A stretch of DNA of 64,000 nucleotides from Niastella populi (lineage in GTDB: Bacteria > Bacteroidota > Bacteroidia > Chitinophagales > Chitinophagaceae), in contig NZ_LWBP01000199.1 of assembly GCF_002078015.1 (NCBI RefSeq), positions 310,001-374,000 of the forward strand, written 5' to 3'. Within the stretch, counting starts at the first letter, position 1. Each line of letters begins with the position of its first letter. Positions 1 through 64,000 of the stretch are shown here, in pieces. The notes under the pieces are model-generated. The model saw only the letters and a program-made list of their open reading frames with translations. It searched no databases and had not been told where the DNA came from. A program made the position numbers and the translations under genes.

Positions 1-2505
1 ATTATTGTCGAATAGCTGTACTGCCCCCCTGCCACCGGTGACAGTATATACGTTTACCCGCAGTTGGCCGGGAGCACTTATATAGGCACCCATATTATCC
101 TGGGCGGCGCCCTGGGCCGGCAGAATATTCAACGTACCGTTAATTTGAGCGATATTATAGTTATCGGATACAGCACCGCTTATTGTTATGGGATATGCCC
201 CGGCAATTGAGGTAGTGGTGGCTTTTGTAGTAGCAACAGGCAATGCCGTCAACATGGAAGCATCTTCATTTTTAACAAACCCGCTATAAGTGATCGTCAA
301 CGGCGGGTTAGCCTCGCCTTCATTTTTGGTTACATCATTGGCCTGCACATACAAACGCGCTTTTTGTATAGTTAACGTCTGCGCTGAACTGGCCGTAGCG
401 TAGGTAACATTTCCTGCCTGTGAAGCGGTAATGACTGTAGTTCCGGCAGTAAGAATGATAACAGAATCTCCCCTGATAAAAGCTACAGCGGGATTACTGC
501 TGCTGAACGTTACGGGCAGGCCGCTGCTGGCAGAAGCATTGAGTTTAATATCATCATCACCATATTTTCTGGCCGGTAAAGCAGTAAATGTAATGGTTTG
601 CATCGCCAGCGGATCTATAGTAAGCGTTCCTTTCACAAAACTGATATCATAATTGGCGGATGTTGCACCGGACACGGTAATATCATATGTGCCGGCTTGT
701 GAACCAGTTCCTGCCGAAGTAGCTGCCACTGGCTGAGCGGTAAGCACCGTGTTATTTTCGCCGTACACAAATCCTGTGTAGGTAAATGTAAAAGCCGGGT
801 TAGGCTGACCCACCAATCTTTTTTTATCATCGGCTTTAATACTTAATGCGGCTTTATTCACCGTGAGCGGCTGGTTTACATCTGCCGCCGGCAACCATGC
901 GCTTGTTCCGCCTTGTGAAGCAGTGATGGTTGTTGTGCCGGCGCCGGTAATATGTATTTTCCCGTTTACGATTGTTGCAACCAGGGGATTGCTGCTGGCA
1001 TAACTAACAGCCAGCCCTGAACTCGCCTGCGCGCCGGGATCAAAATCAGCAACTCCATATATTACCGGTGATAAAGCGTTAAAGGTAATGGTTTGCGGTT
1101 GCTGCGATGGGGTGATCGTTAAAGTGCCCTTTACATAGTTAAAATTATAGTTTGGCGATGCAGCCCCGCCGGGTATGATGTCATAACTACCTGCAGAAGA
1201 ACCTGAAGTAGCAGGAGTTGTCATTACAGGTAATGTAGTCAGACTGGCTTCTGTATCGCCATTTACAAAACCAGAATAATTTGCGGTAAAAGCGGGTATG
1301 GCAGCACCCTGCAAAATCTGCTCATCATTTGCTGTTATGGTGAGCAATGCCTTATTTACGGTCAACGGTTGAGCAACAGCTATGGCCGCGTTAAAGAAAT
1401 CATCACCGGGTTGGGTGGCAGTGATATTGACACTTCCCGCGCCGGCTACATGCACGTTGTTATTAACAATAGATGCAATGGCAGCATTATCGCTTCCATA
1501 AGTTACCGGCAGGCCTGCACCTGACGTAGCCGCCGGATCAAAATCGGCATCACCATATGTTTTTGCCTGCAGTGGATTGAATGTAATTGTTTGATCAGTT
1601 TTTACATCGGCGCCATCGAGCCGGGCTATTCCACCATCCAGCACGATCACATTGGCAAGCCCGCCCGTTGCAAGGGCTGTACCGGCACGGCCGCCACCCT
1701 GTACCGGCCATCTGCCGTCAGCCGATAATTTATATCCTACTTCCGCTCCCGTAGCCAGGCTGTATTGCCCTATTCGGCGAATCCCATTCACCATATCGTT
1801 AGGAATAACAGATCCCCAGGCTTTGTCAACACCATTTACATCCGTTGCATAAAAGGAAGCAAAGCTATTGGAAGCATCAACGCCATCGCTTTCGATCACA
1901 CTACCGGTAATGGGCCTGTCGGTGCCGCTTACAACGTCCTTATCCCATAACAATACAAAGTTTTTACCTACGCCTCCCGTCACGGGTGTACTGCGAATAG
2001 CCGTGCAGTTGGTGCTGGCAGTTCCATAATTCAACACGGTTATTTCCTGCGTGGTTGTCGGGCGTGTGGCCACAGTAAGCCCTCCTGACCCGTTATTAAG
2101 AAATATCCTGAACTTCAATTTATTACCAGGAGTAAATGTTGTAGTAGCAGCCGCTTCCGCCATAAACCACCCTGTATAAGTCCCTGATGCATCTGCAGTG
2201 AGCTCACCATAAGTGCTGGCCAGATTCGGATTTGGGATTCGGGTAAAATCACCTGATTGTTTCACATAGATAAATGCGCCCTCTCCTGCGGTAGCGCTCG
2301 TAAGTGGTGCAAACCGGCAAAAATACCGGTAAGTAGCATTGGCCGTTAACCCGGTCAACTGTAACCGGCATACAAAAGGCGTTCTACCCGCAGCTCCTGT
2401 ACCTGCCGCATGTATGTATCGGGGCAGGTATATTTCTGTAATGGATTGACCAAAAGAAGACTGTATCAATAATATGAAGAGAAAAAAAGTAAAACCGGAT
2501 TTCAT
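1..2505 (-). CDS. Secreted MBG/YDG-type repeat protein, partial (C-terminus off the window edge)
   Basis: The frame is open from an ATG at 2505 to the window edge (835 codons visible, no stop). The start gives a signal peptide (MKSGFTFFLFILLIQSSFGQ). A non-repetitive N-terminal part of about 300 residues follows. Then come three tandem repeats of about 165 residues, starting near 1593, 1095 and 600. Each has a Big-like half opening with QTITFN/T plus a YGxxDxD block, and an MBG half with KA-L-I-A-D and GTLTI blocks. After the third repeat, GAYISAPGQLRVNVYTV resembles the start of a type IX secretion C-terminal domain, but the window ends there. MBG repeats are common in large surface or secreted Bacteroidota proteins; adhesion or matrix binding is likely but not shown. 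It lies 17 bp after the lipoprotein gene, at the end of the sigma/FecR/TonB-receptor operon. Confidence 0.85.
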   Translation of the reverse strand, partial: MKSGFTFFLFILLIQSSFGQSITEIYLPRYIHAAGTGAAGRTPFVCRLQLTGLTANATYRYFCRFAPLTSATAGEGAFIYVKQSGDFTRIPNPNLASTYGELTADASGTYTGWFMAEAAATTTFTPGNKLKFRIFLNNGSGGLTVATRPTTTQEITVLNYGTASTNCTAIRSTPVTGGVGKNFVLLWDKDVVSGTDRPITGSVIESDGVDASNSFASFYATDVNGVDKAWGSVIPNDMVNGIRRIGQYSLATGAEVGYKLSADGRWPVQGGGRAGTALATGGLANVIVLDGGIARLDGADVKTDQTITFNPLQAKTYGDADFDPAATSGAGLPVTYGSDNAAIASIVNNNVHVAGAGSVNITATQPGDDFFNAAIAVAQPLTVNKALLTITANDEQILQGAAIPAFTANYSGFVNGDTEASLTTLPVMTTPATSGSSAGSYDIIPGGAASPNYNFNYVKGTLTITPSQQPQTITFNALSPVIYGVADFDPGAQASSGLAVSYASSNPLVATIVNGKIHITGAGTTTITASQGGTSAWLPAADVNQPLTVNKAALSIKADDKKRLVGQPNPAFTFTYTGFVYGENNTVLTAQPVAATSAGTGSQAGTYDITVSGATSANYDISFVKGTLTIDPLAMQTITFTALPARKYGDDDIKLNASASSGLPVTFSSSNPAVAFIRGDSVIILTAGTTVITASQAGNVTYATASSAQTLTIQKARLYVQANDVTKNEGEANPPLTITYSGFVKNEDASMLTALPVATTKATTTSIAGAYPITISGAVSDNYNIAQINGTLNILPAQGAAQDNMGAYISAPGQLRVNVYTVTGGRGAVQLFDNN

Positions 2506-2522
2506 TGTAATCGATTGAGAAT

Positions 2523-3248
2523 TTAGTAAAGTTTGGTTACGGATGCGCTGGTAGCGGAATTGAAGGATATATAATAAATAGAGTAATCGGCATTGGCTTC
2601 GGAAAGTGCAGCCGGATTAATGGTACCTAATAAAATATCGCTGCCATCATTTGCATATAGCCGTAATCTTGGTTTTCGTGTACCGCCTCCTGAAAAGAAT
2701 GGCGAGAAATCGCCTCTTTTCAGATAAAAACTATCCGTTGCTTCATAGTCATTCGCCGAATTACCAGTTTTACTGTTCTCGACCACCACTTTAATTTCAT
2801 CATAGGCAGAGGTAGTAAAAGGCGAAGCATACACTACCGATAATTTGATCTTTCCTTCGGCCGGTGCAGGCTCGTTCACAGGCGGCCCTATCCATACCAG
2901 TTTGCCACCGGCCATGGGTTGAAAGAAAGTAACAGCGTTAAGCGAAACCGTTTTATAACTTACAACTGTATCGAGCAACAGGGAATTGCTGTACATATCT
3001 GTAACACGGTACCGCCGCCTGGGTTCCGTGTATTTTACCTGTAATAGCTGATACCCTTGTGGAGTATACAGCGTATCGGTCAGCACCGTGCCGTTATCTG
3101 AAACGATCAGGCGCAAAGAATCAATTGTAACGGCATTCAATGCTACGGTTGTATAACTCATTTGCTCAACGGCGTCACCTCCTTTTGAGCAAGCCGTACA
3201 AAAAACGAATGCCATGGCAATACAGTATTTACAAACTCTTTCAAACAT
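2523..3248 (-). CDS. Putative lipoprotein of unknown function
   Basis: The product has 241 residues when read from the ATG at 3248, which has AAGGAT a few bases upstream. A GTG 10 codons earlier is less likely. The N-terminus has a short hydrophobic stretch ending in a cysteine (FCTAC, Cys20), which fits the loose Bacteroidota lipobox. The rest is beta-rich with no catalytic motif that I recognise. It sits between the TonB-dependent receptor (58 bp upstream) and the MBG-repeat protein (17 bp downstream). It may therefore be a surface partner of the receptor or of the secreted protein. That role is inferred only from position. Confidence 0.75.
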   Translation of the reverse strand: MFERVCKYCIAMAFVFCTACSKGGDAVEQMSYTTVALNAVTIDSLRLIVSDNGTVLTDTLYTPQGYQLLQVKYTEPRRRYRVTDMYSNSLLLDTVVSYKTVSLNAVTFFQPMAGGKLVWIGPPVNEPAPAEGKIKLSVVYASPFTTSAYDEIKVVVENSKTGNSANDYEATDSFYLKRGDFSPFFSGGGTRKPRLRLYANDGSDILLGTINPAALSEANADYSIYYISFNSATSASVTKLY

Positions 3249-3306
3249 TTTCGTATCCTTTTTTATATTGAGTAACACGTTTTAATTGCTCAGTTTTCAC
3301 CCGTTT

Positions 3307-6300
3307 CTACAGTTTATAGGTCAGGCTCAGGCTAAACGAGGTTCCCTTTTTCACTTTATAGTTCACGAAATCGAAGCGCTCGTTAAAGTCGGCCCCTTTG
3401 GGATCATCGTTATCCTTTTCGCCGGGATAACTGCCATTATCGTCACGGTTTATATTGTTACTGTAGATGACCGTATATTGGTTCAGCAGGTCGGAAATAT
3501 TAAAGCGCAACTCTGCTTTTTGCTTTATGATCTTTGTGCTTAACTGAATATCTACCACATCGCGGGCGTTCTCATATTGAATAAGCCGTGGGTTGGTACC
3601 GCCATTTACAATGCGGCGGCCAAACCGGTTGTATGCCACGTTGAAGCCCCAATCGCCTGTCTGGTAGTTGAGGCCCATATTTACAATGTATGGCGATAAC
3701 CCCTGTATGGGACGGTTACCGTTTTCAACGTAATTAGTGTCTTTTTGCGTGAACGGGCTTTTTTTAACAATGTGTTTGATGCCTCCTTCCAGGTATGTAC
3801 CATTAGCGGTGAAGTACAGGTGTTTCAACCAGGCGGTACCGGGAGAAATGAATGACAGGGATTTCCTGACCTCCACTTCCACCCCTTTTGCCGTAGCGCT
3901 TTCGAGGTTCCAGTATTCAACGCTATTATTGGGATTACCCAGAATATAAAAGCGTTCCACCGGTTTGTCGAAGTACTTGTAAAATAATGAAGCAGAGAGA
4001 ATTTCATTTCCGGAAGGATAATATTCCACCCGGAAATCGTAGTTCTTTATACGCGTTATTTGCAGCGCCTGTTGACCGGTAACCTGTAACTGCTCAACAA
4101 AATCGTAATATACATACGGTGAACGTTCTACAAAATCGGGCCTTGCAAGTGTTTTGCTAAAAGCAGCCCTTATATTGAATTTATCGTTTACGCTGTAAAT
4201 TACATTTACGGATGGCAGCCAGTCTTTTTCATAATACACCGAATCGCTGAACTGGGGGAAACCATCGGCATTATAAGTTTCGGTAGACATCTTAACTTTA
4301 TTGTTCTCATATCTGAAACCGCCTACCAAACGGAGGTGCTCTAATATTTTCAGATCGAGCATTCCGTAGGTAGCCCTCAGTTCCTGAACCCCATTATACC
4401 GGTCGCCGGTACTTTCAGAGCGGATGTATGTTGGCGCATATACGAGGTCGCCATTTGCGATGGCTTCTTCCGTAGCTATCATGTAATACGGTAATCCTTT
4501 CGAGTTGGATTCAAATGTTTTATTTGCCGCAAGTATGCGTAAACCGGTTGCATCATAGTCAGCTTCGCGTTTTGACCAGGCGTAGCCCATTTTAAAGCTT
4601 TGTTTAGCTTTTGCAACGATAAATGGGATAGCCACGTTAGCGCCGGCATTGCTCCTTATTTCATCGAGGGTTGAAGCGTATAATCCGCCCCAGAATAAAT
4701 TCCGCTCACCGAAATTATATGAATACCTGTGTGCGGCTGAATCCTGATCGCGGCCTACCACATACCGGCCATCGGGTTGCTCCCGTTTCAAAGTGATGTA
4801 ATCGCCATACCAGTCAACCCTCAGTCTGGCATTGAACAAACTATGCTCCCCCTCTATCCTGCTTTGGATCATGCGGTTGGTAAGTGTTGTTTGACCAGCC
4901 CGGTTCTCAAAACCGCTGTTACTTATCTGGTAGCCGTACCTGTCGTCATATTGGTTACTGTACCGGTTATTGTATAAATTCTTCAGCGCCAGTTTATGCC
5001 CTTTGGTTTTATAAGCCAAATTCAATAATCCGCCGATGGTTGTATTATACCGGTAACGTTTACCCCGGAAGTCATAATTCTGCAAACTGCGGGCCTCTCC
5101 TTCTTCGTATAACATTTCGTTACGGTAGGTCAATGCCGCAACTGCGCCAATGCTGTTGTTATTTTTAAACAATTTGCTTAAACCACCCGACACCTGATAA
5201 TTTTGCATGGGCGTATAGTGATACCGGTAGGTTTGCCAGCGATTGGGAATTCTGGCCCCTATGGCCCGCAAAGCAGCGGTGTCTTTACTGGCATGATATT
5301 TCACATACTGCAGCTGGTCAAAAGCGCGGCCATCTCCAAACCACTTACGCTCTTCATCAACAATACCAAGGGCTGCCTGTTTATCGCGTTTATTGCTGAT
5401 AAAATCAGTACCGGTGCTGGCTGTATTAAAACCGGTTCCGACACCGACGTTCAGAAAGTTTCTAAAGGGCACATCTGTCGTATTGATCTGTACCATTCCG
5501 CCCGTAAATTCACCGGGCAGGTCGGGTGTGGCCGTCTTGTTCACGATCACATTATCTACCAGTGCACTGGGAACTATATCGAAACTGAAATTCCTTCTAT
5601 TAGGTTCTGTACTTGGCAAAGAGGCGCCGTTTATGAGAACGTTGTTGTACCGGTCGCTAACGCCACGGATGGTAACAAATTTGTCGCCCTGGACCGTGAT
5701 GCCACTAACCCGTTTCAATACCTGCCCGGTATTGTTATCGCCTGTAAGCCTGATCTGTTCGGCACTGATACCATTGGTCATTCCTGCACTGTTCTTTTGC
5801 GTCATTAATAAAGAACGGGTGCTTTCCCTGCGGGCGCCGCTGGTAACCACCACTGCCTGCATTTGTTTGGATGCAGCAGTAAGCACTACGCTTAAATCAG
5901 TGTCTTCATTCTCTTTTACAACGGCATCGGTAATGCGCCGCGATTGATATCCTACGAAGGAGAACTGTAAGGTATAATTGCCCGGCGGCAGCGACAATAC
6001 ATAATCGCCGTTAACGGTGGTGCTTATTACTTTGTCAATCGGTTCTACCCTGATAGTAACGCCCGGCATCACCTCATTCTTGTCGTTGCGTATGACGCCG
6101 GTGATCCTGCCCGGCTGCTGATTGCGCTGCGGCACAGGCGTAGCTACCGGCGTTGTGTTGATCTTAACCGCAATGGTGTTGCCAAGCAGGTTAAAATCGA
6201 GGTTAGCGAGGCGCTGCAGGTTTTCCAGTACATTACCTAATGTAACATCATTAAATACAAAGGACCTGATCGTAATTTTCTCCAGTTGTTCACGGGAATA

Positions 6301-6468
6301 CGAAAATGTATAATTGCTGCGTTTATCTAATTCTTCCACAACTTTCGCAGCGGTTGTGTTCTTTAAGGAAACAGAGATCTTTTCTTTTAAAGCAATAACC
6401 TGTGCCGAAGCGCCCAGGATAGTTGAAAAAAACAGAATGGCAGTTAGTATAACAGTGAGTTTATTCAT
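3307..6468 (-). CDS. TonB-dependent outer-membrane receptor with N-terminal STN domain
   Basis: The product has 1053 residues. A signal peptide (to about residue 22) is followed by an STN domain (about 30-105), the part that touches the FecR-type anti-sigma factor in signalling receptors. A carboxypeptidase-regulatory-like beta domain (about 122-200, starting GRITGVIRN) comes next. The plug (about 215-345) contains VTIRGVSDRYNNVLING. A 22-strand-type barrel then ends in an aromatic-rich strand (FSLSLTYKL). It lacks the SusC signature and no SusD follows, so it looks like a FecA-type transducing receptor of unknown ligand. Sigma and FecR genes lie directly upstream on the same strand, so ligand-induced autoregulation through STN-FecR-sigma is expected. 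Confidence 0.92.
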   Translation of the reverse strand: MNKLTVILTAILFFSTILGASAQVIALKEKISVSLKNTTAAKVVEELDKRSNYTFSYSREQLEKITIRSFVFNDVTLGNVLENLQRLANLDFNLLGNTIAVKINTTPVATPVPQRNQQPGRITGVIRNDKNEVMPGVTIRVEPIDKVISTTVNGDYVLSLPPGNYTLQFSFVGYQSRRITDAVVKENEDTDLSVVLTAASKQMQAVVVTSGARRESTRSLLMTQKNSAGMTNGISAEQIRLTGDNNTGQVLKRVSGITVQGDKFVTIRGVSDRYNNVLINGASLPSTEPNRRNFSFDIVPSALVDNVIVNKTATPDLPGEFTGGMVQINTTDVPFRNFLNVGVGTGFNTASTGTDFISNKRDKQAALGIVDEERKWFGDGRAFDQLQYVKYHASKDTAALRAIGARIPNRWQTYRYHYTPMQNYQVSGGLSKLFKNNNSIGAVAALTYRNEMLYEEGEARSLQNYDFRGKRYRYNTTIGGLLNLAYKTKGHKLALKNLYNNRYSNQYDDRYGYQISNSGFENRAGQTTLTNRMIQSRIEGEHSLFNARLRVDWYGDYITLKREQPDGRYVVGRDQDSAAHRYSYNFGERNLFWGGLYASTLDEIRSNAGANVAIPFIVAKAKQSFKMGYAWSKREADYDATGLRILAANKTFESNSKGLPYYMIATEEAIANGDLVYAPTYIRSESTGDRYNGVQELRATYGMLDLKILEHLRLVGGFRYENNKVKMSTETYNADGFPQFSDSVYYEKDWLPSVNVIYSVNDKFNIRAAFSKTLARPDFVERSPYVYYDFVEQLQVTGQQALQITRIKNYDFRVEYYPSGNEILSASLFYKYFDKPVERFYILGNPNNSVEYWNLESATAKGVEVEVRKSLSFISPGTAWLKHLYFTANGTYLEGGIKHIVKKSPFTQKDTNYVENGNRPIQGLSPYIVNMGLNYQTGDWGFNVAYNRFGRRIVNGGTNPRLIQYENARDVVDIQLSTKIIKQKAELRFNISDLLNQYTVIYSNNINRDDNGSYPGEKDNDDPKGADFNERFDFVNYKVKKGTSFSLSLTYKL

Positions 6469-6524
6469 ATCGACGTTCTTGTTCGGAATGGCTTTTATAC
6501 TTTATTAAATATGGAATGCGGCTT

Positions 6525-7538
6525 TTAGCGTTTTGCTTCTACTATAACCACTTTATCACCGGCCTTTCGGTATTGCAGGTCATGTACAAATAGTATATTT
6601 TCCAGGATAGCCGTCCATGCGATGTTGTGAAAGCTGGCCGTTATGCGTTTGTTTTGAACCAGCGCGGGGTTGCATTCGATAGCAACCTGATAGCGCTGCC
6701 CGATGCGTTTGATCGCTTCCTGCAACGGCACTTCATTGAACACGAGGTAACCCTGCGTCCACAAGGCCACATTGGCTGCTTCAACCGGCATTACCTGCCA
6801 CGACTGGGATTGTTTTGAATAACGTAGGGAATGATTGGGAGAAAGTTCAGTGGTCATATCGGTAGCGGTATCGTCGAGGGCTATCTTGCCGTGCACAAGT
6901 GATACGCGCACTTCCGATTCATGGTCATAAGCTTCTATATTGAAAGCGGTACCCAGTACCCGGGTACGCAGGCTGCCGGTTTCAACTATAAAAGGAACTT
7001 TATTTTGAGTGCCCCCTTCTCCGGAGGGGGCCACGGGGAGGCTGACAACTTCAAAAAAGCCTTCACCTGATAATTTCAACAGGCGCTCCTTTTTATTGAA
7101 CTGAGCGGGATCGAACTCAAGGCGGGAATGCATATTTAAACAAACCTGCGATCCATCGGGAAGCGTAATACGGCGAATGCCGGGCAGGTTGTTTTCGATA
7201 ACCGTAAGTTGGGGATGCCCGGTGTGGTGTTGTGCTGCGGCAGGACGTAGATAATAATATAGTACAGCCGTAGATACTATGAGCAACAACCAGCTGGCGG
7301 CCACCAGCAAACGGCGGTAAGGCAGTCTGTGCCGCTCAGGCACCTGGCGGGCGCCGGTAATTTGCCGGTACATACGATCCCTGATCGCGTGTAAATGCTC
7401 ATTCGACAATTCGGCCGAACTGCCTGACACATCGAGTTGGGTTACCCATTGTTGTAATAACTCAATTTCTTCGGGGGTGCATTCATTGTTCCTGAACCGT
7501 TGAATCAATGCTTCAACGGACATGGGGCTTTGTTTCAT
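6525..7538 (-). CDS. FecR-family anti-sigma factor
   Basis: The 337-residue product has a cytoplasmic N-terminal sigma-binding helical part (EALIQRFRNNECTPEE). One membrane helix lies near residues 89-111 (LLVAASWLLLIVSTAVLYYY). A periplasmic FecR beta domain follows (DGSQVCLNMHSRLEFD, GEGFFEV, VLGTAFNIEAY), then a C-terminal DUF4974-type secretin/STN-like domain (EVPLQEAIKRIGQRYQV). It lies between the ECF sigma gene (183 bp upstream) and the TonB receptor (56 bp downstream). The order sigma-FecR-receptor is the classical cell-surface signalling cassette. It would hold the sigma factor at the inner membrane until the receptor STN domain signals. Confidence 0.93.
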   Translation of the reverse strand: MKQSPMSVEALIQRFRNNECTPEEIELLQQWVTQLDVSGSSAELSNEHLHAIRDRMYRQITGARQVPERHRLPYRRLLVAASWLLLIVSTAVLYYYLRPAAAQHHTGHPQLTVIENNLPGIRRITLPDGSQVCLNMHSRLEFDPAQFNKKERLLKLSGEGFFEVVSLPVAPSGEGGTQNKVPFIVETGSLRTRVLGTAFNIEAYDHESEVRVSLVHGKIALDDTATDMTTELSPNHSLRYSKQSQSWQVMPVEAANVALWTQGYLVFNEVPLQEAIKRIGQRYQVAIECNPALVQNKRITASFHNIAWTAILENILFVHDLQYRKAGDKVVIVEAKR

Positions 7539-7721
7539 ACATCATAGTAATAACACGGCCGGCAAATAGTACCATGCCGTGTATATTACCAAAATGTTAA
7601 GCCGTAAAGGCGGGCAAATACTTTTCCTTATTCACTTCTATATGATGCAGGTTCTACATGATTGGGTGCCAGTGATGATCCGGGGTAACTCCCACTAAGC
7701 TTCGTATTTAAAGCGCATTTT

Positions 7722-8306
7722 CTACAACCACAAAAATACCTGCACCGCCAGTTGTTTGATGGCCCGGCGCAACCGTTTGCCGGCAATATGGAGCTGGTTC
7801 TTTACGGTTTGCCGCGAGAGGGACAGCTCCCCTGCTATTTCGGCTATGGATTGGTCGTGGTAATAATTGCGGATGAAGATGCGTTTCATTTTTTCGGGCA
7901 TACCCGTAATCTCCTTCTCTATGGCCTGGTGAATATTTTCCTGGTCCTGTTCCTGCTGTATAAGCGCATAGTTGGGATCGGCAACGGCCTGGTGCGCCAG
8001 AAACGCCTCCAGGTTTTTGTAGTGTTTTTCACGAAGCCCTTTCGAGCGGAAGTAGTTGAATACTTTATGATATAAACAGGCCACCAGGTACGATCGTACA
8101 GCCTGGCCATCGGGAAGGGAAGGCATAGAACGCCAGATATCGGCAAACAGGTCGTGCACGAGATCATAGGCGTCTTCGGCCGAACCTGTTTTTTTACAGG
8201 CCAGCCTGAACAATAATTCCCAATGCTGATGATACCATTCATTGAACACCTGTTCATCAGTATTAAGAGAATGGTTTTGCGGTTTAATAGGTCGGTCCTG
8301 CCACAT
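7722..8306 (-). CDS. ECF RNA polymerase sigma factor
   Basis: I start at the ATG at 8306 (194 residues); a TTG seven codons upstream also keeps the frame. Region 2 is clear (FNEWYHQHWELLFRLACKKT, DAYDLVHDLFADIW), and so is region 4 with its helix-turn-helix (MPEKMKRIFIRNYY, SIAEIAGELSLSRQTVKNQL). The C-terminus is hydrophobic (QLAVQVFLWL), as in the other sigma factors of this window. It heads the operon sigma-FecR-TonB receptor-lipoprotein-MBG protein and presumably drives that operon once FecR is released. Confidence 0.92.
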   Translation of the reverse strand: MWQDRPIKPQNHSLNTDEQVFNEWYHQHWELLFRLACKKTGSAEDAYDLVHDLFADIWRSMPSLPDGQAVRSYLVACLYHKVFNYFRSKGLREKHYKNLEAFLAHQAVADPNYALIQQEQDQENIHQAIEKEITGMPEKMKRIFIRNYYHDQSIAEIAGELSLSRQTVKNQLHIAGKRLRRAIKQLAVQVFLWL

Positions 8307-8380
8307 AACTATAACAGTAATGCGCAAATTATATCATGTGTTTAAATTGCCATTGTTATGAAACTATGAACACAGGAGAA

Positions 8381-8412
8381 AATGTGATAATGTGATAATT
8401 TGATAATGTGAC
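8381..8412. repeat. Four tandem 8-bp units (AATGTGAT type)
   Basis: The units are AATGTGAT, AATGTGAT, AATTTGAT and AATGTGAC, in exact 8-bp register. The array lies 75 bp upstream of the sigma gene start. It has the same period as the arrays near 17.4, 23.9, 25.5 and 38.2 kb but uses a different word. Unlike those, it is not at a gene's 3' end and I see no inverted partner arm. Confidence 0.7.
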
Positions 8413-8581
8413 GCGCTATGAAGTATACTGCACGTAACACCAGTTTTTAAAAAAACTTTATGGTAATCTGCGGCTCGCGTATGCTAACACTTTAAGTGAC
8501 GTTTACATTACTATCAGGGATAATATTGAACCGGCAGAGCGACAATGAATAGTCCTTTTTACACTTACTATTGTTTGCCCA

Positions 8582-8621
8582 AAAACTTAACATTGGAAAA
8601 TAAAATTCCTTTGTAATTTTA
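8582..8621 (+). promoter_or_regulatory. Bacteroidota-type promoter candidate
   Basis: ATTG (8592-8595), an 18-nt spacer and TAATTTTA (8614-8621) fit the Bacteroidota -33/-7 pattern (TTTG, TAnnTTTG) with one mismatch in each box. The upstream part, AAAACTTAACATTGG (8582-8596), is identical to the block at 12263-12277, which has the same 18-nt spacing. It would start a transcript near 8628 that reaches the MauE-like gene after about 250 nt. Confidence 0.5.
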
Positions 8622-8880
8622 CACTAAGATAATATTCCGAGGTTAAAGCCAGCTCCCGACACTCCTTCTAACCTCTTTTCAAAATCCGGTTTGCGTATTT
8701 TATCATGCCGTTTCATTCTCACAGAATAAACTGGCAGGTCTGTTATTTTCCGTTCCTCATGAATAACCTTCCAAACCGTAAAAAACAACCATTTAAGGAA
8801 AAATGATCTTGTAGCAAATACTCCGTCGAATGGCGGAGAAACCATAACCTTATTCGTCAACATTAAGAACCTGCAATGCT

Positions 8881-9324
8881 ATGAAAAAGAGTAACGCGGC
8901 CATTGTGATCATTTGCACATTGATCATTATCCTGTTCGTATACACAGCCAGCGCTAAATTGCTCGATCACTACAATTTTCAATTCGGTCTTTCTGAATCA
9001 CCTTTTATTGCACCCTTTGCCAACATCCTTGCCTGGGCGATACCAGCCGGTGAATTGCTCATTGCCGTTATGCTGGCGATACCTGCTATACGATTAGCGG
9101 GATTGTATGCGTCCGGCATCCTGATGTCGTTATTTACCGTATATATTGCAGCCATGCTATTGTCTGGCAGCGATATCCCCTGCTCCTGCGGCGGTATAGT
9201 AGAAGAAATGTCGTGGGGTGCGCATATTGTATTCAACAGCGCTTTTGTAGCCTTGTCGGCCTGCGGTATTTATCTGCAAAGAAAAAAGCGACGAACGGCC
9301 AACAACTTACCTGCTTTGGCATAA
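8881..9324 (+). CDS. MauE/DoxX-like redox-associated membrane protein
   Basis: The 147-residue product has four predicted membrane helices (near 8-25, 42-65, 70-94 and 108-130). A CSCGG motif lies between helices three and four (SDIPCSCGGIVEEMSW), which is the hallmark of the MauE-like branch. In methylamine utilisation MauE supports disulfide formation. The Bacteroidota relatives are usually stand-alone proteins found near thioredoxin-like or secreted proteins, and their substrates are unknown. No thioredoxin-like gene lies next to it here, so the redox role is a family-level inference. The ATG at 8881 starts the hydrophobic segment cleanly. Confidence 0.85.
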   Translation: MKKSNAAIVIICTLIIILFVYTASAKLLDHYNFQFGLSESPFIAPFANILAWAIPAGELLIAVMLAIPAIRLAGLYASGILMSLFTVYIAAMLLSGSDIPCSCGGIVEEMSWGAHIVFNSAFVALSACGIYLQRKKRRTANNLPALA

Positions 9325-9441
9325 TCAATCGACTCACTGTTAAGATCTATATTGGAGGGGCATGTTACGTCCGTAACGTAACGCACGGAAACCGATTCCT
9401 TATCCCGTGGCGACTTACCATCGCCACTTAAATTCACCCGT

Positions 9442-9720
9442 ATGCAAAGAGATATCATTGACCGGCTCTCCCGATTGGACCACCTGATTCGAATCAAAGG
9501 CACCGGAACCCCAGCACAACTGGCAGAGCGATTAAACCTATCTGAAAGAAGTATTTACGATTACATCAATTTCATGAAAGGGCTTGGTTGCCCAATCAAG
9601 TTCGACAGTTACCGTGAAAGTTATTTTTATGAAGAAGAAGGCTTTTTTGTGATCGCCTTCTTTTCAAAAAACAAACTAAAGCCCCTGCTGGAAAATTATT
9701 CCCATGAATTAAATGAATAA
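9442..9720 (+). CDS. Small HTH-domain protein (HTH_11/DeoR-like)
   Basis: The 92-residue protein is dominated by a winged helix-turn-helix (DRLSRLDHLIRIKGTGTP, AQLAERLNLSERSIYDYINF, then a wing around GCPIKFDSYRESYFY). This is the N-terminal DNA-binding part seen in WYL/YafY-type regulators, but no effector domain follows. Short proteins of this build are frequent in Bacteroidota and are annotated as HTH-domain proteins of unknown target. It is downstream of the MauE-like gene (117 bp) and may be independently transcribed. Confidence 0.8.
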   Translation: MQRDIIDRLSRLDHLIRIKGTGTPAQLAERLNLSERSIYDYINFMKGLGCPIKFDSYRESYFYEEEGFFVIAFFSKNKLKPLLENYSHELNE

Positions 9721-9722
9721 GG

Positions 9723-9780
9723 GGCGGTTTCCGCCTGTAAAACTTAATATTCCACTGCAGAATGACTGCAGTAGCGTTTT
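9723..9780 (+). terminator. Pair of short hairpins after the HTH gene
   Basis: GGCGG-TTT-CCGCC (9723-9735) begins 2 bp after the stop. ACTGCAG-AATGA-CTGCAGT (9754-9772) follows, with a weak T-rich tail (GCGTTTTCG). Together they could end transcription of the HTH gene, but neither has a strong U-tract. The rest of the spacer to 10017 shows nothing I can name. Confidence 0.4.
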
Positions 9781-10017
9781 CGAAATTTAAATGTAAGCCA
9801 TTCACCCCGGTCAACATTTACATGGCGATCCGATAAACCAAAAAATTAATGCACTGGTGGAGTGAAAGCAAGTCGGGAAATGCGTTCACTTTTATAACAG
9901 CTTATCTTGTGCAGAAACGCCTGCTTTATAAGCACCTTTATAAACATTATGCCACCGGTGCATTATTTATAACGATCTTCGTGTATGTGTAAGCATAAGT
10001 AAAAATTACATTTACAA

Positions 10018-10827
10018 ATGAACTATGCAAAAGTATTGGATGCTGCCCTTACCATGTTCCCCCGCAAGGTAAAAGTAACCTGTATCGATGGCGTTTCAGG
10101 ACAACCCATTGGCAGGTATAAAGTACTGCTTCACCACCTGCCAAACGTGTTTAATAAACCCATTACATTGACTATTGAAGGCAATGAATGGCGGGTGATA
10201 AAAGCCAGCCCGGTTCACTCCGACGAATTTTCGATCTTCAGAAAGCTGACCCTGCATGTACTGAACAAAGAACAGGAGCAACAGTCAACGTTAGGGCATA
10301 ATGTGCCTACCAGGCATGCCAGTATTCCGGCCACTACCCCTACCGCATATTATGAGCAATTCACTGTTCACCTGCAGCCAACCGACTGGCTGCAAATGGA
10401 ATTCCTGCCGGCGGCCGAATTACCATTGATCCAGGAAGAAGTGGCATTGATAGCCCCTGTTTTGTTACCTGAAAACGGGTTGAACCCATTGTTAGGCTAT
10501 GAAACCCCGCATGTGCGCCATCAAACTGCCCATCTGGGGGTAGACATCCCTTTTGACGCTTTTTGCGCCGCCATACAGGTAAATAAAAAGGGGAATATCC
10601 GCATTGAGGGGCATGAATATGTTCAGAACGGGTTCGCCCTGCAATCGGACAATTACGAATATTACGGCACGGTGGTCAATAATCGCATAACCCATTTAAG
10701 CCTTACCGGATTCGACAGCGTAGACGATGAGTTTTTCAGGCTGGTTACCACCTGGGAACTGGTACTGGTTAAATGGGTGGAATGCAGTATAACCACAGTA
10801 CAACCGGATATCACGGAAGAAACATAA
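10018..10827 (+). CDS. Hypothetical protein, 269 aa
   Basis: I do not recognise a family. The product looks soluble, with no signal peptide or membrane helix. The N-terminal half (to about residue 90) opens with VKVTCIDGVSGQPIGRYKVLL, which reads like a beta-sandwich strand pair. A Ser/Thr/Pro-rich linker lies at about 95-115. A C-terminal part (about 165-260) contains VNKKGNIRIEGHEYVQNG, typical of a small beta domain. Normal composition and a terminator directly downstream support a real monocistronic gene. The ATG at 10018 lies about 8 nt after a TACATTTA box, so the leader may be very short. Confidence 0.7.
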   Translation: MNYAKVLDAALTMFPRKVKVTCIDGVSGQPIGRYKVLLHHLPNVFNKPITLTIEGNEWRVIKASPVHSDEFSIFRKLTLHVLNKEQEQQSTLGHNVPTRHASIPATTPTAYYEQFTVHLQPTDWLQMEFLPAAELPLIQEEVALIAPVLLPENGLNPLLGYETPHVRHQTAHLGVDIPFDAFCAAIQVNKKGNIRIEGHEYVQNGFALQSDNYEYYGTVVNNRITHLSLTGFDSVDDEFFRLVTTWELVLVKWVECSITTVQPDITEET

Positions 10828-10870
10828 GTACCCAACATACACATCGAACTATAAATATTCTTTCCCGGGG

Positions 10871-10909
10871 ATACAGCTTCAGGCAAGACCTAAGCTGTAT
10901 TTTTATTTG
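10871..10909 (+). terminator. Rho-independent terminator
   Basis: ATACAGCTT (10871-10879) pairs perfectly with AAGCTGTAT (10892-10900) across a 12-nt loop, and TTTTATTT follows. It lies 43 bp after the stop of the 10018-10827 gene and fits termination of that gene. Confidence 0.7.
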
Positions 10910-11082
10910 CCTGAATTCAAAATTCAAATTAATTTACATGTTCAGGCAACAGCCTTCCAGGGCAGCCGCTTTGGAAGTTCAGAACACAATGCTCAGATTA
11001 GTAAGCCAAACCGCCACTATTGGCTTAACCCTGCCCGAATGACTGGAATTCAGTCAGGCGGGCATTAAATGTTTTCAACAGC

Positions 11083-11418
11083 ATGGCAAAAAAGAAACGC
11101 ATTGCTGCGAAGAAGTCCGTTCAGGTAAAAAAGAAGGCTATCGCTCCCAAAAAGAAAGCCGCCGCAAAAAAGAAAAAAAACGCTAAAAAAGCGTCAGCTA
11201 ACGGAAAAACAACCGTTCAACGCCTGGTAATCCATACAGACGATATTACGAAGATCCTGGGCATAAACATACGCACGGCGCAACGGCTCCTGCAAACCAT
11301 CCGCGAAGAACTGGGCCGTAAGAAGAAAGATTATGTATCAATAAAAGAGTTTGCCGATTATGTACATCTTGGCGAAGATGAAGTAAAACAAAACCTCAGT
11401 GAAACGTCGCTTAACTAA
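11083..11418 (+). CDS. Histone-H1-like lysine-rich tail fused to an HTH domain
   Basis: The 111-residue protein has an N-terminal segment (about 2-43) made almost wholly of Lys and Ala with a few Pro (KKKAIAPKKKAAAKKKKNAKK), like the C-terminal tail of histone H1 or bacterial Hc1/AlgP-type proteins. A compact helix-turn-helix-like domain follows (about 46-105: HTDDITKILGINIRTAQRLL, YVSIKEFADYVHLGEDEV). The HTH part resembles short Bacteroidota proteins with a Lys-Arg-type DNA-binding fold. A nucleoid-associated role is plausible but inferred. The A-rich tail is also a slippage-prone sequence. Confidence 0.8.
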   Translation: MAKKKRIAAKKSVQVKKKAIAPKKKAAAKKKKNAKKASANGKTTVQRLVIHTDDITKILGINIRTAQRLLQTIREELGRKKKDYVSIKEFADYVHLGEDEVKQNLSETSLN

Positions 11419-11504
11419 CGCAATACGGTTATAATGGTAATTGACGCTTTACGGCGGATTAAACGCTTTGTTTTACCCGTAATTCGTACATTCCTATCCT
11501 GATT

Positions 11505-11592
11505 TTACCGGCCGGTAATACATTGGCCTGATCAGGAAATAATGGGTATATTATTTTTGCCGGATAAAATTATCCGGCATCTTTATTTTTGT
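11505..11592 (+). terminator. Palindrome and strong hairpin terminator
   Basis: TGCCGGATAA (11558-11567), a 2-nt loop and TTATCCGGCA (11570-11579) form a perfect 10-bp stem, followed by TCTTTATTTTT. A 14-nt palindrome, TTACCGGCCGGTAA, lies at 11505-11518. The hairpin is about 140 bp after the lysine-rich HTH gene and points with its T-tract along the plus strand. It sits 88 bp beyond the stop of the minus-strand gene at 11667, so it may serve both. Confidence 0.6.
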
Positions 11593-11666
11593 CAGTATTC
11601 ACAGCAGTTTTACGCCTTCATACCGGCTGCACCCATGCTTACTATTGCTGGCTGCGTTATTAAGTA

Positions 11667-12119
11667 TTATTTCCTACGAACAGCAGGTTCGCCTGAAAAT
11701 GAGCAAACACTCAATACCATACCTGCCTGTTCGTATATTGAAGGGGGGTGCATACCGGTATCAGGCATTTGGCAAACGGCCAATGGCTCGCGCCTGTTAT
11801 TTTGATGTACGATCAGTTTTGGCTGATTGCCTGTTACAATGTTGTAATCGAAAACAGCATTATTGATCTCGAGCCTGCCGGTATGATTGCGGTTGTTATA
11901 TAAATATTTTCCCTGATCGACCCCATAAACGCTTTTAAAGATGAGGCGGTGGGCATAACCAGCATTCTCCATAAAGAACACCAGGCGATCGCCTTCATGA
12001 ACTATCCTCACAGTTTGCTGATCGGGATTGTACTTCATAACCACCAATGTATTTCCATCCCGGATCAGATGATACTCTTTAATGTCGTTGGATGCGTTAC
12101 TTATCAGGGTCCACTTCAT
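11667..12119 (-). CDS. Hypothetical protein, 150 aa
   Basis: I do not recognise a named family. The sequence reads like a small beta-rich soluble domain (WTLISNASNDIKEYHLIRDG, TVRIVHEGDRLVFFMEN, LIFKSVYGVDQGKYLYNN, GRLEINNAVFDYNI) with a less ordered tail. No signal peptide or membrane helix is present. It is read divergently from the small basic protein gene at 12333. The plus-strand frames over the same bases look far less protein-like, so this strand is the better call. Confidence 0.7.
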   Translation of the reverse strand: MKWTLISNASNDIKEYHLIRDGNTLVVMKYNPDQQTVRIVHEGDRLVFFMENAGYAHRLIFKSVYGVDQGKYLYNNRNHTGRLEINNAVFDYNIVTGNQPKLIVHQNNRREPLAVCQMPDTGMHPPSIYEQAGMVLSVCSFSGEPAVRRK

Positions 12120-12262
12120 GCAGTAAGTTTAATTGGCCAAAACCGCCGCAAGGTAGAAATATTAATTGCGAACACAATATTAATTCCATGTTACCAACCA
12201 TCCGCCTCCGCTAATGATTTCTAACGGCTTAAGCAATTCCTCAACCCTTCCATGCACTGCCT

Positions 12263-12302
12263 AAAACTTAACATTGGGTTTGTTATGCTATTATTATCTT
12301 TA
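12263..12302 (+). promoter_or_regulatory. Bacteroidota-type promoter candidate
   Basis: ATTG (12273-12276), an 18-nt spacer and TATCTTTA (12295-12302) lie 31 nt upstream of the ATG at 12333. The block AAAACTTAACATTGG (12263-12277) is identical to that at 8582-8596, and the spacing is the same. The two promoters are probably read by the same sigma factor or bound by the same activator. Confidence 0.6.
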
Positions 12303-12332
12303 TATTAATTCTTTAAAAAACCACATTCTTCT

Positions 12333-12590
12333 ATGAGTAAAGTGACAAAGCAGGCAGCGTCTGAAAAGCCCTCCAAAAAAGAACTCTCAAAACTGGTGTA
12401 TGAAAAGCTTACCGGTAGTTTGACCGACTTTCATTTAAAAGAAAAAAAACTCGAGAACCGGTTAGTGAAGGTTAGCAGGCGCCTGGCATCGGATATTGTA
12501 AAATCGCTTAAGAAAGATACGCCTGGAAACGACAAAAACGCACCCCGGAAAAAAGCAGCGAGGAAAGCAAAAGAGGCTGCAGCTGAATAA
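12333..12590 (+). CDS. Small basic protein of unknown function, 85 aa
   Basis: The protein is Lys-rich at both ends (VTKQAASEKPSKKELSKL and APRKKAARKAKEAAAE). A central amphipathic helical stretch (FHLKEKKLENRLVKVSRRLA) is predicted to be alpha-helical. There is no signal peptide. Together with the lysine-rich HTH protein at 11083 it makes two small positively charged proteins within 1.5 kb, which could bind nucleic acid; this is inference. Its stop lies 1 bp from the stop of the convergent flavoprotein gene, leaving no room for a terminator between them. Confidence 0.7.
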   Translation: MSKVTKQAASEKPSKKELSKLVYEKLTGSLTDFHLKEKKLENRLVKVSRRLASDIVKSLKKDTPGNDKNAPRKKAARKAKEAAAE

Positions 12591-12591
12591 T

Positions 12592-13719
12592 TTACAAACC
12601 TGAAATTATCTCTTCAGCCAATCCAAACGACAGGGTCATACCTGCCCCGCCCAACCCGTTGAATATATAAACTCCAGGTTCGGGCGATTCAAACAAATGA
12701 CTATCCCCATTGGTAAGTTTTGCATACACCCCATTCCAGGTGGCTGTAATGGTATTGCTTTTGAAACTGGCAAATGTTTTCAGGTAATCGAGGATCAGTT
12801 GATTGATACTGGCTTTATCAAACGGGTCGGGTGATAACCCATATTCATGGGAATCGCCCACCGTTAACTCAAACCTGCTGTTCTGCGAAACCATTACATG
12901 TATACCCCATCGTACATGGCCGGGCAATTCCTGTTCATACCTGCGGCGTAGCAGCAGTATGGAAGGCGCTGTTGAAAAGCTTTTATAATGGATCAGCGAT
13001 AACCCGCCACACAATGCGGGTCCGATATGCCAGTTACCGGGCTGCGGTTCAAAACGCATCATTTGTAATTTGCACCTGGTAACAGGCATACTCCTGAACA
13101 CTTCGGGGTACAGCGTTTCAAAATCGGCTCCGCTGCAAATAAACACCAGGTCGGCACTGTATTGTTCATGTTTTCCCACAACTACAGTATTACCGGCAAT
13201 ATAACTAACACACCTGCCCCACAAAAAGGTAACGCCATGCTTTTCCTTCAACCACGAGGGCAAACAGGCAATGGCTTCCCTGGGGTCAACAATAACTTCT
13301 TCTGTACTGTACAACCCGCCTTTGAGCTTTTCCGGCACCACGGCGGGCGACATGCCCACCACCTGTTCCGGCGTTAGCAGGGATACTCCTCTTTCGGCTT
13401 TGAATTGTTCATACAATTCCTGCAACACCTGCCATTCGGTTTCATTATGGGCGAGGTGCAAACTGCCCGGTTGTTCAAAAGAAAAAGCGCCTGTACCGCC
13501 TATCTCCTTCCAGATGTTGCGGCTGCGAATGGCCCGTTCATATAACTTACCTGCAGGCTGCCCTACCGGCCATACCATACCGAAGTTCCTTACAGAAGCG
13601 CCGGTTGCCTGATGGCCCCGCTCGATAACGGTCACCGCATATCCTTTTATGGCCAGTGCGCGGGCCATTGCCAGTCCGGCTATGCCTGCGCCAATTACTA
13701 TTGCTGTGGGTTTCAACAT
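12592..13719 (-). CDS. FAD-dependent oxidoreductase, TIGR03364 type (phosphonate-associated)
   Basis: The 375-residue DAO-fold flavoprotein has the N-terminal dinucleotide motif IGAGIAGLAMA (about 8-18) with the ERG end of the second strand. GASVRNFGMVWPVGQ is the characteristic flavin-side block of the TIGR03364 clade. A C-terminal FNGLGGAGMTLSFGLAEEI closes the FAD fold. This clade is known mainly from its synteny with phosphonatase-like enzymes. Related flavoenzymes oxidise 2-aminoethylphosphonate or its N-methyl form to phosphonoacetaldehyde, and I infer the same here. The start overlaps the DUF5690 stop by 1 nt (TAATG), so the two are translationally coupled. It ends the operon. Confidence 0.88.
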   Translation of the reverse strand: MLKPTAIVIGAGIAGLAMARALAIKGYAVTVIERGHQATGASVRNFGMVWPVGQPAGKLYERAIRSRNIWKEIGGTGAFSFEQPGSLHLAHNETEWQVLQELYEQFKAERGVSLLTPEQVVGMSPAVVPEKLKGGLYSTEEVIVDPREAIACLPSWLKEKHGVTFLWGRCVSYIAGNTVVVGKHEQYSADLVFICSGADFETLYPEVFRSMPVTRCKLQMMRFEPQPGNWHIGPALCGGLSLIHYKSFSTAPSILLLRRRYEQELPGHVRWGIHVMVSQNSRFELTVGDSHEYGLSPDPFDKASINQLILDYLKTFASFKSNTITATWNGVYAKLTNGDSHLFESPEPGVYIFNGLGGAGMTLSFGLAEEIISGL

Positions 13720-15008
13720 TAAGCCGCTTTATTATTTTCGATCTGTTGTTTATAATTACGCGAGAAATAGAACCAGGAATACCCTGTGCCCAATAATCCT
13801 GTTATGGAGAACAGCACCACGCTTATGGGATAAAACTGCGTCCATGTAAGCTGCAGCCTGAATACTTCTTTTGATAACATCACAGCCGAACTGCCAAGAT
13901 AGCCCCAGGCATCTACCACATAGATCAGAAAGCCAACGTTACCGGTAATTTTGAAGGCTGCTATAAGCCGTTCAAAAAATATACAGTTGAAGGGTATGTA
14001 CCCCATATACAGGCCGAGTCCAACGAGCTGCATCCAAAGCAACCCATTCATCGATCCCGTTATAAACAATACGGAAGATAAACCGGCCAGTAAAAAACCG
14101 GCTATCACCACCGCATGTACAAGTTTCAATGCACGAATGTTTTTTCTAATGAACACCAGCAAACCCATTACCAGTAAGATCACCAGCGAAATGACCGTTT
14201 CTGTTTGGGTAAATATCGCCGGCTTTGACCCGTATCCCAGTTCACTGAAAATATTCACCATGAAATTGTCGCGCACATCGCGCATTATGGTGAGAAATAA
14301 ATAACCGATGGTTACGGCTATAATTCCACTGCCAAAGCGCTGTAAGAATATTCGGCGCTCTTTGCCGGTCATGGGTTGGCGGCGGGTTCGTTCGAGCACA
14401 TCATTTTCATCGGGCGCCGGTGTTTTTTCGAGCAGGTACATCAAGGCAGCCAATGGCAACACAAACAAACAGCCGGTTACAAATGCCAGCCACTGCTCCC
14501 CTACCTGCCATGTATCGCGCAGCCACAGTGCAACGGAACGGGTAAAACCGCCGGCAAAAATGAAACTGACAGCCATTATAGCCCCGATAAAATCGGTTGA
14601 TCTTCTTCCTTCCACATAACTGAATACAATACCCCACATAAATCCCAGCACAAATCCGTTTATAAAAAGACAGCATACACCCCACGGCGCGGGTATAAGC
14701 GCAAATACGCCTAAACTCAACCAGGCAACGCCTATCAGCACAGTGCCTGTTTTCCAGCGGCCATACCGGCCTAATTCTGCAATGAACCTGATGCCGAAAA
14801 ATTTGCTGAGCATGTAACCCAGCCCCTGGCATATGATAAGCAGGGTTTGGTATTTGATGCCGGCGAATACCAGGTTATCGTATGTAGCCACCGTAAATGG
14901 TTTCCGGTACGCATAAACCGACGTATACGCCAGGAACGCCACAAGAGCCAGCGTAACAGAGGTACCGGCCTGTTTTCTTGAATAGGATGGCGCAGCAGAT
15001 ATCGACAA
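13719..15008 (-). CDS. DUF5690 (MFS-like) transporter
   Basis: The 429-residue integral membrane protein has about 12 helices in two bundles joined by a charged loop (about 185-215, EKTPAPDENDVLERTRRQPM). The first helix carries AYTSVYAYRKPFTVA, reminiscent of the organophosphate:phosphate antiporter branch of the MFS (GlpT/UhpT). It lies between the phosphonatase-like gene (18 bp) and the flavoprotein gene (1-nt overlap). The most economical role is import of the organophosphonate released in the periplasm. Family membership is firm; the substrate is inferred. Confidence 0.88.
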   Translation of the reverse strand: MSISAAPSYSRKQAGTSVTLALVAFLAYTSVYAYRKPFTVATYDNLVFAGIKYQTLLIICQGLGYMLSKFFGIRFIAELGRYGRWKTGTVLIGVAWLSLGVFALIPAPWGVCCLFINGFVLGFMWGIVFSYVEGRRSTDFIGAIMAVSFIFAGGFTRSVALWLRDTWQVGEQWLAFVTGCLFVLPLAALMYLLEKTPAPDENDVLERTRRQPMTGKERRIFLQRFGSGIIAVTIGYLFLTIMRDVRDNFMVNIFSELGYGSKPAIFTQTETVISLVILLVMGLLVFIRKNIRALKLVHAVVIAGFLLAGLSSVLFITGSMNGLLWMQLVGLGLYMGYIPFNCIFFERLIAAFKITGNVGFLIYVVDAWGYLGSSAVMLSKEVFRLQLTWTQFYPISVVLFSITGLLGTGYSWFYFSRNYKQQIENNKAA

Positions 15009-15026
15009 GGAGAATAGAATTGATTA

Positions 15027-15719
15027 TTAAATACGCGTTTCCAATTCGCTCAGGGAATCGAGGAGGGCGGGTAAACCGGCCAGGCTATCAATTATAAAAT
15101 CGGGGCGATATGCTTCCAGCTCACTACGTGAATACGCGCCGGTAGTAACGCTTACCACCAGGCCACATGCCGCATTGCGCCCTTCTTCCACATCAACTTT
15201 GGTATCGCCCACTTTTACTACCGCTTTACTATCGCTGACCCCCAATTGTTTCATGATGGTTTCTATCATAAACGGTTGCGGCCGGCCTTCAGGCACTTCA
15301 TCACTGCAAACGACCATATCGATGGTTTGGGGCACGTTCCATTGCAGCCGCTGTAATATGGCATTGGTTACAGCACGGGTAAAACCGGTATTGAGTGCGA
15401 TCTTTATTCCGCGCTGTTTCAATAAAAGAAAAACAGCCTCCACTTCGGGTAACGGTTGCAGCTCAGGATCGTTCTGGTACCATGCCAGCATATTGCGGGT
15501 AAAAGCTTCGTGGATCTGTTCCGGGAGTAAACTATTCCCGCCCGGCAACAGCATGCGTATGGCGTCAATTTTTCTGAAACCCATTACCTGGTTAACTGTC
15601 GTTAAAGGCACATCGATATTGAATGCATGGAAGGCGTCGGTAAAGGCTTTGGCCACATTTCCGGTATCGCGCACCGTTGTGCCTGCCATGTCAAATACTA
15701 CCAGTTGTATATCACTCAT
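15027..15719 (-). CDS. Phosphonatase-like HAD hydrolase (phosphonoacetaldehyde hydrolase candidate)
   Basis: The 230-residue HAD protein has motif I FDMAGTTV: the nucleophile is Asp10, and Ala12 replaces the usual second Asp, exactly as in true phosphonatases (DxAGT). The cap segment MGFRKIDAI places Lys50 where PhnX has its Schiff-base lysine (MGxxK). Motif II is LNTGFTR and motif III/IV is KVGDTKVDVEEGRNA. The expected reaction is phosphonoacetaldehyde + water to acetaldehyde + phosphate. The TIGR03351 family is named only 'phosphonatase-like', but the retained lysine argues for real C-P hydrolysis here. It lies 9 bp after the HD gene and 18 bp before the transporter gene. Confidence 0.9.
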   Translation of the reverse strand: MSDIQLVVFDMAGTTVRDTGNVAKAFTDAFHAFNIDVPLTTVNQVMGFRKIDAIRMLLPGGNSLLPEQIHEAFTRNMLAWYQNDPELQPLPEVEAVFLLLKQRGIKIALNTGFTRAVTNAILQRLQWNVPQTIDMVVCSDEVPEGRPQPFMIETIMKQLGVSDSKAVVKVGDTKVDVEEGRNAACGLVVSVTTGAYSRSELEAYRPDFIIDSLAGLPALLDSLSELETRI

Positions 15720-15728
15720 ACTGCTGTT

Positions 15729-16313
15729 TTATAAATTTGAGTTATTCAGTTCCAGGTGCCTGATGATCATTGCCCGGTATTCTTCCAGGTCGCCGGTGCC
15801 AAGATGTTCTACCTTGGCCATATCGTCCCAATGCCTCATTTTTATGATAAGCGGGAACAGCGGATGCGCTTCAAATGCAACGGCTTCATCGGTCATCATG
15901 GGGCCGCCCTGGTACGCCAGTGTTTTCTTACTGGCCTCCGACAACCGGTCATAGTATAAAGGATCTTTGCAGGTGAGGTATCGCTTTGCTTCCACATGCG
16001 ATTCAACGAGGCGGGCCAGCCGTTTTGTAAATCCTTTTTCGTGCAGGTAACCGGCTCCCACTTCTTCATGATCCTTTATTCCCCAGCCATCCATGCCATT
16101 ATTCTCCTGAGCTGCCACACAAATATGCCCAATGTCATGCAGGAACGCAGCCAATATCACTTCTTCATCGTACCCCTCCGCCGCTGCCAGCCTTGCCGCC
16201 TGCACCATATGTTCAAGTTGCGTCACTTTTTCGCCGGCATATTCAGAACCGCCGTATTGTTCATACAACTGAATGATCTCATTGGCGATGGTTGTTGCCC
16301 GACTGTTGTTCAT
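15729..16313 (-). CDS. PhnZ-like HD-domain di-iron oxygenase
   Basis: The 194-residue HD protein contains YAGEKVTQLEHMVQAA followed by HDIGH. In register with PhnZ (from memory), Tyr25/Glu28 match the mobile Tyr24/Glu27 pair. His35, His59-Asp60, His82, His106 and a late Asp (RHWDD) match the iron ligands, and Lys110 matches the substrate-binding Lys108. PhnZ cleaves the C-P bond of 1-hydroxy-2-aminoethylphosphonate with O2; TmpB acts on the trimethylated analogue. No PhnY/TmpA hydroxylase is in the window, so the substrate may arrive ready hydroxylated. It is the first gene of the four-gene catabolic operon, with its own spacer (136 bp) after a terminator. Confidence 0.88.
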   Translation of the reverse strand: MNNSRATTIANEIIQLYEQYGGSEYAGEKVTQLEHMVQAARLAAAEGYDEEVILAAFLHDIGHICVAAQENNGMDGWGIKDHEEVGAGYLHEKGFTKRLARLVESHVEAKRYLTCKDPLYYDRLSEASKKTLAYQGGPMMTDEAVAFEAHPLFPLIIKMRHWDDMAKVEHLGTGDLEEYRAMIIRHLELNNSNL

Positions 16314-16388
16314 GCGTACGTGTTTTGTAAACCATCGAAATTATAGGTGTACTGTAAAGCAATAGTTAGGGCTATCTTATCAAAACAT

Positions 16389-16429
16389 TAAAAAAAAGAA
16401 AAGGCCCTTCGCCTGCTGACGAAGGGCCC
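16389..16429 (-). terminator. Rho-independent terminator after the secreted phosphodiesterase gene
   Basis: CGAAGGGCC and GGCCCTTCG (16403-16411 and 16420-16428) form a perfect 9-bp stem with an 8-nt loop. On the minus strand it is followed by TTTTCTTTTTTT. It lies 22 bp after the stop at 16450 and separates the sus-type transcript from the HD/phosphonatase operon, which must have its own promoter in 16314-16388 or depend on read-through. Confidence 0.85.
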
Positions 16430-16449
16430 ATACATGTAATATCGATATT

Positions 16450-17286
16450 TTACAGGCTGATCACAGCGAGTATCGGATAGTGATCAGATGGAAATTTGCC
16501 ATGGTAGTGATCTGACAATACACCCCATTTCTGTGCTTTGAATGGTGCGGTCACAAAAATATGATCGATGATCTCAGTTTTTTGTAAGGAGGCGCCAAAG
16601 CTGTTGAACGAACCGTTATTGGCATACGGATGGGCCACCTGTTTATAGGTATCCTTCAGCCAGCCCGATCCTTCGAGGCTTTTATACCATTCACTTTCAT
16701 GGCTGCCGTTTAAATCGCCCGTGAACACAACCGGATCATTACCTGCGATCTCTTTTATCTTTTTCAGAATAAGCAGGCTGCTTTCACGGCGCGCTTCAAC
16801 ACCCTGGTGATCGTAATGCACGTTGAAGAAATAAAATTTCTTTTTTGATCGCTTGTCCTGCAGCTGCACCCACGAGCAAATGCGGTTCAAACGGGCATCC
16901 CAGCCGGGGCCTGGTTTTTCGGGTGTGGACGACAACCAGAAATTACCACTCTTCAGTAAATTAAATTTAGCCGTTTTGTAAAAGATGGCGGAATGTTCGC
17001 CTTTGGCCTGGCCATCCTCACGGCCGGCGCCAAAGAATGCATATTCGGGCAATGTTCTTTTGATATCATCGAGCTGGTTCCTTAGTCCTTCCTGGGTGCC
17101 CAGTACATCGAAATCGTGAAACCGGATCAACGAGGCCACTATTGGCGCCCGGTTCACCCACAGGTTACCGCTGTCGCGGGGATTATCGTACCGCAAATTA
17201 AATGATCCAACAATAAACGACTGGCCCTGTACTATGGCCAGGCAGAAAAACGCAATCGTTAACAGGGAAACTTTCTTCAATACCAT
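16450..17286 (-). CDS. Secreted endonuclease/exonuclease/phosphatase-family enzyme
   Basis: The 278-residue product starts at the ATG at 17286; a TTG two codons earlier is unlikely. It has a signal peptide (to about residue 22) and the full EEP core: SFNLRYDN, GTQEG (metal Glu), NVHYDHQG (His), FTGDLNG (Asp/Asn) and SDHYPI (Asp-His pair). The family hydrolyses phosphodiester or phosphomonoester bonds in nucleic acids, inositol phosphates or sphingomyelin-type lipids. Placed directly after SusC/SusD and before a phosphonate operon, it may release the head group from a phosphonate or phosphate ester at the cell surface. That substrate is inference. Confidence 0.88.
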   Translation of the reverse strand: MVLKKVSLLTIAFFCLAIVQGQSFIVGSFNLRYDNPRDSGNLWVNRAPIVASLIRFHDFDVLGTQEGLRNQLDDIKRTLPEYAFFGAGREDGQAKGEHSAIFYKTAKFNLLKSGNFWLSSTPEKPGPGWDARLNRICSWVQLQDKRSKKKFYFFNVHYDHQGVEARRESSLLILKKIKEIAGNDPVVFTGDLNGSHESEWYKSLEGSGWLKDTYKQVAHPYANNGSFNSFGASLQKTEIIDHIFVTAPFKAQKWGVLSDHYHGKFPSDHYPILAVISL

Positions 17287-17362
17287 ATTCAATAATGTTA
17301 TTAGTTACGAAAATAAGACGCGCCACGCACAACACAAGAAATTAGCGATTTCGTTTTTTTTT

Positions 17363-17433
17363 GATCTTGAGATTTATCAGAAGGCTCCCCTACATTAAAT
17401 CTTAAAATCCCTAAATCCCTAAATCTCAAAATC
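17363..17433. repeat. 8-bp-period repeat (AAATCCCT) with short inverted arm
   Basis: From 17397 the units are AAATCTTA, AAATCCCT, AAATCCCT, AAATCTCA and AAATC, in exact 8-bp register. An opposite-strand arm (GATCTTGAGATTT, from 17363) lies upstream. The array starts 10 bp beyond the SusD stop, so it is in the 3' region of the sus transcript. The same words recur near 25.5 and 38.2 kb. Confidence 0.75.
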
Positions 17434-17443
17434 AGCAATAGTC

Positions 17444-19231
17444 TTACCACCATGGATTTTGATCCAGCGCCTGATTTACCAAAATGTCGTTCTGGGGTAT
17501 TGGATATAAATACATTTTCTTACTGTCAAATACCCTGCTAATATTTTTTAGCCAGGTGAGCTCACCATAGGTATCGTTCGACAAACGTTGCGGATTGGGA
17601 GTAGAACCGTTCAGGGTGGCATTTACATTCACATAAGTTACCCCCTTTATTGTTGGCGATGGCATTGTTTTATAAAAACATACATCCGGCGTACCATCAC
17701 CGTTCAGGTCCATAGGCACATCCAATGCAGGCACATAAAACCCATTCCAGGGCATGGTAAGCAGTTCACCTTTCTTCCAGCGTACCAGGTCATAAAAGCG
17801 GAAGCCTTCCCAGGCGAGTTCTACGCCTCTCTCGCGGCGTATTTCCAGCAGCACAGGGTCGCTGATGTCTCCGAAATAAGTGTTCTTCAAATAAGGATCA
17901 ACAACCGTTGGCAATGTAGTAAGGCCACCGGTTATGCCTGCCCGTGCGCGTAACGCACCAACCGTTTTTGCCCAGTCCGCATCCTGCATGGTACCCAGTT
18001 CGGCCAATGCTTCGGCATAGTTCAGCAACACTTCGGCATACCTGATAATGCAGATGGAATTATCATTAACGGTACCGCCATCATATTTTACATCATCGAG
18101 ACACCACTTGATGGGCTGGTAACCGGTGTAGGTATAGGAGAAAACCGGCGGTGCCGCTTCCAGCGAATTCCCGTTCACCCGTTTGTAATCGCCCATACGA
18201 ATGGTTTGCTGTAATCTCCTGTCGCGGTTCTTTACCTCGTCAACGAACGTCATGGTCTTATAACCGGCGTTATCAGTGAAGGGCGTGCCATCTATATTAA
18301 GATAAGTGTTTACGAAACTGCGGGCGAAGCTCAGGCGGGCGCCATAAGTGGCGCTGGTCCAGTACCAGTTGGCATCGTTCAGCACACTCAGCGAAGCATC
18401 GCAGATATTACTCAGGATCACTTCAGTGGCAACAGGCGCTTTGCTGGTGAACAACTGGCGGTATGAACTGGCAGAACCGCCTGAAGTATTCAAATTAAAA
18501 CCGCCTTCATCCATCACTTTTTTGGCCGCGGTTGCCGCTTCCGTCAACCACTTATCGGCGGTTTCTCCCAGTCCTGCTGCCAATGAATCCTGGTGGTATT
18601 TGCGGAAGGTGCCTTCAAACAAACAAACACGCGATTTGAACGCATAAGCAACATATTTTGTTATCAGGCTGCGGGTGGGATCGTTTATCGTAATGTTATT
18701 GCAGGCATAGTTCAGGTCTTCCAGCACCGAATCCATCACCAGCGCGCGGCTATCGCGGGGTTTGTACAGATCGGGATCGTCGATGCTCATGGCTTTGTTG
18801 TACCAGGGCACTTTACCAAAACGTTTTACTTTATCGAAATAGAACCATGCCCTGAAAAAGCGGGCCAGGCCAATATAATTTCTTTTGATTTCATCAGACA
18901 CCAGCGGACTGTTACAATTCTGGATAAAGTAGTTGATGTTGCGCAGGTGCTCCCAGTTCCAGCCCGAACCCTGCACAGGCCCATAACCGTTTGCGGTTAA
19001 AAATTCAGGTATGGATGTACGTGCGGCAAAATCGCACATTTCATCGCCGCGAACGATAGCGCCTGCCGTTGGCAGTATGTTATTGTAAAATGAATTGGTA
19101 TATAATTGCAGGCCGCGCTCACTGCCGAATATAGCCGATTTGGTGGCAGTAGCTTCCGGCTCCTGATCGAGTTTTTTGCAACCGGAGGCTGCTGCCATTG
19201 CCAGTGCCGCTATCAATAATATATGTTTCAT
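17444..19231 (-). CDS. SusD/RagB-family surface lipoprotein
   Basis: I start at the ATG at 19231 (595 residues). The longer frame to 19300 only runs into the repeat-containing spacer. The signal peptide ends in a lipobox (AASGC, Cys18) followed by KKLDQEPEATATKSAIFG, a typical SusD N-terminus. TPR-like helices (RFFRAWFYFDKVKRFGKVPW) and the C-terminal block IRRERGVELAWEGFRFYDLVRWK are diagnostic. It would cap the SusC channel and bind the ligand on the surface. The gene follows SusC by 83 bp and precedes the secreted EEP enzyme. The phosphonate genes downstream suggest a phosphonate-bearing ligand. Confidence 0.93.
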   Translation of the reverse strand: MKHILLIAALAMAAASGCKKLDQEPEATATKSAIFGSERGLQLYTNSFYNNILPTAGAIVRGDEMCDFAARTSIPEFLTANGYGPVQGSGWNWEHLRNINYFIQNCNSPLVSDEIKRNYIGLARFFRAWFYFDKVKRFGKVPWYNKAMSIDDPDLYKPRDSRALVMDSVLEDLNYACNNITINDPTRSLITKYVAYAFKSRVCLFEGTFRKYHQDSLAAGLGETADKWLTEAATAAKKVMDEGGFNLNTSGGSASSYRQLFTSKAPVATEVILSNICDASLSVLNDANWYWTSATYGARLSFARSFVNTYLNIDGTPFTDNAGYKTMTFVDEVKNRDRRLQQTIRMGDYKRVNGNSLEAAPPVFSYTYTGYQPIKWCLDDVKYDGGTVNDNSICIIRYAEVLLNYAEALAELGTMQDADWAKTVGALRARAGITGGLTTLPTVVDPYLKNTYFGDISDPVLLEIRRERGVELAWEGFRFYDLVRWKKGELLTMPWNGFYVPALDVPMDLNGDGTPDVCFYKTMPSPTIKGVTYVNVNATLNGSTPNPQRLSNDTYGELTWLKNISRVFDSKKMYLYPIPQNDILVNQALDQNPWW

Positions 19232-19283
19232 AATAATTTTTGTTTGAAGCCAGCGGCCAGTGATGAGTGACGCATTAAGGACC

Positions 19284-19311
19284 CATTCACCATTGACCAT
19301 TGACCATTCAC
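19284..19311. repeat. Four tandem 7-bp units (CATTGAC type) at the SusC 3' end
   Basis: The units are CATTCAC, CATTGAC, CATTGAC and CATTCAC in exact 7-bp register, starting 3 bp from the SusC stop and lying in the SusC-SusD spacer. It is the same kind of short-word array as the 8-bp arrays elsewhere but with period 7. Confidence 0.7.
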
Positions 19312-19314
19312 CAA

Positions 19315-22300
19315 TTAGAATGTCAATGACAAACCGAACGTTATCGTTTTCAGGATCGGGTAGTTATTCCCGTTCCCGCTGTTGTTACTGTTTTGATCGT
19401 TGCTGGTAGGCGGGTTGGTGATCATATCTGACCGGCGGATGTTCTCCACATCGAGGTCTTTCGTAATTCTGTAGAATGGCGTCCAGCTCCACAGGTTTTC
19501 ACCCGATACATATACCCGCGCATTGCTCAGGCTTATTTTATGTATCAGTTGAGCCGGCAGGTTATAACCAACCTGGATATTTTTTAACCTTATATAAGCC
19601 ACATTTTGCAGGTAACGGGTTTGCACTACGTTCAATGAACGGCCGCTGCCCTGCGCTATGTAACCGCGCAGTCTTGGAAAATAAGCCTGGGGGTTATCTG
19701 TTTCATTCCACATTTTATCGAGATGCGATTTGGGCAGTTTGTTATAAGGGCGGTTATACATACCCCAGAATACATCCGACTCGGCGCCCGGCCACCAGTC
19801 CTGTTTCAGTACACCCTGGAAGAAGGCGGAAACAAAGACGCCATTCCAGCCCACATCGAACGATGTGCCAAAAGTATAACGCGGCAATGCATTACCGATA
19901 ACGCGCAGGTCACCGCTGCTGTCTACCCGGTTCAGGCCATTGTTGATGACCTTATCGCCATTCACATCCCTGAACTTTACATCACCAACCCGGGTGGTTC
20001 CGCTGGTAGACGATTTAATAAGGGTTTGCATTCCAGCTTCGTTGATATTGTCTGCTGTAAACAATCCATCGGTTGTATACCCCCATATCTCCCCCACTTT
20101 CTGACCTACATAAAAATCTGACAGCATTTTGGTATCGTTATTATAACGGGTGATCTCCGACGTGTAATCGCCCATCACCACCCGGGCGCCATAGGAGAAC
20201 GGCTTACCGGCTACCGTTAGTTTATCGCGCCAGCTCAGTGACAGTTCCCAGCCGGTTGTTTTCATATCGGCATAGTTGCCTTTGGGCACGGCGCCGCCAA
20301 ATACAGCCGGCAATGTTTTACCAGTAGTGAACATATCGGTGGTCTTGCGCACATAATAGTCGCCGGTGAATTGCAACCGGCCCGATAACAGCGACAGGTC
20401 TACGCCAATATCACTGGTGGTAGCGGTTTCCCAGGTAAGGCCGTCGGGCAGTACCGCAGGGCTGGTAGTATACGAATACTTTACGCCACTGAGCAGGCGG
20501 TTCGACTGATAAGGCAGGAACTGCTCCTGGAATGCATATGAGCTGATGTTTCCATTACCAAGCGAACCATAGGAACCCCTGATCTTGACATCAGAAACAA
20601 TATTCCGCGGAACATTCCAGAAAGGTTCGTTCGACAAACGCCATCCGGCGGATACTGAAGGAAAGAATGCATACCGTTCACTGGAAGGGAATTTCGAAGA
20701 ACCGTCGTACCGGCCGTTCACTTCAACCAGGTAGCGATCTTTAAACCCATAGTTCAAACGAAAAAAGCCACCTGCAATATCCCATCTTTCCCAGCCGCCT
20801 GCTGTTGTAACGGATTGACCGAGTGCGAGGTTGATATCCCGGGCATCTTCATAAATAAGCCCGTTGCGTAAAGTAGTCAACCGTTTTGTAGTGGATTGCT
20901 CAAAGTTAAAACCAGCCATTGCCTTTACTGAATGCGCATTGCCTAAACGCGTTTCATATTCTCCATACAGGTTGGTGGCAATGTACTGGGTTTGGCGATA
21001 CATATTTTGCAGATCGTTTGTATTGGCGCCAACATATTGCACAATACCAGGTTTCAATGTATAGGGAACCGGCACGCGGATCTGCGTGGTATTGCTGTCG
21101 AGGTTCAGAATGGTGATATCCCCTTTTACCCTTAATTTATCTTTCAGGAATGAAGCGGTGAAGGAAGTTGTATTTCTAAAGATGCGTTTGTCGATATCAA
21201 TTCCGTTTTTGCCATAATAAAAATCGCCTACCGTGTAAGCTGCCGACCATGATAAATACCCATCGGGGTTTACGAGTGGCGCCATCATGTGGCCTTCATC
21301 GGCGATATTACGCCAGATACCGCCCCCCTCGCCCACGTTGAGCGGGTTGTGGTATTTCATGGTTGAATAATCGGTATTGTTGTCGATGCGTAACCACGGC
21401 AATACCTGCATGGTTCCTTTTGCCCTGATGTTATAGATCTTGTAATCGTCGGAGTTGTAACGGAACACACCTTCCTGCCCGTAATACCGGCCGGTTAAAT
21501 AAAAGCTGGCTTTGTCGGTGCTTCCCGTAAATGACAGGTTGTGCTCCATAGCGCCGTTGTGCTTTTTGTATAAGAGATCGTACCAGTCGGTGTTCTCATA
21601 GTATACATATTCGCCATTGGCATTTATATCTACTTTGGGCAGGCTGGGATCTTGATCCCTCCGCTCAAATTCGGCGAGATAAGCCTGGGAGAACTTTACC
21701 GTTTTGTTTACGTTCTGCGGCGTTTGCGAATAGTCGTTCCAGGCGGTCCATGCCTCGTTGAAATATTTGGCAAACTGGTAACCGTTGGTCACCATATCGG
21801 GCACGGTAGTGGGTTTTTTAATGGAATAGCCTGAAGAATAGGTAATACTGCTTTTTCCTTTTACGGGCGATTTGGTGGTGATAAGCACTACGCCAAAAGC
21901 GCCGCGGGCGCCATAAATAGCGGCAGAAGCGGCATCTTTCAATACCGTTACCGTAGCCACATCATTGGGGTTTATCATACTGGGATCGCCTTCAACGCCA
22001 TCTATCAGTACCAGCGCGTTCCCACCCTGGCCAATGGAAGTATTACCACGAATGTTCATTGCAGGCGCCTGAATGGGTTTACCATCATACATCACGATGT
22101 TGAGGTTGGGGATCAATCCCTGTAAGCCCTGGTTGAGGTTGGGAACCGATCGGTTTTCAAGCTCTTCCCCGCTCACCTGGTCAACCGCACCGGTGAGGTT
22201 GACCTTCTTTTGCGAACCATACCCTACGATCACTACATCGTTCATCACGTTCGAAACGGGTTCCAGTTTAATGGAAAGGGTGATCATTTCCCCTTTTTTG

Positions 22301-22599
22301 TAGTTATAACCCGTGAGCACCCTGCGCTCATATCCTACATAGGTAAACGTGAAGGTATAGGAACCTTCCGCTTCGAGACTGTTCACTACGAATGTGCCCG
22401 TGCCATCGGTTTGCACAGCCCTTTTAAACTTCGATCTTTTGTTTTCGATCTGAACGGTTACCCCCGCCATGGGTTCTGCCGTTTCATTTTTGACGATCCC
22501 TTTTACGGCAGGCTGAATTTCCTGCGCCAAACCGGGCAACGCCAGGAGCAGCCATAATAAACAACTGACCCATTTTGCATTTTGGTACATGTGTTGCAT
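19315..22599 (-). CDS. SusC/RagA-family TonB-linked outer-membrane transporter
   Basis: The 1094-residue product has a signal peptide (to about 25) and a carboxypeptidase-regulatory-like domain (about 30-115, VKGIVKNETAEPMAGVTVQI). The SusC signature (DVVIVGYGSQKK) precedes a plug with NIRGNTSIGQGGNALVLIDG and VTVLKDAASAAIYGARGAFG. The C-terminal barrel ends in ITFGLSLTF. It pairs with the SusD gene downstream. It has no STN domain, although a sigma/FecR pair lies directly upstream (FecR 133 bp away). I infer uptake of a phosphonate- or phosphate-ester-containing ligand from the downstream genes. Confidence 0.94.
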   Translation of the reverse strand: MQHMYQNAKWVSCLLWLLLALPGLAQEIQPAVKGIVKNETAEPMAGVTVQIENKRSKFKRAVQTDGTGTFVVNSLEAEGSYTFTFTYVGYERRVLTGYNYKKGEMITLSIKLEPVSNVMNDVVIVGYGSQKKVNLTGAVDQVSGEELENRSVPNLNQGLQGLIPNLNIVMYDGKPIQAPAMNIRGNTSIGQGGNALVLIDGVEGDPSMINPNDVATVTVLKDAASAAIYGARGAFGVVLITTKSPVKGKSSITYSSGYSIKKPTTVPDMVTNGYQFAKYFNEAWTAWNDYSQTPQNVNKTVKFSQAYLAEFERRDQDPSLPKVDINANGEYVYYENTDWYDLLYKKHNGAMEHNLSFTGSTDKASFYLTGRYYGQEGVFRYNSDDYKIYNIRAKGTMQVLPWLRIDNNTDYSTMKYHNPLNVGEGGGIWRNIADEGHMMAPLVNPDGYLSWSAAYTVGDFYYGKNGIDIDKRIFRNTTSFTASFLKDKLRVKGDITILNLDSNTTQIRVPVPYTLKPGIVQYVGANTNDLQNMYRQTQYIATNLYGEYETRLGNAHSVKAMAGFNFEQSTTKRLTTLRNGLIYEDARDINLALGQSVTTAGGWERWDIAGGFFRLNYGFKDRYLVEVNGRYDGSSKFPSSERYAFFPSVSAGWRLSNEPFWNVPRNIVSDVKIRGSYGSLGNGNISSYAFQEQFLPYQSNRLLSGVKYSYTTSPAVLPDGLTWETATTSDIGVDLSLLSGRLQFTGDYYVRKTTDMFTTGKTLPAVFGGAVPKGNYADMKTTGWELSLSWRDKLTVAGKPFSYGARVVMGDYTSEITRYNNDTKMLSDFYVGQKVGEIWGYTTDGLFTADNINEAGMQTLIKSSTSGTTRVGDVKFRDVNGDKVINNGLNRVDSSGDLRVIGNALPRYTFGTSFDVGWNGVFVSAFFQGVLKQDWWPGAESDVFWGMYNRPYNKLPKSHLDKMWNETDNPQAYFPRLRGYIAQGSGRSLNVVQTRYLQNVAYIRLKNIQVGYNLPAQLIHKISLSNARVYVSGENLWSWTPFYRITKDLDVENIRRSDMITNPPTSNDQNSNNSGNGNNYPILKTITFGLSLTF

Positions 22600-22732
22600 A
22601 ACCAGCGTATTTTGATTTTGTATTACAGTTTATAGTTTGTTCACAGGATGGCATAAGGATATCGATCCCTGTTAGCAGGGTATAACATTAAAGCATTGTA
22701 CTTGCTATACTGAATTTTCCGGTCAGGGCCTG

Positions 22733-23788
22733 TTATTGGTTATAGAGAAACAGGTAAACAGATCCTTGTTTGGATAAGTGTAAATTGTTCAACCCGGCTA
22801 TGGTGCTCAGCAATTCATCTGGTGATTCACTTTTGATATGGGCGCCGGTAAATTTCCTGTTTGCCAGGTGTTTTGATTCTATATTTATTTTAACCTGGTA
22901 CAGACTTTCTATTTTACTAAAAACCTGTTGCAGGGGTGCGTTCGTAAACTCGATCACTTCTTCGTTCTCGTTAATGGTTAGCCCGCGATGACTGGCGGGT
23001 TTACTTACAGGTACATCCGCTTTTGCATGCAGCTCGATCTCCCTGCCGGTGTTTTCAAAAAAGCATTCGTCGCCCGGGTTCAAATAAACAGGCCCGGCTG
23101 TTTTTTTAAGGTTCTTCACCACTACCCTGCCACTTATCAGTTTCACGCCAGATCTTGTTTTGTTACCATAAGCGGTGATATCGAAAACCGTACCCAGGGC
23201 TGTTGTTGAAAAATTACCGGTATATACGGTAAAAGGTTTTGTTTTATCCTTCGCTACCTTGAACAGGGCTTTGCCATGCAATACCAGGTCGCGCTTATTG
23301 CCGGTAAATGGCTGATCGCATTCAACGATACTGTTCCTGTATAACGTGACCACCGATCCGTCAGTGAGCGTATAAATGGCAGGCCGGTCGCTTTTGTTTA
23401 TGTACTTCTTTTTTTCGTTCTCCTTTGTCTTCTCTGCGGGCCTTATGATAGTCACAACCTGAACGTCATTCTTCTTTACCGGTTTTACCAGCTGGTAAAT
23501 AAACGATGCGGCGGTAAGGAATAAAACAGCCGCAGCAGCTGTTCGCAGCCATGTTTTCCAGCGTATTACCCGGCCGGTACTTTTTTGTTTCCGGATAGCC
23601 GCATACCAGGTGTCGCTTTGTTTTTTATCGATAACGCCATTGGATTCATATGCATCCCACTCTTCCTCATTCAGCAGCTCGTCGAGGGCCTGCGGATGCT
23701 TCAAAAGGTATTCATACACCTGCCCGGCTTCTTCCCTGCTGCATTTATTTACAATGAATTTTACCAGTAAAGCTTTCGTTACTTCCAT
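22733..23788 (-). CDS. FecR-family anti-sigma factor
   Basis: The 351-residue protein has a long cytoplasmic N-terminal helical part (VTKALLVKFIVNKCSREEAG). One membrane helix lies near 85-103 (TAAAAVLFLTAASFIYQLV). The periplasmic FecR core (LTDGSVVTLYRNSIVE, VLHGKALFKVAKD, ALGTVFDITAYG) is followed by the C-terminal DUF4974-like domain (FTNAPLQQVFSKIESLYQVKI). It is the regulator between the sigma gene and SusC. SusC lacks an STN domain, so how the signal reaches this FecR is not obvious from sequence. Confidence 0.92.
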   Translation of the reverse strand: MEVTKALLVKFIVNKCSREEAGQVYEYLLKHPQALDELLNEEEWDAYESNGVIDKKQSDTWYAAIRKQKSTGRVIRWKTWLRTAAAAVLFLTAASFIYQLVKPVKKNDVQVVTIIRPAEKTKENEKKKYINKSDRPAIYTLTDGSVVTLYRNSIVECDQPFTGNKRDLVLHGKALFKVAKDKTKPFTVYTGNFSTTALGTVFDITAYGNKTRSGVKLISGRVVVKNLKKTAGPVYLNPGDECFFENTGREIELHAKADVPVSKPASHRGLTINENEEVIEFTNAPLQQVFSKIESLYQVKINIESKHLANRKFTGAHIKSESPDELLSTIAGLNNLHLSKQGSVYLFLYNQ

Positions 23789-23914
23789 TTTATTCTTTTC
23801 GTCTGCTGTTGATAATAATTACGTTTTCAGGATGCGTTTACACCCACGCGTAACAATTAGTTAATATTAATGATTAAGATCGGCGATGATGGAGTTGACA
23901 GGATGTGCAGGAGC

Positions 23915-24026
23915 CAGTTATTCAGTTATTCAGTTTTTCAGTTATTCAGTTGTTCAGTTGTTCAGTTCGTAATCTTCTGCTATTGGCACAACTGAATAAC
24001 TCATGAACTGAATAACTCATGAACTT
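23915..24026. repeat. Inverted pair of 8-bp-period arrays (CAGTTATT / AACTGAAT)
   Basis: The first arm (23915-23967) holds six and a half units of CAGTTATT with A/T/G changes only at units' positions 6 and 7. The second arm (23990-24026) reads AACTGAAT, AACTCATG, AACTGAAT, AACTCATG, AACTT, which is the reverse complement word. A 22-nt unique spacer separates them. The element fills the sigma-FecR gap, just after the sigma stop at 24051 on the minus strand. A transcript across it could fold into a long imperfect hairpin. Confidence 0.8.
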
Positions 24027-24050
24027 CCATTGTCGATTGTCGACTTCTAA

Positions 24051-24626
24051 TCAATAATGCTCCAATATTGCAACGAGTAGAATAACTGAAATCCCCGCAT
24101 TCTTCTTTATCTCCCTGATCGCCCGGTTCACCTGGTTCTCTACCGTTTTTTTCGAAATCGACAAATGCCCGGCTATTTCCCCGTTCGACATTCCTTCAAG
24201 CCGGTAAGCGACGATCTGGCGCTGCATGGGCGGTAAATGATACAAACTTTCCTTCACCAGTTCCCAATGGTGTTCAGCCTGTGGTTTGGTTTCTTCGTCT
24301 GCCACATCGAACCGGGTTACGTTATCGATTGAAACAAGCCTGTTGGCGGCTTTTTTGCGCAGTACATCGATCAAAGTGGTTTTTGAAATGCGGAATAATT
24401 GTTGGGAGAATGGCAATTGTGTATTCAGGCTTTCGCGGTACTGCCACAGTTTTATATAAGTAAGCTGCACCAGTTCTTCACTTACATCTTCAGAGCGCGT
24501 CTTTTGAAGAAAATAGAAATACAATTTTTCATGGTACTGCCGGTACGCCAATAGAAATGCCTTCTCACAACCCGACCGGATGTCAGTTATCAGTACCAAA
24601 TCCGAGTTCATACCACTCATGGGCAT
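24051..24626 (-). CDS. ECF RNA polymerase sigma factor
   Basis: The 191-residue product has in-frame ATGs at codons 1, 3 and 6, and any could be the start. Region 2 (CEKAFLLAYRQYHEKLYFYF, SEDVSEELVQLTYIKLW) and region 4 (LPPMQRQIVAYRLEGMSNGE, HLSISKKTVENQVNRA) are complete. The C-terminus is hydrophobic (ISVILLVAILEHY). It is the head of the sigma/FecR/SusC/SusD/EEP unit and presumably controls it. Confidence 0.92.
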   Translation of the reverse strand: MPMSGMNSDLVLITDIRSGCEKAFLLAYRQYHEKLYFYFLQKTRSEDVSEELVQLTYIKLWQYRESLNTQLPFSQQLFRISKTTLIDVLRKKAANRLVSIDNVTRFDVADEETKPQAEHHWELVKESLYHLPPMQRQIVAYRLEGMSNGEIAGHLSISKKTVENQVNRAIREIKKNAGISVILLVAILEHY

Positions 24627-24813
24627 GCAAGTTATATTACATTGAAGGCATGATCAGATTAACTGATTGTTAAGAAAAATGTAAGACCAACGATTATTAT
24701 CGAATTACCCCACCATTTTGTTTGCACCAACGCAGATCATCATGTACAATTAATACACTGGTAAAAGTAACATCACATGCCCAAATTAATTTTAACACTA
24801 AAATTTACCAGCA

Positions 24814-25437
24814 ATGTATTTGTTCGAGTGGTTCGATCAGATCGACAAGATCGCATTTACCTTTATCCATCGCGATATGAGCGCCCGCTGGCTCGATGCC
24901 ATCATGTTACTCATGCGCAACCAGTACACCTGGATCCCATTGTATGTGTTCATGCTCATTTGGACATTGCGGCTTGAAAGATCAACCGGTTTGAAATTTA
25001 TTTGTTTAACTATCCTGTGTTTCGCTATAACCGATTACACCAGCTCAGGCATGCTTAAATTACATTTCGAAAGGCTGCGTCCCTGTTATGATGAAGACCT
25101 TACCACTGTTGTACGGGGCATCATTGGGTGTGGCGGTAAATATTCATTTCCCTCTTCACATGCCGCCAATCATTTTGGGCTGGCCACATTCTGGTTCCTC
25201 ACCATTACTCATATAACCCGGCAAAAATGGTACTGGTTATGGTTGTGGGCCTTTTTGATCGGACTGGCGCAGGTTTATGTTGGCAAACATTTCCCATTCG
25301 ATATCGTTGCCGGCGCCTCGTTAGGTATTATTACCGGTTTAACCATGTATAAATTATTTGACGCATGGAGTAAACGGGATTATGACAGGAACTCAAAGAA
25401 TAATGTAATTTTACAACAAGAAGCTTTGGGAATATAG
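24814..25437 (+). CDS. PAP2-superfamily membrane phosphatase
   Basis: The 207-residue membrane protein carries the acid-phosphatase motifs. Motif 1 is K82-x6-R89-P90 (KLHFERLRP) and motif 2 is PSSH (113-116). Motif 3 is YVGKHFPFD with His159 and Asp163. The usual Ser-Arg of motif 3 is Ala-Gln here, a variant I believe is common in Bacteroidota members. About six membrane helices are visible. The family dephosphorylates undecaprenyl pyrophosphate or lipid A phosphates at the periplasmic face. The ArnT-like glycosyltransferase gene 150 bp downstream fits an envelope-lipid role. It is divergent from the sigma gene at 24626. Confidence 0.9.
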   Translation: MYLFEWFDQIDKIAFTFIHRDMSARWLDAIMLLMRNQYTWIPLYVFMLIWTLRLERSTGLKFICLTILCFAITDYTSSGMLKLHFERLRPCYDEDLTTVVRGIIGCGGKYSFPSSHAANHFGLATFWFLTITHITRQKWYWLWLWAFLIGLAQVYVGKHFPFDIVAGASLGIITGLTMYKLFDAWSKRDYDRNSKNNVILQQEALGI

Positions 25438-25546
25438 GGAATTTCGAGATTTCGGATTTTGAAATTTTGAGATTTGTCAAAAAGGCAAAGACCAAATGAA
25501 ATCTCAAAATCCCTACATCTAAAAATCCCTACATCTAAAATCAGAA
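25437..25546. repeat. Inverted pair of 8-bp-period arrays between PAP2 and glycosyltransferase genes
   Basis: Arm one (25437-25476) reads GGGAATTT, CGAGATTT, CGGATTTT, GAAATTTT, GAGATTTG. Arm two (25498-25544) reads GAAATCTC, AAAATCCC, TACATCTA, AAAATCCC, TACATCTA, AAATCAG. Both are in 8-bp register and complementary in word. The element begins at the PAP2 stop codon. The words match the arrays at 17.4 and 38.2 kb. Confidence 0.75.
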
Positions 25547-25587
25547 ATTGAGCCCGTACTTCCTGCTTTTGCTGCTTAATAAATAGT

Positions 25588-27330
25588 ATGACGCTACTTT
25601 TACCGGCCGGTCAAAATAAAAAACCTTCACTCTTCTCCTGGCTAACTATCATTGGTGTGATCATAAATGCCAGCGGTTTATTCCTGCCCGTTCTTGAACC
25701 GGATGGTGCGCTGTATGCCACTATTTCCAAAACCATGGCGCTTTCCGGCGACTATGTGAATTTGATGGTAGAGGGAAATGACTGGCTCGATAAACCACAT
25801 TTCCCTTTCTGGATAACCGCCTTTAGTTTCAACCTGTTCGGCATAAATGCTTTTGCCTATAAATTTCCTGCACTGCTCTTCTGGCTGGCGGGCGCTTATT
25901 ATACCTACGCATTCACCTGCAAACTATATAACAAACAAACGGCGCAATGGGCTGTGCTCATTTATATCTCTGCTGAACACCTGATCCTTTCCAACAACGA
26001 TGTACGGGCAGAACCCTACTTAACGGGACTAATGATCGGCTCGGCCTATTATTTTTACCTGGCATACCGTAACAATAAATGGAAACATTATATAGCCGGT
26101 TCCCTATTGCTGGCCTTCGCCATTATGACCAAGGGTATTTTCATAGCCTGTATGGTAATGGCCGGTTTTGTTATAGACTGGATCGTAAAAAAGGAATGGA
26201 AACAATTCTTCAATTATCGCTGGTGGCTGAGCATGGTATTGGTGCTGATCTTTATATTGCCCGAACTGATCACGTTGTATTTACAGTTCGACAGGCATCC
26301 GGAGAAATTGGTATTCGGGCAACACAATGTATCTGGCATCAGATTCTTTTTTTGGGATAGCCAGTTCGGCCGTTTCTTCAACACCGGCCCAATAAAAGGC
26401 TCGGGCGATAAACTGTTCTATGTGCATACACTGCTCTGGGCTTTTCTTCCCTGGTCGATCATCCTGTTCCTGCTGGTAGCATCGTCGCTCAAAAAATTCA
26501 ACACCGCATTTTCCACAACAGGTAACTATATCTGTAGCGGCATAGCCCTTGCAGGGTTCCTCGTGTTCTCCCTGTCGCGTTTTCAGCTGCCACATTACCT
26601 GAATATCCTGTACCCGTTCTTCGCTGTTATAGTTGCCCACTGGTTGTTTCATTTAACAAACAAACCCCTGATCAAAACGATCGTTTATTGTCAGCATGTT
26701 TTGTTCTTCCTGCTTTTTGCAGCCTGTACCGGTCTCCTGTTTCTGGCAGACCTTCCCTATAAAATACCGGCCATTGTATTACTGGCGGTTTTGGCGTTTG
26801 TGCTGCTGCGGCTTTTTCGCGGTAATGCCATGCAACACATCATTGCCCGCTCGTTCGGGGTTATAATGGTGGTAAACCTGTTCTTAAACACGTTGTTCTA
26901 TCCCGTATTGTTTCAGTACCAGTCGGGCAACGAGGCGGCTGCTTTCCTGAATCCCCAACCCGGAAAGGTTTATATGTTCACAGATGTATCGTCGGAATAT
27001 GCTTTTCAATTCTATTACCGGGGCGGTATTCAACGCATCGACACCCGGTTCCTCGATTCTCTTCAAAATGACATAACCGTGTATACCTCGCGGGAAAAGA
27101 TCAATTCGCTGAAGCAAATGGGCTATTCGGCTAGTGTAACGCTGGAATTGCCGCATTTTCATATCAGCCAGCTTACCGGCAAATTTCTCAACAGCGATAC
27201 CAGGGAACAGGCCATCGATCATTTTGTGATCGCCGTTATACGGCCGGGTTTGCTGGCCGGCGGCGGGTCACTCTTCAGGAGCCCTCCGGAAGCGGCTCAC
27301 AAATACAACTGCACCATCTTGCGCCAGTGA
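25588..27330 (+). CDS. ArnT/PMT-like membrane glycosyltransferase (GT39/GT83 type)
   Basis: The 580-residue polytopic protein has about 11-12 helices. The first periplasmic loop holds EPDGALYATISKTMALSGDY and then WLDKPHFPFW, the ArnT/PMT pattern of acidic residue plus KPP/KPH-W. NDVRAEPYLTG matches the second acidic loop. MTKGIFIA is also family-typical. ArnT-like enzymes transfer a sugar from a polyprenyl-phosphate donor to lipid A or protein at the periplasmic face. The acceptor here is unknown. The C-terminus (about residues 440-570) is a soluble alpha/beta tail. Its last 34 bp overlap tail-to-tail with the esterase gene. Confidence 0.85.
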   Translation: MTLLLPAGQNKKPSLFSWLTIIGVIINASGLFLPVLEPDGALYATISKTMALSGDYVNLMVEGNDWLDKPHFPFWITAFSFNLFGINAFAYKFPALLFWLAGAYYTYAFTCKLYNKQTAQWAVLIYISAEHLILSNNDVRAEPYLTGLMIGSAYYFYLAYRNNKWKHYIAGSLLLAFAIMTKGIFIACMVMAGFVIDWIVKKEWKQFFNYRWWLSMVLVLIFILPELITLYLQFDRHPEKLVFGQHNVSGIRFFFWDSQFGRFFNTGPIKGSGDKLFYVHTLLWAFLPWSIILFLLVASSLKKFNTAFSTTGNYICSGIALAGFLVFSLSRFQLPHYLNILYPFFAVIVAHWLFHLTNKPLIKTIVYCQHVLFFLLFAACTGLLFLADLPYKIPAIVLLAVLAFVLLRLFRGNAMQHIIARSFGVIMVVNLFLNTLFYPVLFQYQSGNEAAAFLNPQPGKVYMFTDVSSEYAFQFYYRGGIQRIDTRFLDSLQNDITVYTSREKINSLKQMGYSASVTLELPHFHISQLTGKFLNSDTREQAIDHFVIAVIRPGLLAGGGSLFRSPPEAAHKYNCTILRQ

Positions 27331-28022
27331 TACGGCCGGTGCGCTTCATCGTCCCAGATAAAAAATGAATGGGAAATGTTCTTAGTGGTAAGTACGGCGC
27401 TCAAATGTTTGTTATTGTCGTAAAAGGGATCTTCCCTGCCCACCACCAGGGAAATGGTTTGCTTGCGGATCTGATCGAGCACCGTATTGTCGGTTAAATT
27501 GGGCATGTACATACTGGGCATGTTGTAGTAGATATTCTCATCGATATACCCGTTGAACAGATCGGGAAAGGTATTGGCAGAAAGCGTAAGATCGAAGCGG
27601 GCGCTCATAGCTACTACTTTATTAAAAAATTCGGGGTATTTGAAAGCGATATTGACAGCATGATATCCACCAAGGCTGCAGCCGGCGGCGATCAGTTTGG
27701 TGAAATTGGTTCTGAACATGATCAATGGAAGCACTTCCTGAAGAATATAGCGTTCGTATTGCAGATGGCGGGCAATTTTATCGGCAGGCGGCACATGCGC
27801 ATAAAAACTTTCCGCATCAACACTGTCAACACAAAACAACTGCAAAAGCCCCTTGTCGATTTTATCCTGCAACACATGAACGATCTTCCAGTTCTCATAA
27901 TCATAAAAGCGCGCGGTGCGGGTTGGGAAAAAAAGCACCGACGGGCCGGAATGACCAAAAACAAGCAGTTCCATATGCCTGTACAACGAAGGACTAAACC
28001 ACTTATAATATTTCCTGGTCAT
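27297..28022 (-). CDS. Esterase-family alpha/beta hydrolase
   Basis: The 241-residue cytoplasmic protein belongs to the putative esterase (esterase D/YbbA-like) group. The nucleophile motif is GCSLGG with Ser116. A late Asp (GREDPFYD) and the C-terminal His (WDDEAHRPYHW) complete a likely triad. The N-terminus (SPSLYRHMELLVFGHSGPSV) is the conserved family opening. No signal peptide is present. Physiological substrate is unknown. It is convergent with the glycosyltransferase gene and 44 bp downstream of the SGNH hydrolase gene on the same strand, so the two probably share a transcript. Confidence 0.85.
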   Translation of the reverse strand: MTRKYYKWFSPSLYRHMELLVFGHSGPSVLFFPTRTARFYDYENWKIVHVLQDKIDKGLLQLFCVDSVDAESFYAHVPPADKIARHLQYERYILQEVLPLIMFRTNFTKLIAAGCSLGGYHAVNIAFKYPEFFNKVVAMSARFDLTLSANTFPDLFNGYIDENIYYNMPSMYMPNLTDNTVLDQIRKQTISLVVGREDPFYDNNKHLSAVLTTKNISHSFFIWDDEAHRPYHWRKMVQLYL

Positions 28023-28066
28023 TTACTCTAGACAGGCGAAAACCCAAAAAAGATGTTATCCGCCTG

Positions 28067-28672
28067 TTACGAAATTTTAAAGCTTTTGGCAAAATGATCG
28101 AGCAACAGTTCTTTCCATAAAAGATACCCCTTTTTGCTCAAATGCAAACCATCCGCTTCATATAATTCTTTTACCGGCTGTCCATTGGCGTTCAACATGT
28201 GATCGAAAATATTCAGGAAATGCTGTTTGCCATTCGTTTTTTCGATTGCTGCTTTTATGAGCTCATTGGTATAACGAACCTGTTCTCCGAGGTTCCAGCG
28301 GGTTAGGCTGGGCTTTATAGAAATGTACGTCAACGGTACATCGGGAAAGCGTTTTTGCAAGCAAGCCTGGAACTGGCAGAAGAAAAGAAATACTTCTTCC
28401 GGCGTACGGCCATCGCCGAGATCGTTTTCACCGGCATAACAAACAAAATGTTTGGGTGCATAAGGCTGCATAATGCGATCGAAGAACCACACACAGGCAG
28501 CCAGGGTAGAGCCGCCGAAACCAAGATTAACCGGGCGAAGCAGTTTCAGGTCATCATACATGCCATCCCATAACCTGATAGATGAACTGCCATAAAATAT
28601 GGTTTCAGGCGTGTACGGTAATGTGCCGCTTACTGCTTCCAGTTTTTTAACATCGTTTTCGTACCAGATCAT
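28067..28672 (-). CDS. SGNH/GDSL-family hydrolase
   Basis: The 201-residue protein shows the SGNH blocks: I is FYGSSSIRLW (catalytic Ser, with S replacing the D of GDS), II is NLGFGGST (Gly), III is YAGENDL (Asn), and V is ADGLHLSKKGY (Asp/His). It has no signal peptide and is cytoplasmic or peripheral. The family covers esterases, acylhydrolases and carbohydrate deacetylases. It sits upstream of the esterase gene in the same orientation. Confidence 0.88.
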   Translation of the reverse strand: MIWYENDVKKLEAVSGTLPYTPETIFYGSSSIRLWDGMYDDLKLLRPVNLGFGGSTLAACVWFFDRIMQPYAPKHFVCYAGENDLGDGRTPEEVFLFFCQFQACLQKRFPDVPLTYISIKPSLTRWNLGEQVRYTNELIKAAIEKTNGKQHFLNIFDHMLNANGQPVKELYEADGLHLSKKGYLLWKELLLDHFAKSFKIS

Positions 28673-29040
28673 TTTTCAATACTTATAATCTATTAACCAA
28701 TGAAGCGGTATTTCCGGCCATAGCCGTATTTTTTTGGATAGGGTGCGGAAATTCCGCGTCGAAATTACAGTAATTACCAATTGCATGGGAATAATGATGT
28801 TAACCCCCATAATAAACTGATAACCTTGCTGTAACATTCAGGTAGCATGCCCGCGATGGTTTTGATAAAAACCGGTGAAAGCAATTATCCGACACTATAA
28901 GGCTGATCCTGTTTTCCGGAGTTACTGCTGATCCTGTTCGTTTGCAGCGGCCTTTATCATAAGATATACAACACTACTGGCCAAAGAACGCGATCTGTTT
29001 GAAACAGCTACAACGGTGATCATGAGTGGAAAATAATATC

Positions 29041-29073
29041 AAATGTGCCACACCTTCGAGGTGTGGCACATTT
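29041..29073. repeat. 33-nt perfect palindromic repeat, copy 1
   Basis: AAATGTGCCACACCT (29041-29055), loop TCG and AGGTGTGGCACATTT (29059-29073) form a perfect 15-bp stem. The identical stem with loop CAA occurs at 38111-38143. This copy does not follow any gene end, so it is better seen as a mobile palindromic (REP-like) unit than as a dedicated terminator. Confidence 0.85.
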
Positions 29074-29187
29074 CAGCTTAGATCCCTTTAATCCTATTGC
29101 AGGTATACGTTAAGCTAACCGCGCCCAGGCATTGAAATCCTACATATAAGTATTATAACTTAGATGATAAATTAATGCGAACGATTG

Positions 29188-29219
29188 TTTGCATTTAAAA
29201 GATTTATTGGCTAATCTTG
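29188..29219 (+). promoter_or_regulatory. Bacteroidota-type promoter upstream of the split sigma gene
   Basis: TTTG (29188-29191), a 20-nt spacer and TAATCTTG (29212-29219) fit the -33/-7 consensus with one mismatch. It would give a leader of about 120 nt that includes the hairpin at 29290-29316. Confidence 0.55.
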
Positions 29220-29289
29220 CGTCGCAAAACCTTATTCTTCCCCCCAAAGTTCGTGTAACTCTTCTGCGTGTAAGCAACGTTACCGAGAG

Positions 29290-29316
29290 ATGATATCTTT
29301 CGGGTATCATTTTTTA
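29290..29316 (+). terminator. Terminator-like hairpin in the sigma-gene leader
   Basis: ATGATA (29290-29295) pairs with TATCAT (29305-29310), and TTTTTAT follows. It lies 30 bp before the sigma start and after the promoter. It could attenuate that transcript or stop read-through from upstream. The stem is short (6 bp), so this is tentative. Confidence 0.35.
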
Positions 29317-29344
29317 TCCCCTGAACCGGGCTATATTAAACTGA

Positions 29345-29665
29345 ATGCAAATGCATATCACGAACGATCTTCTTGCTCGAATAAATGATAATGACCCAGC
29401 GGCGTATAAGGAGTTATATGAAATAACTTTTACTCCACTTACGGTATTCGCGTACCGGATGACCGATAATGAAGATGAATCGGAAGATATTGCCATTGCT
29501 GCTTTTACCAGGCTGCTGAGTAAAAATCTCATATTCGAGGCCGTTGAGCAGTTAAAGGCCTATTTATATATTTCCGTAAGGAACAGTGCGCTCAATTATT
29601 TACGGGTAGCAAAGAAAGAAGACCCCCCTGAGGAAAAAACTGCAGGAAGAATTGCCAACCGTTGA
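29345..29665 (+). pseudogene. ECF sigma factor, 5' part (region 2) of a frameshifted gene
   Basis: The 106-residue frame holds sigma region 2 (DLLARINDNDPAAYKELYEI, TDNEDESEDIAIAAFTRLL, LKAYLYISVRNSALNYLRVA). It then runs into an unrelated tail and stops at TGA 29663. The region-4 half continues in the next frame (29652-29960), which is open from just after a TAG at 29607. One extra C in the six-C run 29623-29628 explains the break best: without it the protein reads VAKKEDPLRKKLQEELPTVE straight into the second half. It may be a real mutation, a sequencing error, a +1 programmed shift or a split sigma. The FecR/SusC/SusD genes downstream are intact. Confidence 0.75.
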
Positions 29666-29960
29666 GGAACCGGCCATTATAAAGAAATATGAAATTGAAT
29701 ATTTACGCAGGCTGATCGATCTGGCGCTGGGTAAATTGAAACTGGAAAAGCAGTGTGAATCGGTGATCAGGCTGACCATGAAGAATATGGAGAATGCTGA
29801 GATTGCTAAAACGCTGAATATTAGTATGAACCAGGTATATACGCAAAAATCGAAAGGTTTGAAGGCGTTAAAAAAGTTCATGGAAGAGAACGGCGATAAA
29901 TATGATATTCCCGTCGTAGTTCTACTATTAGCCCTCCTCTTCAAGATATGTTTTGGATAA
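29652..29960 (+). pseudogene. ECF sigma factor, 3' part (region 4) of a frameshifted gene
   Basis: The frame gives 102 residues from a TTG at 29652, but that start is probably an artefact of the frameshift. It contains sigma region 4 (KLKLEKQCESVIRLTMKNME, AEIAKTLNISMNQVYTQKSK) and ends in the hydrophobic tail IPVVVLLLALLFKI, as in the other two sigma factors here. It overlaps the region-2 frame by 14 nt. If expressed separately the pair would recall two-part sigma factors such as Bacillus SigO/RsoA. Confidence 0.75.
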
Positions 29961-30102
29961 CAGTAAAAAAAATGTTCTGCAATTTCTTAATGTTTGGTTT
30001 GCAACTGGTGTTCTACTATTATAGGAGATTACACGTTGATTTTAGGGGGCCCTTTAAAATGTAATTAAACCTTATTACCAAACACCTTACAAATCGATCA
30101 CA

Positions 30103-31350
30103 ATGAAATCACTATCTCGCAATGTAGCCCGGTTGGCATTGGGTAAAACCGATGATGAGCCTTTGAGCAGCGACGAGCAGGAAGTTTGTGAGGAGTGGAC
30201 TTCAGGCAAAGCATTGGAAATTATGAAGGTTGACATAAGCGACCCCCGACTTTTGGAATACGCTGGCCTCTTTGACAGGTTGGAGAACAAAAAACAAGCA
30301 GTTTGGGAAAGCATTGTTGCCGCCCATTCGCTTACGGTTCCGGCCCAACAGGAAGCGCCCGTAGTTCAAATGCAGACAGGCACCCGCCGCAAACGCACCT
30401 GGATGGTTGCCGCTATATTAACAGGTAGTATCATTGGCGCAATCGCCCTTTACCAGATAATCAATAATAACAACAACCAACCTGTTCCAGCCGGCACCAC
30501 ACCTGCCGTAGCAGAAAAAACCATTATACCTGGCAGTCCTAAAGCTGTGCTTATCCTTGCAGACAAAACGGAAATCGATCTCGACACCGCACGTCCCGGT
30601 ATCATTGCTTACCAGGACCAGATGGAGATCAGTAAACAGGCTGACAACCAGATCGTTTACAAAGTAGCCGCTAACCAAAAACCAGCCAGTGCGGCGCCAG
30701 ACAATATGTTGAGAACGCCTTATGGCGGCGAATACAAGGTGACCCTGGCCGATGGCTCTAAGGTATGGTTGAACGCCGGTTCATCGCTGAAATACCCAAC
30801 CGCTTTTAACGGGAACAACCGTACGGTTGAAATAAAAGGGGAAGGTTATTTCGAAGTGGCCGAAAATAAAGCAAAACCTTTCCGTGTGCTTACCACCGAT
30901 GGCGCTGAGGTAAAAGTACTGGGCACCAGATTCAACGTAAAGGCGTATGAAGGGGAAAAAGAAGTGACCACCACCCTGGTAAGCGGCGCTGTAGCTATAC
31001 AGTATGGCACAGTACAAAAGAACATAAAACCAAACCAGCAGGCTATTGTAAGCAGCGAAGGCATTACGGTTAAGAACCGAAGCAAAGATGAAATTACCCA
31101 GGCGCTGGCATGGAAGAACGGCCAGATCAATTTTGAAGGCGAAACGGCGCAATCGATCCTGAAGCAACTGGAACGCTGGTATGTAGTCAATACCAGGGTT
31201 GAAACGAATACCCCTGAAACCACATTGACAGGTAATGTTGAAAGAACAGCTTCATTGTCCGACGTATTGAAATTGCTGAACACGACAAATGAAAGCGTAT
31301 TGTTTACGCTGGAAGGCCGCACGGTGGTAGCAAAAGCAAAAAATAATTAA
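30103..31350 (+). CDS. FecR-family anti-sigma factor
   Basis: The 415-residue product has a cytoplasmic N-terminal region (to about 90). A membrane helix lies near 101-120 (WMVAAILTGSIIGAIALYQI), followed by an Asn/Pro-rich linker. The FecR core (TPYGGEYKVTLADGSKVWLN, VEIKGEGYFEVAENKAKPF, VLGTRFNVKAYEGE) and a C-terminal DUF4974-type domain (INFEGETAQSILKQLERWYV) complete it. It follows the frameshifted sigma gene and precedes SusC by 524 bp. If the sigma factor is truly broken, this FecR has lost its partner. Confidence 0.93.
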   Translation: MKSLSRNVARLALGKTDDEPLSSDEQEVCEEWTSGKALEIMKVDISDPRLLEYAGLFDRLENKKQAVWESIVAAHSLTVPAQQEAPVVQMQTGTRRKRTWMVAAILTGSIIGAIALYQIINNNNNQPVPAGTTPAVAEKTIIPGSPKAVLILADKTEIDLDTARPGIIAYQDQMEISKQADNQIVYKVAANQKPASAAPDNMLRTPYGGEYKVTLADGSKVWLNAGSSLKYPTAFNGNNRTVEIKGEGYFEVAENKAKPFRVLTTDGAEVKVLGTRFNVKAYEGEKEVTTTLVSGAVAIQYGTVQKNIKPNQQAIVSSEGITVKNRSKDEITQALAWKNGQINFEGETAQSILKQLERWYVVNTRVETNTPETTLTGNVERTASLSDVLKLLNTTNESVLFTLEGRTVVAKAKNN

Positions 31351-31457
31351 CCTTAAATATAAAATAACCAGTATAAAAAAAGATCTTATTGTCCAGGCTG
31401 TACTTCGCAGAGAATACCATTAGGCTCCATTAAACCTCCTTTGATCAAAAAAAGATA

Positions 31458-31484
31458 GCAGTGTAGTGTAAAAAGCTACACTGC
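31458..31484 (+). terminator. Hairpin after the FecR gene
   Basis: GCAGTGTAG (31458-31466) and CTACACTGC (31476-31484) form a perfect 9-bp stem with an A-rich loop. ATTTCTCATT follows. It lies about 107 bp after the FecR stop and may partially terminate that transcript before SusC. The T-tract is weak. Confidence 0.45.
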
Positions 31485-31573
31485 ATTTCTCATTACTATA
31501 CCACTCAGGTCAGAGATTCTCATCCGCGGTAGTTGCTTACGGGCAGCTATAAAGTGATTTGTAAGCCTTATCG

Positions 31574-31610
31574 CCTGCCAATACCGGGATGTTATCCCGG
31601 CATTGGCGGG
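31574..31610. repeat. Large GC-rich palindrome in the FecR-SusC spacer
   Basis: CCTGCCAATACCGGGAT (31574-31590), loop GTT, and ATCCCGGCATTGGCGGG (31594-31610) pair over 17 positions with two mismatches. No T-tract follows. It looks like a REP-type palindromic element or a leader structure and not a terminator. Confidence 0.65.
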
Positions 31611-31874
31611 CATTATTGATTTTATTACTTCACAAAGAAACTAACTACCTGTATGGTCATCTGTACTTTGCCTGCCGATTATTCTCCCGCCCCGAAAAAA
31701 GAACTGTTAAAACTCCATCATTTTTATAACTTCATAACCGATATTTAACCAAACCAATATCAGTTACTGTTACACGACGGGAATATTATTGATTATTTAT
31801 TTCGTATTTCCCTGGCTGTGATTACAGTAACCCTGATTACTTAACGAATATCATTACCGGAAATAATACACCGT

Positions 31875-34800
31875 ATGAAGAAGGTTCTTGGTTATTTGGT
31901 TATGGTGTGCTGTTTTAGTGTAGCCAGCGGTCAGGATGATGGTCCGGGAGCCCCGGGCCAGTCCCTGGAAAGGGTTATAAAAATATTGAAACAGAAAGGT
32001 GTAACAGTGGTTGTAGATAAACGCAATCTTAAACTGGCTGAACCTGTTCGTGTGCCTATACAACCTTTTAACGACAGCTTATTACCCCGCATATTTGCAG
32101 AACAGCCCTATTTAAAATATGAATTCATTGCAAACCGGCTGGCTATTTCAAGGAAAACCAAAGAAGAAATAGAAAGTGCGCGCGCTCATTTTACATTTCG
32201 CACCCGTGGACTGGTGCTGAGCGATTCTTCGCACCCCTTACCACTCGCCTCTATTCAGTTGCGGCCCGGCGGCGGCGGCGTTATGACCAGCAGCCAGGGC
32301 GAATTCAGTCTTGACTGGAGTATCGGCGACACCATAGAGGTTTCGCATATCAGTTATAAAACCGTCCTCATTCCCTGGCGAAGCAGCCGCAGAACGTTGT
32401 TCGTTCACATGGAGCTCGAGCACCCCAATATGGATGTGGCGATAGTAAAAGGTTATTCCACTAAAGAAAAAAGCAATACCGCCGGTGTTGCGCAGGTAAA
32501 ACTAACCGGCGTTCCTACCGGCGATGTGCTGAAGATCATTCAGGAAAATATTTCCGGTGTTTTTGCGCCGCCCACGAGCGGACTGGCCGGCACCACGCAT
32601 AAATTCCAGTTCAGGGGCCCTACTTCACTGGGCGCAAACTCTGAACTGAACTACAGGCCTTCCAGCAGTCCGCTCTTCGTGGTGAATGGTATCCCCTGGG
32701 CGCCCCTGTTGCGGCCGGTAAACCAGTTAACGACCATGGTGGGCGAACCGCAGGCCCCCGGCATAGCAGCCGTGGGTTTCGATCCTTTCTTTACCATTAA
32801 CCCGCTCGACATAGAGACGATCACATTGTTGAAAGATGCGGAAGCTACCTCCATGTACGGAGCCCGCGGGGCCAATGGCGTTATTCTCATCACTACTAAA
32901 AAAGGGAATTCTAAAGAACCGCAGGTGACGGTATCGGCATCTTACGGCATTGGCCGTTCACTGCCAGGTATGCCGTTGATGAATACCGAACAGTATCTCG
33001 AAATGCGGCGGGAAGCATTCACCAACGACAATTCCGCCATCACGGCCGCCAAAGCGCCCGACCTGGTAGTATGGGACCAGAACAGGTACACCGATTTCAA
33101 CAAACTGTTACTCGGCGGCACCTCTCACAACATGAATCAGCATTTTTCCTTCTCCCAGGGCGATACGTTGTACCAGTTTATGCTGAATGGCGGTTATGGC
33201 AGCCAGACAGCCAACCTGCCATCGGACGTATATGGCAAAAGATGGTCGTTGTTATCAGATTTCTACTATCGATCAAAGAACCGGAAATTAAAAACCGGGA
33301 TAACAGCTTCTTTTGCTGTTGCGGAAAATAAATGGCTCACCGAGAATATCATGAACGCAACACTTCTGGCGCCCAATGCACCGGCGCTAAAAGACAGCGA
33401 AGGCAATTTAATATGGGAAGAAAATGATGCTCATTTCAGGAACCCGTTAAGTTTTTTCAAACTGAAGGATAATATACAAACAGGCAACACATCGATACAT
33501 GCCTACGTACAGTATAAAATAATGCGCAAATGGCGGCTGGAGTCTTCGGTAGGTTACCAGGAGATAAGGGTTCATGAGAGAAGCAAAAAGCCAATGAGCG
33601 CGTTCGATCCTGACCTGAATCCTAGGGGCACATATAGTGAAGCAAAAAACAGGTTCACTACCTGGATCGTTGAGCCCTCGTTGCACTATACCGACTCCCT
33701 GTTTAAAAGAATACGGGTTGAAGGTGTAATAGGCGCTTCCTGGTCGGCGCAGTTGAACGATTGGTGGAACCGGAATGATACCGGTTACACCAACGATCAG
33801 TTGCTGGGCATTCCTTCTGCTGCAAACGGCTTCACATATAAGGCAGACAAATCGAAGTACCTTTTCCTTTCCACTTTTGGCCGGGTTAAGTTCAATTTGA
33901 AAAACAAATACTTTTTAAGCTTAACCGTTCGGCGTGATGGCTCATCCCGTTTTGGCCCCGAAAACCGGTATGCAAATTTTGGCGCTATAGGTGCCGGTTA
34001 TATTTTCTGGGAAAAAGAAAACGAGAAAGGAGCTAACAGTTATGCCAAATTACGCGCCAGTTACGGCACCACCGGTAACGACCAGATCGGCGATTATGCC
34101 TACCTGAACACATGGAATAAGGCCGCACAATTATACCAGGGTATAACCGGCATTTTTCCTACCGGCCTGGCAAACCCTTATTACCAATGGGAAGTTACCC
34201 GCAAACTGGAGGCTGGAATTGAATTTCGCATAAACGACATTTTTAACGCAACCGTAACCGGCTATCGTAATCGCAGCAAGAACCAACTCATTAATTACAT
34301 ATTGCCAGGTCAGGCAGGCTTTGGCAGTATTGTTCAGAACTTCCCGGCTATTATTCAAAACACCGGCGTTGAAGTAGATGCCTCATTCAAAAAAACATGG
34401 GGCAAATTTATCTGGAGCAGCAAACTGACCCTGGCCATTCCTCAAAACAAACTGGTGCGATTTGATGACCTTGAAAATTCAGATTATGCAAACAAGCTAA
34501 TGATCGGTAAACCGCTAAATATTCTGATAGCACAACATTATACTGGCGTTGATTCAGCCACCGGATTATTTACTATTGCAGATGCCGACGAGAAAAAGGC
34601 AATCAATTATGACCCGGTATTTTTTGGAGGAATTCGAAATATATTTTACTTCAGGCAATTTTACCTGGATACTTATTTTGAATTCAGAAAACAAAACGCA
34701 CCACATCCGTTTACCTATTTATATAGGTCATATTTTCCCGGCACAACAAATCTCGACTTTTACAGCAATCAGCCAGCTGAACTAAATAACAGATGGCGTC

Positions 34801-35117
34801 AACGGGGCGATGCGGCTACCTGGCAAAAGGTAAGTACTTTAACCAGCGGCACGGTAAAAAATGCTATCACTAATTGGACGAATTCTGATGCTCAGGTTGT
34901 AGATGCATCGTATATACGATCGAAGAATATACAGGTGGGGTACACTTTTTCCGATAAATTTTGTAAGAAAAGACATATAAAAAGAACGAATGTTTATATA
35001 AGCGCCGAGAACCTGTTCACCATAACGCCCTTTAAAGGCGCCGACCCGGAATTACAGTCACCATTTAGTTTGCCTTTGCAAAGAACGGTGACCATCGGCT
35101 TACAAGTAACATTATAA
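31875..35117 (+). CDS. SusC/RagA-family TonB-linked outer-membrane transporter with STN-like N-terminus
   Basis: The 1080-residue product has a signal peptide (to about 19) and an STN-like domain (about 28-100, SLERVIKILKQKGVTVVVDK). A carboxypeptidase-regulatory-like domain (about 108-185, TRGLVLSDSSHPLPLASIQL) comes next. The plug has PLFVVNGIPW and ITLLKDAEATSMYGARGANG, the SusC plug signature, followed by the barrel (end TVTIGLQVTL). The STN-like domain fits direct signalling to FecR. SusD follows 10 bp downstream. No enzyme gene accompanies the pair, so the ligand cannot be read from context. Confidence 0.94.
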   Translation: MKKVLGYLVMVCCFSVASGQDDGPGAPGQSLERVIKILKQKGVTVVVDKRNLKLAEPVRVPIQPFNDSLLPRIFAEQPYLKYEFIANRLAISRKTKEEIESARAHFTFRTRGLVLSDSSHPLPLASIQLRPGGGGVMTSSQGEFSLDWSIGDTIEVSHISYKTVLIPWRSSRRTLFVHMELEHPNMDVAIVKGYSTKEKSNTAGVAQVKLTGVPTGDVLKIIQENISGVFAPPTSGLAGTTHKFQFRGPTSLGANSELNYRPSSSPLFVVNGIPWAPLLRPVNQLTTMVGEPQAPGIAAVGFDPFFTINPLDIETITLLKDAEATSMYGARGANGVILITTKKGNSKEPQVTVSASYGIGRSLPGMPLMNTEQYLEMRREAFTNDNSAITAAKAPDLVVWDQNRYTDFNKLLLGGTSHNMNQHFSFSQGDTLYQFMLNGGYGSQTANLPSDVYGKRWSLLSDFYYRSKNRKLKTGITASFAVAENKWLTENIMNATLLAPNAPALKDSEGNLIWEENDAHFRNPLSFFKLKDNIQTGNTSIHAYVQYKIMRKWRLESSVGYQEIRVHERSKKPMSAFDPDLNPRGTYSEAKNRFTTWIVEPSLHYTDSLFKRIRVEGVIGASWSAQLNDWWNRNDTGYTNDQLLGIPSAANGFTYKADKSKYLFLSTFGRVKFNLKNKYFLSLTVRRDGSSRFGPENRYANFGAIGAGYIFWEKENEKGANSYAKLRASYGTTGNDQIGDYAYLNTWNKAAQLYQGITGIFPTGLANPYYQWEVTRKLEAGIEFRINDIFNATVTGYRNRSKNQLINYILPGQAGFGSIVQNFPAIIQNTGVEVDASFKKTWGKFIWSSKLTLAIPQNKLVRFDDLENSDYANKLMIGKPLNILIAQHYTGVDSATGLFTIADADEKKAINYDPVFFGGIRNIFYFRQFYLDTYFEFRKQNAPHPFTYLYRSYFPGTTNLDFYSNQPAELNNRWRQRGDAATWQKVSTLTSGTVKNAITNWTNSDAQVVDASYIRSKNIQVGYTFSDKFCKKRHIKRTNVYISAENLFTITPFKGADPELQSPFSLPLQRTVTIGLQVTL

Positions 35118-35127
35118 ACTGTAACGT

Positions 35128-36552
35128 ATGCATCTGTTCAGGATAATAAACAAATGGGTTGTTGCAGCACCTTTGGTTATCGGGTTGCCCCTGATCATCA
35201 GCTGTAATAAACTACTCGATGCGGGTTCACCTGCCAACCAGGTGATCACTCCGCAGGTTTATACCAGCGATTCGCTGGCCCGGGCCGCATTGATTGGGGT
35301 ATACTATAAAATGATGTATAGTTTTGGACCATTCAATGGACAAATAAGCCGTTACTGCGGCTTAGCCGCCGACGAATTAAACCGAACCACATCGTTAGAA
35401 ACAGATCAGCCATTTCTGACAAACACCCTCACGCCAGATAACAAAACAATATGGTTCATTTGGACTAATACATATTCTTACATCTATCAATGTAATGATA
35501 TCATAGAGGGGCTTACCGGTGCCAATACTATCACCCCCACCCTGCGCAATCAATTATTAGGGGAAGCATATTTCTTACGGGCGCTTTCCTATTTTTACCT
35601 GGTTAACCTGTTTGGCGATGTACCACTGGCCCTCGGCACCGATTATACAAAGAACACCTCCATACCCCGGACTGCTGCCACTACAGTTTATGACCGGATG
35701 GTTGAAGATCTGGTCAGCGCCAAAAACTTATTGACAGATAAATTGCCCGACCTCCCTGCAGACCGGGTACGGGCAAACAGGCTGGCGGCACAGGCCTTAC
35801 TTGCGAGAATTTATTTATTCCGCGGACAATGGGCAAACGCTGCCGCAGAAGCAACCGCGGTTATCGAATCAAGAGTTTTCCAGCTTGAAACCGACCTGGC
35901 GCAAACCTTCCGTTACAACAGCAGGGAAGCCATTCTTCAGTTTATGACCATTATGGAGGCATACAATACGGCTGAAGGCGGTATGTTCGTTCCATTGAAC
36001 CCCAATGGCAGACCTGCTTTTATTCTCAGCGACACACTGATGAAGAAAATTGAACCGGGCGATGCGCGCCGTTTATGGATCAGGACGGTGACCGTCGGCG
36101 GAAACCAATACAACTCACCCTATAAATATAAATTGAACACCAGTGTTCCGCGGGAGGAATACAACATAGTGCTGCGCCTGGCAGAACTATATTGTATTCG
36201 CGCGGAGGCGCTGACGATGCTCGATCAATTGACTGATGCGCTCAGCGACCTGAATAAGATCAGGAAAAGAGCGGGGTTGCCAGACCTGACCACTATCACT
36301 ACACAAAGCCAGGCGCTTGCTGCCATTGAACAGGAGCGGCGCGTGGAATTCTTTGCAGAATGGGGTCATCGCTGGTTCGATCTTAAACGTTTACCGGCTC
36401 ACACTGCTACTCACCCTGGCGAAAAAAGGATCGATGAGGTAATGAGCTACTGCCGGCCACTGACCTGGACACCTGCAGCAGCTTTATGGCCCGTTCCCAG
36501 GGATGAGATAATCCGTAACCCGGCTTTGACCCAAAACGACGGTTACAACTAA
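35128..36552 (+). CDS. SusD/RagB-family surface lipoprotein
   Basis: The 474-residue product has a signal peptide with lipobox (LIISC, Cys26) and then NKLLDAGSPANQV. Conserved SusD blocks are LGEAYFLRALSYFYLVNLFG, RANRLAAQALLARIYLFRGQ and IEQERRVEFFAEWGHRWFDL. The end, ALWPVPRDEIIRNPALTQND, is the usual SusD C-terminus. It is cotranscribed with SusC and forms its ligand-binding cap. Confidence 0.94.
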   Translation: MHLFRIINKWVVAAPLVIGLPLIISCNKLLDAGSPANQVITPQVYTSDSLARAALIGVYYKMMYSFGPFNGQISRYCGLAADELNRTTSLETDQPFLTNTLTPDNKTIWFIWTNTYSYIYQCNDIIEGLTGANTITPTLRNQLLGEAYFLRALSYFYLVNLFGDVPLALGTDYTKNTSIPRTAATTVYDRMVEDLVSAKNLLTDKLPDLPADRVRANRLAAQALLARIYLFRGQWANAAAEATAVIESRVFQLETDLAQTFRYNSREAILQFMTIMEAYNTAEGGMFVPLNPNGRPAFILSDTLMKKIEPGDARRLWIRTVTVGGNQYNSPYKYKLNTSVPREEYNIVLRLAELYCIRAEALTMLDQLTDALSDLNKIRKRAGLPDLTTITTQSQALAAIEQERRVEFFAEWGHRWFDLKRLPAHTATHPGEKRIDEVMSYCRPLTWTPAAALWPVPRDEIIRNPALTQNDGYN

Positions 36553-36563
36553 CGCTTACCATG

Positions 36564-36881
36564 TTAATATAAATCACTGTATATCGTTGCAAAATAAAGC
36601 GGTGCACTGAAGCCAAACTCAAATTCATTCAATCCTACATATGGAATATGTGAAAATGAATAACCGGGATATGAACTTCGTAACCTTGCCATTTCATCCC
36701 AAATGCTGCAATAAGATCCGGCCGGGTCGGTGAGGTCAATGTCGGTAAACCAGAGATAGTAGTTAGAAAGTGCATACGACTGATCAAAGGGTTGAACGAA
36801 CGCAGTAGTTTTTGCAGTAAAGTTCGCATTGGCAATAGTAAACGTACATGCGAAAACGAAAAGTGCGATCATCTTTTTCAT
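36564..36881 (-). CDS. Small exported protein of unknown function, 105 aa
   Basis: The credible start is the ATG at 36881; the frame extends 57 codons further but that part is not protein-like. A signal peptide (KKMIALFVFACTFTIANA) precedes about 85 residues rich in aromatics (YLWFTDIDLTDPAGSYCSIW, FEFGFSAPLYFATIYSDLY). It has one mature-region Cys. I know no family. It is convergent with SusD, 11 bp from its stop, and is read on the opposite strand, so it is not part of the SusC/D transcript. Confidence 0.55.
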   Translation of the reverse strand: MKKMIALFVFACTFTIANANFTAKTTAFVQPFDQSYALSNYYLWFTDIDLTDPAGSYCSIWDEMARLRSSYPGYSFSHIPYVGLNEFEFGFSAPLYFATIYSDLY

Positions 36882-37412
36882 AACTGACTCGGTTTTTATG
36901 TTGTAAAAAAATAAAAAAGACATAGTTATCCCAAACGGCATTGCATCAACGCAGCATGGACAATTTTGTTTTTTCAACAATCCAATAAAAGGGCAATAGG
37001 AACGCCTTTTCAGCCGGCACGAGGGCGAAAGGCTGACACTTACATATGGCAACGCGATTATATTTTACTTCAACAGCAGGGGAATATACATGAGTGAAAG
37101 TGTAATATCGCTACAAAAAAACAGGCACATGGTACAAATACGAAGAGGTTAGCGCATCATTTACGTGTAGCAGATAAACACATATTCACAGTCAGACAGA
37201 ATCCCCCTATTATATTAAACAACGCACTAATTGATTTGACAAAAGAAATTTCAAATTAGTGTCTCCACATGAAAAGAACCTGTTACATAAAACATGCTGA
37301 CTGATAATTTCTAACAATAAGATTGAAATGCATAATCTTCTTTATCATATGTTACTGTAATGTATTTACACTTGTAATTGATTATTTATATTTGAAATTC
37401 ATAATAACTACC
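36882..37412. other. Gene-free, AT-rich divergent spacer
   Basis: The stretch separates the small exported protein gene (minus) from the hydrolase gene (plus). The only feature I can support is the promoter candidate at 37365-37394. The remainder is AT-rich without clear repeats or hairpins. Confidence 0.5.
37365..37394 (+). promoter_or_regulatory. Bacteroidota-type promoter of the alpha/beta hydrolase gene
   Basis: TATATTTG (37387-37394) is a perfect TAnnTTTG box. TTTA (37365-37368) lies 18 nt upstream in the -33 position, and the ATG at 37413 follows 18 nt downstream. This supports 37413 over the upstream in-frame ATG at 37323, which would place the promoter inside the gene. Confidence 0.6.
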
Positions 37413-38096
37413 ATGCAACACATCATTTTATTACATGGCGCATTAGGCAGTAAGGACCAACTGCAACCGTTGGCAAAAGCATTGACTGATTCATTCCAGG
37501 TTCATAGTTTTAATTTCAGCGGTCATGGCGGTCGACCGTTTCCTGATATAGCATTTTCCATACCATTATTTGCAGAAGAGATTTTGGAATACATGAAGGA
37601 GACAAATATAGAACAGGCCGATATTTTCGGTTATAGCATGGGGGGATATGCGGCCCTGTACCTGGCAAAACATTATCCGCACAAGATCAATAGACTGGTT
37701 ACCCTGGCAACCAAGTTCCATTGGGACGACAAAACCGCCGCCCGTGAAGTGAAAATGCTCGATGCGAAAACCATTCAGGAGAAAGTGCCGGCTTTTGCCG
37801 CCCAGTTGCAACAACGGCATGCACCCAACGACTGGCTGGTTCTGCTCGACAAAACCAGGGAGCTGCTTACCGGTCTGGGACAAAAAAACGCATTACAGCC
37901 AGATGATTACACTTACATAACAACCCCCTCATTGATATTACTCGGCGACCGCGATAAAATGGTTACCCTTGAAGAAACAACGGCGGTTTACAAACAATTG
38001 CCCAACGCCCAATTCGGCGTTCTGCCCGGAACGCCCCACGCCTTTGAACAGGTGAATGTGTCGCTTTTGGCGGAAATGATAACAAGGTTTAAGTAA
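37413..38096 (+). CDS. Alpha/beta-fold hydrolase
   Basis: The 227-residue protein starts at the ATG at 37413, which gives the canonical opening MQHIILLHGALGS with the oxyanion HG motif. The nucleophile elbow is GYSMGG (Ser75). Asp is in LLGDRDKMV and His in GTPHAFEQ, which completes the triad. It has no signal peptide and a small cap region around residues 105-145. Substrate class is open (esterase, MenH-like or haloalkane-type). It appears monocistronic, ending in the palindromic hairpin at 38111. Confidence 0.85.
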   Translation: MQHIILLHGALGSKDQLQPLAKALTDSFQVHSFNFSGHGGRPFPDIAFSIPLFAEEILEYMKETNIEQADIFGYSMGGYAALYLAKHYPHKINRLVTLATKFHWDDKTAAREVKMLDAKTIQEKVPAFAAQLQQRHAPNDWLVLLDKTRELLTGLGQKNALQPDDYTYITTPSLILLGDRDKMVTLEETTAVYKQLPNAQFGVLPGTPHAFEQVNVSLLAEMITRFK

Positions 38097-38110
38097 AATG
38101 TGCCCCCCTT

Positions 38111-38143
38111 AAATGTGCCACACCTCAAAGGTGTGGCACATTT
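38111..38143. repeat. 33-nt perfect palindromic repeat, copy 2
   Basis: AAATGTGCCACACCT (38111-38125), loop CAA, and AGGTGTGGCACATTT (38129-38143) form the same stem as at 29041-29073 with a different loop. It lies 14 bp after the hydrolase stop and is followed by TAATCGG. With its terminal TTTT it could act as a terminator for that gene. Confidence 0.85.
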
Positions 38144-38160
38144 TAATCGGGCAACCTGAC

Positions 38161-38195
38161 AAAAAAACCATTTGCCCGTCACCGAACAAATGGTT
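38161..38195 (-). terminator. Rho-independent terminator of the minus-strand signalling operon
   Basis: AACCATTTG (38166-38174) pairs with CAAATGGTT (38187-38195) across a 12-nt loop, and on the minus strand TTTTTTTG follows. It lies 46 bp after the stop at 38242 of the last kinase gene and fits termination of the 47273-38242 gene run. Confidence 0.75.
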
Positions 38196-38206
38196 CATAT
38201 TAATTT

Positions 38207-38240
38207 AAACCTAAAATCCATAAATCCCAAAATCGGAAAC
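38207..38240. repeat. 8-bp-period repeat (AATCCCAA type)
   Basis: The units are AAACCTAA, AATCCATA, AATCCCAA and AATCGGAA in 8-bp register, ending at the stop codon of the kinase gene at 38242. The word matches the arrays at 17.4 and 25.5 kb. A shorter trace (AATCCTAAAATCTAAATCTG) is at 48541. Confidence 0.65.
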
Positions 38241-38241
38241 C

Positions 38242-39717
38242 CTACGCCACCTCCTTACTCATCTTCGGCACATGCACCTTTATAGTACATCCATGCCCCT
38301 TGGAAGAGATCACTTCCAGTTTGCCGTCGAAGAGCTCTATGCGACTGAGGATATTGCTCAGTCCCACTCCTTTCCGGCGCTCCCGGGGATCAAAACCTTT
38401 ACCATCGTCCTCGATGTTCAGGTCAATAAAATCGTTCTTTTCAATTAATTCGATCTTCACATTGTGCGCCTGCGCATGTTTTATGATATTATTGAACTGT
38501 TCCTGTACAATACGGTAGAGGGCCAGCTGTTGTTGCGGACTGATATTCCTTAGCTGTTCCCTTTCGTAACTGAAATTGATAGCGAAGGGGTTTACCAGGC
38601 GAATGTTCTCAATAAGGTCCTGCACCGAATCTATGAGGCCGTTCTTGTCCATCACCGGCGGCACCAGCGATTTCGAGATCTTCCTGATCTCATTGATGGC
38701 CAGCTGCAGGTTGTTGATGCTGCGTTCCAGCAGTTCATCGCGCATATCTTCTTCCTGCATCGAAGCCTCGATATAGGCCTTTGTAACCGCCAGTATCTGG
38801 TTGATGTTGTCATGCAGCTCCCGCCCTATCTCCAGCCTTTCGCGCTCCTGGCTTTCGATGGAAGCCCGTACCAGTTTGCGCTGGTGCTCTTCACGCTCCC
38901 TGGCTATCTGGGCTGAATATCTGGCCAGCTGCGTTTCAACTGTTACTTTCTCCGTTATATCCTGGCAGGTGCCAATATAACTGATCACACCGTCTTTCCG
39001 TTTTACCGATCCCCGCCCTTCTATATTTTTTTCAACCCCGTGTTTGCTTACGATACGGAACTGTACCGGGGTAGCCGTTCCCTTTTCCAATGCCTCTTCC
39101 TGCGCTTTCATAACGATGTGTTTGTCATCGGTATGTACAAGCTGCATGAAAATCTCAAACGACAAAGGGGCATTGATCTCAAGGTCGAGGATCCGGAATA
39201 ACTCTTCCGAACAGGCGATCATTTCGCCCGACTCGCCTATTTCCCAGCTTCCGATCTTCGAGATCTTTTGCGCTTCGGCCAGCTGGCCTTCGCTTTTGCG
39301 CAGCTTCTGTTCTGCCTGGATCTTCTCCCGCCGTTCATTGGCTTCTTTAATGGCCCTTTTTATCTTGGGTATCACCGTAAACAGTTTATCCTTTATAGCG
39401 TAATCGGTAACCCCGTTCTTGATCAGTTCCACCGCGTTTTCTTCGCCGATGGTGCCTGAAACAATTATGAACGGTACATCCGGACAAATTTCCTGTTTAA
39501 TATTGAATGCCGATACGCCGTCGAATCCCGGCAACGAGTAGTCACTCAATATAACATCGGGTTTACAATCGAGCAATGCACTCCTGAATTGTTCTTTTGT
39601 TTCCACTATGGTTGGAACAAAATCCAGGGCGCCTTTCTTTAATTGGTACAACAACAGCTCGAGGTCGCTGTCGTCATGTTCGAGGATCAGTAGATTAATA
39701 CCTGGCACAGTTATCAT
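38242..39717 (-). CDS. Receiver-PAS-histidine kinase (HisKA_3/NarX-like)
   Basis: The 491-residue protein has a receiver domain first (about 7-125; acidic EHDD, phosphoacceptor Asp59 in ILSDYSLPG, Lys in AIKDK). A PAS domain follows (about 150-260, GSWEIGESGEMIACSEELFR). A HisKA_3 dimerisation helix carries His302 (ERLEIGRELHDNINQIL), and the HATPase domain has DDGKGFD and GVGLSNI. There is no membrane segment. The receiver-first layout suggests that a phosphorylated input tunes the kinase. It is the last gene of the minus-strand signalling run, 3 bp after the stand-alone receiver gene. Confidence 0.92.
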   Translation of the reverse strand: MITVPGINLLILEHDDSDLELLLYQLKKGALDFVPTIVETKEQFRSALLDCKPDVILSDYSLPGFDGVSAFNIKQEICPDVPFIIVSGTIGEENAVELIKNGVTDYAIKDKLFTVIPKIKRAIKEANERREKIQAEQKLRKSEGQLAEAQKISKIGSWEIGESGEMIACSEELFRILDLEINAPLSFEIFMQLVHTDDKHIVMKAQEEALEKGTATPVQFRIVSKHGVEKNIEGRGSVKRKDGVISYIGTCQDITEKVTVETQLARYSAQIAREREEHQRKLVRASIESQERERLEIGRELHDNINQILAVTKAYIEASMQEEDMRDELLERSINNLQLAINEIRKISKSLVPPVMDKNGLIDSVQDLIENIRLVNPFAINFSYEREQLRNISPQQQLALYRIVQEQFNNIIKHAQAHNVKIELIEKNDFIDLNIEDDGKGFDPRERRKGVGLSNILSRIELFDGKLEVISSKGHGCTIKVHVPKMSKEVA

Positions 39718-39720
39718 AAC

Positions 39721-40176
39721 TTACGATTGATAGGGTTGATTTAATATTAACCAGTAAAGGCCCATACAACTTACAGCCTTTATATAACTTTCAAATTCTA
39801 CGGGTTTAACTATGTAACTGTTTACCCCAAGCATATAGCTTTCCATAATATCCTTTTCTTCTTTTGACGAGGTAAGCAGCACAACGGGTATCATTCTGGT
39901 ACGTTTGTCCGATTTCAGCTTTCTTATCACTTCCAGCCCGTCTACTTTGGGCATTTTAAGGTCAAGGATGATCAGTCTTGGCAGGTCGGCTGCATTACGC
40001 CGGGCATACGCACCGGTGCAAAATACATAGTGCAGCAGTTGCTCGCCATCCTTTACATGGATCAGCGAACCGGCCAGCCCTTCTTTTGCAAGGGCGCGAA
40101 TCGTTAGCTCGGCATCGTCGGCATTGTCTTCACAGAGTACTATGTCTACTTTACCGGGGTTTGCATTTTCAATCAT
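39721..40176 (-). CDS. Single-domain response regulator (Rcp1-like)
   Basis: The 151-residue protein is a receiver only. It has the acidic pair CEDNADDAE, phosphoacceptor Asp72 in LIILDLKMPKVDG, the switch Thr in LLTSS and Lys in YIVKPVEF. It belongs to the Rcp1 type with the extended loop TGAYARRNAADLP, usually paired with phytochrome-like kinases. Its start overlaps the stop of the upstream kinase by 4 nt (ATGA), so coupled synthesis with that kinase is likely and it is its probable phosphate acceptor. Confidence 0.93.
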   Translation of the reverse strand: MIENANPGKVDIVLCEDNADDAELTIRALAKEGLAGSLIHVKDGEQLLHYVFCTGAYARRNAADLPRLIILDLKMPKVDGLEVIRKLKSDKRTRMIPVVLLTSSKEEKDIMESYMLGVNSYIVKPVEFESYIKAVSCMGLYWLILNQPYQS

Positions 40177-41672
40177 ATAGGAGGGTTATTGGTTTTTGGT
40201 AATGAGAAGTAAAAAACAGCGCCGTCACCGGGCTTTCCTTCAGCCCACACTTTTCCGCCATGTTTTACGATGATCCGTTGTACAATGGCCAGTCCTACGC
40301 CTGTTCCTTCAAATTCATCATTACTATGTAACCGTTGAAATACGCCGAATAACTTATGCGCATACTGCATATCGAACCCGGCGCCATTATCTTTTATATA
40401 ATACACAATTTCATCGTCTTTTTCTTCAGCGCCTATCTCAACTTCCGGGTTGTCTTTTTTAGCGGAATACTTTACCGCATTGGTGATAAGGTTGATGAAC
40501 ACCTGCGACAGCAATGCCGGATCGCCCTGTGTTCCGGGCAGCGAATGGAGCGTTATTTTCGTTTTTTCCGATGCCGTATGCCGTATGTCTGCGACGATCG
40601 GTTCTACCAGTTTTTTAAAATCGATGGCTACACGCGTAATGTCCTTGCGGCCCATACGCGAGAACTCGAGAAGGTCGTCAATAAGCGTGCCCATCTTCCG
40701 CGCATTGTTCCTGATCACATTCAACATGCGTTTGGCCTCGTCGTTGAAATCCTGCGCATGATCTTCCTGTATCATTTGTGCATAGCCATTAATACTGCGC
40801 AGCGGCGCCCGCAGGTCATGCGATACGGAATAGGAGAACGCTTCCAGTTCTTTATTGGTCAACTGCAGTTGGGCAACATTTCTTTCCAGGTTCTTATTCA
40901 ACTGGTTTATTTCAAAGTCGGCCTTTTTCTGGCGGGTGATGTCACGGCCATTGGCAAACCAGCTTTTGTTCTTATGCACCACGTTCCAGCTGAAATACCG
41001 CGGCTCATTGCTTTTGGTATACATCAACGCCTCAAATGAAAATGTGGGCGGGCATTGTTTTGCCAGTTGCTGCACCTTCCACTGACCGTCTTCCGACAAA
41101 TAAGTGAGCAATGAAGATCCCTTTATTTCCTGCGCGCTATACCCGAGGCGGTCGTACACTGCATCGTTCATTTCTTCTATGTGAAATGTTTTGCTGTTGA
41201 TGATGCAAATAAGGTCGGCCGAATTGTTGATCAATAACGCATAATTCTCCAGCGCCTGGTTCTTCTCCATCAACTCGCGTTGCTGGCGGTGCAATTGCAG
41301 CAACACATTTACCTTGGCCTCGGTGATCTCGGGGTTAAGCGGTTTCGCCAGGTAATCGATAGCCCCTTCTTCAAATCCTTTCAATACGAATTTCTGGTCT
41401 TTCAGTTCGGCCGTTACAAAAATGATAGGCGTTTCGCTGGTACGTTTGTTCGATTTCAGGATCTGCGCCACTTCAAACCCATCCATACCCGGCATTTGCA
41501 CATCGAGTATGATGAGGTCTATTTCCTGGTTCAGCGCAATTTTCAAAGCCTCATTACCGCTGGTAACGCTGATCAAATTACGGCCCGGCTGGTTCAGGAT
41601 CTGTTCCAGCGCATAAATGTTATTAACCTTATCGTCAACGATCAGAATATTATCTTCAGCCTGTTTTACCAT
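40173..41672 (-). CDS. Receiver-PAS-histidine kinase (phytochrome-type H-box)
   Basis: The 499-residue soluble protein has a receiver (about 7-125; Asp57 in LIILDVQMPGMDG, Lys110 in YLAKPL). A PAS domain (about 140-250, ADLICIINSKTFHIEEMNDA) is followed by a short coiled coil. The HisKA H-box is FSYSVSHDLRAPLRSINGYA with His285, of the bacteriophytochrome type. The HATPase domain has IKDNGAGFDM and GTGVGLAIVQRI. The adjacent Rcp1-like receiver, overlapping by 4 nt, is the likely partner. It lies 5 bp after the CheB gene. Confidence 0.93.
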   Translation of the reverse strand: MVKQAEDNILIVDDKVNNIYALEQILNQPGRNLISVTSGNEALKIALNQEIDLIILDVQMPGMDGFEVAQILKSNKRTSETPIIFVTAELKDQKFVLKGFEEGAIDYLAKPLNPEITEAKVNVLLQLHRQQRELMEKNQALENYALLINNSADLICIINSKTFHIEEMNDAVYDRLGYSAQEIKGSSLLTYLSEDGQWKVQQLAKQCPPTFSFEALMYTKSNEPRYFSWNVVHKNKSWFANGRDITRQKKADFEINQLNKNLERNVAQLQLTNKELEAFSYSVSHDLRAPLRSINGYAQMIQEDHAQDFNDEAKRMLNVIRNNARKMGTLIDDLLEFSRMGRKDITRVAIDFKKLVEPIVADIRHTASEKTKITLHSLPGTQGDPALLSQVFINLITNAVKYSAKKDNPEVEIGAEEKDDEIVYYIKDNGAGFDMQYAHKLFGVFQRLHSNDEFEGTGVGLAIVQRIIVKHGGKVWAEGKPGDGAVFYFSLPKTNNPPI

Positions 41673-41677
41673 CCTGA

Positions 41678-42256
41678 TTATTTTTTTATAAGCGCCAATA
41701 AATACCGGCTTATCTCATCGGGCGTCATAATATGGCGCACATAACCCGTATTGATAGCCGCTTTCGGCATATCGGCATAATCGGCAGTTTCGGGCGACTG
41801 TGCAATGGTAACGCCGCCCCGCATACTGATCTTCCTGATACCCGCGGCGCCATCATTGTTTGCGCCGGTTAAAATGATACCCAGCAGCCGTTCTTCGAAT
41901 ACATCCGCCGCCGTTTCGAACAATACATCTATCGACGGACGGCTGAAATTTACCGGCGCGTCAAAACTTAGGGAAAAGGTGCGGTCATTTTCGATCAGCA
42001 AATGATAATCGGGCGGTGCAAAATACACGACGCCGTTTTCAATTGCCTCTTTTTCATCGGCCTGTTTTATCCGTACCTTACATTTTTGTTGCAGCACTTC
42101 TTCAAGCAGGTTCCGCTCATCCTTTGCGCGGTGCTGCACCACCATTATCGGCAAAGGAAAGGCAGCCGGCAATGGTTGCAAAATTCGGGTCATCGCATAC
42201 AAACCGCCGGCAGAAGCCCCGATCACAATTGCATGGTACTCATTTTTATCCTCCAT
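41678..42256 (-). CDS. cheB: CheB-type protein-glutamate methylesterase domain protein
   Basis: The 192-residue protein is the CheB catalytic domain alone, without the usual receiver. Ser15 is in VIGASAGG, His42 in VVQHRAKDE and Asp135 in LTGANNDGAAGI, so the catalytic triad is complete. The canonical GMGxDG loop reads GANNDG. It would remove methyl esters (or deamidate Gln) on a target protein. No MCP is encoded in the window. The gene lies between CheR (16 bp) and a receiver-kinase (5 bp) in the kinase run. Lack of the receiver means that its activity is not directly gated by phosphorylation on the same chain. Confidence 0.93.
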   Translation of the reverse strand: MEDKNEYHAIVIGASAGGLYAMTRILQPLPAAFPLPIMVVQHRAKDERNLLEEVLQQKCKVRIKQADEKEAIENGVVYFAPPDYHLLIENDRTFSLSFDAPVNFSRPSIDVLFETAADVFEERLLGIILTGANNDGAAGIRKISMRGGVTIAQSPETADYADMPKAAINTGYVRHIMTPDEISRYLLALIKK

Positions 42257-42272
42257 GTGACAGTTACCCGTT

Positions 42273-43085
42273 CTATTTTATTTTCATAAATATTTTTTCT
42301 TTTTTATCGATCTCTTCAAAACACTTTTGCTTATCGGCAAACAATAACGACTCCTTATTGCCCAGCCCCAGAAAACCAAAAGGGCATAAACTTTCGTAGA
42401 ACAGGTCGATCACTTTGTTTTGGAGGCTCTGGTTGAAATAAATGAGCACATTGCGGCAAAGGATCAGTTGAAACTCGTTGAACGATTTATCCATGGCCAG
42501 GTTATGTACGGAGAAAACAATATTCTGCCGTAATGATTTATCCCAAAGCACCGAATTGTATTTAGCCTTGTAATAATCGGAAAATGAATTTTTGCCGCCT
42601 GCCTTTATGTAATTCTCAGTATAATTTTTCATATTACTGATGGTTGAAAGCCCGTCTTTGGCCTTTTGAAGGGCATCCTGGTTGATGTCGGTGGCATAGA
42701 TCACCGTTCTCTCCAGCAACCCTTCCTCACGCAGCAAAATGGCCATGCTGTATACTTCTTCGCCGGTACTGCAACCGGCTATCCATACTTTTATGAACGG
42801 GTACGTAGCCAGCCGGTTCACCACATTTTTACGCAGGCTTTTGTAAAACTGCGGATCACGGAACATTTCGGTAACGTTTACCGTGATCTCCTGTATAAAA
42901 TGCTCAAATGCCGCCTCGTCTTTCATCACCAATCTGCCCAGCTCTTTCAAGCCGCCGATCCTGTTCGTTTCCATGAACGAACGTATGCGGCGAATCACCG
43001 ACGCCTCTGCATATTCCGTAAAATCGTACCCGTATACGAACCGTACCGATTCAAGGAATTGTCTGTATTCTTCATTGGCAATCAT
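42273..43085 (-). CDS. cheR: CheR-type protein-glutamate methyltransferase
   Basis: The 270-residue protein has the helical N-terminal domain (SVIRRIRSFMETNRIGGL) and the SAM-binding domain. NVTEMFRDP is the CheR signature, VWIAGCSTGEEVYSMAI binds SAM, YATDIN holds the acidic ribose ligand and ILCRNVLIYF is the final motif. It transfers methyl groups from SAM to Glu side chains of its target. It sits directly upstream of CheB and downstream of the large hybrid kinase (144-bp gap holding a 7-bp repeat). It is a paralogue of the CheR at 59934. Confidence 0.94.
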   Translation of the reverse strand: MIANEEYRQFLESVRFVYGYDFTEYAEASVIRRIRSFMETNRIGGLKELGRLVMKDEAAFEHFIQEITVNVTEMFRDPQFYKSLRKNVVNRLATYPFIKVWIAGCSTGEEVYSMAILLREEGLLERTVIYATDINQDALQKAKDGLSTISNMKNYTENYIKAGGKNSFSDYYKAKYNSVLWDKSLRQNIVFSVHNLAMDKSFNEFQLILCRNVLIYFNQSLQNKVIDLFYESLCPFGFLGLGNKESLLFADKQKCFEEIDKKEKIFMKIK

Positions 43086-43102
43086 TAGTAAAATGCTTGT
43101 TA

Positions 43103-43192
43103 CAGGTTTCAGGTACCAGGTTACAGGGAAAATACCCGTAATAAAATCCTATTATACACCCTGCAGCCTGTAACATATAACCTGAAACTGAT
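43103..43192. repeat. Inverted pair of 7-bp-period arrays (CAGGTTA / CCTGTAA)
   Basis: CAGG starts at 43103, 43110, 43117 and 43124 in exact 7-bp register. On the other side CCTG starts at 43160, 43167 and 43181, plus a degraded copy near 43188, again with period 7 and in the complementary sense. The element fills the gap between the hybrid kinase stop (43230) and the CheR start (43085). Confidence 0.7.
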
Positions 43193-43229
43193 AGTTTGTT
43201 TATTTTTAAAAACTATTTTTCGAAATGGT

Positions 43230-46200
43230 TTACCCATACAACCATACCCGCATCAGCGACAGCAACTGCTCAATATTCACCGGTTTTGAAATATAATCGC
43301 TCATACCGGCTTCGAGGCATTTTTCACGGTCGCCTTTCATCGCTTTTGCCGTTAGCGCAATGATAGGCAGCCTGTCGAACTGCTCCATTTTACGAATGGC
43401 CATGGTTGCTTCATAACCATCCATTTCGGGCATCATAACATCCATCAAAACGATCTCTATACCGCTGTGTTTGTTCAGCATCTCGATGGCTACCCTGCCG
43501 TTCTCGGCCACATAACACTTCATACCTTCCTCTTCGAGCACATTGGTAAGCGAATAAATATTGCGCATATCGTCATCGACGATCAGTACTTTTTTGCCTT
43601 TCAGGACCTCTTCGGCACGATGCAGTTTGCGAATGATCTGTTGCTTTTCCCGGGGCAGCTTCGATTCAACCCGGTGCAGGAACAGCGCCGTTTCATCGAG
43701 CAGTCTTTCTTTCGAATTGGATGTTTTCAGAACAACCGTATTGGCCAGCTTTTCGAGTTTCCGCGCTTCTTCCCTGCTCATGTCGCGGCCGGTATATACG
43801 ATGATGGGAATACGGTTCAGTTCATCGCTCTCTTTTATTTTTTCCATCAGCTCGAAACCGCTCATATCGGGCAGCCCGAGGTCGATGATGATACAATCGA
43901 ACTTTTCATCCTGCAACATATTATAGGCTTCATGCCCCGTGTAAGCGGCAAAGGATTTTATATCGCCATTGCCGATCAGTTCGCGAATGGCTTTGTTGTG
44001 CTGCGGGTTATCTTCCACCACCAGCAGTTTTTTCAGCTTGCGGTTCATGAAATCTTCTATGCGGTCGAATGCGCCCTGCACGGCCTCATGCGTTAACGGT
44101 TTCCTGATGAAATCAAATGCGCCCAGTTCAAGCCCTTCCTTGCGCCGGTCGTACCCCGATATGATCTGTACCGGTATATGCCGCAGATCCGGATCGTTCT
44201 TCATCAACCGTAATACTTCGGAACCATCCAGCACCGGCAGCTTCATATCGAGTATAATGGCGTCGGGCCGGTAGTACCGCGCCAGGCTAAGCCCTGTATT
44301 GCCCTGGTGGGCCATAATGCCCTTGTATCCTTTTTGCCGGGCAATATCAAGCAGGATCCGCGCAAACGATTCATCATCTTCTATGATGAGAATGGTTTTA
44401 TCCGTTTCCCTGATCTGATAACGGTCATCCTCCGCCTCTTTCTGCGGTGATGGCACATGTTCAGGTATCACAGCTTCCGCCTCTTTTACTATGGGTTTCC
44501 TGATCTCGATATTTTTTTCACCGCTGATAACCCCGGCCGCATCAAACTGCAGCGGCAGGTACAGGGTGAACGTACTGCCTTTCCCCTCGGCACTGGCCAA
44601 ATGAATTTCACCGCCCAGGGCGCCGGCCAGTTCGCGGCTTATCGATAAGCCCAAACCCGTACCGCCGAATTTGCGTTTGGTAGAACCGTCGGCCTGCTGG
44701 AACGCTTCAAAAATGATACCCTGCTTGCTTTCGGGGATACCGATACCCGTGTCGGAAACCGAGAACACCGCTACCTGTGGCAGCCGGCGTAATTTTTCAT
44801 TTCGAATAGATACATCAGGCGTTTGTACATCTATGGTAACTGTAATATTGCCATCGCGGTCGGTGAACTTGAACGCGTTCGACAACAGGTTGCGCAGGAT
44901 CTGCTCGAGCCGCTGCCGGTCGGTAAAGATGGGTGAAGGAAAATGTTCGTCATTGCAGTTTATCTGAAACCCGATATTCTTGCTGCGCGCTAATTCGGTA
45001 AATGTCTGGCTGAGGCCCTGGCAGATCTCATTTACCGGAACCGGCTCGATCTCGATCTCTATTTTACCGGCTTCCACTTTCGACAGGTCGAGTATTTCGT
45101 TGATGAGGTTCAACAGGTCGGTACCCGAGTTATGGATATTCGAAGCGAACTCTATATCTTTTTGCGTTAACGTCTGATTTTTGTTTTCAGTAAGCAACTG
45201 TGACAATATCAGGATACTGTTCAGCGGCGTGCGCAGTTCGTGGCTCATATTGGCCAGAAATTCCGATTTGTACTTGCTGGTAGCTTCCAGTTCTTTTGCC
45301 TTGCTCTCCACTTCTACTTTGGCCAGTTCCAGCTTCTCCTTTTGTTCTTCCAGCAGGTTCGCCTTTTCTTCCAGCTCTTCGTTGGTTTGCTGCAGTTCTT
45401 CCTGCTGCGCCCGCAACTCGGCCTCCGACTTTTCAAGCATCACCGTCTTTTCTGATAACTCTTCGTTGGTTTGTTTCAGTTCTTCCTGCTGCGCTTCCAG
45501 CTCCTCCGACTGGCGCTGGGTCTCTTCCAGCAATTCTTTCAGCCTGGCCCTTGACTGTGACGAATTAAAAGCTATACCAATACTTTCCGAAACGATCTTC
45601 ATAAGTTGAAGATCGAGGTCGGTAATTTCCCGTACCGACCCTACTTCAATTATACCTTTCACAGAACCATCATACATGAAAGGGTATATAAGAATATTTT
45701 TTGGGGTCGACTGGCCAAGGCCCGAGTTGACTTTTACATAATCTTCGGGAACGTTGGTAAATACGATCGGCTTTTTTTCGAGAGCGGCCTGCCCTACCAG
45801 TCCTTCACCCAGTTGAATAATACTGTTATTTATGCTCCGGTGTGAAAATGCATAACTGCTTATCAATTCAAGATGCTCGTTTTCGGCCAGGTAAATGGCG
45901 CCCACCTGTGCCTTCAGGTAAGGCGTAAGCATATTGACCACCTGCTGACCCAGTTCACGCACCGGTTTTTCGCCCCGCAAAATATCGTTCAGTTCACTGG
46001 CGCCTACCAGCATCCAGGTACGCTCGGCGTTTTCATTCGATAACTTTAGCAGGCTGTCTTTCATATTGGTAAGGGCTTTGCCCAATACGTCGGCTTCACT
46101 GCGAATAATGACAGCGGGAGTATAGTCGCCTTTTGCAATCGTTTCGGCCACACCGGTATATTCTTCAGAGGCGGCTATAAGTTTGTTGAAAGCATCAGCC

Positions 46201-47273
46201 AGATCGCCAATTTCATCTTTGGAGAATATCGGAACGGTTAGTTCTGTTTCACCACGTGTTATGCGTTCGGCAGCCGTTTGTATCACCCGCAGCGGATCAA
46301 CAATGGAACGGATAACAAGGAATAACAACACCGAAATAAAAACGATCACCAGTACTACGCTGATCACCGCCCAGCTCAACGCTTCACTGATAGCCGCCTG
46401 TTTATTCAACGCCAGCTGGCGGGTTTCGAAGGTTGACTGGTTCTCCAGTTTCTTCAACCCGTTCAGGTATTCGGTAACGTTCATTCGCCAGGTGTCTTTA
46501 GGCATGGTAGCTACCAAACCAGGATCTTTAAAAACCGAATCGATCAGCTTTTTGGTCAATGCAACAGCCGGGTTGTTAAGCAGGGTATTGAAAGCAGCCA
46601 GTTGCGCAGGCGGTGCATTTTTATAATAGCGGTCGATATTGTTTTCGAACTTTCCGCGCAGCCTCGCAAATTCGGCATGTTCCATATTACGAAATCCCTT
46701 ATCTACCAGTGCAAGATGCAGGTGCATCCTGATCTGGCCTAAATATCCTTTTGCGGTTAACAGGTACAGGTGCGTTTCTATCAGGTTCCTGATCTCGGGG
46801 TCACGTACATTACGATAAGTTATATTCGCATCATCCAGTAACATTATGCTCATGATGGCATATCTCCTGGCCAGCGTGTCAGTGTTCAATGTCAATTGAT
46901 TGATGCCGTTGCGTACATCGGGCAAAATGCCCAGTGAGGAGAGGTCTTTATTCTTTTTTTGTTCTGTCAGCAACTGTTTGAAGGCGGAAATGGCTTTATC
47001 GGTTTCAACCCGCTGCATCAGCATTTCGGCTTTTTCATCCTTACCGCCACTGCCGGCATAAGAGATTGAAAAGCCACGTTCTTCCATCAGGTTGTGAATG
47101 ACATCAGATATGCGTTCAATTTCAAACACATCATTATATACGCGGTGAATATTCCTTTTTTTGGCAAGTTTGTCCATTACATCTACGGCCAGAAAATACA
47201 CCAGGGCGGCCAGCGGGATGAGGGAGACAAGCAGTAATTTGTTCCTGATCGACAGGTTTCGGATATATTTCAT
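43230..47273 (-). CDS. Hybrid histidine kinase: NIT-HAMP-GAF-coiled coil-HisKA-HATPase-REC x3
   Basis: The 1347-residue membrane kinase has TM1 (about 12-32) and a periplasmic NIT-like helical sensor (about 45-285) with VIHNLMEERGFSISYAGSGG. TM2 (about 300-322), HAMP (to about 410) and GAF (about 425-570) follow. A heptad coiled coil spans about 578-668 with repeated QEEL/NEEL/SEEL units. HisKA carries His678 (ANMSHELRTPLNS), and the HATPase domain runs to about 912. Three receivers have Asp1009, Asp1131 and Asp1278. NIT domains in other bacteria sense nitrate/nitrite; the ligand here is unproven. The Glu-Glu pairs every seven residues resemble MCP methylation helices. It heads the CheR/CheB run. 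Confidence 0.92.
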   Translation of the reverse strand: MKYIRNLSIRNKLLLVSLIPLAALVYFLAVDVMDKLAKKRNIHRVYNDVFEIERISDVIHNLMEERGFSISYAGSGGKDEKAEMLMQRVETDKAISAFKQLLTEQKKNKDLSSLGILPDVRNGINQLTLNTDTLARRYAIMSIMLLDDANITYRNVRDPEIRNLIETHLYLLTAKGYLGQIRMHLHLALVDKGFRNMEHAEFARLRGKFENNIDRYYKNAPPAQLAAFNTLLNNPAVALTKKLIDSVFKDPGLVATMPKDTWRMNVTEYLNGLKKLENQSTFETRQLALNKQAAISEALSWAVISVVLVIVFISVLLFLVIRSIVDPLRVIQTAAERITRGETELTVPIFSKDEIGDLADAFNKLIAASEEYTGVAETIAKGDYTPAVIIRSEADVLGKALTNMKDSLLKLSNENAERTWMLVGASELNDILRGEKPVRELGQQVVNMLTPYLKAQVGAIYLAENEHLELISSYAFSHRSINNSIIQLGEGLVGQAALEKKPIVFTNVPEDYVKVNSGLGQSTPKNILIYPFMYDGSVKGIIEVGSVREITDLDLQLMKIVSESIGIAFNSSQSRARLKELLEETQRQSEELEAQQEELKQTNEELSEKTVMLEKSEAELRAQQEELQQTNEELEEKANLLEEQKEKLELAKVEVESKAKELEATSKYKSEFLANMSHELRTPLNSILILSQLLTENKNQTLTQKDIEFASNIHNSGTDLLNLINEILDLSKVEAGKIEIEIEPVPVNEICQGLSQTFTELARSKNIGFQINCNDEHFPSPIFTDRQRLEQILRNLLSNAFKFTDRDGNITVTIDVQTPDVSIRNEKLRRLPQVAVFSVSDTGIGIPESKQGIIFEAFQQADGSTKRKFGGTGLGLSISRELAGALGGEIHLASAEGKGSTFTLYLPLQFDAAGVISGEKNIEIRKPIVKEAEAVIPEHVPSPQKEAEDDRYQIRETDKTILIIEDDESFARILLDIARQKGYKGIMAHQGNTGLSLARYYRPDAIILDMKLPVLDGSEVLRLMKNDPDLRHIPVQIISGYDRRKEGLELGAFDFIRKPLTHEAVQGAFDRIEDFMNRKLKKLLVVEDNPQHNKAIRELIGNGDIKSFAAYTGHEAYNMLQDEKFDCIIIDLGLPDMSGFELMEKIKESDELNRIPIIVYTGRDMSREEARKLEKLANTVVLKTSNSKERLLDETALFLHRVESKLPREKQQIIRKLHRAEEVLKGKKVLIVDDDMRNIYSLTNVLEEEGMKCYVAENGRVAIEMLNKHSGIEIVLMDVMMPEMDGYEATMAIRKMEQFDRLPIIALTAKAMKGDREKCLEAGMSDYISKPVNIEQLLSLMRVWLYG

Positions 47274-49059
47274 AGCAATAAGCGATTATGCAGTATTACA
47301 CCCGTAATTACTGCAAGTATATAAATTTGCTACTACAGACCTTTAACCTGTTCAATTTTAAGCCGGTAATTCCTTGCTCTACCAGCCTGGCCCTTTTTCT
47401 ATCAGGAATCTTAAAAACCGGTTGTATTTTATCAGAAGCTTCAAACGAATTTGTCCTGTAACATGTTGGACTGGTTGAAATTACGAAAATTATATGAACT
47501 TAATGAATTATTAATTAACTGATTGGCATCAGTTTAGGCTCAACGCCAACCCTTTAACGCAGCAGGCCGGTCTGCCTTGCATAAAACTTTCCGGTTTTTT
47601 GGCTATGCCGATCCGGTTTTTGAAATACCTGGTCAGGTTTTCACTATGCTTACCCGGTTTTTGAAAGGGCTGGCCGGGTATTCGACTTTACCGGTTAGTT
47701 TTTGACCTCACCAACTCAAATTCTGACCTTTCCTGCTCATTCTGTCATCGCTTCAATCGGTTTTCTGCCTGCAACCATTTGTTTTTTGACTTCACCAACT
47801 CAGTTTAACCCGCCCCTCATCAGGGTGAGGTGAAAAATTGGTCACTGGCTCCCAAGCCCCTGGCGAATAAACCCTTTTCCTCCATCAGTTGCTACATTGT
47901 ACCGGCCGGTTGCGCCCTTTACCCGGTTGGAGATGGCTTATACTTTTTTGGAAATGTCAAAAACCGGCCCGTTGCTTCAATAAACCGGTTGGGTATCGCC
48001 TCAACCCGGTTGAAGAAGGCTTGTCACTGACCGGTAAAGGCTGTTAACTGATTTTTATACTTCTGTCACCTGTGAGGTAAAGCCTCCATTTTTTTTGGGA
48101 ATGCATGTTACTTATTGGTGTCGGGTAACAACCTTACGGGGGGAGGCATTGAATCGATTGGCGGAAGCATTAAAACCGACAGGCGGAAGCTTTCACCCCA
48201 TTGGAAACAGCTTCTCTTTATTGGCGATGTCAAAAATTTACTTAGCCGTGTGAAAACCCGGCCGGTGATACCCAACACCCGGTTGGCGCGCACCACCATC
48301 TTACCGGCGAAGGATTCTACATGCCGGGAAACAGCTTCTTTTTTTTGAGTAATATTATCAGGTATAAAATACCGTTAGTAAAGATCACAAGCCGTGGATG
48401 TACGCAACGAATTATAGGAATTGTTACAACAGGGGATTACGAACAGCGATAAGGTAATAGTACCGGCCGCCCGCAGTCGAAGGTACCACCATAAAGAAAA
48501 AGGCACCCCGCGGTTGCGGGATGCCTCTCTTTTTCAACATAATCCTAAAATCTAAATCTGTTCTATGATTCGTCTTCCAACATATTAACGTTAATTCTAT
48601 TACTGGTCGTATTTAAATTATTATCATTTTTTTTTCAACCCTGAAAGAAAAGCGAACGGCCCGGTAAAAAGTGCAGTAATGGTGGTAAAAAAAGTCTGAA
48701 AACAAAACCGCCCCCGTATTTACCCCAACGGTTTGCAACCAGGCGGTTTGTTTTCAGAACAATGTGATCCTTAGTTTTCCTGTTCCTCCCAATAAAACGT
48801 ATGGGACTACCCGTATACAATTTTGCCAGGTTGCCGGCGGGCCTCATACATCAATGAAGAGCCAACACCTGAATTATTTAACACTCGTGTATTTCTCTGT
48901 TGTTTCTACGAATATTACCTGCAGGCATAAACCGGCAGCTATCTTATGGATGGTGAAATTAACAGTCAAATTTTATACGGGGGGTATGTGAACGTATAAT
49001 TGAGGGTATCAAAATGTTTCCCGGTGCAACTAATTTGTCTACTGAAACAGTATATTTTG
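47274..49059. other. 1.8-kb gene-free region with degenerate CCGGTT repeats
   Basis: No gene-like frame is present. From about 47560 to 48340 the motif CCGGTT/CCGGTTTTTG/CCCGGTTG recurs roughly every 20-60 bp (for example 47591, 47612, 47654, 47691, 47931, 47995, 48279). TTTTTGACCTCACCAACTCA (47699-47718) is repeated at 47783-47802 with one change. GTCAAAAAC occurs as the opposite-strand form. Short frames at 47830 and 48115 only translate the repeat. A strong terminator-like hairpin sits at 48501-48534 with no gene before it. It could be a decayed gene, a repeat field or an RNA locus. Confidence 0.6.
48491..48534. terminator. Strong bidirectional terminator-like hairpin without an adjacent gene
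   Basis: AGGCA-C-CCCGC (48501-48511), loop GGTT, and GCGGG-A-TGCCT (48516-48526) pair with a single C/A mismatch. CTCTTTTT follows on the plus strand and TTTTTCTTTAT on the minus strand. The nearest stop codon is 530 bp away (HTCS gene, minus strand), so either that transcript has a long 3' UTR or another transcript ends here. Confidence 0.7.
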
Positions 49060-52000
49060 TCAACTGACACCCTTTTTGATCTCAGACTGGTAGGCAGATG
49101 GTAATTTTCCGTATTCGGTTTTGAAATACCTCGAGAAATATTTTGGATTATTGAAGCCGGTTTCATACGCAACTTCCGCCACGGTCATATTCGTTTTTTC
49201 CAACAATTGCGCCGCCCGTTGTAAACGCAGCGTTCGTATAAATTCGATGGGGGTTTTTCCGGTAAGTACAAACAGGCGTTTGTAAACAGCCGCACGGCTT
49301 AACAGTAAAGCGCGGCTTAATTCCTCTACCGAAAAATCGGAATTGCCTATATTTTTCTCAACGATCGCCAATGCATCCTGTACAAATTTCTCATTGGGGT
49401 TCTCCACCGGCACATCGGTTGTTTTTACCGCTACCTGTTTTGTGAAGGCCTGTTTAAATGATTGTTGCTGGCGCAACAGGTTTTTTATTTTGCTTACGAG
49501 GATCTCAAAATTGAATGGTTTGGTCATGTAATCTGCCGCGCCGGTTTCCAGTCCCTGCAATTGTTGTTCTTCACAGGTAAGGGCGGTCAACAAAATCACG
49601 GGAATGTGTTTGGTGCGGGGGTCCTGTTTTATCTTCCCGCACAATTCAATACCATTCATTGCCGGCATACTGATATCGCTTACGATAATGTCAGGATGTA
49701 CCGACAGGGTTTTCTGCCAGCCTTCCCGCCCATTCACAGCTTCGGCAATATTGAAATACTCCCGCAGGTTATCTTTCAGGTAAAACAAAAAGTCTTCATT
49801 GTCTTCAACCAGCAGCACGGTATGTTCTTTTTTACCCGAAGCTGCCTGAATAGTCATATCGGTAACGTTTTCAGCTGTTGTTGCGATAGCGCCGTTTACG
49901 GCAGGTGCAACAACAACCGTTTTCACTTCTTTAACCGGCAATACAACGGTAAAAACCGATCCCTTAAATTCTTCGCTCTCCACGCTGATAGCGCCGCCCA
50001 TAAGGTTTACAAACTCCCTGGTAATGGCAAGGCCGATGCCGCTTCCCTGGTTTACCATGGTGCCCGGCACATCATGTTGAAAGAAGCGCTCAAATATTTT
50101 CTCATGCCGGCTGGCCGGTATACCAATGCCGGAGTCTTTTATGGTTATTGCAAGCGAAGCAGTTTCACCATTGCCAACCATATTTACCTCAACCGACACA
50201 GTGCCGTTTTCCGGCGTAAATTTAAATGCATTGGAAAGCAGGTTGAAAATTATGCGCTCGAGTTTATCATGGTCGAAATGCGTATACAGGTTTTTCAATG
50301 AAGCGGAATAGGAAAACCTGATCTGTTTTTTCTCTGCTATATCGGTAAACGAACCGGCTGTTTCTTCAATGAATTGCGCCATATCGCCGGCTGTCGTATG
50401 CAGTTTCAGTTCATGCACTTCCATACGGCGAAAATCGAGCAGTTGATTTACCAGGTTCAATAACCGCCGCGCATTGCGATGAATGAGTTGGTATTGCGCA
50501 TGACGGGCGGGTTCCCCGTCCGTTCTTATCATTCGCTCAAGCGGTGTCAGGATCAATGAAAGCGGCGTACGAAACTCATGGCTCACATTGGTAAAGAACC
50601 GGGTCTTCATCTGGTCCAGTTCGCGTATACGGCTGGCTTCCTTTCGCTCCTGCTCCAATGCAAAACGCATTTTTGTCTGCTGTATCACTACCCGCCGGGC
50701 AAAGAAAAGGACAGCGACTGCCGCCAGTATATATAACAGGTATGCGAGGGGCGTTTGCCAGAACGGGGCCAGCACAACAATATTCACTGCTACCGCCTGC
50801 TCATTCCAAACTCCCTGATCGTTCGAGGCCTTTACATACAAAGTGTATTTGCCCGGATCGAGATTGGTGTACGTCGCTTTGCGTTCACGGCCATCGGTAT
50901 ACAACCAGTTATTGTTAAAGCCCTGCAACCGGTAAGCGTATTTGTTCTTTTGCGTATTGATATAACCCAGGGCGGCAAACTCGATGGAAAAAATGTTTTC
51001 ATCATAGCGCAGGTTGATGGTTTCGGTTTCTGCAATAGCTTTTTGCAGAATGACCTGGCTCCTAATTTTATCGCCCGGCGCTATATGCCGGTTAAATACC
51101 TGTAACCCGGTAAATACCACCTTCGGCGCCCGGGTGCTATATTTTAAATTCGCGGGGTTGAACAGGTTAAACCCGTTGGGCCCGCCAAATACCAGTTCGC
51201 CGTTCCTGGTTTTTAAAGCGGCGTTTTCATTGAACTCTTTTCCCTGCAGGCCATCGGCGCGGTCGTAGTTGATGCAGCTTATACCCGGCTGCGAACGGTC
51301 GCCGATACAGCTTATGCGGCTGATGCCATTGGGAGTGCTCACCCACAGATCATGTGCATTGTCCTCTACGATATTCAGGATGGTATTATCGGGCAAACCG
51401 TCCTCTTTCCTGAATACCCTGAAGGTATTTTTTTGCGGGTTGTACAGGTTCAGTCCATCGCGCGTGCCCACCCACATGCGGCCGCCGCTGTCTTTGAATA
51501 TACTGATAATATTGTCGTTGCTCAGTTTTGTTTCGCGGCCCAGCATTTGGGTAAAAACACCGGTTTTCCTGTTTAGCACATCGATACCATAACTGGTGCC
51601 CACCCATAAATTTCCCTGGCTGTCCTCTGCAATGTCAGAAACATACCCCATATGCACCGAACCGGGCGCCATTGGTTTATAATGAATAAAGCGGTTGTTG
51701 GCCCGGTCGTATTTCTCGAGGCCCGACTCCAGCGTTCCGATCCAGAGATCATTGTTATGGTCTTCATAAATTTCCCAAATGCGGTTATCAGATACGCTGT
51801 TGCTGTCTTTGTCGTTATGGCGATGATGGGTAAACGTTTTTCCGTCGTAACTATCGAGCCCGCCAAAAAAAGTGCCTATCCATAATACATTGGCATGGTC
51901 GATGAGCAGGCTTACGATTACATCATTGGAAAGACTGTTGTCGTTGGCGGCATTATGCCGGTATTGTTTGAAGGTATTGTTCCGGCGGTCGAAATAAATA

Positions 52001-53184
52001 AGCCCGCCCCCGTTGGTGCCGATCCACAGGTTGCCTTTGGCATCTTCTACAAAGCGGTTCACATCGTTGTAGGGCAAACTGGCGCCGGCGGTTGCATCGT
52101 GCCGGTATAAAGGGAATTGAATAATACTTTCGTGATAATAGTTAATGCCCTGTTTAAATGTTCCTATCCAAAGGATCCCCAGGTCATCTTTATACAGGTC
52201 GGTGAGGCTGTTCATGGAAAGGCTGCCGCTATTACCGGGTTCATTCAACAGCACCTGTACGCTCATGTTCCTTTTATTGAGAATATTGAGCCCGCCATGA
52301 TCGGTTGCTATCCATAAAAGCCCTTTGTTGCCCTCAGCCACATCTAAAATGATATTGCTGCTGAGAACGGCGGTGCCTTCATTGCTGGCAACCTGCTGTA
52401 TCGTATTGCCGGCGGGGTTATGCCGGTAAATTCCATTTACAATACCGCTGCCAAAGATCCATTGATCGTTCTGCGAATCGATAAACAACCGGTAATTGAA
52501 TTTACCGCTGCCCTGTTTTTGCTGCAGCAGTTTACTTTGGCCGATCGCTTTTTTGGTTCCGCCGTCATATTGCTCAATAAGCCCATTGCAATAAACAACC
52601 CAGATGTTATTTTTAGAATCGGTTCTTACATCGGCAATTACATTTACCTCGCGGGTAGTGTTGTTGATAATGGATAGTACCGGTCTGTTCTCTTCGAAAT
52701 AGTAAATACCCAGATCGCGGTAAACGAATAAATACCCTTTGTGAAAAGGAACGATATCGGTTAACCCGTAGCCGGGCAATCCATGTCTTTGCAAATATTT
52801 GTCAACGGCCCGGTCAAATTTCTCCGTTGCGGGATCGTAGATATTAAAACCAACTCTCGTTTCAATCCACAAATTGTTATAGGGGCCGGCTATGATCTTT
52901 GAAATAAAATCATCGATAAGAGAGGTAGTATCCTGAATGGAGTGCCGGAAAGACTTAAAAGTGTAGCCATCGAAACGATTCAATCCGCTCATGGTGCCAA
53001 ACCACATGAACCCTTTTGAGTCTTTGTAAATGCAATTTATCTGGTTATTGGAAAGTCCCTGGTTGAAATCGAGGTGAGCAAAATGATAGGGAGTTGGCTG
53101 TTGGGCCTGCAACAAAACGGCAAAAACGATACATACAGGCAGTACAACCAATTTTCTGGCAACAGATTTAAGGAACAGCAGCAT
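49060..53184 (-). CDS. Hybrid two-component system regulator (HTCS): propeller-Y_Y_Y-HK-REC-AraC
   Basis: The 1374-residue one-chain system has a signal peptide (to about 28) and two seven-bladed Reg_prop propellers (about 35-690, with repeats of the type NLWIGTxxGGL). A Y_Y_Y domain (about 720-803) precedes the TM (about 813-831). HisKA carries His869 (TNVSHEFRTPLSL), and HATPase spans about 965-1085. The receiver (about 1121-1235) has Asp1170, and the AraC/HTH_18 domain is at about 1275-1370 (VAYETGFNNPKYFSRYFK). HTCS proteins bind glycan fragments in the periplasm and activate neighbouring polysaccharide loci. No such locus adjoins it here, so its target lies outside the window or is one of the SusC/D sets. 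Confidence 0.95.
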   Translation of the reverse strand: MLLFLKSVARKLVVLPVCIVFAVLLQAQQPTPYHFAHLDFNQGLSNNQINCIYKDSKGFMWFGTMSGLNRFDGYTFKSFRHSIQDTTSLIDDFISKIIAGPYNNLWIETRVGFNIYDPATEKFDRAVDKYLQRHGLPGYGLTDIVPFHKGYLFVYRDLGIYYFEENRPVLSIINNTTREVNVIADVRTDSKNNIWVVYCNGLIEQYDGGTKKAIGQSKLLQQKQGSGKFNYRLFIDSQNDQWIFGSGIVNGIYRHNPAGNTIQQVASNEGTAVLSSNIILDVAEGNKGLLWIATDHGGLNILNKRNMSVQVLLNEPGNSGSLSMNSLTDLYKDDLGILWIGTFKQGINYYHESIIQFPLYRHDATAGASLPYNDVNRFVEDAKGNLWIGTNGGGLIYFDRRNNTFKQYRHNAANDNSLSNDVIVSLLIDHANVLWIGTFFGGLDSYDGKTFTHHRHNDKDSNSVSDNRIWEIYEDHNNDLWIGTLESGLEKYDRANNRFIHYKPMAPGSVHMGYVSDIAEDSQGNLWVGTSYGIDVLNRKTGVFTQMLGRETKLSNDNIISIFKDSGGRMWVGTRDGLNLYNPQKNTFRVFRKEDGLPDNTILNIVEDNAHDLWVSTPNGISRISCIGDRSQPGISCINYDRADGLQGKEFNENAALKTRNGELVFGGPNGFNLFNPANLKYSTRAPKVVFTGLQVFNRHIAPGDKIRSQVILQKAIAETETINLRYDENIFSIEFAALGYINTQKNKYAYRLQGFNNNWLYTDGRERKATYTNLDPGKYTLYVKASNDQGVWNEQAVAVNIVVLAPFWQTPLAYLLYILAAVAVLFFARRVVIQQTKMRFALEQERKEASRIRELDQMKTRFFTNVSHEFRTPLSLILTPLERMIRTDGEPARHAQYQLIHRNARRLLNLVNQLLDFRRMEVHELKLHTTAGDMAQFIEETAGSFTDIAEKKQIRFSYSASLKNLYTHFDHDKLERIIFNLLSNAFKFTPENGTVSVEVNMVGNGETASLAITIKDSGIGIPASRHEKIFERFFQHDVPGTMVNQGSGIGLAITREFVNLMGGAISVESEEFKGSVFTVVLPVKEVKTVVVAPAVNGAIATTAENVTDMTIQAASGKKEHTVLLVEDNEDFLFYLKDNLREYFNIAEAVNGREGWQKTLSVHPDIIVSDISMPAMNGIELCGKIKQDPRTKHIPVILLTALTCEEQQLQGLETGAADYMTKPFNFEILVSKIKNLLRQQQSFKQAFTKQVAVKTTDVPVENPNEKFVQDALAIVEKNIGNSDFSVEELSRALLLSRAAVYKRLFVLTGKTPIEFIRTLRLQRAAQLLEKTNMTVAEVAYETGFNNPKYFSRYFKTEYGKLPSAYQSEIKKGVS

Positions 53185-53219
53185 AGGAATGGCAAGTATA
53201 ATAAAAGAACCCCGGCATT

Positions 53220-53245
53220 AAAAACTTTTATAAAGTTAAGTTTTT
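53220..53245. other. AT-rich hairpin upstream of the HTCS gene
   Basis: AAAAACTT (53220-53227) and AAGTTTTT (53238-53245) form an 8-bp stem. It lies 36 bp upstream of the HTCS start. On the minus strand a TATACTTG box follows it, only 8 nt before the ATG, so it may be an operator or promoter-proximal structure. Evidence is slight. Confidence 0.3.
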
Positions 53246-53366
53246 ATTCACCATCACAATAAAAAACAAAACGTCATCCGCATAGGGGTGAAAGCCGTTG
53301 CCAACTCCCTTAAATAAAGGTTTATAATACATTTTTGACTGCTGCGGGCCGTTTCAGGCTTTTTAT

Positions 53367-53531
53367 ATGATACGTAAACTCGACCTGAGCGCGCTTGCCA
53401 TGAAAGCATCGATGGCAAACCCTGAAGCCGGCGAAATGAATGGCATCGCATACGACTCCACAACGGATCTTATTTATGTTACCGGCAAACACTGGCCGCA
53501 TATTTACCAGTTACAACTTAAGCAGGAATGA
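53367..53531 (+). pseudogene. C-terminal remnant of a glutaminyl-peptide cyclotransferase (glutamine cyclotransferase)
   Basis: A 54-codon frame reads RKLDLSALAMKASMANPEAG followed by EMNGIAYDSTTDLIYVTGKH and WPHIYQL. This closely matches the last blade of plant-type glutaminyl cyclases, whose C-terminus has the form DLSxL...LNGIAYD...VTGKxWPxxyEi. The rest of the about 250-residue enzyme is missing: upstream bases in the frame (CCGPFQAFY) do not continue the fold. It is a deletion remnant. It overlaps the 3' end of the SanA-like gene by 14 bp on the opposite strand. Confidence 0.75.
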
Positions 53532-54162
53532 TCACTTTTTCGCCGAGGAACCTGGGTTTTGTGCCGAACAGATAATCGACAAACACTTTTACGCGGGCGA
53601 GCTTTTCGCGCAGCTGCACCCGGAAACCATATCTGGCGCTTACATCTGCAGCATTGAAGGCTATGGCATCGATCCCTTCCTTACGGGCCATATACAATGC
53701 CCGCTCATTATGGAATTTCTGTGAAATGATGGTCACCGAATCCTGGCTGAAGATCTCCTTTAACCGCACAACGGAATCAAAAGTTCTGAAACCGGCATAG
53801 TCGAGAAATATGACCGAAGAATCGATACCAGCCGCCATGAGGTCGGCGCGCATGTCTTCCGGTTCGCTGTATTCCCTGCGGCCATTATCGCCACTGATTA
53901 CAAGATATTTTATTTTCCCTTCCTTCAACAGCCGGGCGGCTGCATCGATGCGATAGGTATAATACAGGTTGGGATAACCATTGCCCAGTTTTTTGGAAGT
54001 TCCGAGCAATAGCCCCACTTTATTATAAGGGATGGCTTTTGTATCGGTAAACAACTTTCCTTTTGCGGTTTTATGAATGATGTAATTACAGGAGAAAACA
54101 GTGATCAAACAAACGGGTATCAGCGCCAGGATGGCATACCACATCATTTTTCTTTTACGCAT
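53518..54162 (-). CDS. SanA/YdcF-like DUF218 membrane protein
   Basis: The 214-residue product starts at the ATG at 54162, giving MRKRKMMWYAILALIPVCLI as an N-terminal membrane anchor; a TTG 24 codons upstream is less likely. The DUF218 core shows VGLLLGTSKKL, YYTYRIDAAARLLKEGKIKY, LVISGDNG, EPEDMRADLMAAGI and TIISQKFHNERALY. SanA-type proteins affect vancomycin permeability in enteric bacteria. The biochemical role is unknown. It is larger than a bare DUF218 domain only by its anchor. Confidence 0.9.
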   Translation of the reverse strand: MRKRKMMWYAILALIPVCLITVFSCNYIIHKTAKGKLFTDTKAIPYNKVGLLLGTSKKLGNGYPNLYYTYRIDAAARLLKEGKIKYLVISGDNGRREYSEPEDMRADLMAAGIDSSVIFLDYAGFRTFDSVVRLKEIFSQDSVTIISQKFHNERALYMARKEGIDAIAFNAADVSARYGFRVQLREKLARVKVFVDYLFGTKPRFLGEKVIIPA

Positions 54163-54587
54163 AAATTTTGTCAAAAGGCGGTTAAAGGTTGAAAAGGCCA
54201 ATAAGACCGTTAAAATAGCAATTAGTAAACACAAAGGCGAATAGAACCGGGTATCGTTACAGGCAAATGCCGTTTTTGTGTTTTTTTTAAAGGACCGGCT
54301 CCCGGCGCGGCATCATATTAAAATATGGCTTTAAGTGTTTGTAACACAATAACCGGTCGCAGATTAATATGCATTTAAAAACAACCGCAATTTGAAGTAA
54401 ACAACCGGGAAAATCCTTTCTTTTGTGGATTTTTTTACCCTTGATTGTGTGGAATGTGGATTGCAACTTATATCAGCTATAGCTGTCACAGCCATACGAG
54501 TTAGTCATTACACAGGCTAATAGACATTTGTAGAGGGATCCGAGGTACAAATAATTAAATATTTTAATAACAACAGGAATTGTTCAT
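54163..54587. other. Gene-free divergent spacer with nested palindromes
   Basis: The spacer separates the SanA-like gene (minus) from the right-hand signalling operon (plus). CAGCTATAGCTG (54474-54485) is a perfect 12-nt palindrome. It overlaps GCTGTCACAGC (54482-54492), a second palindrome with one central base. They lie about 100 bp before the first receiver gene and could be a regulator site. A TACCCTTG box near 54436 resembles a -7 element but lacks a good -33 partner. Confidence 0.4.
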
Positions 54588-55043
54588 ATGACTCACCCCC
54601 GTAGTTTTTTACTCGTCGATGATGACATCGACGATATTCTTATTTTCCAGGAAACGCTGAAGAAGGTAGATGAAAAAATTCAACTCTTCTACGTTCATGA
54701 CGGAAAAGACGCGCTTGATTTTCTTGCAGAAAATAACGGGCATTTGCCAAGCCTTATTTTCCTCGACATCAACATGCCCCGGATGGACGGCAAGGAGTGC
54801 CTGAAACACCTGAAGCATGATGAAAAATTAAAAAACATTCCTGTGCTTATGTACACCACTTCTTCTCAGTCGACAGACATTGAAGAAACCATGATGACGG
54901 GCGCTATGTGTTTTATAACAAAACCATGGGGAGTTAATGAGCTGAATACCCTGTTGTCGGCCATTGCCCATACACCTGTTCAAAAACTACCGGCCACCTT
55001 ACAAACGCTTCAAAAGAACATAAGCTGCTTTATTGTTTGTTAG
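54588..55043 (+). CDS. Single-domain response regulator
   Basis: The 151-residue receiver has the acidic cluster LLVDDDIDD, phosphoacceptor Asp60 in LIFLDINMPRMDG, Thr/Ser in YTTSS and Lys in ITKPWGV. No output domain follows; the last 30 residues are a Gln/Thr/Leu tail ending in FIVC. It is the first gene of the plus-strand signalling operon, 17 bp before a receiver-kinase gene that could be its phosphodonor. Confidence 0.92.
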   Translation: MTHPRSFLLVDDDIDDILIFQETLKKVDEKIQLFYVHDGKDALDFLAENNGHLPSLIFLDINMPRMDGKECLKHLKHDEKLKNIPVLMYTTSSQSTDIEETMMTGAMCFITKPWGVNELNTLLSAIAHTPVQKLPATLQTLQKNISCFIVC

Positions 55044-55060
55044 CATATTTCTGATTTGTT

Positions 55061-56308
55061 ATGATCCTCATCGTTGATGATAAATACGAAAATCTGTTCT
55101 CATTAAAAACATTACTGCAACTCTACGCTTATGACACCGATACGGCCGCTTCCGGCGAGGAAGCCCTGAAAAAAATACTGAAGAACGAATATTCCGTAAT
55201 CATCCTCGATGTGCAGATGCCCGACATGGATGGCTATGAAGTAGCGGAAGCCATTTCGGGCCTTAACAAAACCAGGGACATTCCCATCATCTTCCTGTCG
55301 GCGGTAAATATCGATAAACGCTTTATTGCAAAAGGGTACGATTCCGGCGGGGTCGATTATATTACCAAACCCTTCGATAACGATCTTTTATTGATGAAAG
55401 TAAAAACCTTTCACCGGCTGTATACACAACGCCAGGAACTGAAGCAGGTGGAAGAGGCGCTGCGCCGGGAAATAGAGATCAGGAAAAAATCGCAGCAGGA
55501 AGTAGAGCAGATCAACTCCCTGCTTGAATTCAAGGTAGAAGAAAGGACCAGGGACCTGTTGCAGTTAAATAAAGATCTCGAGAACCGGAATGCCGAACTG
55601 GCGCAATATGCGTACCTGGCCTCACACGACCTGCAGGAGCCCTTGCGCAAGATCATTACCTTTATAAAGATCATAGAAGAAAAATACCTGAAAAATATTC
55701 CGGAAGCAAAAACCGAAATGTCGAAGGTGATCACCTCCTCGGAAAGAATGAGGAACCTGATCAACGCCCTTCTGAGCTATTCGAAATTATCGGCTGTTTC
55801 CCTGTTTACCCCGGTAAATGTAAATGAAGTGGTAAAAGACGCACTGGCCGACCTGGAACTGACCATAAAAGAAAAACAGGCCCTCATCGATGTAACTCAT
55901 TTGCCCGAAATAGAAGCCATTCCCGGACAAATGCGTCAAATGTTTCAGAACCTGCTGAGCAATGCGTTGAAGTTCTCGAAAACCGGGGTTCGTCCGCAAA
56001 TAAACATCTGCCACGAAGCGGTAAATGAATTGTCACTTGAAGCTGCACCCGATAAGAACGGAAAGTTTATCCGTATTCATATCACCGATAATGGCATTGG
56101 CCTCGATGAGTCGTATATCGACAAGATCTTCGTGATCTTCCAGCGACTGCATGGCAAAGCACAATACGAGGGCACCGGCATCGGGCTGGCCATTGTAAAA
56201 AAGATCGTTGAAAAACACAACGGCATCATTGGCGTAAAAAGCAGGGAAGGCGAAGGATCCACGTTTACGATCGTACTTCCGGTAAAACAAAGCAACAGTA
56301 CAAACTAG
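55061..56308 (+). CDS. Receiver-histidine kinase
   Basis: The 415-residue soluble protein has a receiver (about 1-118; Asp50 in VIILDVQMPDMDG, Lys103 in ITKPFD), a coiled coil (about 122-180) and a HisKA H-box YLASHDLQEPLRKI with His189. The HATPase domain shows ITDNGIGLDE and GTGIGLAIVKKI. The H-box is the phytochrome/cyanobacterial type, as in the kinase at 40173. It resembles that protein with its PAS domain missing, consistent with the two clusters being related. Confidence 0.93.
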   Translation: MILIVDDKYENLFSLKTLLQLYAYDTDTAASGEEALKKILKNEYSVIILDVQMPDMDGYEVAEAISGLNKTRDIPIIFLSAVNIDKRFIAKGYDSGGVDYITKPFDNDLLLMKVKTFHRLYTQRQELKQVEEALRREIEIRKKSQQEVEQINSLLEFKVEERTRDLLQLNKDLENRNAELAQYAYLASHDLQEPLRKIITFIKIIEEKYLKNIPEAKTEMSKVITSSERMRNLINALLSYSKLSAVSLFTPVNVNEVVKDALADLELTIKEKQALIDVTHLPEIEAIPGQMRQMFQNLLSNALKFSKTGVRPQINICHEAVNELSLEAAPDKNGKFIRIHITDNGIGLDESYIDKIFVIFQRLHGKAQYEGTGIGLAIVKKIVEKHNGIIGVKSREGEGSTFTIVLPVKQSNSTN

Positions 56309-56339
56309 CGTTTCAATCAACAATAATATTTCTAAAAAG

Positions 56340-59300
56340 ATGAATGCTTTCAAGCGTAATCTCATCATTGGTTATGGTATCTCGCTGTTACTGCTTATCA
56401 TCAGCGCTGTAGCGTCGTACATCAGTATCAACAAACTGTTGAGCAGTGCCAAATGGGTAAACCATACCAATGAAGTACAGAAAAAGGTGGAAAAGGTAAT
56501 AGCCGGCCTGGTTGATGCCGAAACCGGCCAGCGGGGTTACCTGCTTACCGGAAAACCGCAGTTCCTCGATCCCTATAGCGGCGCCGTTGACCGTACAACC
56601 GTCCTGTTAAACGAAGTAAAGAATCTTACCAAAGACAATATATTGCAACAACAGGATTGCGATCTTTTGAAGGAACAGGCAGTTACCCGCCTGAATTTCC
56701 TTGGGGAACTGGTGCAGAAAAAAAAGAACGATGAGCCCATTTCAGATAGCCTGATGGTGCTTGGAAAGAGGTATATGGATAGCGTACGCGTAATTGTAAA
56801 ACGCATCCAGGGCCGCGAAGTAGCATTGTTGAAGATCAGGACCCAGAACATGAACCGGTTCGCTGCCAGTACCCCAACGCTCATTATTATTGCCATGCTG
56901 CTGGGAATCGTAGTAACCATTATTTCATTTGTACGGGTATTGAACGATTATGAAAAAAGAGCGGCGCTGCAGGTGGAATTACAGGAGAAGGATGAACAGA
57001 TCTCGAGGCGGATCACCCTTATCAATGAGGTGGCAACCGAGATCTCGGGCGGTAATTACGAGGTAAAAGTTGAAGACACAGGCGCTGACGCCCTTGGGGG
57101 CATTGCCGGTTCGTTAAACAGGATGACCGAAGCGCTGAATTTCTCCTTCACGAACCTGAAAGACCAGCAATGGCTGCAAACCGGCGTGGCCCAGTTGAAC
57201 GAAAGCATGATCGGGAAAAAGGAACTGGAAATACTCACCTACGACGTCATAGAATTTATTACCGGTTATACCAGTTCAATACAGGGCGCTTTTTACTTAC
57301 GGGTAGATGAAGATGAATTGCAACTGGCCGCCGGTATTGGTTTCAGTAAAAAGGAACGCCCCAAAATTCATTTTGGGGAAGGTGTGGCCGGACAATGCGC
57401 CCAATCGGGCCGGCAGATCCATCTTGAAAATATACCCGATGCCCAGGTAGTGCTCGATTACACGGGCGGTTCAATTAAACCGGTAGCAATAGTGGCATTG
57501 CCTGTATTCTACGAAAGCCGGCTGAAGGGCGTTATCGAGATCGCTTCCATGCAACCCTATTCTTCCGTGGCACTCGACTTTTTACGGGTGGCAGGTTTCA
57601 ATATCGGCATGGCCATCCACAGCGCCCGCGACCATCAGCGTTTACAGGAACTGCTGGCAGAAACCCAGGCGCAATCGGAAGAACTGCAGGCACAACATAC
57701 CGAACTAGAAAATATAAATGCCGAACTGGAAGCCCAGGCGGAACGTTTACAAACCAGCGAAGAAGAACTGCGGGTGCAACAGGAAGAACTGCAGCATGCC
57801 AACCAGGAACTGGAAGAAAGAAGCCGTTTGCTGGAAGAGAAAAATGAATTGATCCTCGAGCGCAATCTCGAGATCCAGGCGCGCGCCGAAGAACTTACGC
57901 AAAGCACCAGGTATAAATCGGAATTCCTGGCCAATATGAGCCATGAACTGCGCACCCCGCTGAATTCAATTTTGTTATTGTCGCGCCTGCTCACCGAAAA
58001 CCATCCCAACAATTTAACCAGCGACCAGGTTGAATATGCGACTGTAATTCAAAGCTCGGGCAAGGGACTATTAACGCTTATCGATGAAATACTTGACCTC
58101 TCAAAAATAGAGGCCGGCAAAATGGAACTGGAGTATACCGATATCCGTATTAATGAACTTACGAATGAACTGCAATCGTTATTCGCACCGCTCGCTACTG
58201 AAAAAGGCATTGAATTTACCATTGAACAGGAAGACGATCTGCCGCTTTCCATCGAAACCGACCGTTTGCGGCTCAACCAGATCTTACGCAACCTGCTTTC
58301 AAACGCACTGAAGTTCACCAAAAAAGGTTCCGTAAAACTGAGCATTCAAAAGAAAGGCGCCGACTTCTGGTTCACCGTCAGGGATACCGGTATTGGTATT
58401 GCACCTGAGAAACAGGCCATTATTTTTGAAGCGTTTCAACAGGCAGATGGCAGCACCCGCAGGCAGTATGGAGGCACCGGTCTCGGCCTTTCCATCAGCC
58501 GCAAACTGGCTCAATTGCTCAATGGTGAGATCACCATTACGAGTGAAGTGAATAAAGGCAGTGAATTTACGCTGATCTTACCGGCGCTGAAGATCGATAC
58601 AATTCAACAACCTGCCGTTACCGGTGAAGTGCCGGTTCAAAAAGAGCCGGCTGAAAAAACAAGTATTCCATTACCCTTGCGCGATAGCGAATTCTTATCA
58701 CCCGTTATCCCCTCTCCTGTTGATGACGACCGCAGCGCCATCGCCGCCGGGGATAAGGTAATACTGATCATCGATGACGACACGGCGTTTGCCAAATCCC
58801 TGCTCAACTATACCCGGGCAAAAGGATATAAGGGTATTGTAGCCGTACGCGGCGATGAAGGTATAGCCCTCGCCAAACAATACCTGCCGCTGGGTATTTT
58901 GCTCGATCTGCAATTACCTGTTGTCAGTGGCTGGCAGGTAATGGATGAATTGAAATCAGATGTGAATACCCGGCCAATACCGGTGCATATCATGTCGGCC
59001 TACCAGGCAAAAACAAAGAGCCTTTCAAAAGGCGCCGTTGATTTCATCAATAAACCGGTGGCATTTGAAAAGCTGGGCGAAATGTTCTCGAAGATCGAAA
59101 GCGCATTGAACCGCCATCCGAAAAAAGTGCTGATCGTTGAAGAGAACACGCAACATGCCCGGGCGCTTGCCTACTTCCTCGAAAATTACAATGTGGCTTC
59201 CGAAATAAGAGATTCGGTAGAAGAAGGTATTAAATCGCTCAACAAACAGGAAGTGGATTGTGTGATCCTCGATATGGGTATACCCGCACAACGCTCGTAT

Positions 59301-59924
59301 GATACACTGGATGAAGTGAAAAAAACACCCGGGCTGGAAGAAGTGCCTATCATTATTTTTACGGGCAAGAACCTGTCGCAGAACGAGGAAGTAAAAATAA
59401 AACAGTATGCCGATTCGATAGTGGTGAAAACCGCTCACTCGTATCAGCGCATACTCGATGAAGTGTCATTGTTCCTGCACCTTGTTGAAGAGAACCGGAA
59501 CGAGGGCCGTGGGTACAGGCGTACCCGCAAGACGGAAGCGGGCGAAGTGCTGAAAGGGAAAACAGTGCTGGTAGTAGATGATGATGTGCGCAATATTTTC
59601 TCCCTGAGCAAATCGCTGGAGAGTTATGGAATGAATGTCATATCGGCCATCGACGGCAAAGAAGCATTGCGGCAGTTGGAAACGCATACCAGGGTAGATA
59701 TGGTGCTGATGGATATGATGATGCCTGAAATGGATGGATATGAAACAACAAAACAATTGCGGAAAATGCCTAAATACCGGAGCCTGCCGGTGATAGCGGT
59801 AACCGCCAAAGCCATGACGGGCGACCGCGAAAAATGTATTGCGGCAGGCGCATCAGATTACATAACCAAACCGGTTGATGTAGACCAGCTCATTTCCCTG
59901 TTACGCGTTTGGCTTTATCAATAA
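56340..59924 (+). CDS. Hybrid histidine kinase: CHASE3-HAMP-GAF-coiled coil-HisKA-HATPase-REC x3
   Basis: The 1194-residue membrane kinase has TM1 (about 8-30) and a CHASE3-type periplasmic domain (about 35-178) with VDAETGQRGYLLTGKPQFLD. TM2 (about 179-200), HAMP (to about 270) and GAF (about 285-430) follow. A heptad coiled coil spans about 432-525 with repeated SEEL/EEEL/QEEL units. HisKA carries His535 (ANMSHELRTPLNS). HATPase runs to about 752. Three receivers have Asp856, Asp978 and Asp1125. The second receiver has Glu-Glu (VEEN) in place of the usual acidic pair. From GAF onward it is a paralogue of the kinase at 43230. CheR follows 9 bp downstream. Confidence 0.93.
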   Translation: MNAFKRNLIIGYGISLLLLIISAVASYISINKLLSSAKWVNHTNEVQKKVEKVIAGLVDAETGQRGYLLTGKPQFLDPYSGAVDRTTVLLNEVKNLTKDNILQQQDCDLLKEQAVTRLNFLGELVQKKKNDEPISDSLMVLGKRYMDSVRVIVKRIQGREVALLKIRTQNMNRFAASTPTLIIIAMLLGIVVTIISFVRVLNDYEKRAALQVELQEKDEQISRRITLINEVATEISGGNYEVKVEDTGADALGGIAGSLNRMTEALNFSFTNLKDQQWLQTGVAQLNESMIGKKELEILTYDVIEFITGYTSSIQGAFYLRVDEDELQLAAGIGFSKKERPKIHFGEGVAGQCAQSGRQIHLENIPDAQVVLDYTGGSIKPVAIVALPVFYESRLKGVIEIASMQPYSSVALDFLRVAGFNIGMAIHSARDHQRLQELLAETQAQSEELQAQHTELENINAELEAQAERLQTSEEELRVQQEELQHANQELEERSRLLEEKNELILERNLEIQARAEELTQSTRYKSEFLANMSHELRTPLNSILLLSRLLTENHPNNLTSDQVEYATVIQSSGKGLLTLIDEILDLSKIEAGKMELEYTDIRINELTNELQSLFAPLATEKGIEFTIEQEDDLPLSIETDRLRLNQILRNLLSNALKFTKKGSVKLSIQKKGADFWFTVRDTGIGIAPEKQAIIFEAFQQADGSTRRQYGGTGLGLSISRKLAQLLNGEITITSEVNKGSEFTLILPALKIDTIQQPAVTGEVPVQKEPAEKTSIPLPLRDSEFLSPVIPSPVDDDRSAIAAGDKVILIIDDDTAFAKSLLNYTRAKGYKGIVAVRGDEGIALAKQYLPLGILLDLQLPVVSGWQVMDELKSDVNTRPIPVHIMSAYQAKTKSLSKGAVDFINKPVAFEKLGEMFSKIESALNRHPKKVLIVEENTQHARALAYFLENYNVASEIRDSVEEGIKSLNKQEVDCVILDMGIPAQRSYDTLDEVKKTPGLEEVPIIIFTGKNLSQNEEVKIKQYADSIVVKTAHSYQRILDEVSLFLHLVEENRNEGRGYRRTRKTEAGEVLKGKTVLVVDDDVRNIFSLSKSLESYGMNVISAIDGKEALRQLETHTRVDMVLMDMMMPEMDGYETTKQLRKMPKYRSLPVIAVTAKAMTGDREKCIAAGASDYITKPVDVDQLISLLRVWLYQ

Positions 59925-59933
59925 AAAACACCT

Positions 59934-60749
59934 ATGATCAAAGAGGAAGAGCTGAATATGCTGATCGCTACCCTGTTCGAACAATATGGTTATGATTTTG
60001 GCAACTATGCAAAAGCCTCGCTCAAACGAAGAGTGAGCCGGGTAATGGTCGTAGACCGCATCCCCAGTTTTGCCGAGCTGTTATATAAAGTAAAGACCGA
60101 AGAGGGGTATTTCAATCATATTGTGCAGGAGCTAACGGTGAATGTAACGGAAATGTTCCGCGACCCGATGGTGTTTAAAGCCATCAGGGAACACATACTG
60201 CCTGTACTGGCCACTCACCCGTTCATCAGGATCTGGCATGCGGGGTGTTCAACCGGCGAGGAGGTTTATTCAATGGCCATTATGCTCGAGGAAGCCAACC
60301 TGTTGCATAAATCGCTGCTTTATGCAACCGATCTGAACCCTACCGTAATTGAGAATATAAACCGGGGCATTTTTCCGTTGTCGCAAATGAAACAGTATTC
60401 AGAAAACTACATAGCCTCGGGCGGCAAGAAAGATTTTTCGCATTATTATACCGCTAAATACGACTGGGCAAAATTCCACGACCGCTTCCGCACAAAAATG
60501 GTGGTGGCCACGCATAACCTCGCCTCTGACCGGTCGTTCAATGAATTTCAGATCATCATTTGCCGCAACGTACTTATTTACTTTGACAAGGTGTTGCAGG
60601 ATAAAGTGCTTACCCTGTTCGATAACAGCCTCGAAAAACTGGGTTACCTGGTGCTCGGCTCAAAGGAAAGCCTGCGGTTCTCAGCCGTTGCCGGTAAATA
60701 CACGCAGGTAACACAAAAAGAAAAGATCTGGCGAAAAATGGACCGCTGA
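59934..60749 (+). CDS. cheR: CheR-type protein-glutamate methyltransferase
   Basis: The 271-residue CheR has the helical N-domain (SLKRRVSRVMVVDRIPSF), signature NVTEMFRDP, SAM loop WHAGCSTGEEVYSMAI, acidic YATDLN and IICRNVLIYF. It shares nearly every motif with the CheR at 42273. It follows the hybrid kinase by 9 bp, so the two are coexpressed. No CheB accompanies it; the only methylesterase in the window is at 41678. Its stop lies 2 bp from the stop of the convergent kinase gene. Confidence 0.94.
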   Translation: MIKEEELNMLIATLFEQYGYDFGNYAKASLKRRVSRVMVVDRIPSFAELLYKVKTEEGYFNHIVQELTVNVTEMFRDPMVFKAIREHILPVLATHPFIRIWHAGCSTGEEVYSMAIMLEEANLLHKSLLYATDLNPTVIENINRGIFPLSQMKQYSENYIASGGKKDFSHYYTAKYDWAKFHDRFRTKMVVATHNLASDRSFNEFQIIICRNVLIYFDKVLQDKVLTLFDNSLEKLGYLVLGSKESLRFSAVAGKYTQVTQKEKIWRKMDR

Positions 60750-60751
60750 GC

Positions 60752-63700
60752 TCAGCGCCCGCTTTTTTCAAGCGTTTCCGTTCTGAAATTCGGCATGGGA
60801 GAATATTTTTTTATCACCGCATGGATCTCCTCCAGCCGGAAAGGTTTTGATATATAATCGTTCATGCCCGATTCAAGACAACGGTCTTTATCCTCCTGCA
60901 TGGCATCGGCTGTTAAAGCAACAATCGTTATGTTACGGTGATGCGTGTCGAGTTTTCTGATAAGCTCAGTGGCCATGAACCCATCCATTTCCGGCATATT
61001 GATATCCATAAAGATCATGGCAGGATCATGCTGCAGCAACATAGCTACCGCCTCGCTGCCATTGCCCGCCGTTATCACCTCTAGCGCCATTTTTCGCAAC
61101 ACCTCCGATATCAGCAACAGGTTCAGCGGATCATCTTCCACAACCAGCACTTTGTTAACATGCGTGAATGGCTGAATAAAAGGTATCGCTTCCCTATTGT
61201 CGCCGGCCCTGGCCTTATTAAAAATAACCGCCAGTAAATTGTTGAGCTCATGCATTTTTACCGGTTTCGACAGGAACTTGTTGATGCCGATATTTTCCGC
61301 TTCGTGCTGCACCAATGTTTTCTCAAGCGATGAAAGCATCAGTATAAAAGGTTCAGTGTGCCCCTGCAGCAGTGATTTTATTTCTTTCACCAGGCTGATG
61401 CCATCCATCACCGGCATCTGGTGATCGGTAATGATCAGGTCGAACAATTCGTTTTTTTGAACCGATTCCGCGATCAGCAGCAATGCTTCAGGCCCGCTGG
61501 TACATACTTTACAGGGAATATGCAGGTATTCGAAAATGCCGCGCATCAGTTTACAGTTGGTTTCGTTGTCGTCGATGATCAATACTTCCCTTAATTGGGG
61601 TTTTAAATCGAACAATACCGGCGGCGCCGCATTCATAACCTGTAACGATAAATTGAATGCAAACGAACTGCCGCTGCCCGGTATACTTTCTACCTCCAAC
61701 CGGCCACCCATCAGGTCCACCAGGCTTTTGGAAATGGTAAGTCCCAACCCGGTACCGCCATATTTACGGGTAGTTGAGTTATCGACCTGGGTAAAGCTTT
61801 CAAAAATAGCATTGAGTTTATCTTTAGGAATACCGATGCCGGTATCCTTTACCGTAATATTGACGTCAGTAAATGATGTATTGTCCTTTGTATATTTCTT
61901 ACCAGGCTGTAAATGCACCAATACTTCCCCCTTGTTGGTGAATTTAACGGCATTGCCCATCAGGTTCATCAACACCTGTTTTATGCGAATGGGATCGCCC
62001 AGCAATTGAGAAGGCAGTGCCGGATCGATGGAGCAAATTAACTCCAGGCCTTTTTCTTCGGCTTTTATGGAAATAAGGTCAACGGTATCCTCAACCAGTT
62101 CGGCCAGGTTAAAGGGCACTTCATCAATCAATAACTTACCGGCTTCGATCTTTGAAAAGTCAAGGATGTCATTGATGATGTTCAGCAGGCTGTAAGCCGA
62201 TTTGCTCACGTTCTTCAAATAATCGCGTTGCACCTTTTGCAGTTCGGTGGTAAGCACCAGGTCGGTAAACCCGATAATACCGTTCATGGGCGTACGCAGC
62301 TCATGGCTCATATTGGCCATAAATTCACTTTTGGCCCGGCTGGCCGCTTCGGCATTGTCTCTAGCCACTACCAGCTGCTGCTCCATTTTAATACGCTCTA
62401 TAGCTGTGCCCAGGGTAACGGCAAACGATTTGAGAATGGAAAATTCGGTTTCCGTCCACACGCGTTCATACTCATTGCTTAAAGCGATAAAGCCCCAGAA
62501 CTGGTTCATCACAAAAACAGGCAGGGTAGCAACTGATTTAATCCTTCGTCTTTCAAACATTGCCCGCAGATCATTGTCTTCCACATCTTTGGTAAGGCGG
62601 GAGAAAACTTCATTGTTGCTCAAAGCGGCTATGGCGTTCGGCATAAGCCTGGCATCGTAATAAACCGGTGATTTGAAATTTATCTCGTCCGTACTTTGCA
62701 ACCAGCGCATATATGAATCGGCATACAATTTATTTTCGGCCGCTTCGAACCGCATGGTGTATATATTGATACCATCGGCATTGATACCTTTCCCCAATGA
62801 GCGCATCGCTTCCTCGATGGCCTTGTTCAGGTCATTGTTACTGATAAGCCCATGGGTGGCTTTCGCTACCGCCTGCAACAACTGGTCTTTTTTCTGCAAA
62901 TGCCAGGTGGCAGCCAGCAGATCCCGCTGGCTCGACTTCAGGTTGTCGCGCATGGCTATTAGCGCCTTGCCCAACGTATCTTCCTCACTTAGCGGATGAA
63001 AGGGCATATCGAAATTCCGTTTCCCGATCTCATGGGCAAATAAACTGGTCACCTGTAGTTTTTCCGACAGGTTGTTTACGGCAACTACCATTTCTCCTAT
63101 TTCGTCGCGCGTGGTGTGATGGTCTACCTTACAGGTAATACCCTTTCCCAGATCGTTCACTATATTCCTGATGCGGGCAATGGGCGTTAGGATCTTTTTG
63201 GTAAAATACAGGGAAAGCAAAAAACCCACCAGCACAAACAACAGCGATAATACTATTATAAATACCCGCAGGTTGTACCGCGACTGCGCCAGCCTGGTAT
63301 TCTCCTGCTCAAGGAACTGACTGCCTAATTTATGAATATTATCAAGGGAATGAACGATGGCAGCGGTTCGCGGCAGCACCTCCTCTTCAATTTTTCGCTC
63401 CGCCTCCATTTTTGTTACCGGGTCATCATAGTCCTGAAACTTTTGCAGTGAGGCCATGATCTCCTTTTCAACAACAAGCAGTTGTTCAAAATGGTTAAAC
63501 ACGAGTTGCAGACTGTCGGTAATTCTTTTTTGCCGCCAGGTGCTGGTATTGGCAGTTATATTTTGCTTTGTAGCAACATACTCCGAATCATGTATCTTCC
63601 TCAACAGTTCTTTATCCCCCTCATTAGAACGCAGAAACACCCAGTTGGTGGTATACATTTTCGATTGCAGCAATATGGCGTTAAGTTCATCGATACCCTG

Positions 63701-63847
63701 CAATGAAGGCAATATGACATCAGATATTTTTTCCGAATGCCTGTGGTTTCCGATGAGGGTAACGATCGTAATAAACCCGTTTACCAGGAACACGCCCCCT
63801 AAAAACCAGAAACTGAATGCTATCCGTTGTTTTATACTAAACTTCAT
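60752..63847 (-). CDS. Hybrid histidine kinase: 4HB-type sensor-HAMP-GAF-HisKA-HATPase-REC x2
   Basis: I start at the ATG at 63847 (1031 residues); a GTG six codons upstream is in frame. TM1 (about 10-32) and a helical periplasmic sensor of the four-helix-bundle type (about 35-192) precede TM2 (about 193-216). HAMP follows (to about 300), then GAF (about 325-485). HisKA carries His515 (ANMSHELRTPMNGIIGF) and HATPase runs to about 735. Two receivers have Asp808 and Asp948. Unlike the other two hybrids it lacks the long Glu-Glu coiled coil and its H-box is BarA-like. It is convergent with the CheR operon. Confidence 0.93.
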   Translation of the reverse strand: MKFSIKQRIAFSFWFLGGVFLVNGFITIVTLIGNHRHSEKISDVILPSLQGIDELNAILLQSKMYTTNWVFLRSNEGDKELLRKIHDSEYVATKQNITANTSTWRQKRITDSLQLVFNHFEQLLVVEKEIMASLQKFQDYDDPVTKMEAERKIEEEVLPRTAAIVHSLDNIHKLGSQFLEQENTRLAQSRYNLRVFIIVLSLLFVLVGFLLSLYFTKKILTPIARIRNIVNDLGKGITCKVDHHTTRDEIGEMVVAVNNLSEKLQVTSLFAHEIGKRNFDMPFHPLSEEDTLGKALIAMRDNLKSSQRDLLAATWHLQKKDQLLQAVAKATHGLISNNDLNKAIEEAMRSLGKGINADGINIYTMRFEAAENKLYADSYMRWLQSTDEINFKSPVYYDARLMPNAIAALSNNEVFSRLTKDVEDNDLRAMFERRRIKSVATLPVFVMNQFWGFIALSNEYERVWTETEFSILKSFAVTLGTAIERIKMEQQLVVARDNAEAASRAKSEFMANMSHELRTPMNGIIGFTDLVLTTELQKVQRDYLKNVSKSAYSLLNIINDILDFSKIEAGKLLIDEVPFNLAELVEDTVDLISIKAEEKGLELICSIDPALPSQLLGDPIRIKQVLMNLMGNAVKFTNKGEVLVHLQPGKKYTKDNTSFTDVNITVKDTGIGIPKDKLNAIFESFTQVDNSTTRKYGGTGLGLTISKSLVDLMGGRLEVESIPGSGSSFAFNLSLQVMNAAPPVLFDLKPQLREVLIIDDNETNCKLMRGIFEYLHIPCKVCTSGPEALLLIAESVQKNELFDLIITDHQMPVMDGISLVKEIKSLLQGHTEPFILMLSSLEKTLVQHEAENIGINKFLSKPVKMHELNNLLAVIFNKARAGDNREAIPFIQPFTHVNKVLVVEDDPLNLLLISEVLRKMALEVITAGNGSEAVAMLLQHDPAMIFMDINMPEMDGFMATELIRKLDTHHRNITIVALTADAMQEDKDRCLESGMNDYISKPFRLEEIHAVIKKYSPMPNFRTETLEKSGR

Positions 63848-64000
63848 AGGAATATTGCCTGACACTTTTTTTCTTTAGGGAATCGGATCAAAGACTATTA
63901 TCGACCGCGGGTTATTCTATCCGGCTGGCCTGCGCACTTCAAATGTGTTGTAATAACGCTTAAAAACTCCTAAGTGATTGAGTTGGAATGAAATTACCTG
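63848..64000. other. Upstream region of the last hybrid kinase, to the window edge
   Basis: No gene is seen. The stretch should contain the promoter of the kinase gene at 63847, but I find no box with both -33 and -7 matches. Confidence 0.4.

Follow-up and report, generated by a model that had tools for sequence, protein, structure and literature searches.

The 64,000-nucleotide stretch of Niastella populi DNA analyzed here (the window) carries genes for the chemotaxis-type enzymes CheR and CheB beside large hybrid histidine kinases, and it raises the question of what these enzymes modify when no chemoreceptor is encoded nearby. On comparative sequence grounds, and with a probability of roughly 0.6, we propose that adjacent CheR and CheB reversibly methylate the signalling coil of the kinase, which would amount to adaptation in the style of methyl-accepting chemotaxis proteins (MCPs) directly on a histidine kinase.

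Gene content of the window and of the genome

The genes under study form two runs (Table 1). On the minus strand, the first run is ordered kinase 1, CheR, CheB, REC-PAS-HK, REC and REC-PAS-HisKA_3; on the plus strand, the second is ordered REC, REC-HK, kinase 2 and CheR. Pfam matches agree with the two CheR and one receiver-less CheB that a sequence-only reading had assigned to the window, the N-terminal receiver domain of canonical chemotaxis CheB being absent from the window CheB by Pfam. Its placement of the two hybrid kinases also held: each adjoins a CheR gene on the same strand, and in each the GAF and HisKA domains are separated by a long coil. The HAMP match of kinase 2 falls slightly under its Pfam cut-off, and among the NCBIfam matches listed for the kinases, CheR and CheB, all were below model cut-offs. 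In the tree, kinase 1 lies closest to a kinase of Niastella (84% in the core). CheR 2 is 49% identical to CheR 1 and has no CheB behind it, its operon lacking a CheB of its own. Between both runs, positions 49060-53184 encode a one-protein system with a Reg_prop/Y_Y_Y sensor, HisKA, HATPase, REC and an AraC-type HTH. Two gene pairs of a TonB-dependent receptor-like and a SusD-like gene lie at 17444-22599 and 31875-36552, and a FecR gene lies at 30103-31350.

Table 1. Positions of the two gene runs, the coils and the coil-less kinase in the window
Feature	Position	Strand	Remark
REC-PAS-HisKA_3-HATPase kinase	38242..39717	-	Pfam; closes first run
Single-domain response regulator	39721..40176	-	First run
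REC-PAS-HisKA-HATPase kinase	40173..41672	-	Pfam
CheB methylesterase (192 aa), lacks receiver domain	41678..42256	-	PF01339, 7.7e-59
CheR 1, 270 aa, directly following kinase 1	42273..43085	-	PF01739, 2.2e-38, and CheR_N
Hybrid kinase 1, 1347 aa, NIT-HAMP-GAF-coil-HisKA-HATPase-REC x3	43230..47273	-	Pfam
Coil of kinase 1, residues 586-662	45288..45518	-	11 Leu/Val heptads, EEL in 5
Single-domain response regulator, opens second run	54588..55043	+	
REC-HisKA-HATPase kinase	55061..56308	+	Second run
Hybrid kinase 2, 1194 aa, CHASE3-(HAMP-like)-GAF-coil-HisKA-HATPase-REC x3	56340..59924	+	Pfam
Coil of kinase 2, residues 443-519	57666..57896	+	11 Leu/Ile heptads, EEL/QEL in 5
CheR 2, 271 aa	59934..60749	+	Next to kinase 2
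Third hybrid kinase, coil-less internal negative	60752..63865	-	Convergent with second run

The lack of MCP and CheW genes noticed in the window extends to the whole genome (8.6 Mb, 263 contigs, 100% complete), where zero matches were obtained genome-wide to either the MCP domain (PF00015) or the CheW domain (PF01584), both of which gave matches in control genomes. The accompanying claim that CheA is missing stands indirectly, since a genome with no CheW-domain match presumably has no standard CheA. CheR occurs five times in the genome, as the two solo genes of the window and in three CheB-CheR fusions, and CheB four times, of which one is solo. All five CheR are tied to a Glu-pair coil, two by adjoining a kinase and three by fusion; in the three fusions, NEEL-type heptads follow straight after CheR in chains of 7, 5 and 7. 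A genome without MCP or CheW matches would suit the view that CheR and CheB are remnants of a chemotaxis system that has been lost and have no present substrate, but the gene order is conserved across phyla, even in genomes with many MCPs, and we hold this explanation to be extremely improbable.

The coil and its glutamates

Signalling helices sit between sensor and HisKA domains. The window coils are like them in keeping a fixed heptad register with HisKA but are longer, with a repeated Glu at position c. Each consists of 11 consecutive heptads ending in Leu, Val or Ile, of which 5 of 11 read EEL or QEL, and the longest uninterrupted run of these is three. About 12 consecutive xxxxEEL or xxxxQEL heptads had been claimed from the sequence; the long coil stands, and the claim of some 12 Glu-Glu heptads is rejected on this count. 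The length of the Glx-pair run was likewise discarded as evidence, because shuffles of the same composition reach it often (2514 of 20000 coil shuffles for kinase 1 and 8797 of 20000 for kinase 2) and composition accounts for such runs. A run of [EQ]E[LMIVA] heptads is rarer, being reached by 139 and 111 of 20000 coil shuffles, respectively.

The third hybrid kinase of the window contains zero [EQ]EL and no long heptad array before HisKA, as had been stated. Arrays of at least eight Leu/Ile/Val/Met heptads right before HisKA occur at only 4 of the genome's 81 HisKA places, namely in kinase 1, kinase 2 and the kinases C261:4292 and C211:3518. The coil of C261:4292 is nearly the same as the window coils and ties with kinase 1 in its [EQ]EL count, and that of C211:3518 is a weaker case. 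The contigs of these two kinases gave no CheR match; contig C261 is 13.3 kb long, so that the surroundings of its kinase are short.

One heptad register relative to HisKA is common to all 77 coil rows that were compared, among which some kinases appear twice. A start resembling xxLLxET was seen in 41 of the 69 CheR-linked rows, and over the next three heptads of these 41, Glu occupies position c in 38, 40 and 37 rows (all three in 35) and position b in 38, 27 and 25. Of the exposed residues of the coil, the Glu at c is the most conserved. Over all heptads, the Glu fractions at c, b, e and f are 0.60, 0.45, 0.40 and 0.24 in linked coils and 0.56, 0.39, 0.37 and 0.19 in unlinked coils; since linked and unlinked coils are alike in Glu make-up, the contrast between them resides in pairs more than in composition. 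When residues 430-740 of kinase 1 were modelled as one chain, a single helix (552-696) ran through the coil into HisKA, with a mean pLDDT of 86 and values of 89-95 in the coil.

MCPs are typically methylated on the second residue of a pair, at heptad position c, according to PMC6829392, and in that register the coils carry Glu or Gln at c as the second residue of the pair. The likeness to MCPs therefore includes Glx-Glx pairs every seven residues on a helical coil as well as CheR and CheB as partners. The differences are that the window coil feeds its own HisKA, that the MCPsignal domain (PF00015) is not among the Pfam hits of kinase 1 or kinase 2 and CheW is absent from the genome, and that the strict site consensus, [ASTG]2-x2-[EQ]2-x2-[ASTG]2, is matched nowhere in the three window kinases or in the genome's three fusions. 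The half motif [EQ]2-x2-[ASTG]2 is present in the fusion coils. With zero matches, the consensus was dropped as an argument for membership.

As for the enzymes, the CheR_N and SAM-binding CheR domains exceed their Pfam cut-offs, and the best PDB sequence match of CheR 1 is 5ftw, a chemotaxis methyltransferase from Bacillus subtilis. The catalytic domain of CheB aligns with 1chd and keeps the S/H/D motifs in its GASxGG, QH and NDG stretches; the CheB triad and the catalytic residues presumably lie among the aligned motifs of the two enzymes. CheR and CheB might instead only dock on the coil, or catalyse on another partner such as the REC-HK, without coil methylation. Binding alone would suffice for the association with the coil, and REC-HK genes adjoin CheR/CheB in most of 28 loci fetched by CheR (see below), but both enzymes align with solved ones over their motif stretches and Glu is kept at the position that is methylated in MCPs, and we regard this alternative as quite improbable.

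CheR linkage and Glu pairs in other genomes

Within the window's phylum, a survey of 148 genomes with the kinase 1 core as the query (E<=1e-60) gave 23 matches in 16 genomes. CheR is present in all 15 of these besides the N. populi genome, and 12 of the 15 are MCP-less. The 13 MCP-less genomes (these 12 and N. populi) contain 29 CheR, 15 solo and 14 fused, a weak match (G108:C3, E 7.6e-5) being excluded, and 28 of the 29 are associated with four or more [EQ]E-hydrophobic heptads. Each of the 15 solo CheR adjoins a kinase that has four or more of these heptads in register, a result biased towards the coil because the genomes were picked by kinase. The fusions were not picked for the coil, and in 13 of 14 a chain of 4-7 such heptads, with one miss allowed, follows CheR; the exception, L155, has two. 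In the three MCP-bearing genomes, the 98 residues that precede HisKA contain no [EQ]E[LIMV] in any of the matching kinases (3/3), which lie some 7 kb away from a solo CheR.

When loci of the genome collection were fetched by CheR, 27 of the 28 obtained had a coil kinase upstream and the other began at a contig end. Among 15 of these genomes that were examined, MCPs are absent in 9 and present in 6. Over all 31 genomes that carry this type of kinase or its CheR, 22 have no MCP (N. populi, 12 of 15 and 9 of 15). Loci L168 and L169, in two genomes of the window's phylum, have the order CheR-CheB-kinase, with CheR upstream and the coil retained. In Nitrospinota (L104:9122-10486), CheR and CheB matches share one open frame, which lies downstream of a coil kinase and is truncated by the contig end. 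For the coil kinases of L213, L086 and L087, the assembly gives a split or unreadable frame.

The second phylum, that of G162 (Geobacter locus L105), was surveyed in 198 genomes with the kinase 2 core as the query (E<=1e-55). This gave 65 kinases in 56 genomes, all of which were fetched with 7 kb per side where the contig allowed. CheR lies near 25 of the 65, on the same strand and unfused; L211 and L213 were dropped from the linked set because their coils were unreadable, leaving 23 of 25. At least three [EQ]E heptads were present in 20 of the 23 readable linked kinases vs 6 of 40 unlinked ones (Fisher p=2e-8), or 4 of 34 unlinked ones if at least 4 kb downstream had to be visible. The linked exceptions are L258, with one [EQ]E heptad, and L202 and L209, with two each. 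A coil equally common without linked CheR/CheB, which would count against the proposal, was looked for and not seen in these figures, among the HisKA places of the N. populi genome or in the ORF scan below.

Open reading frames (ORFs) were also scanned in 212 fetched regions, 3840 distinct ORFs after removal of repeats; the regions had been fetched for kinases or CheR and so are no random genome sample. A chain of at least four [EQ]E[LIMV] heptads was found in 32 of the 3840; kinases 1 and 2 of the window fall short of this mark, their chains numbering only three. CheR is in the same chain in 13 of the 32 and within 1.5 kb in 14, and the remaining five (L216, L218, L219, L221 and L223) are without it; in these five the kinase frame is at a contig end, so that one flank is unseen. 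Those five are among the unlinked kinases that retain pairs, together with the kinase on C261 of the N. populi genome, L205, whose frame has a stop, and L129 and L138 from Caballeronia. In a tblastn search with kinase 2, 230 plasmid records were matched; among 25 plasmid regions taken, CheR adjoins the kinase in 15 and is found nowhere within 5 kb in 10. Two Caballeronia kinases, each with no CheR in its region, keep 4 and 3 [EQ]E heptads.

A quick tree was made of 117 kinases, which remained from 126 after a 90% identity filter. The set left out L211, L213, the second kinase of L092, all L094 and L103 rows, and unlinked rows with less than 4 kb downstream (L216, L221, L246, L247, L248 and L257). 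In the scoring of linkage, L124 was treated as unlinked although a CheR fusion is found 5.7 kb off on the other strand. Minimum changes on this tree are at least 13 for CheR linkage and at least 14 for the state of three or more [EQ]E heptads. Six independent pairs could be drawn on supported branches, of which 2.3 were concordant, 1.1 opposite and 2.5 without difference, which is not significant. Phylogenetic regression on the midpoint-rooted tree gave a slope of 1.45 (p=8.7e-6), and 1.17 (p=0.0012) for the 90 coil-bearing rows alone. These two analyses disagree, the former being low-powered and the latter model-dependent; the comparative case is strong by counts and weaker by independent events.

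Such a tree bears on whether the coil is an ordinary Glu-rich signalling helix whose CheR linkage reflects descent within one kinase clade, the CheR substrate being elsewhere. Most CheR-linked kinases in the tree are indeed of common ancestry, and the non-significant pairs test, the high frequency of Glu at position e as well, the overall similarity of unlinked coils and the unlinked kinases that retain pairs all point this way. Against descent, a Glu-pair coil is also found in a different architecture, where it follows CheR in the CheB-CheR fusions counted above, and the regression is still significant. Linkage also varies within a clade (support 85) whose 15 kinases are mostly long and HAMP-annotated and in which five CheR-linked members, three from Deinococcus and two from the second phylum, have 3, 3, 3, 2 and 4 [EQ]E heptads vs 1 to 3 in the ten unlinked members. 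We consider descent alone an unlikely explanation.

Known systems and the proposed mechanism

The operon type is already in print as the Pseudomonas putida cfcABCDE cluster. As described in the accessible text of PMC4951495, this is a five-gene cluster with the hybrid kinase CfcA first, CfcB and CfcC are CheR/CheB, CfcA is required for the diguanylate cyclase CfcR, and the CheR/CheB homologues are cited as having no part in chemotaxis; the crinkle phenotype persisted in mutants of the remaining cfc genes, by the authors' unpublished statement. That text contains no mention of CfcA methylation, and 'methylat' occurs in it once, in a reference. The window's first run similarly clusters a hybrid kinase, CheR, CheB and further genes, and CfcA, a CHASE3/GAF hybrid kinase in the abstract of PMC6849547, resembles kinase 2 by this description. 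The CheB-CheR-PAS(-kinase) fusions, three of which occur in the genome, share the Glu-pair heptads after CheR and differ in having enzymes and coil in a single chain.

No proposal that CheR methylates a histidine kinase was found among the open-literature papers listed, as judged by titles and abstract starts; subscription papers were mostly outside the search, and priority is therefore not established. The accessible portions of PMC6363813, PMC12125118, PMC10767990, PMC3447774 and PMC6391922 contain no proposal of histidine kinase methylation, and CheR as a whole word is absent from the HmrABCX paper.

According to our proposal, CheR would methylate, and CheB demethylate, position-c Glu residues on the GAF-HisKA coil of the neighbouring hybrid kinase. 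The charge change at these exposed residues could shift the coil between signalling states, as in chemoreceptors, and the shift may reset kinase output under a lasting stimulus, that is, produce adaptation. In CheB-CheR-PAS fusions, the target of the two enzymes would be the coil of their own chain. We infer all three of coil methylation, its effect on kinase activity and the resulting adaptation. Action of CheR/CheB on the kinase coil, as first suggested by the sequence-only reading, is the best-supported of the readings and putative: the 28 of 29 CheR, the contrast of 20/23 vs 6/40, the position-c Glu and the missing MCPs favour it, whereas the inflated heptad count, the unmatched consensus, the non-significant pairs test, some unlinked coils, the three linked kinases with few pairs, the second operon's lack of a CheB and the crinkle phenotype retained in P. 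putida weigh on the other side. A wider generalization, that methyl-accepting hybrid histidine kinases and self-acting CheB-CheR fusions are widespread in several phyla, with a coil tuned by reversible Glu methylation, strikes us as an even bet.

If true, the proposal would give CheR and CheB a substrate in receptor-less genomes and would account for CheR/CheB pairs that have no role in chemotaxis. It would also make receptor-style methylation memory possible in two-component kinases. As a separate observation, at L074 (G000:C1:536000-546000) a 504-aa protein (7417-8931), which by eye is phytochrome-type photosensor-like, is encoded directly upstream, on the same strand, of a CheB-CheR-PAS-kinase fusion (3279-7412).
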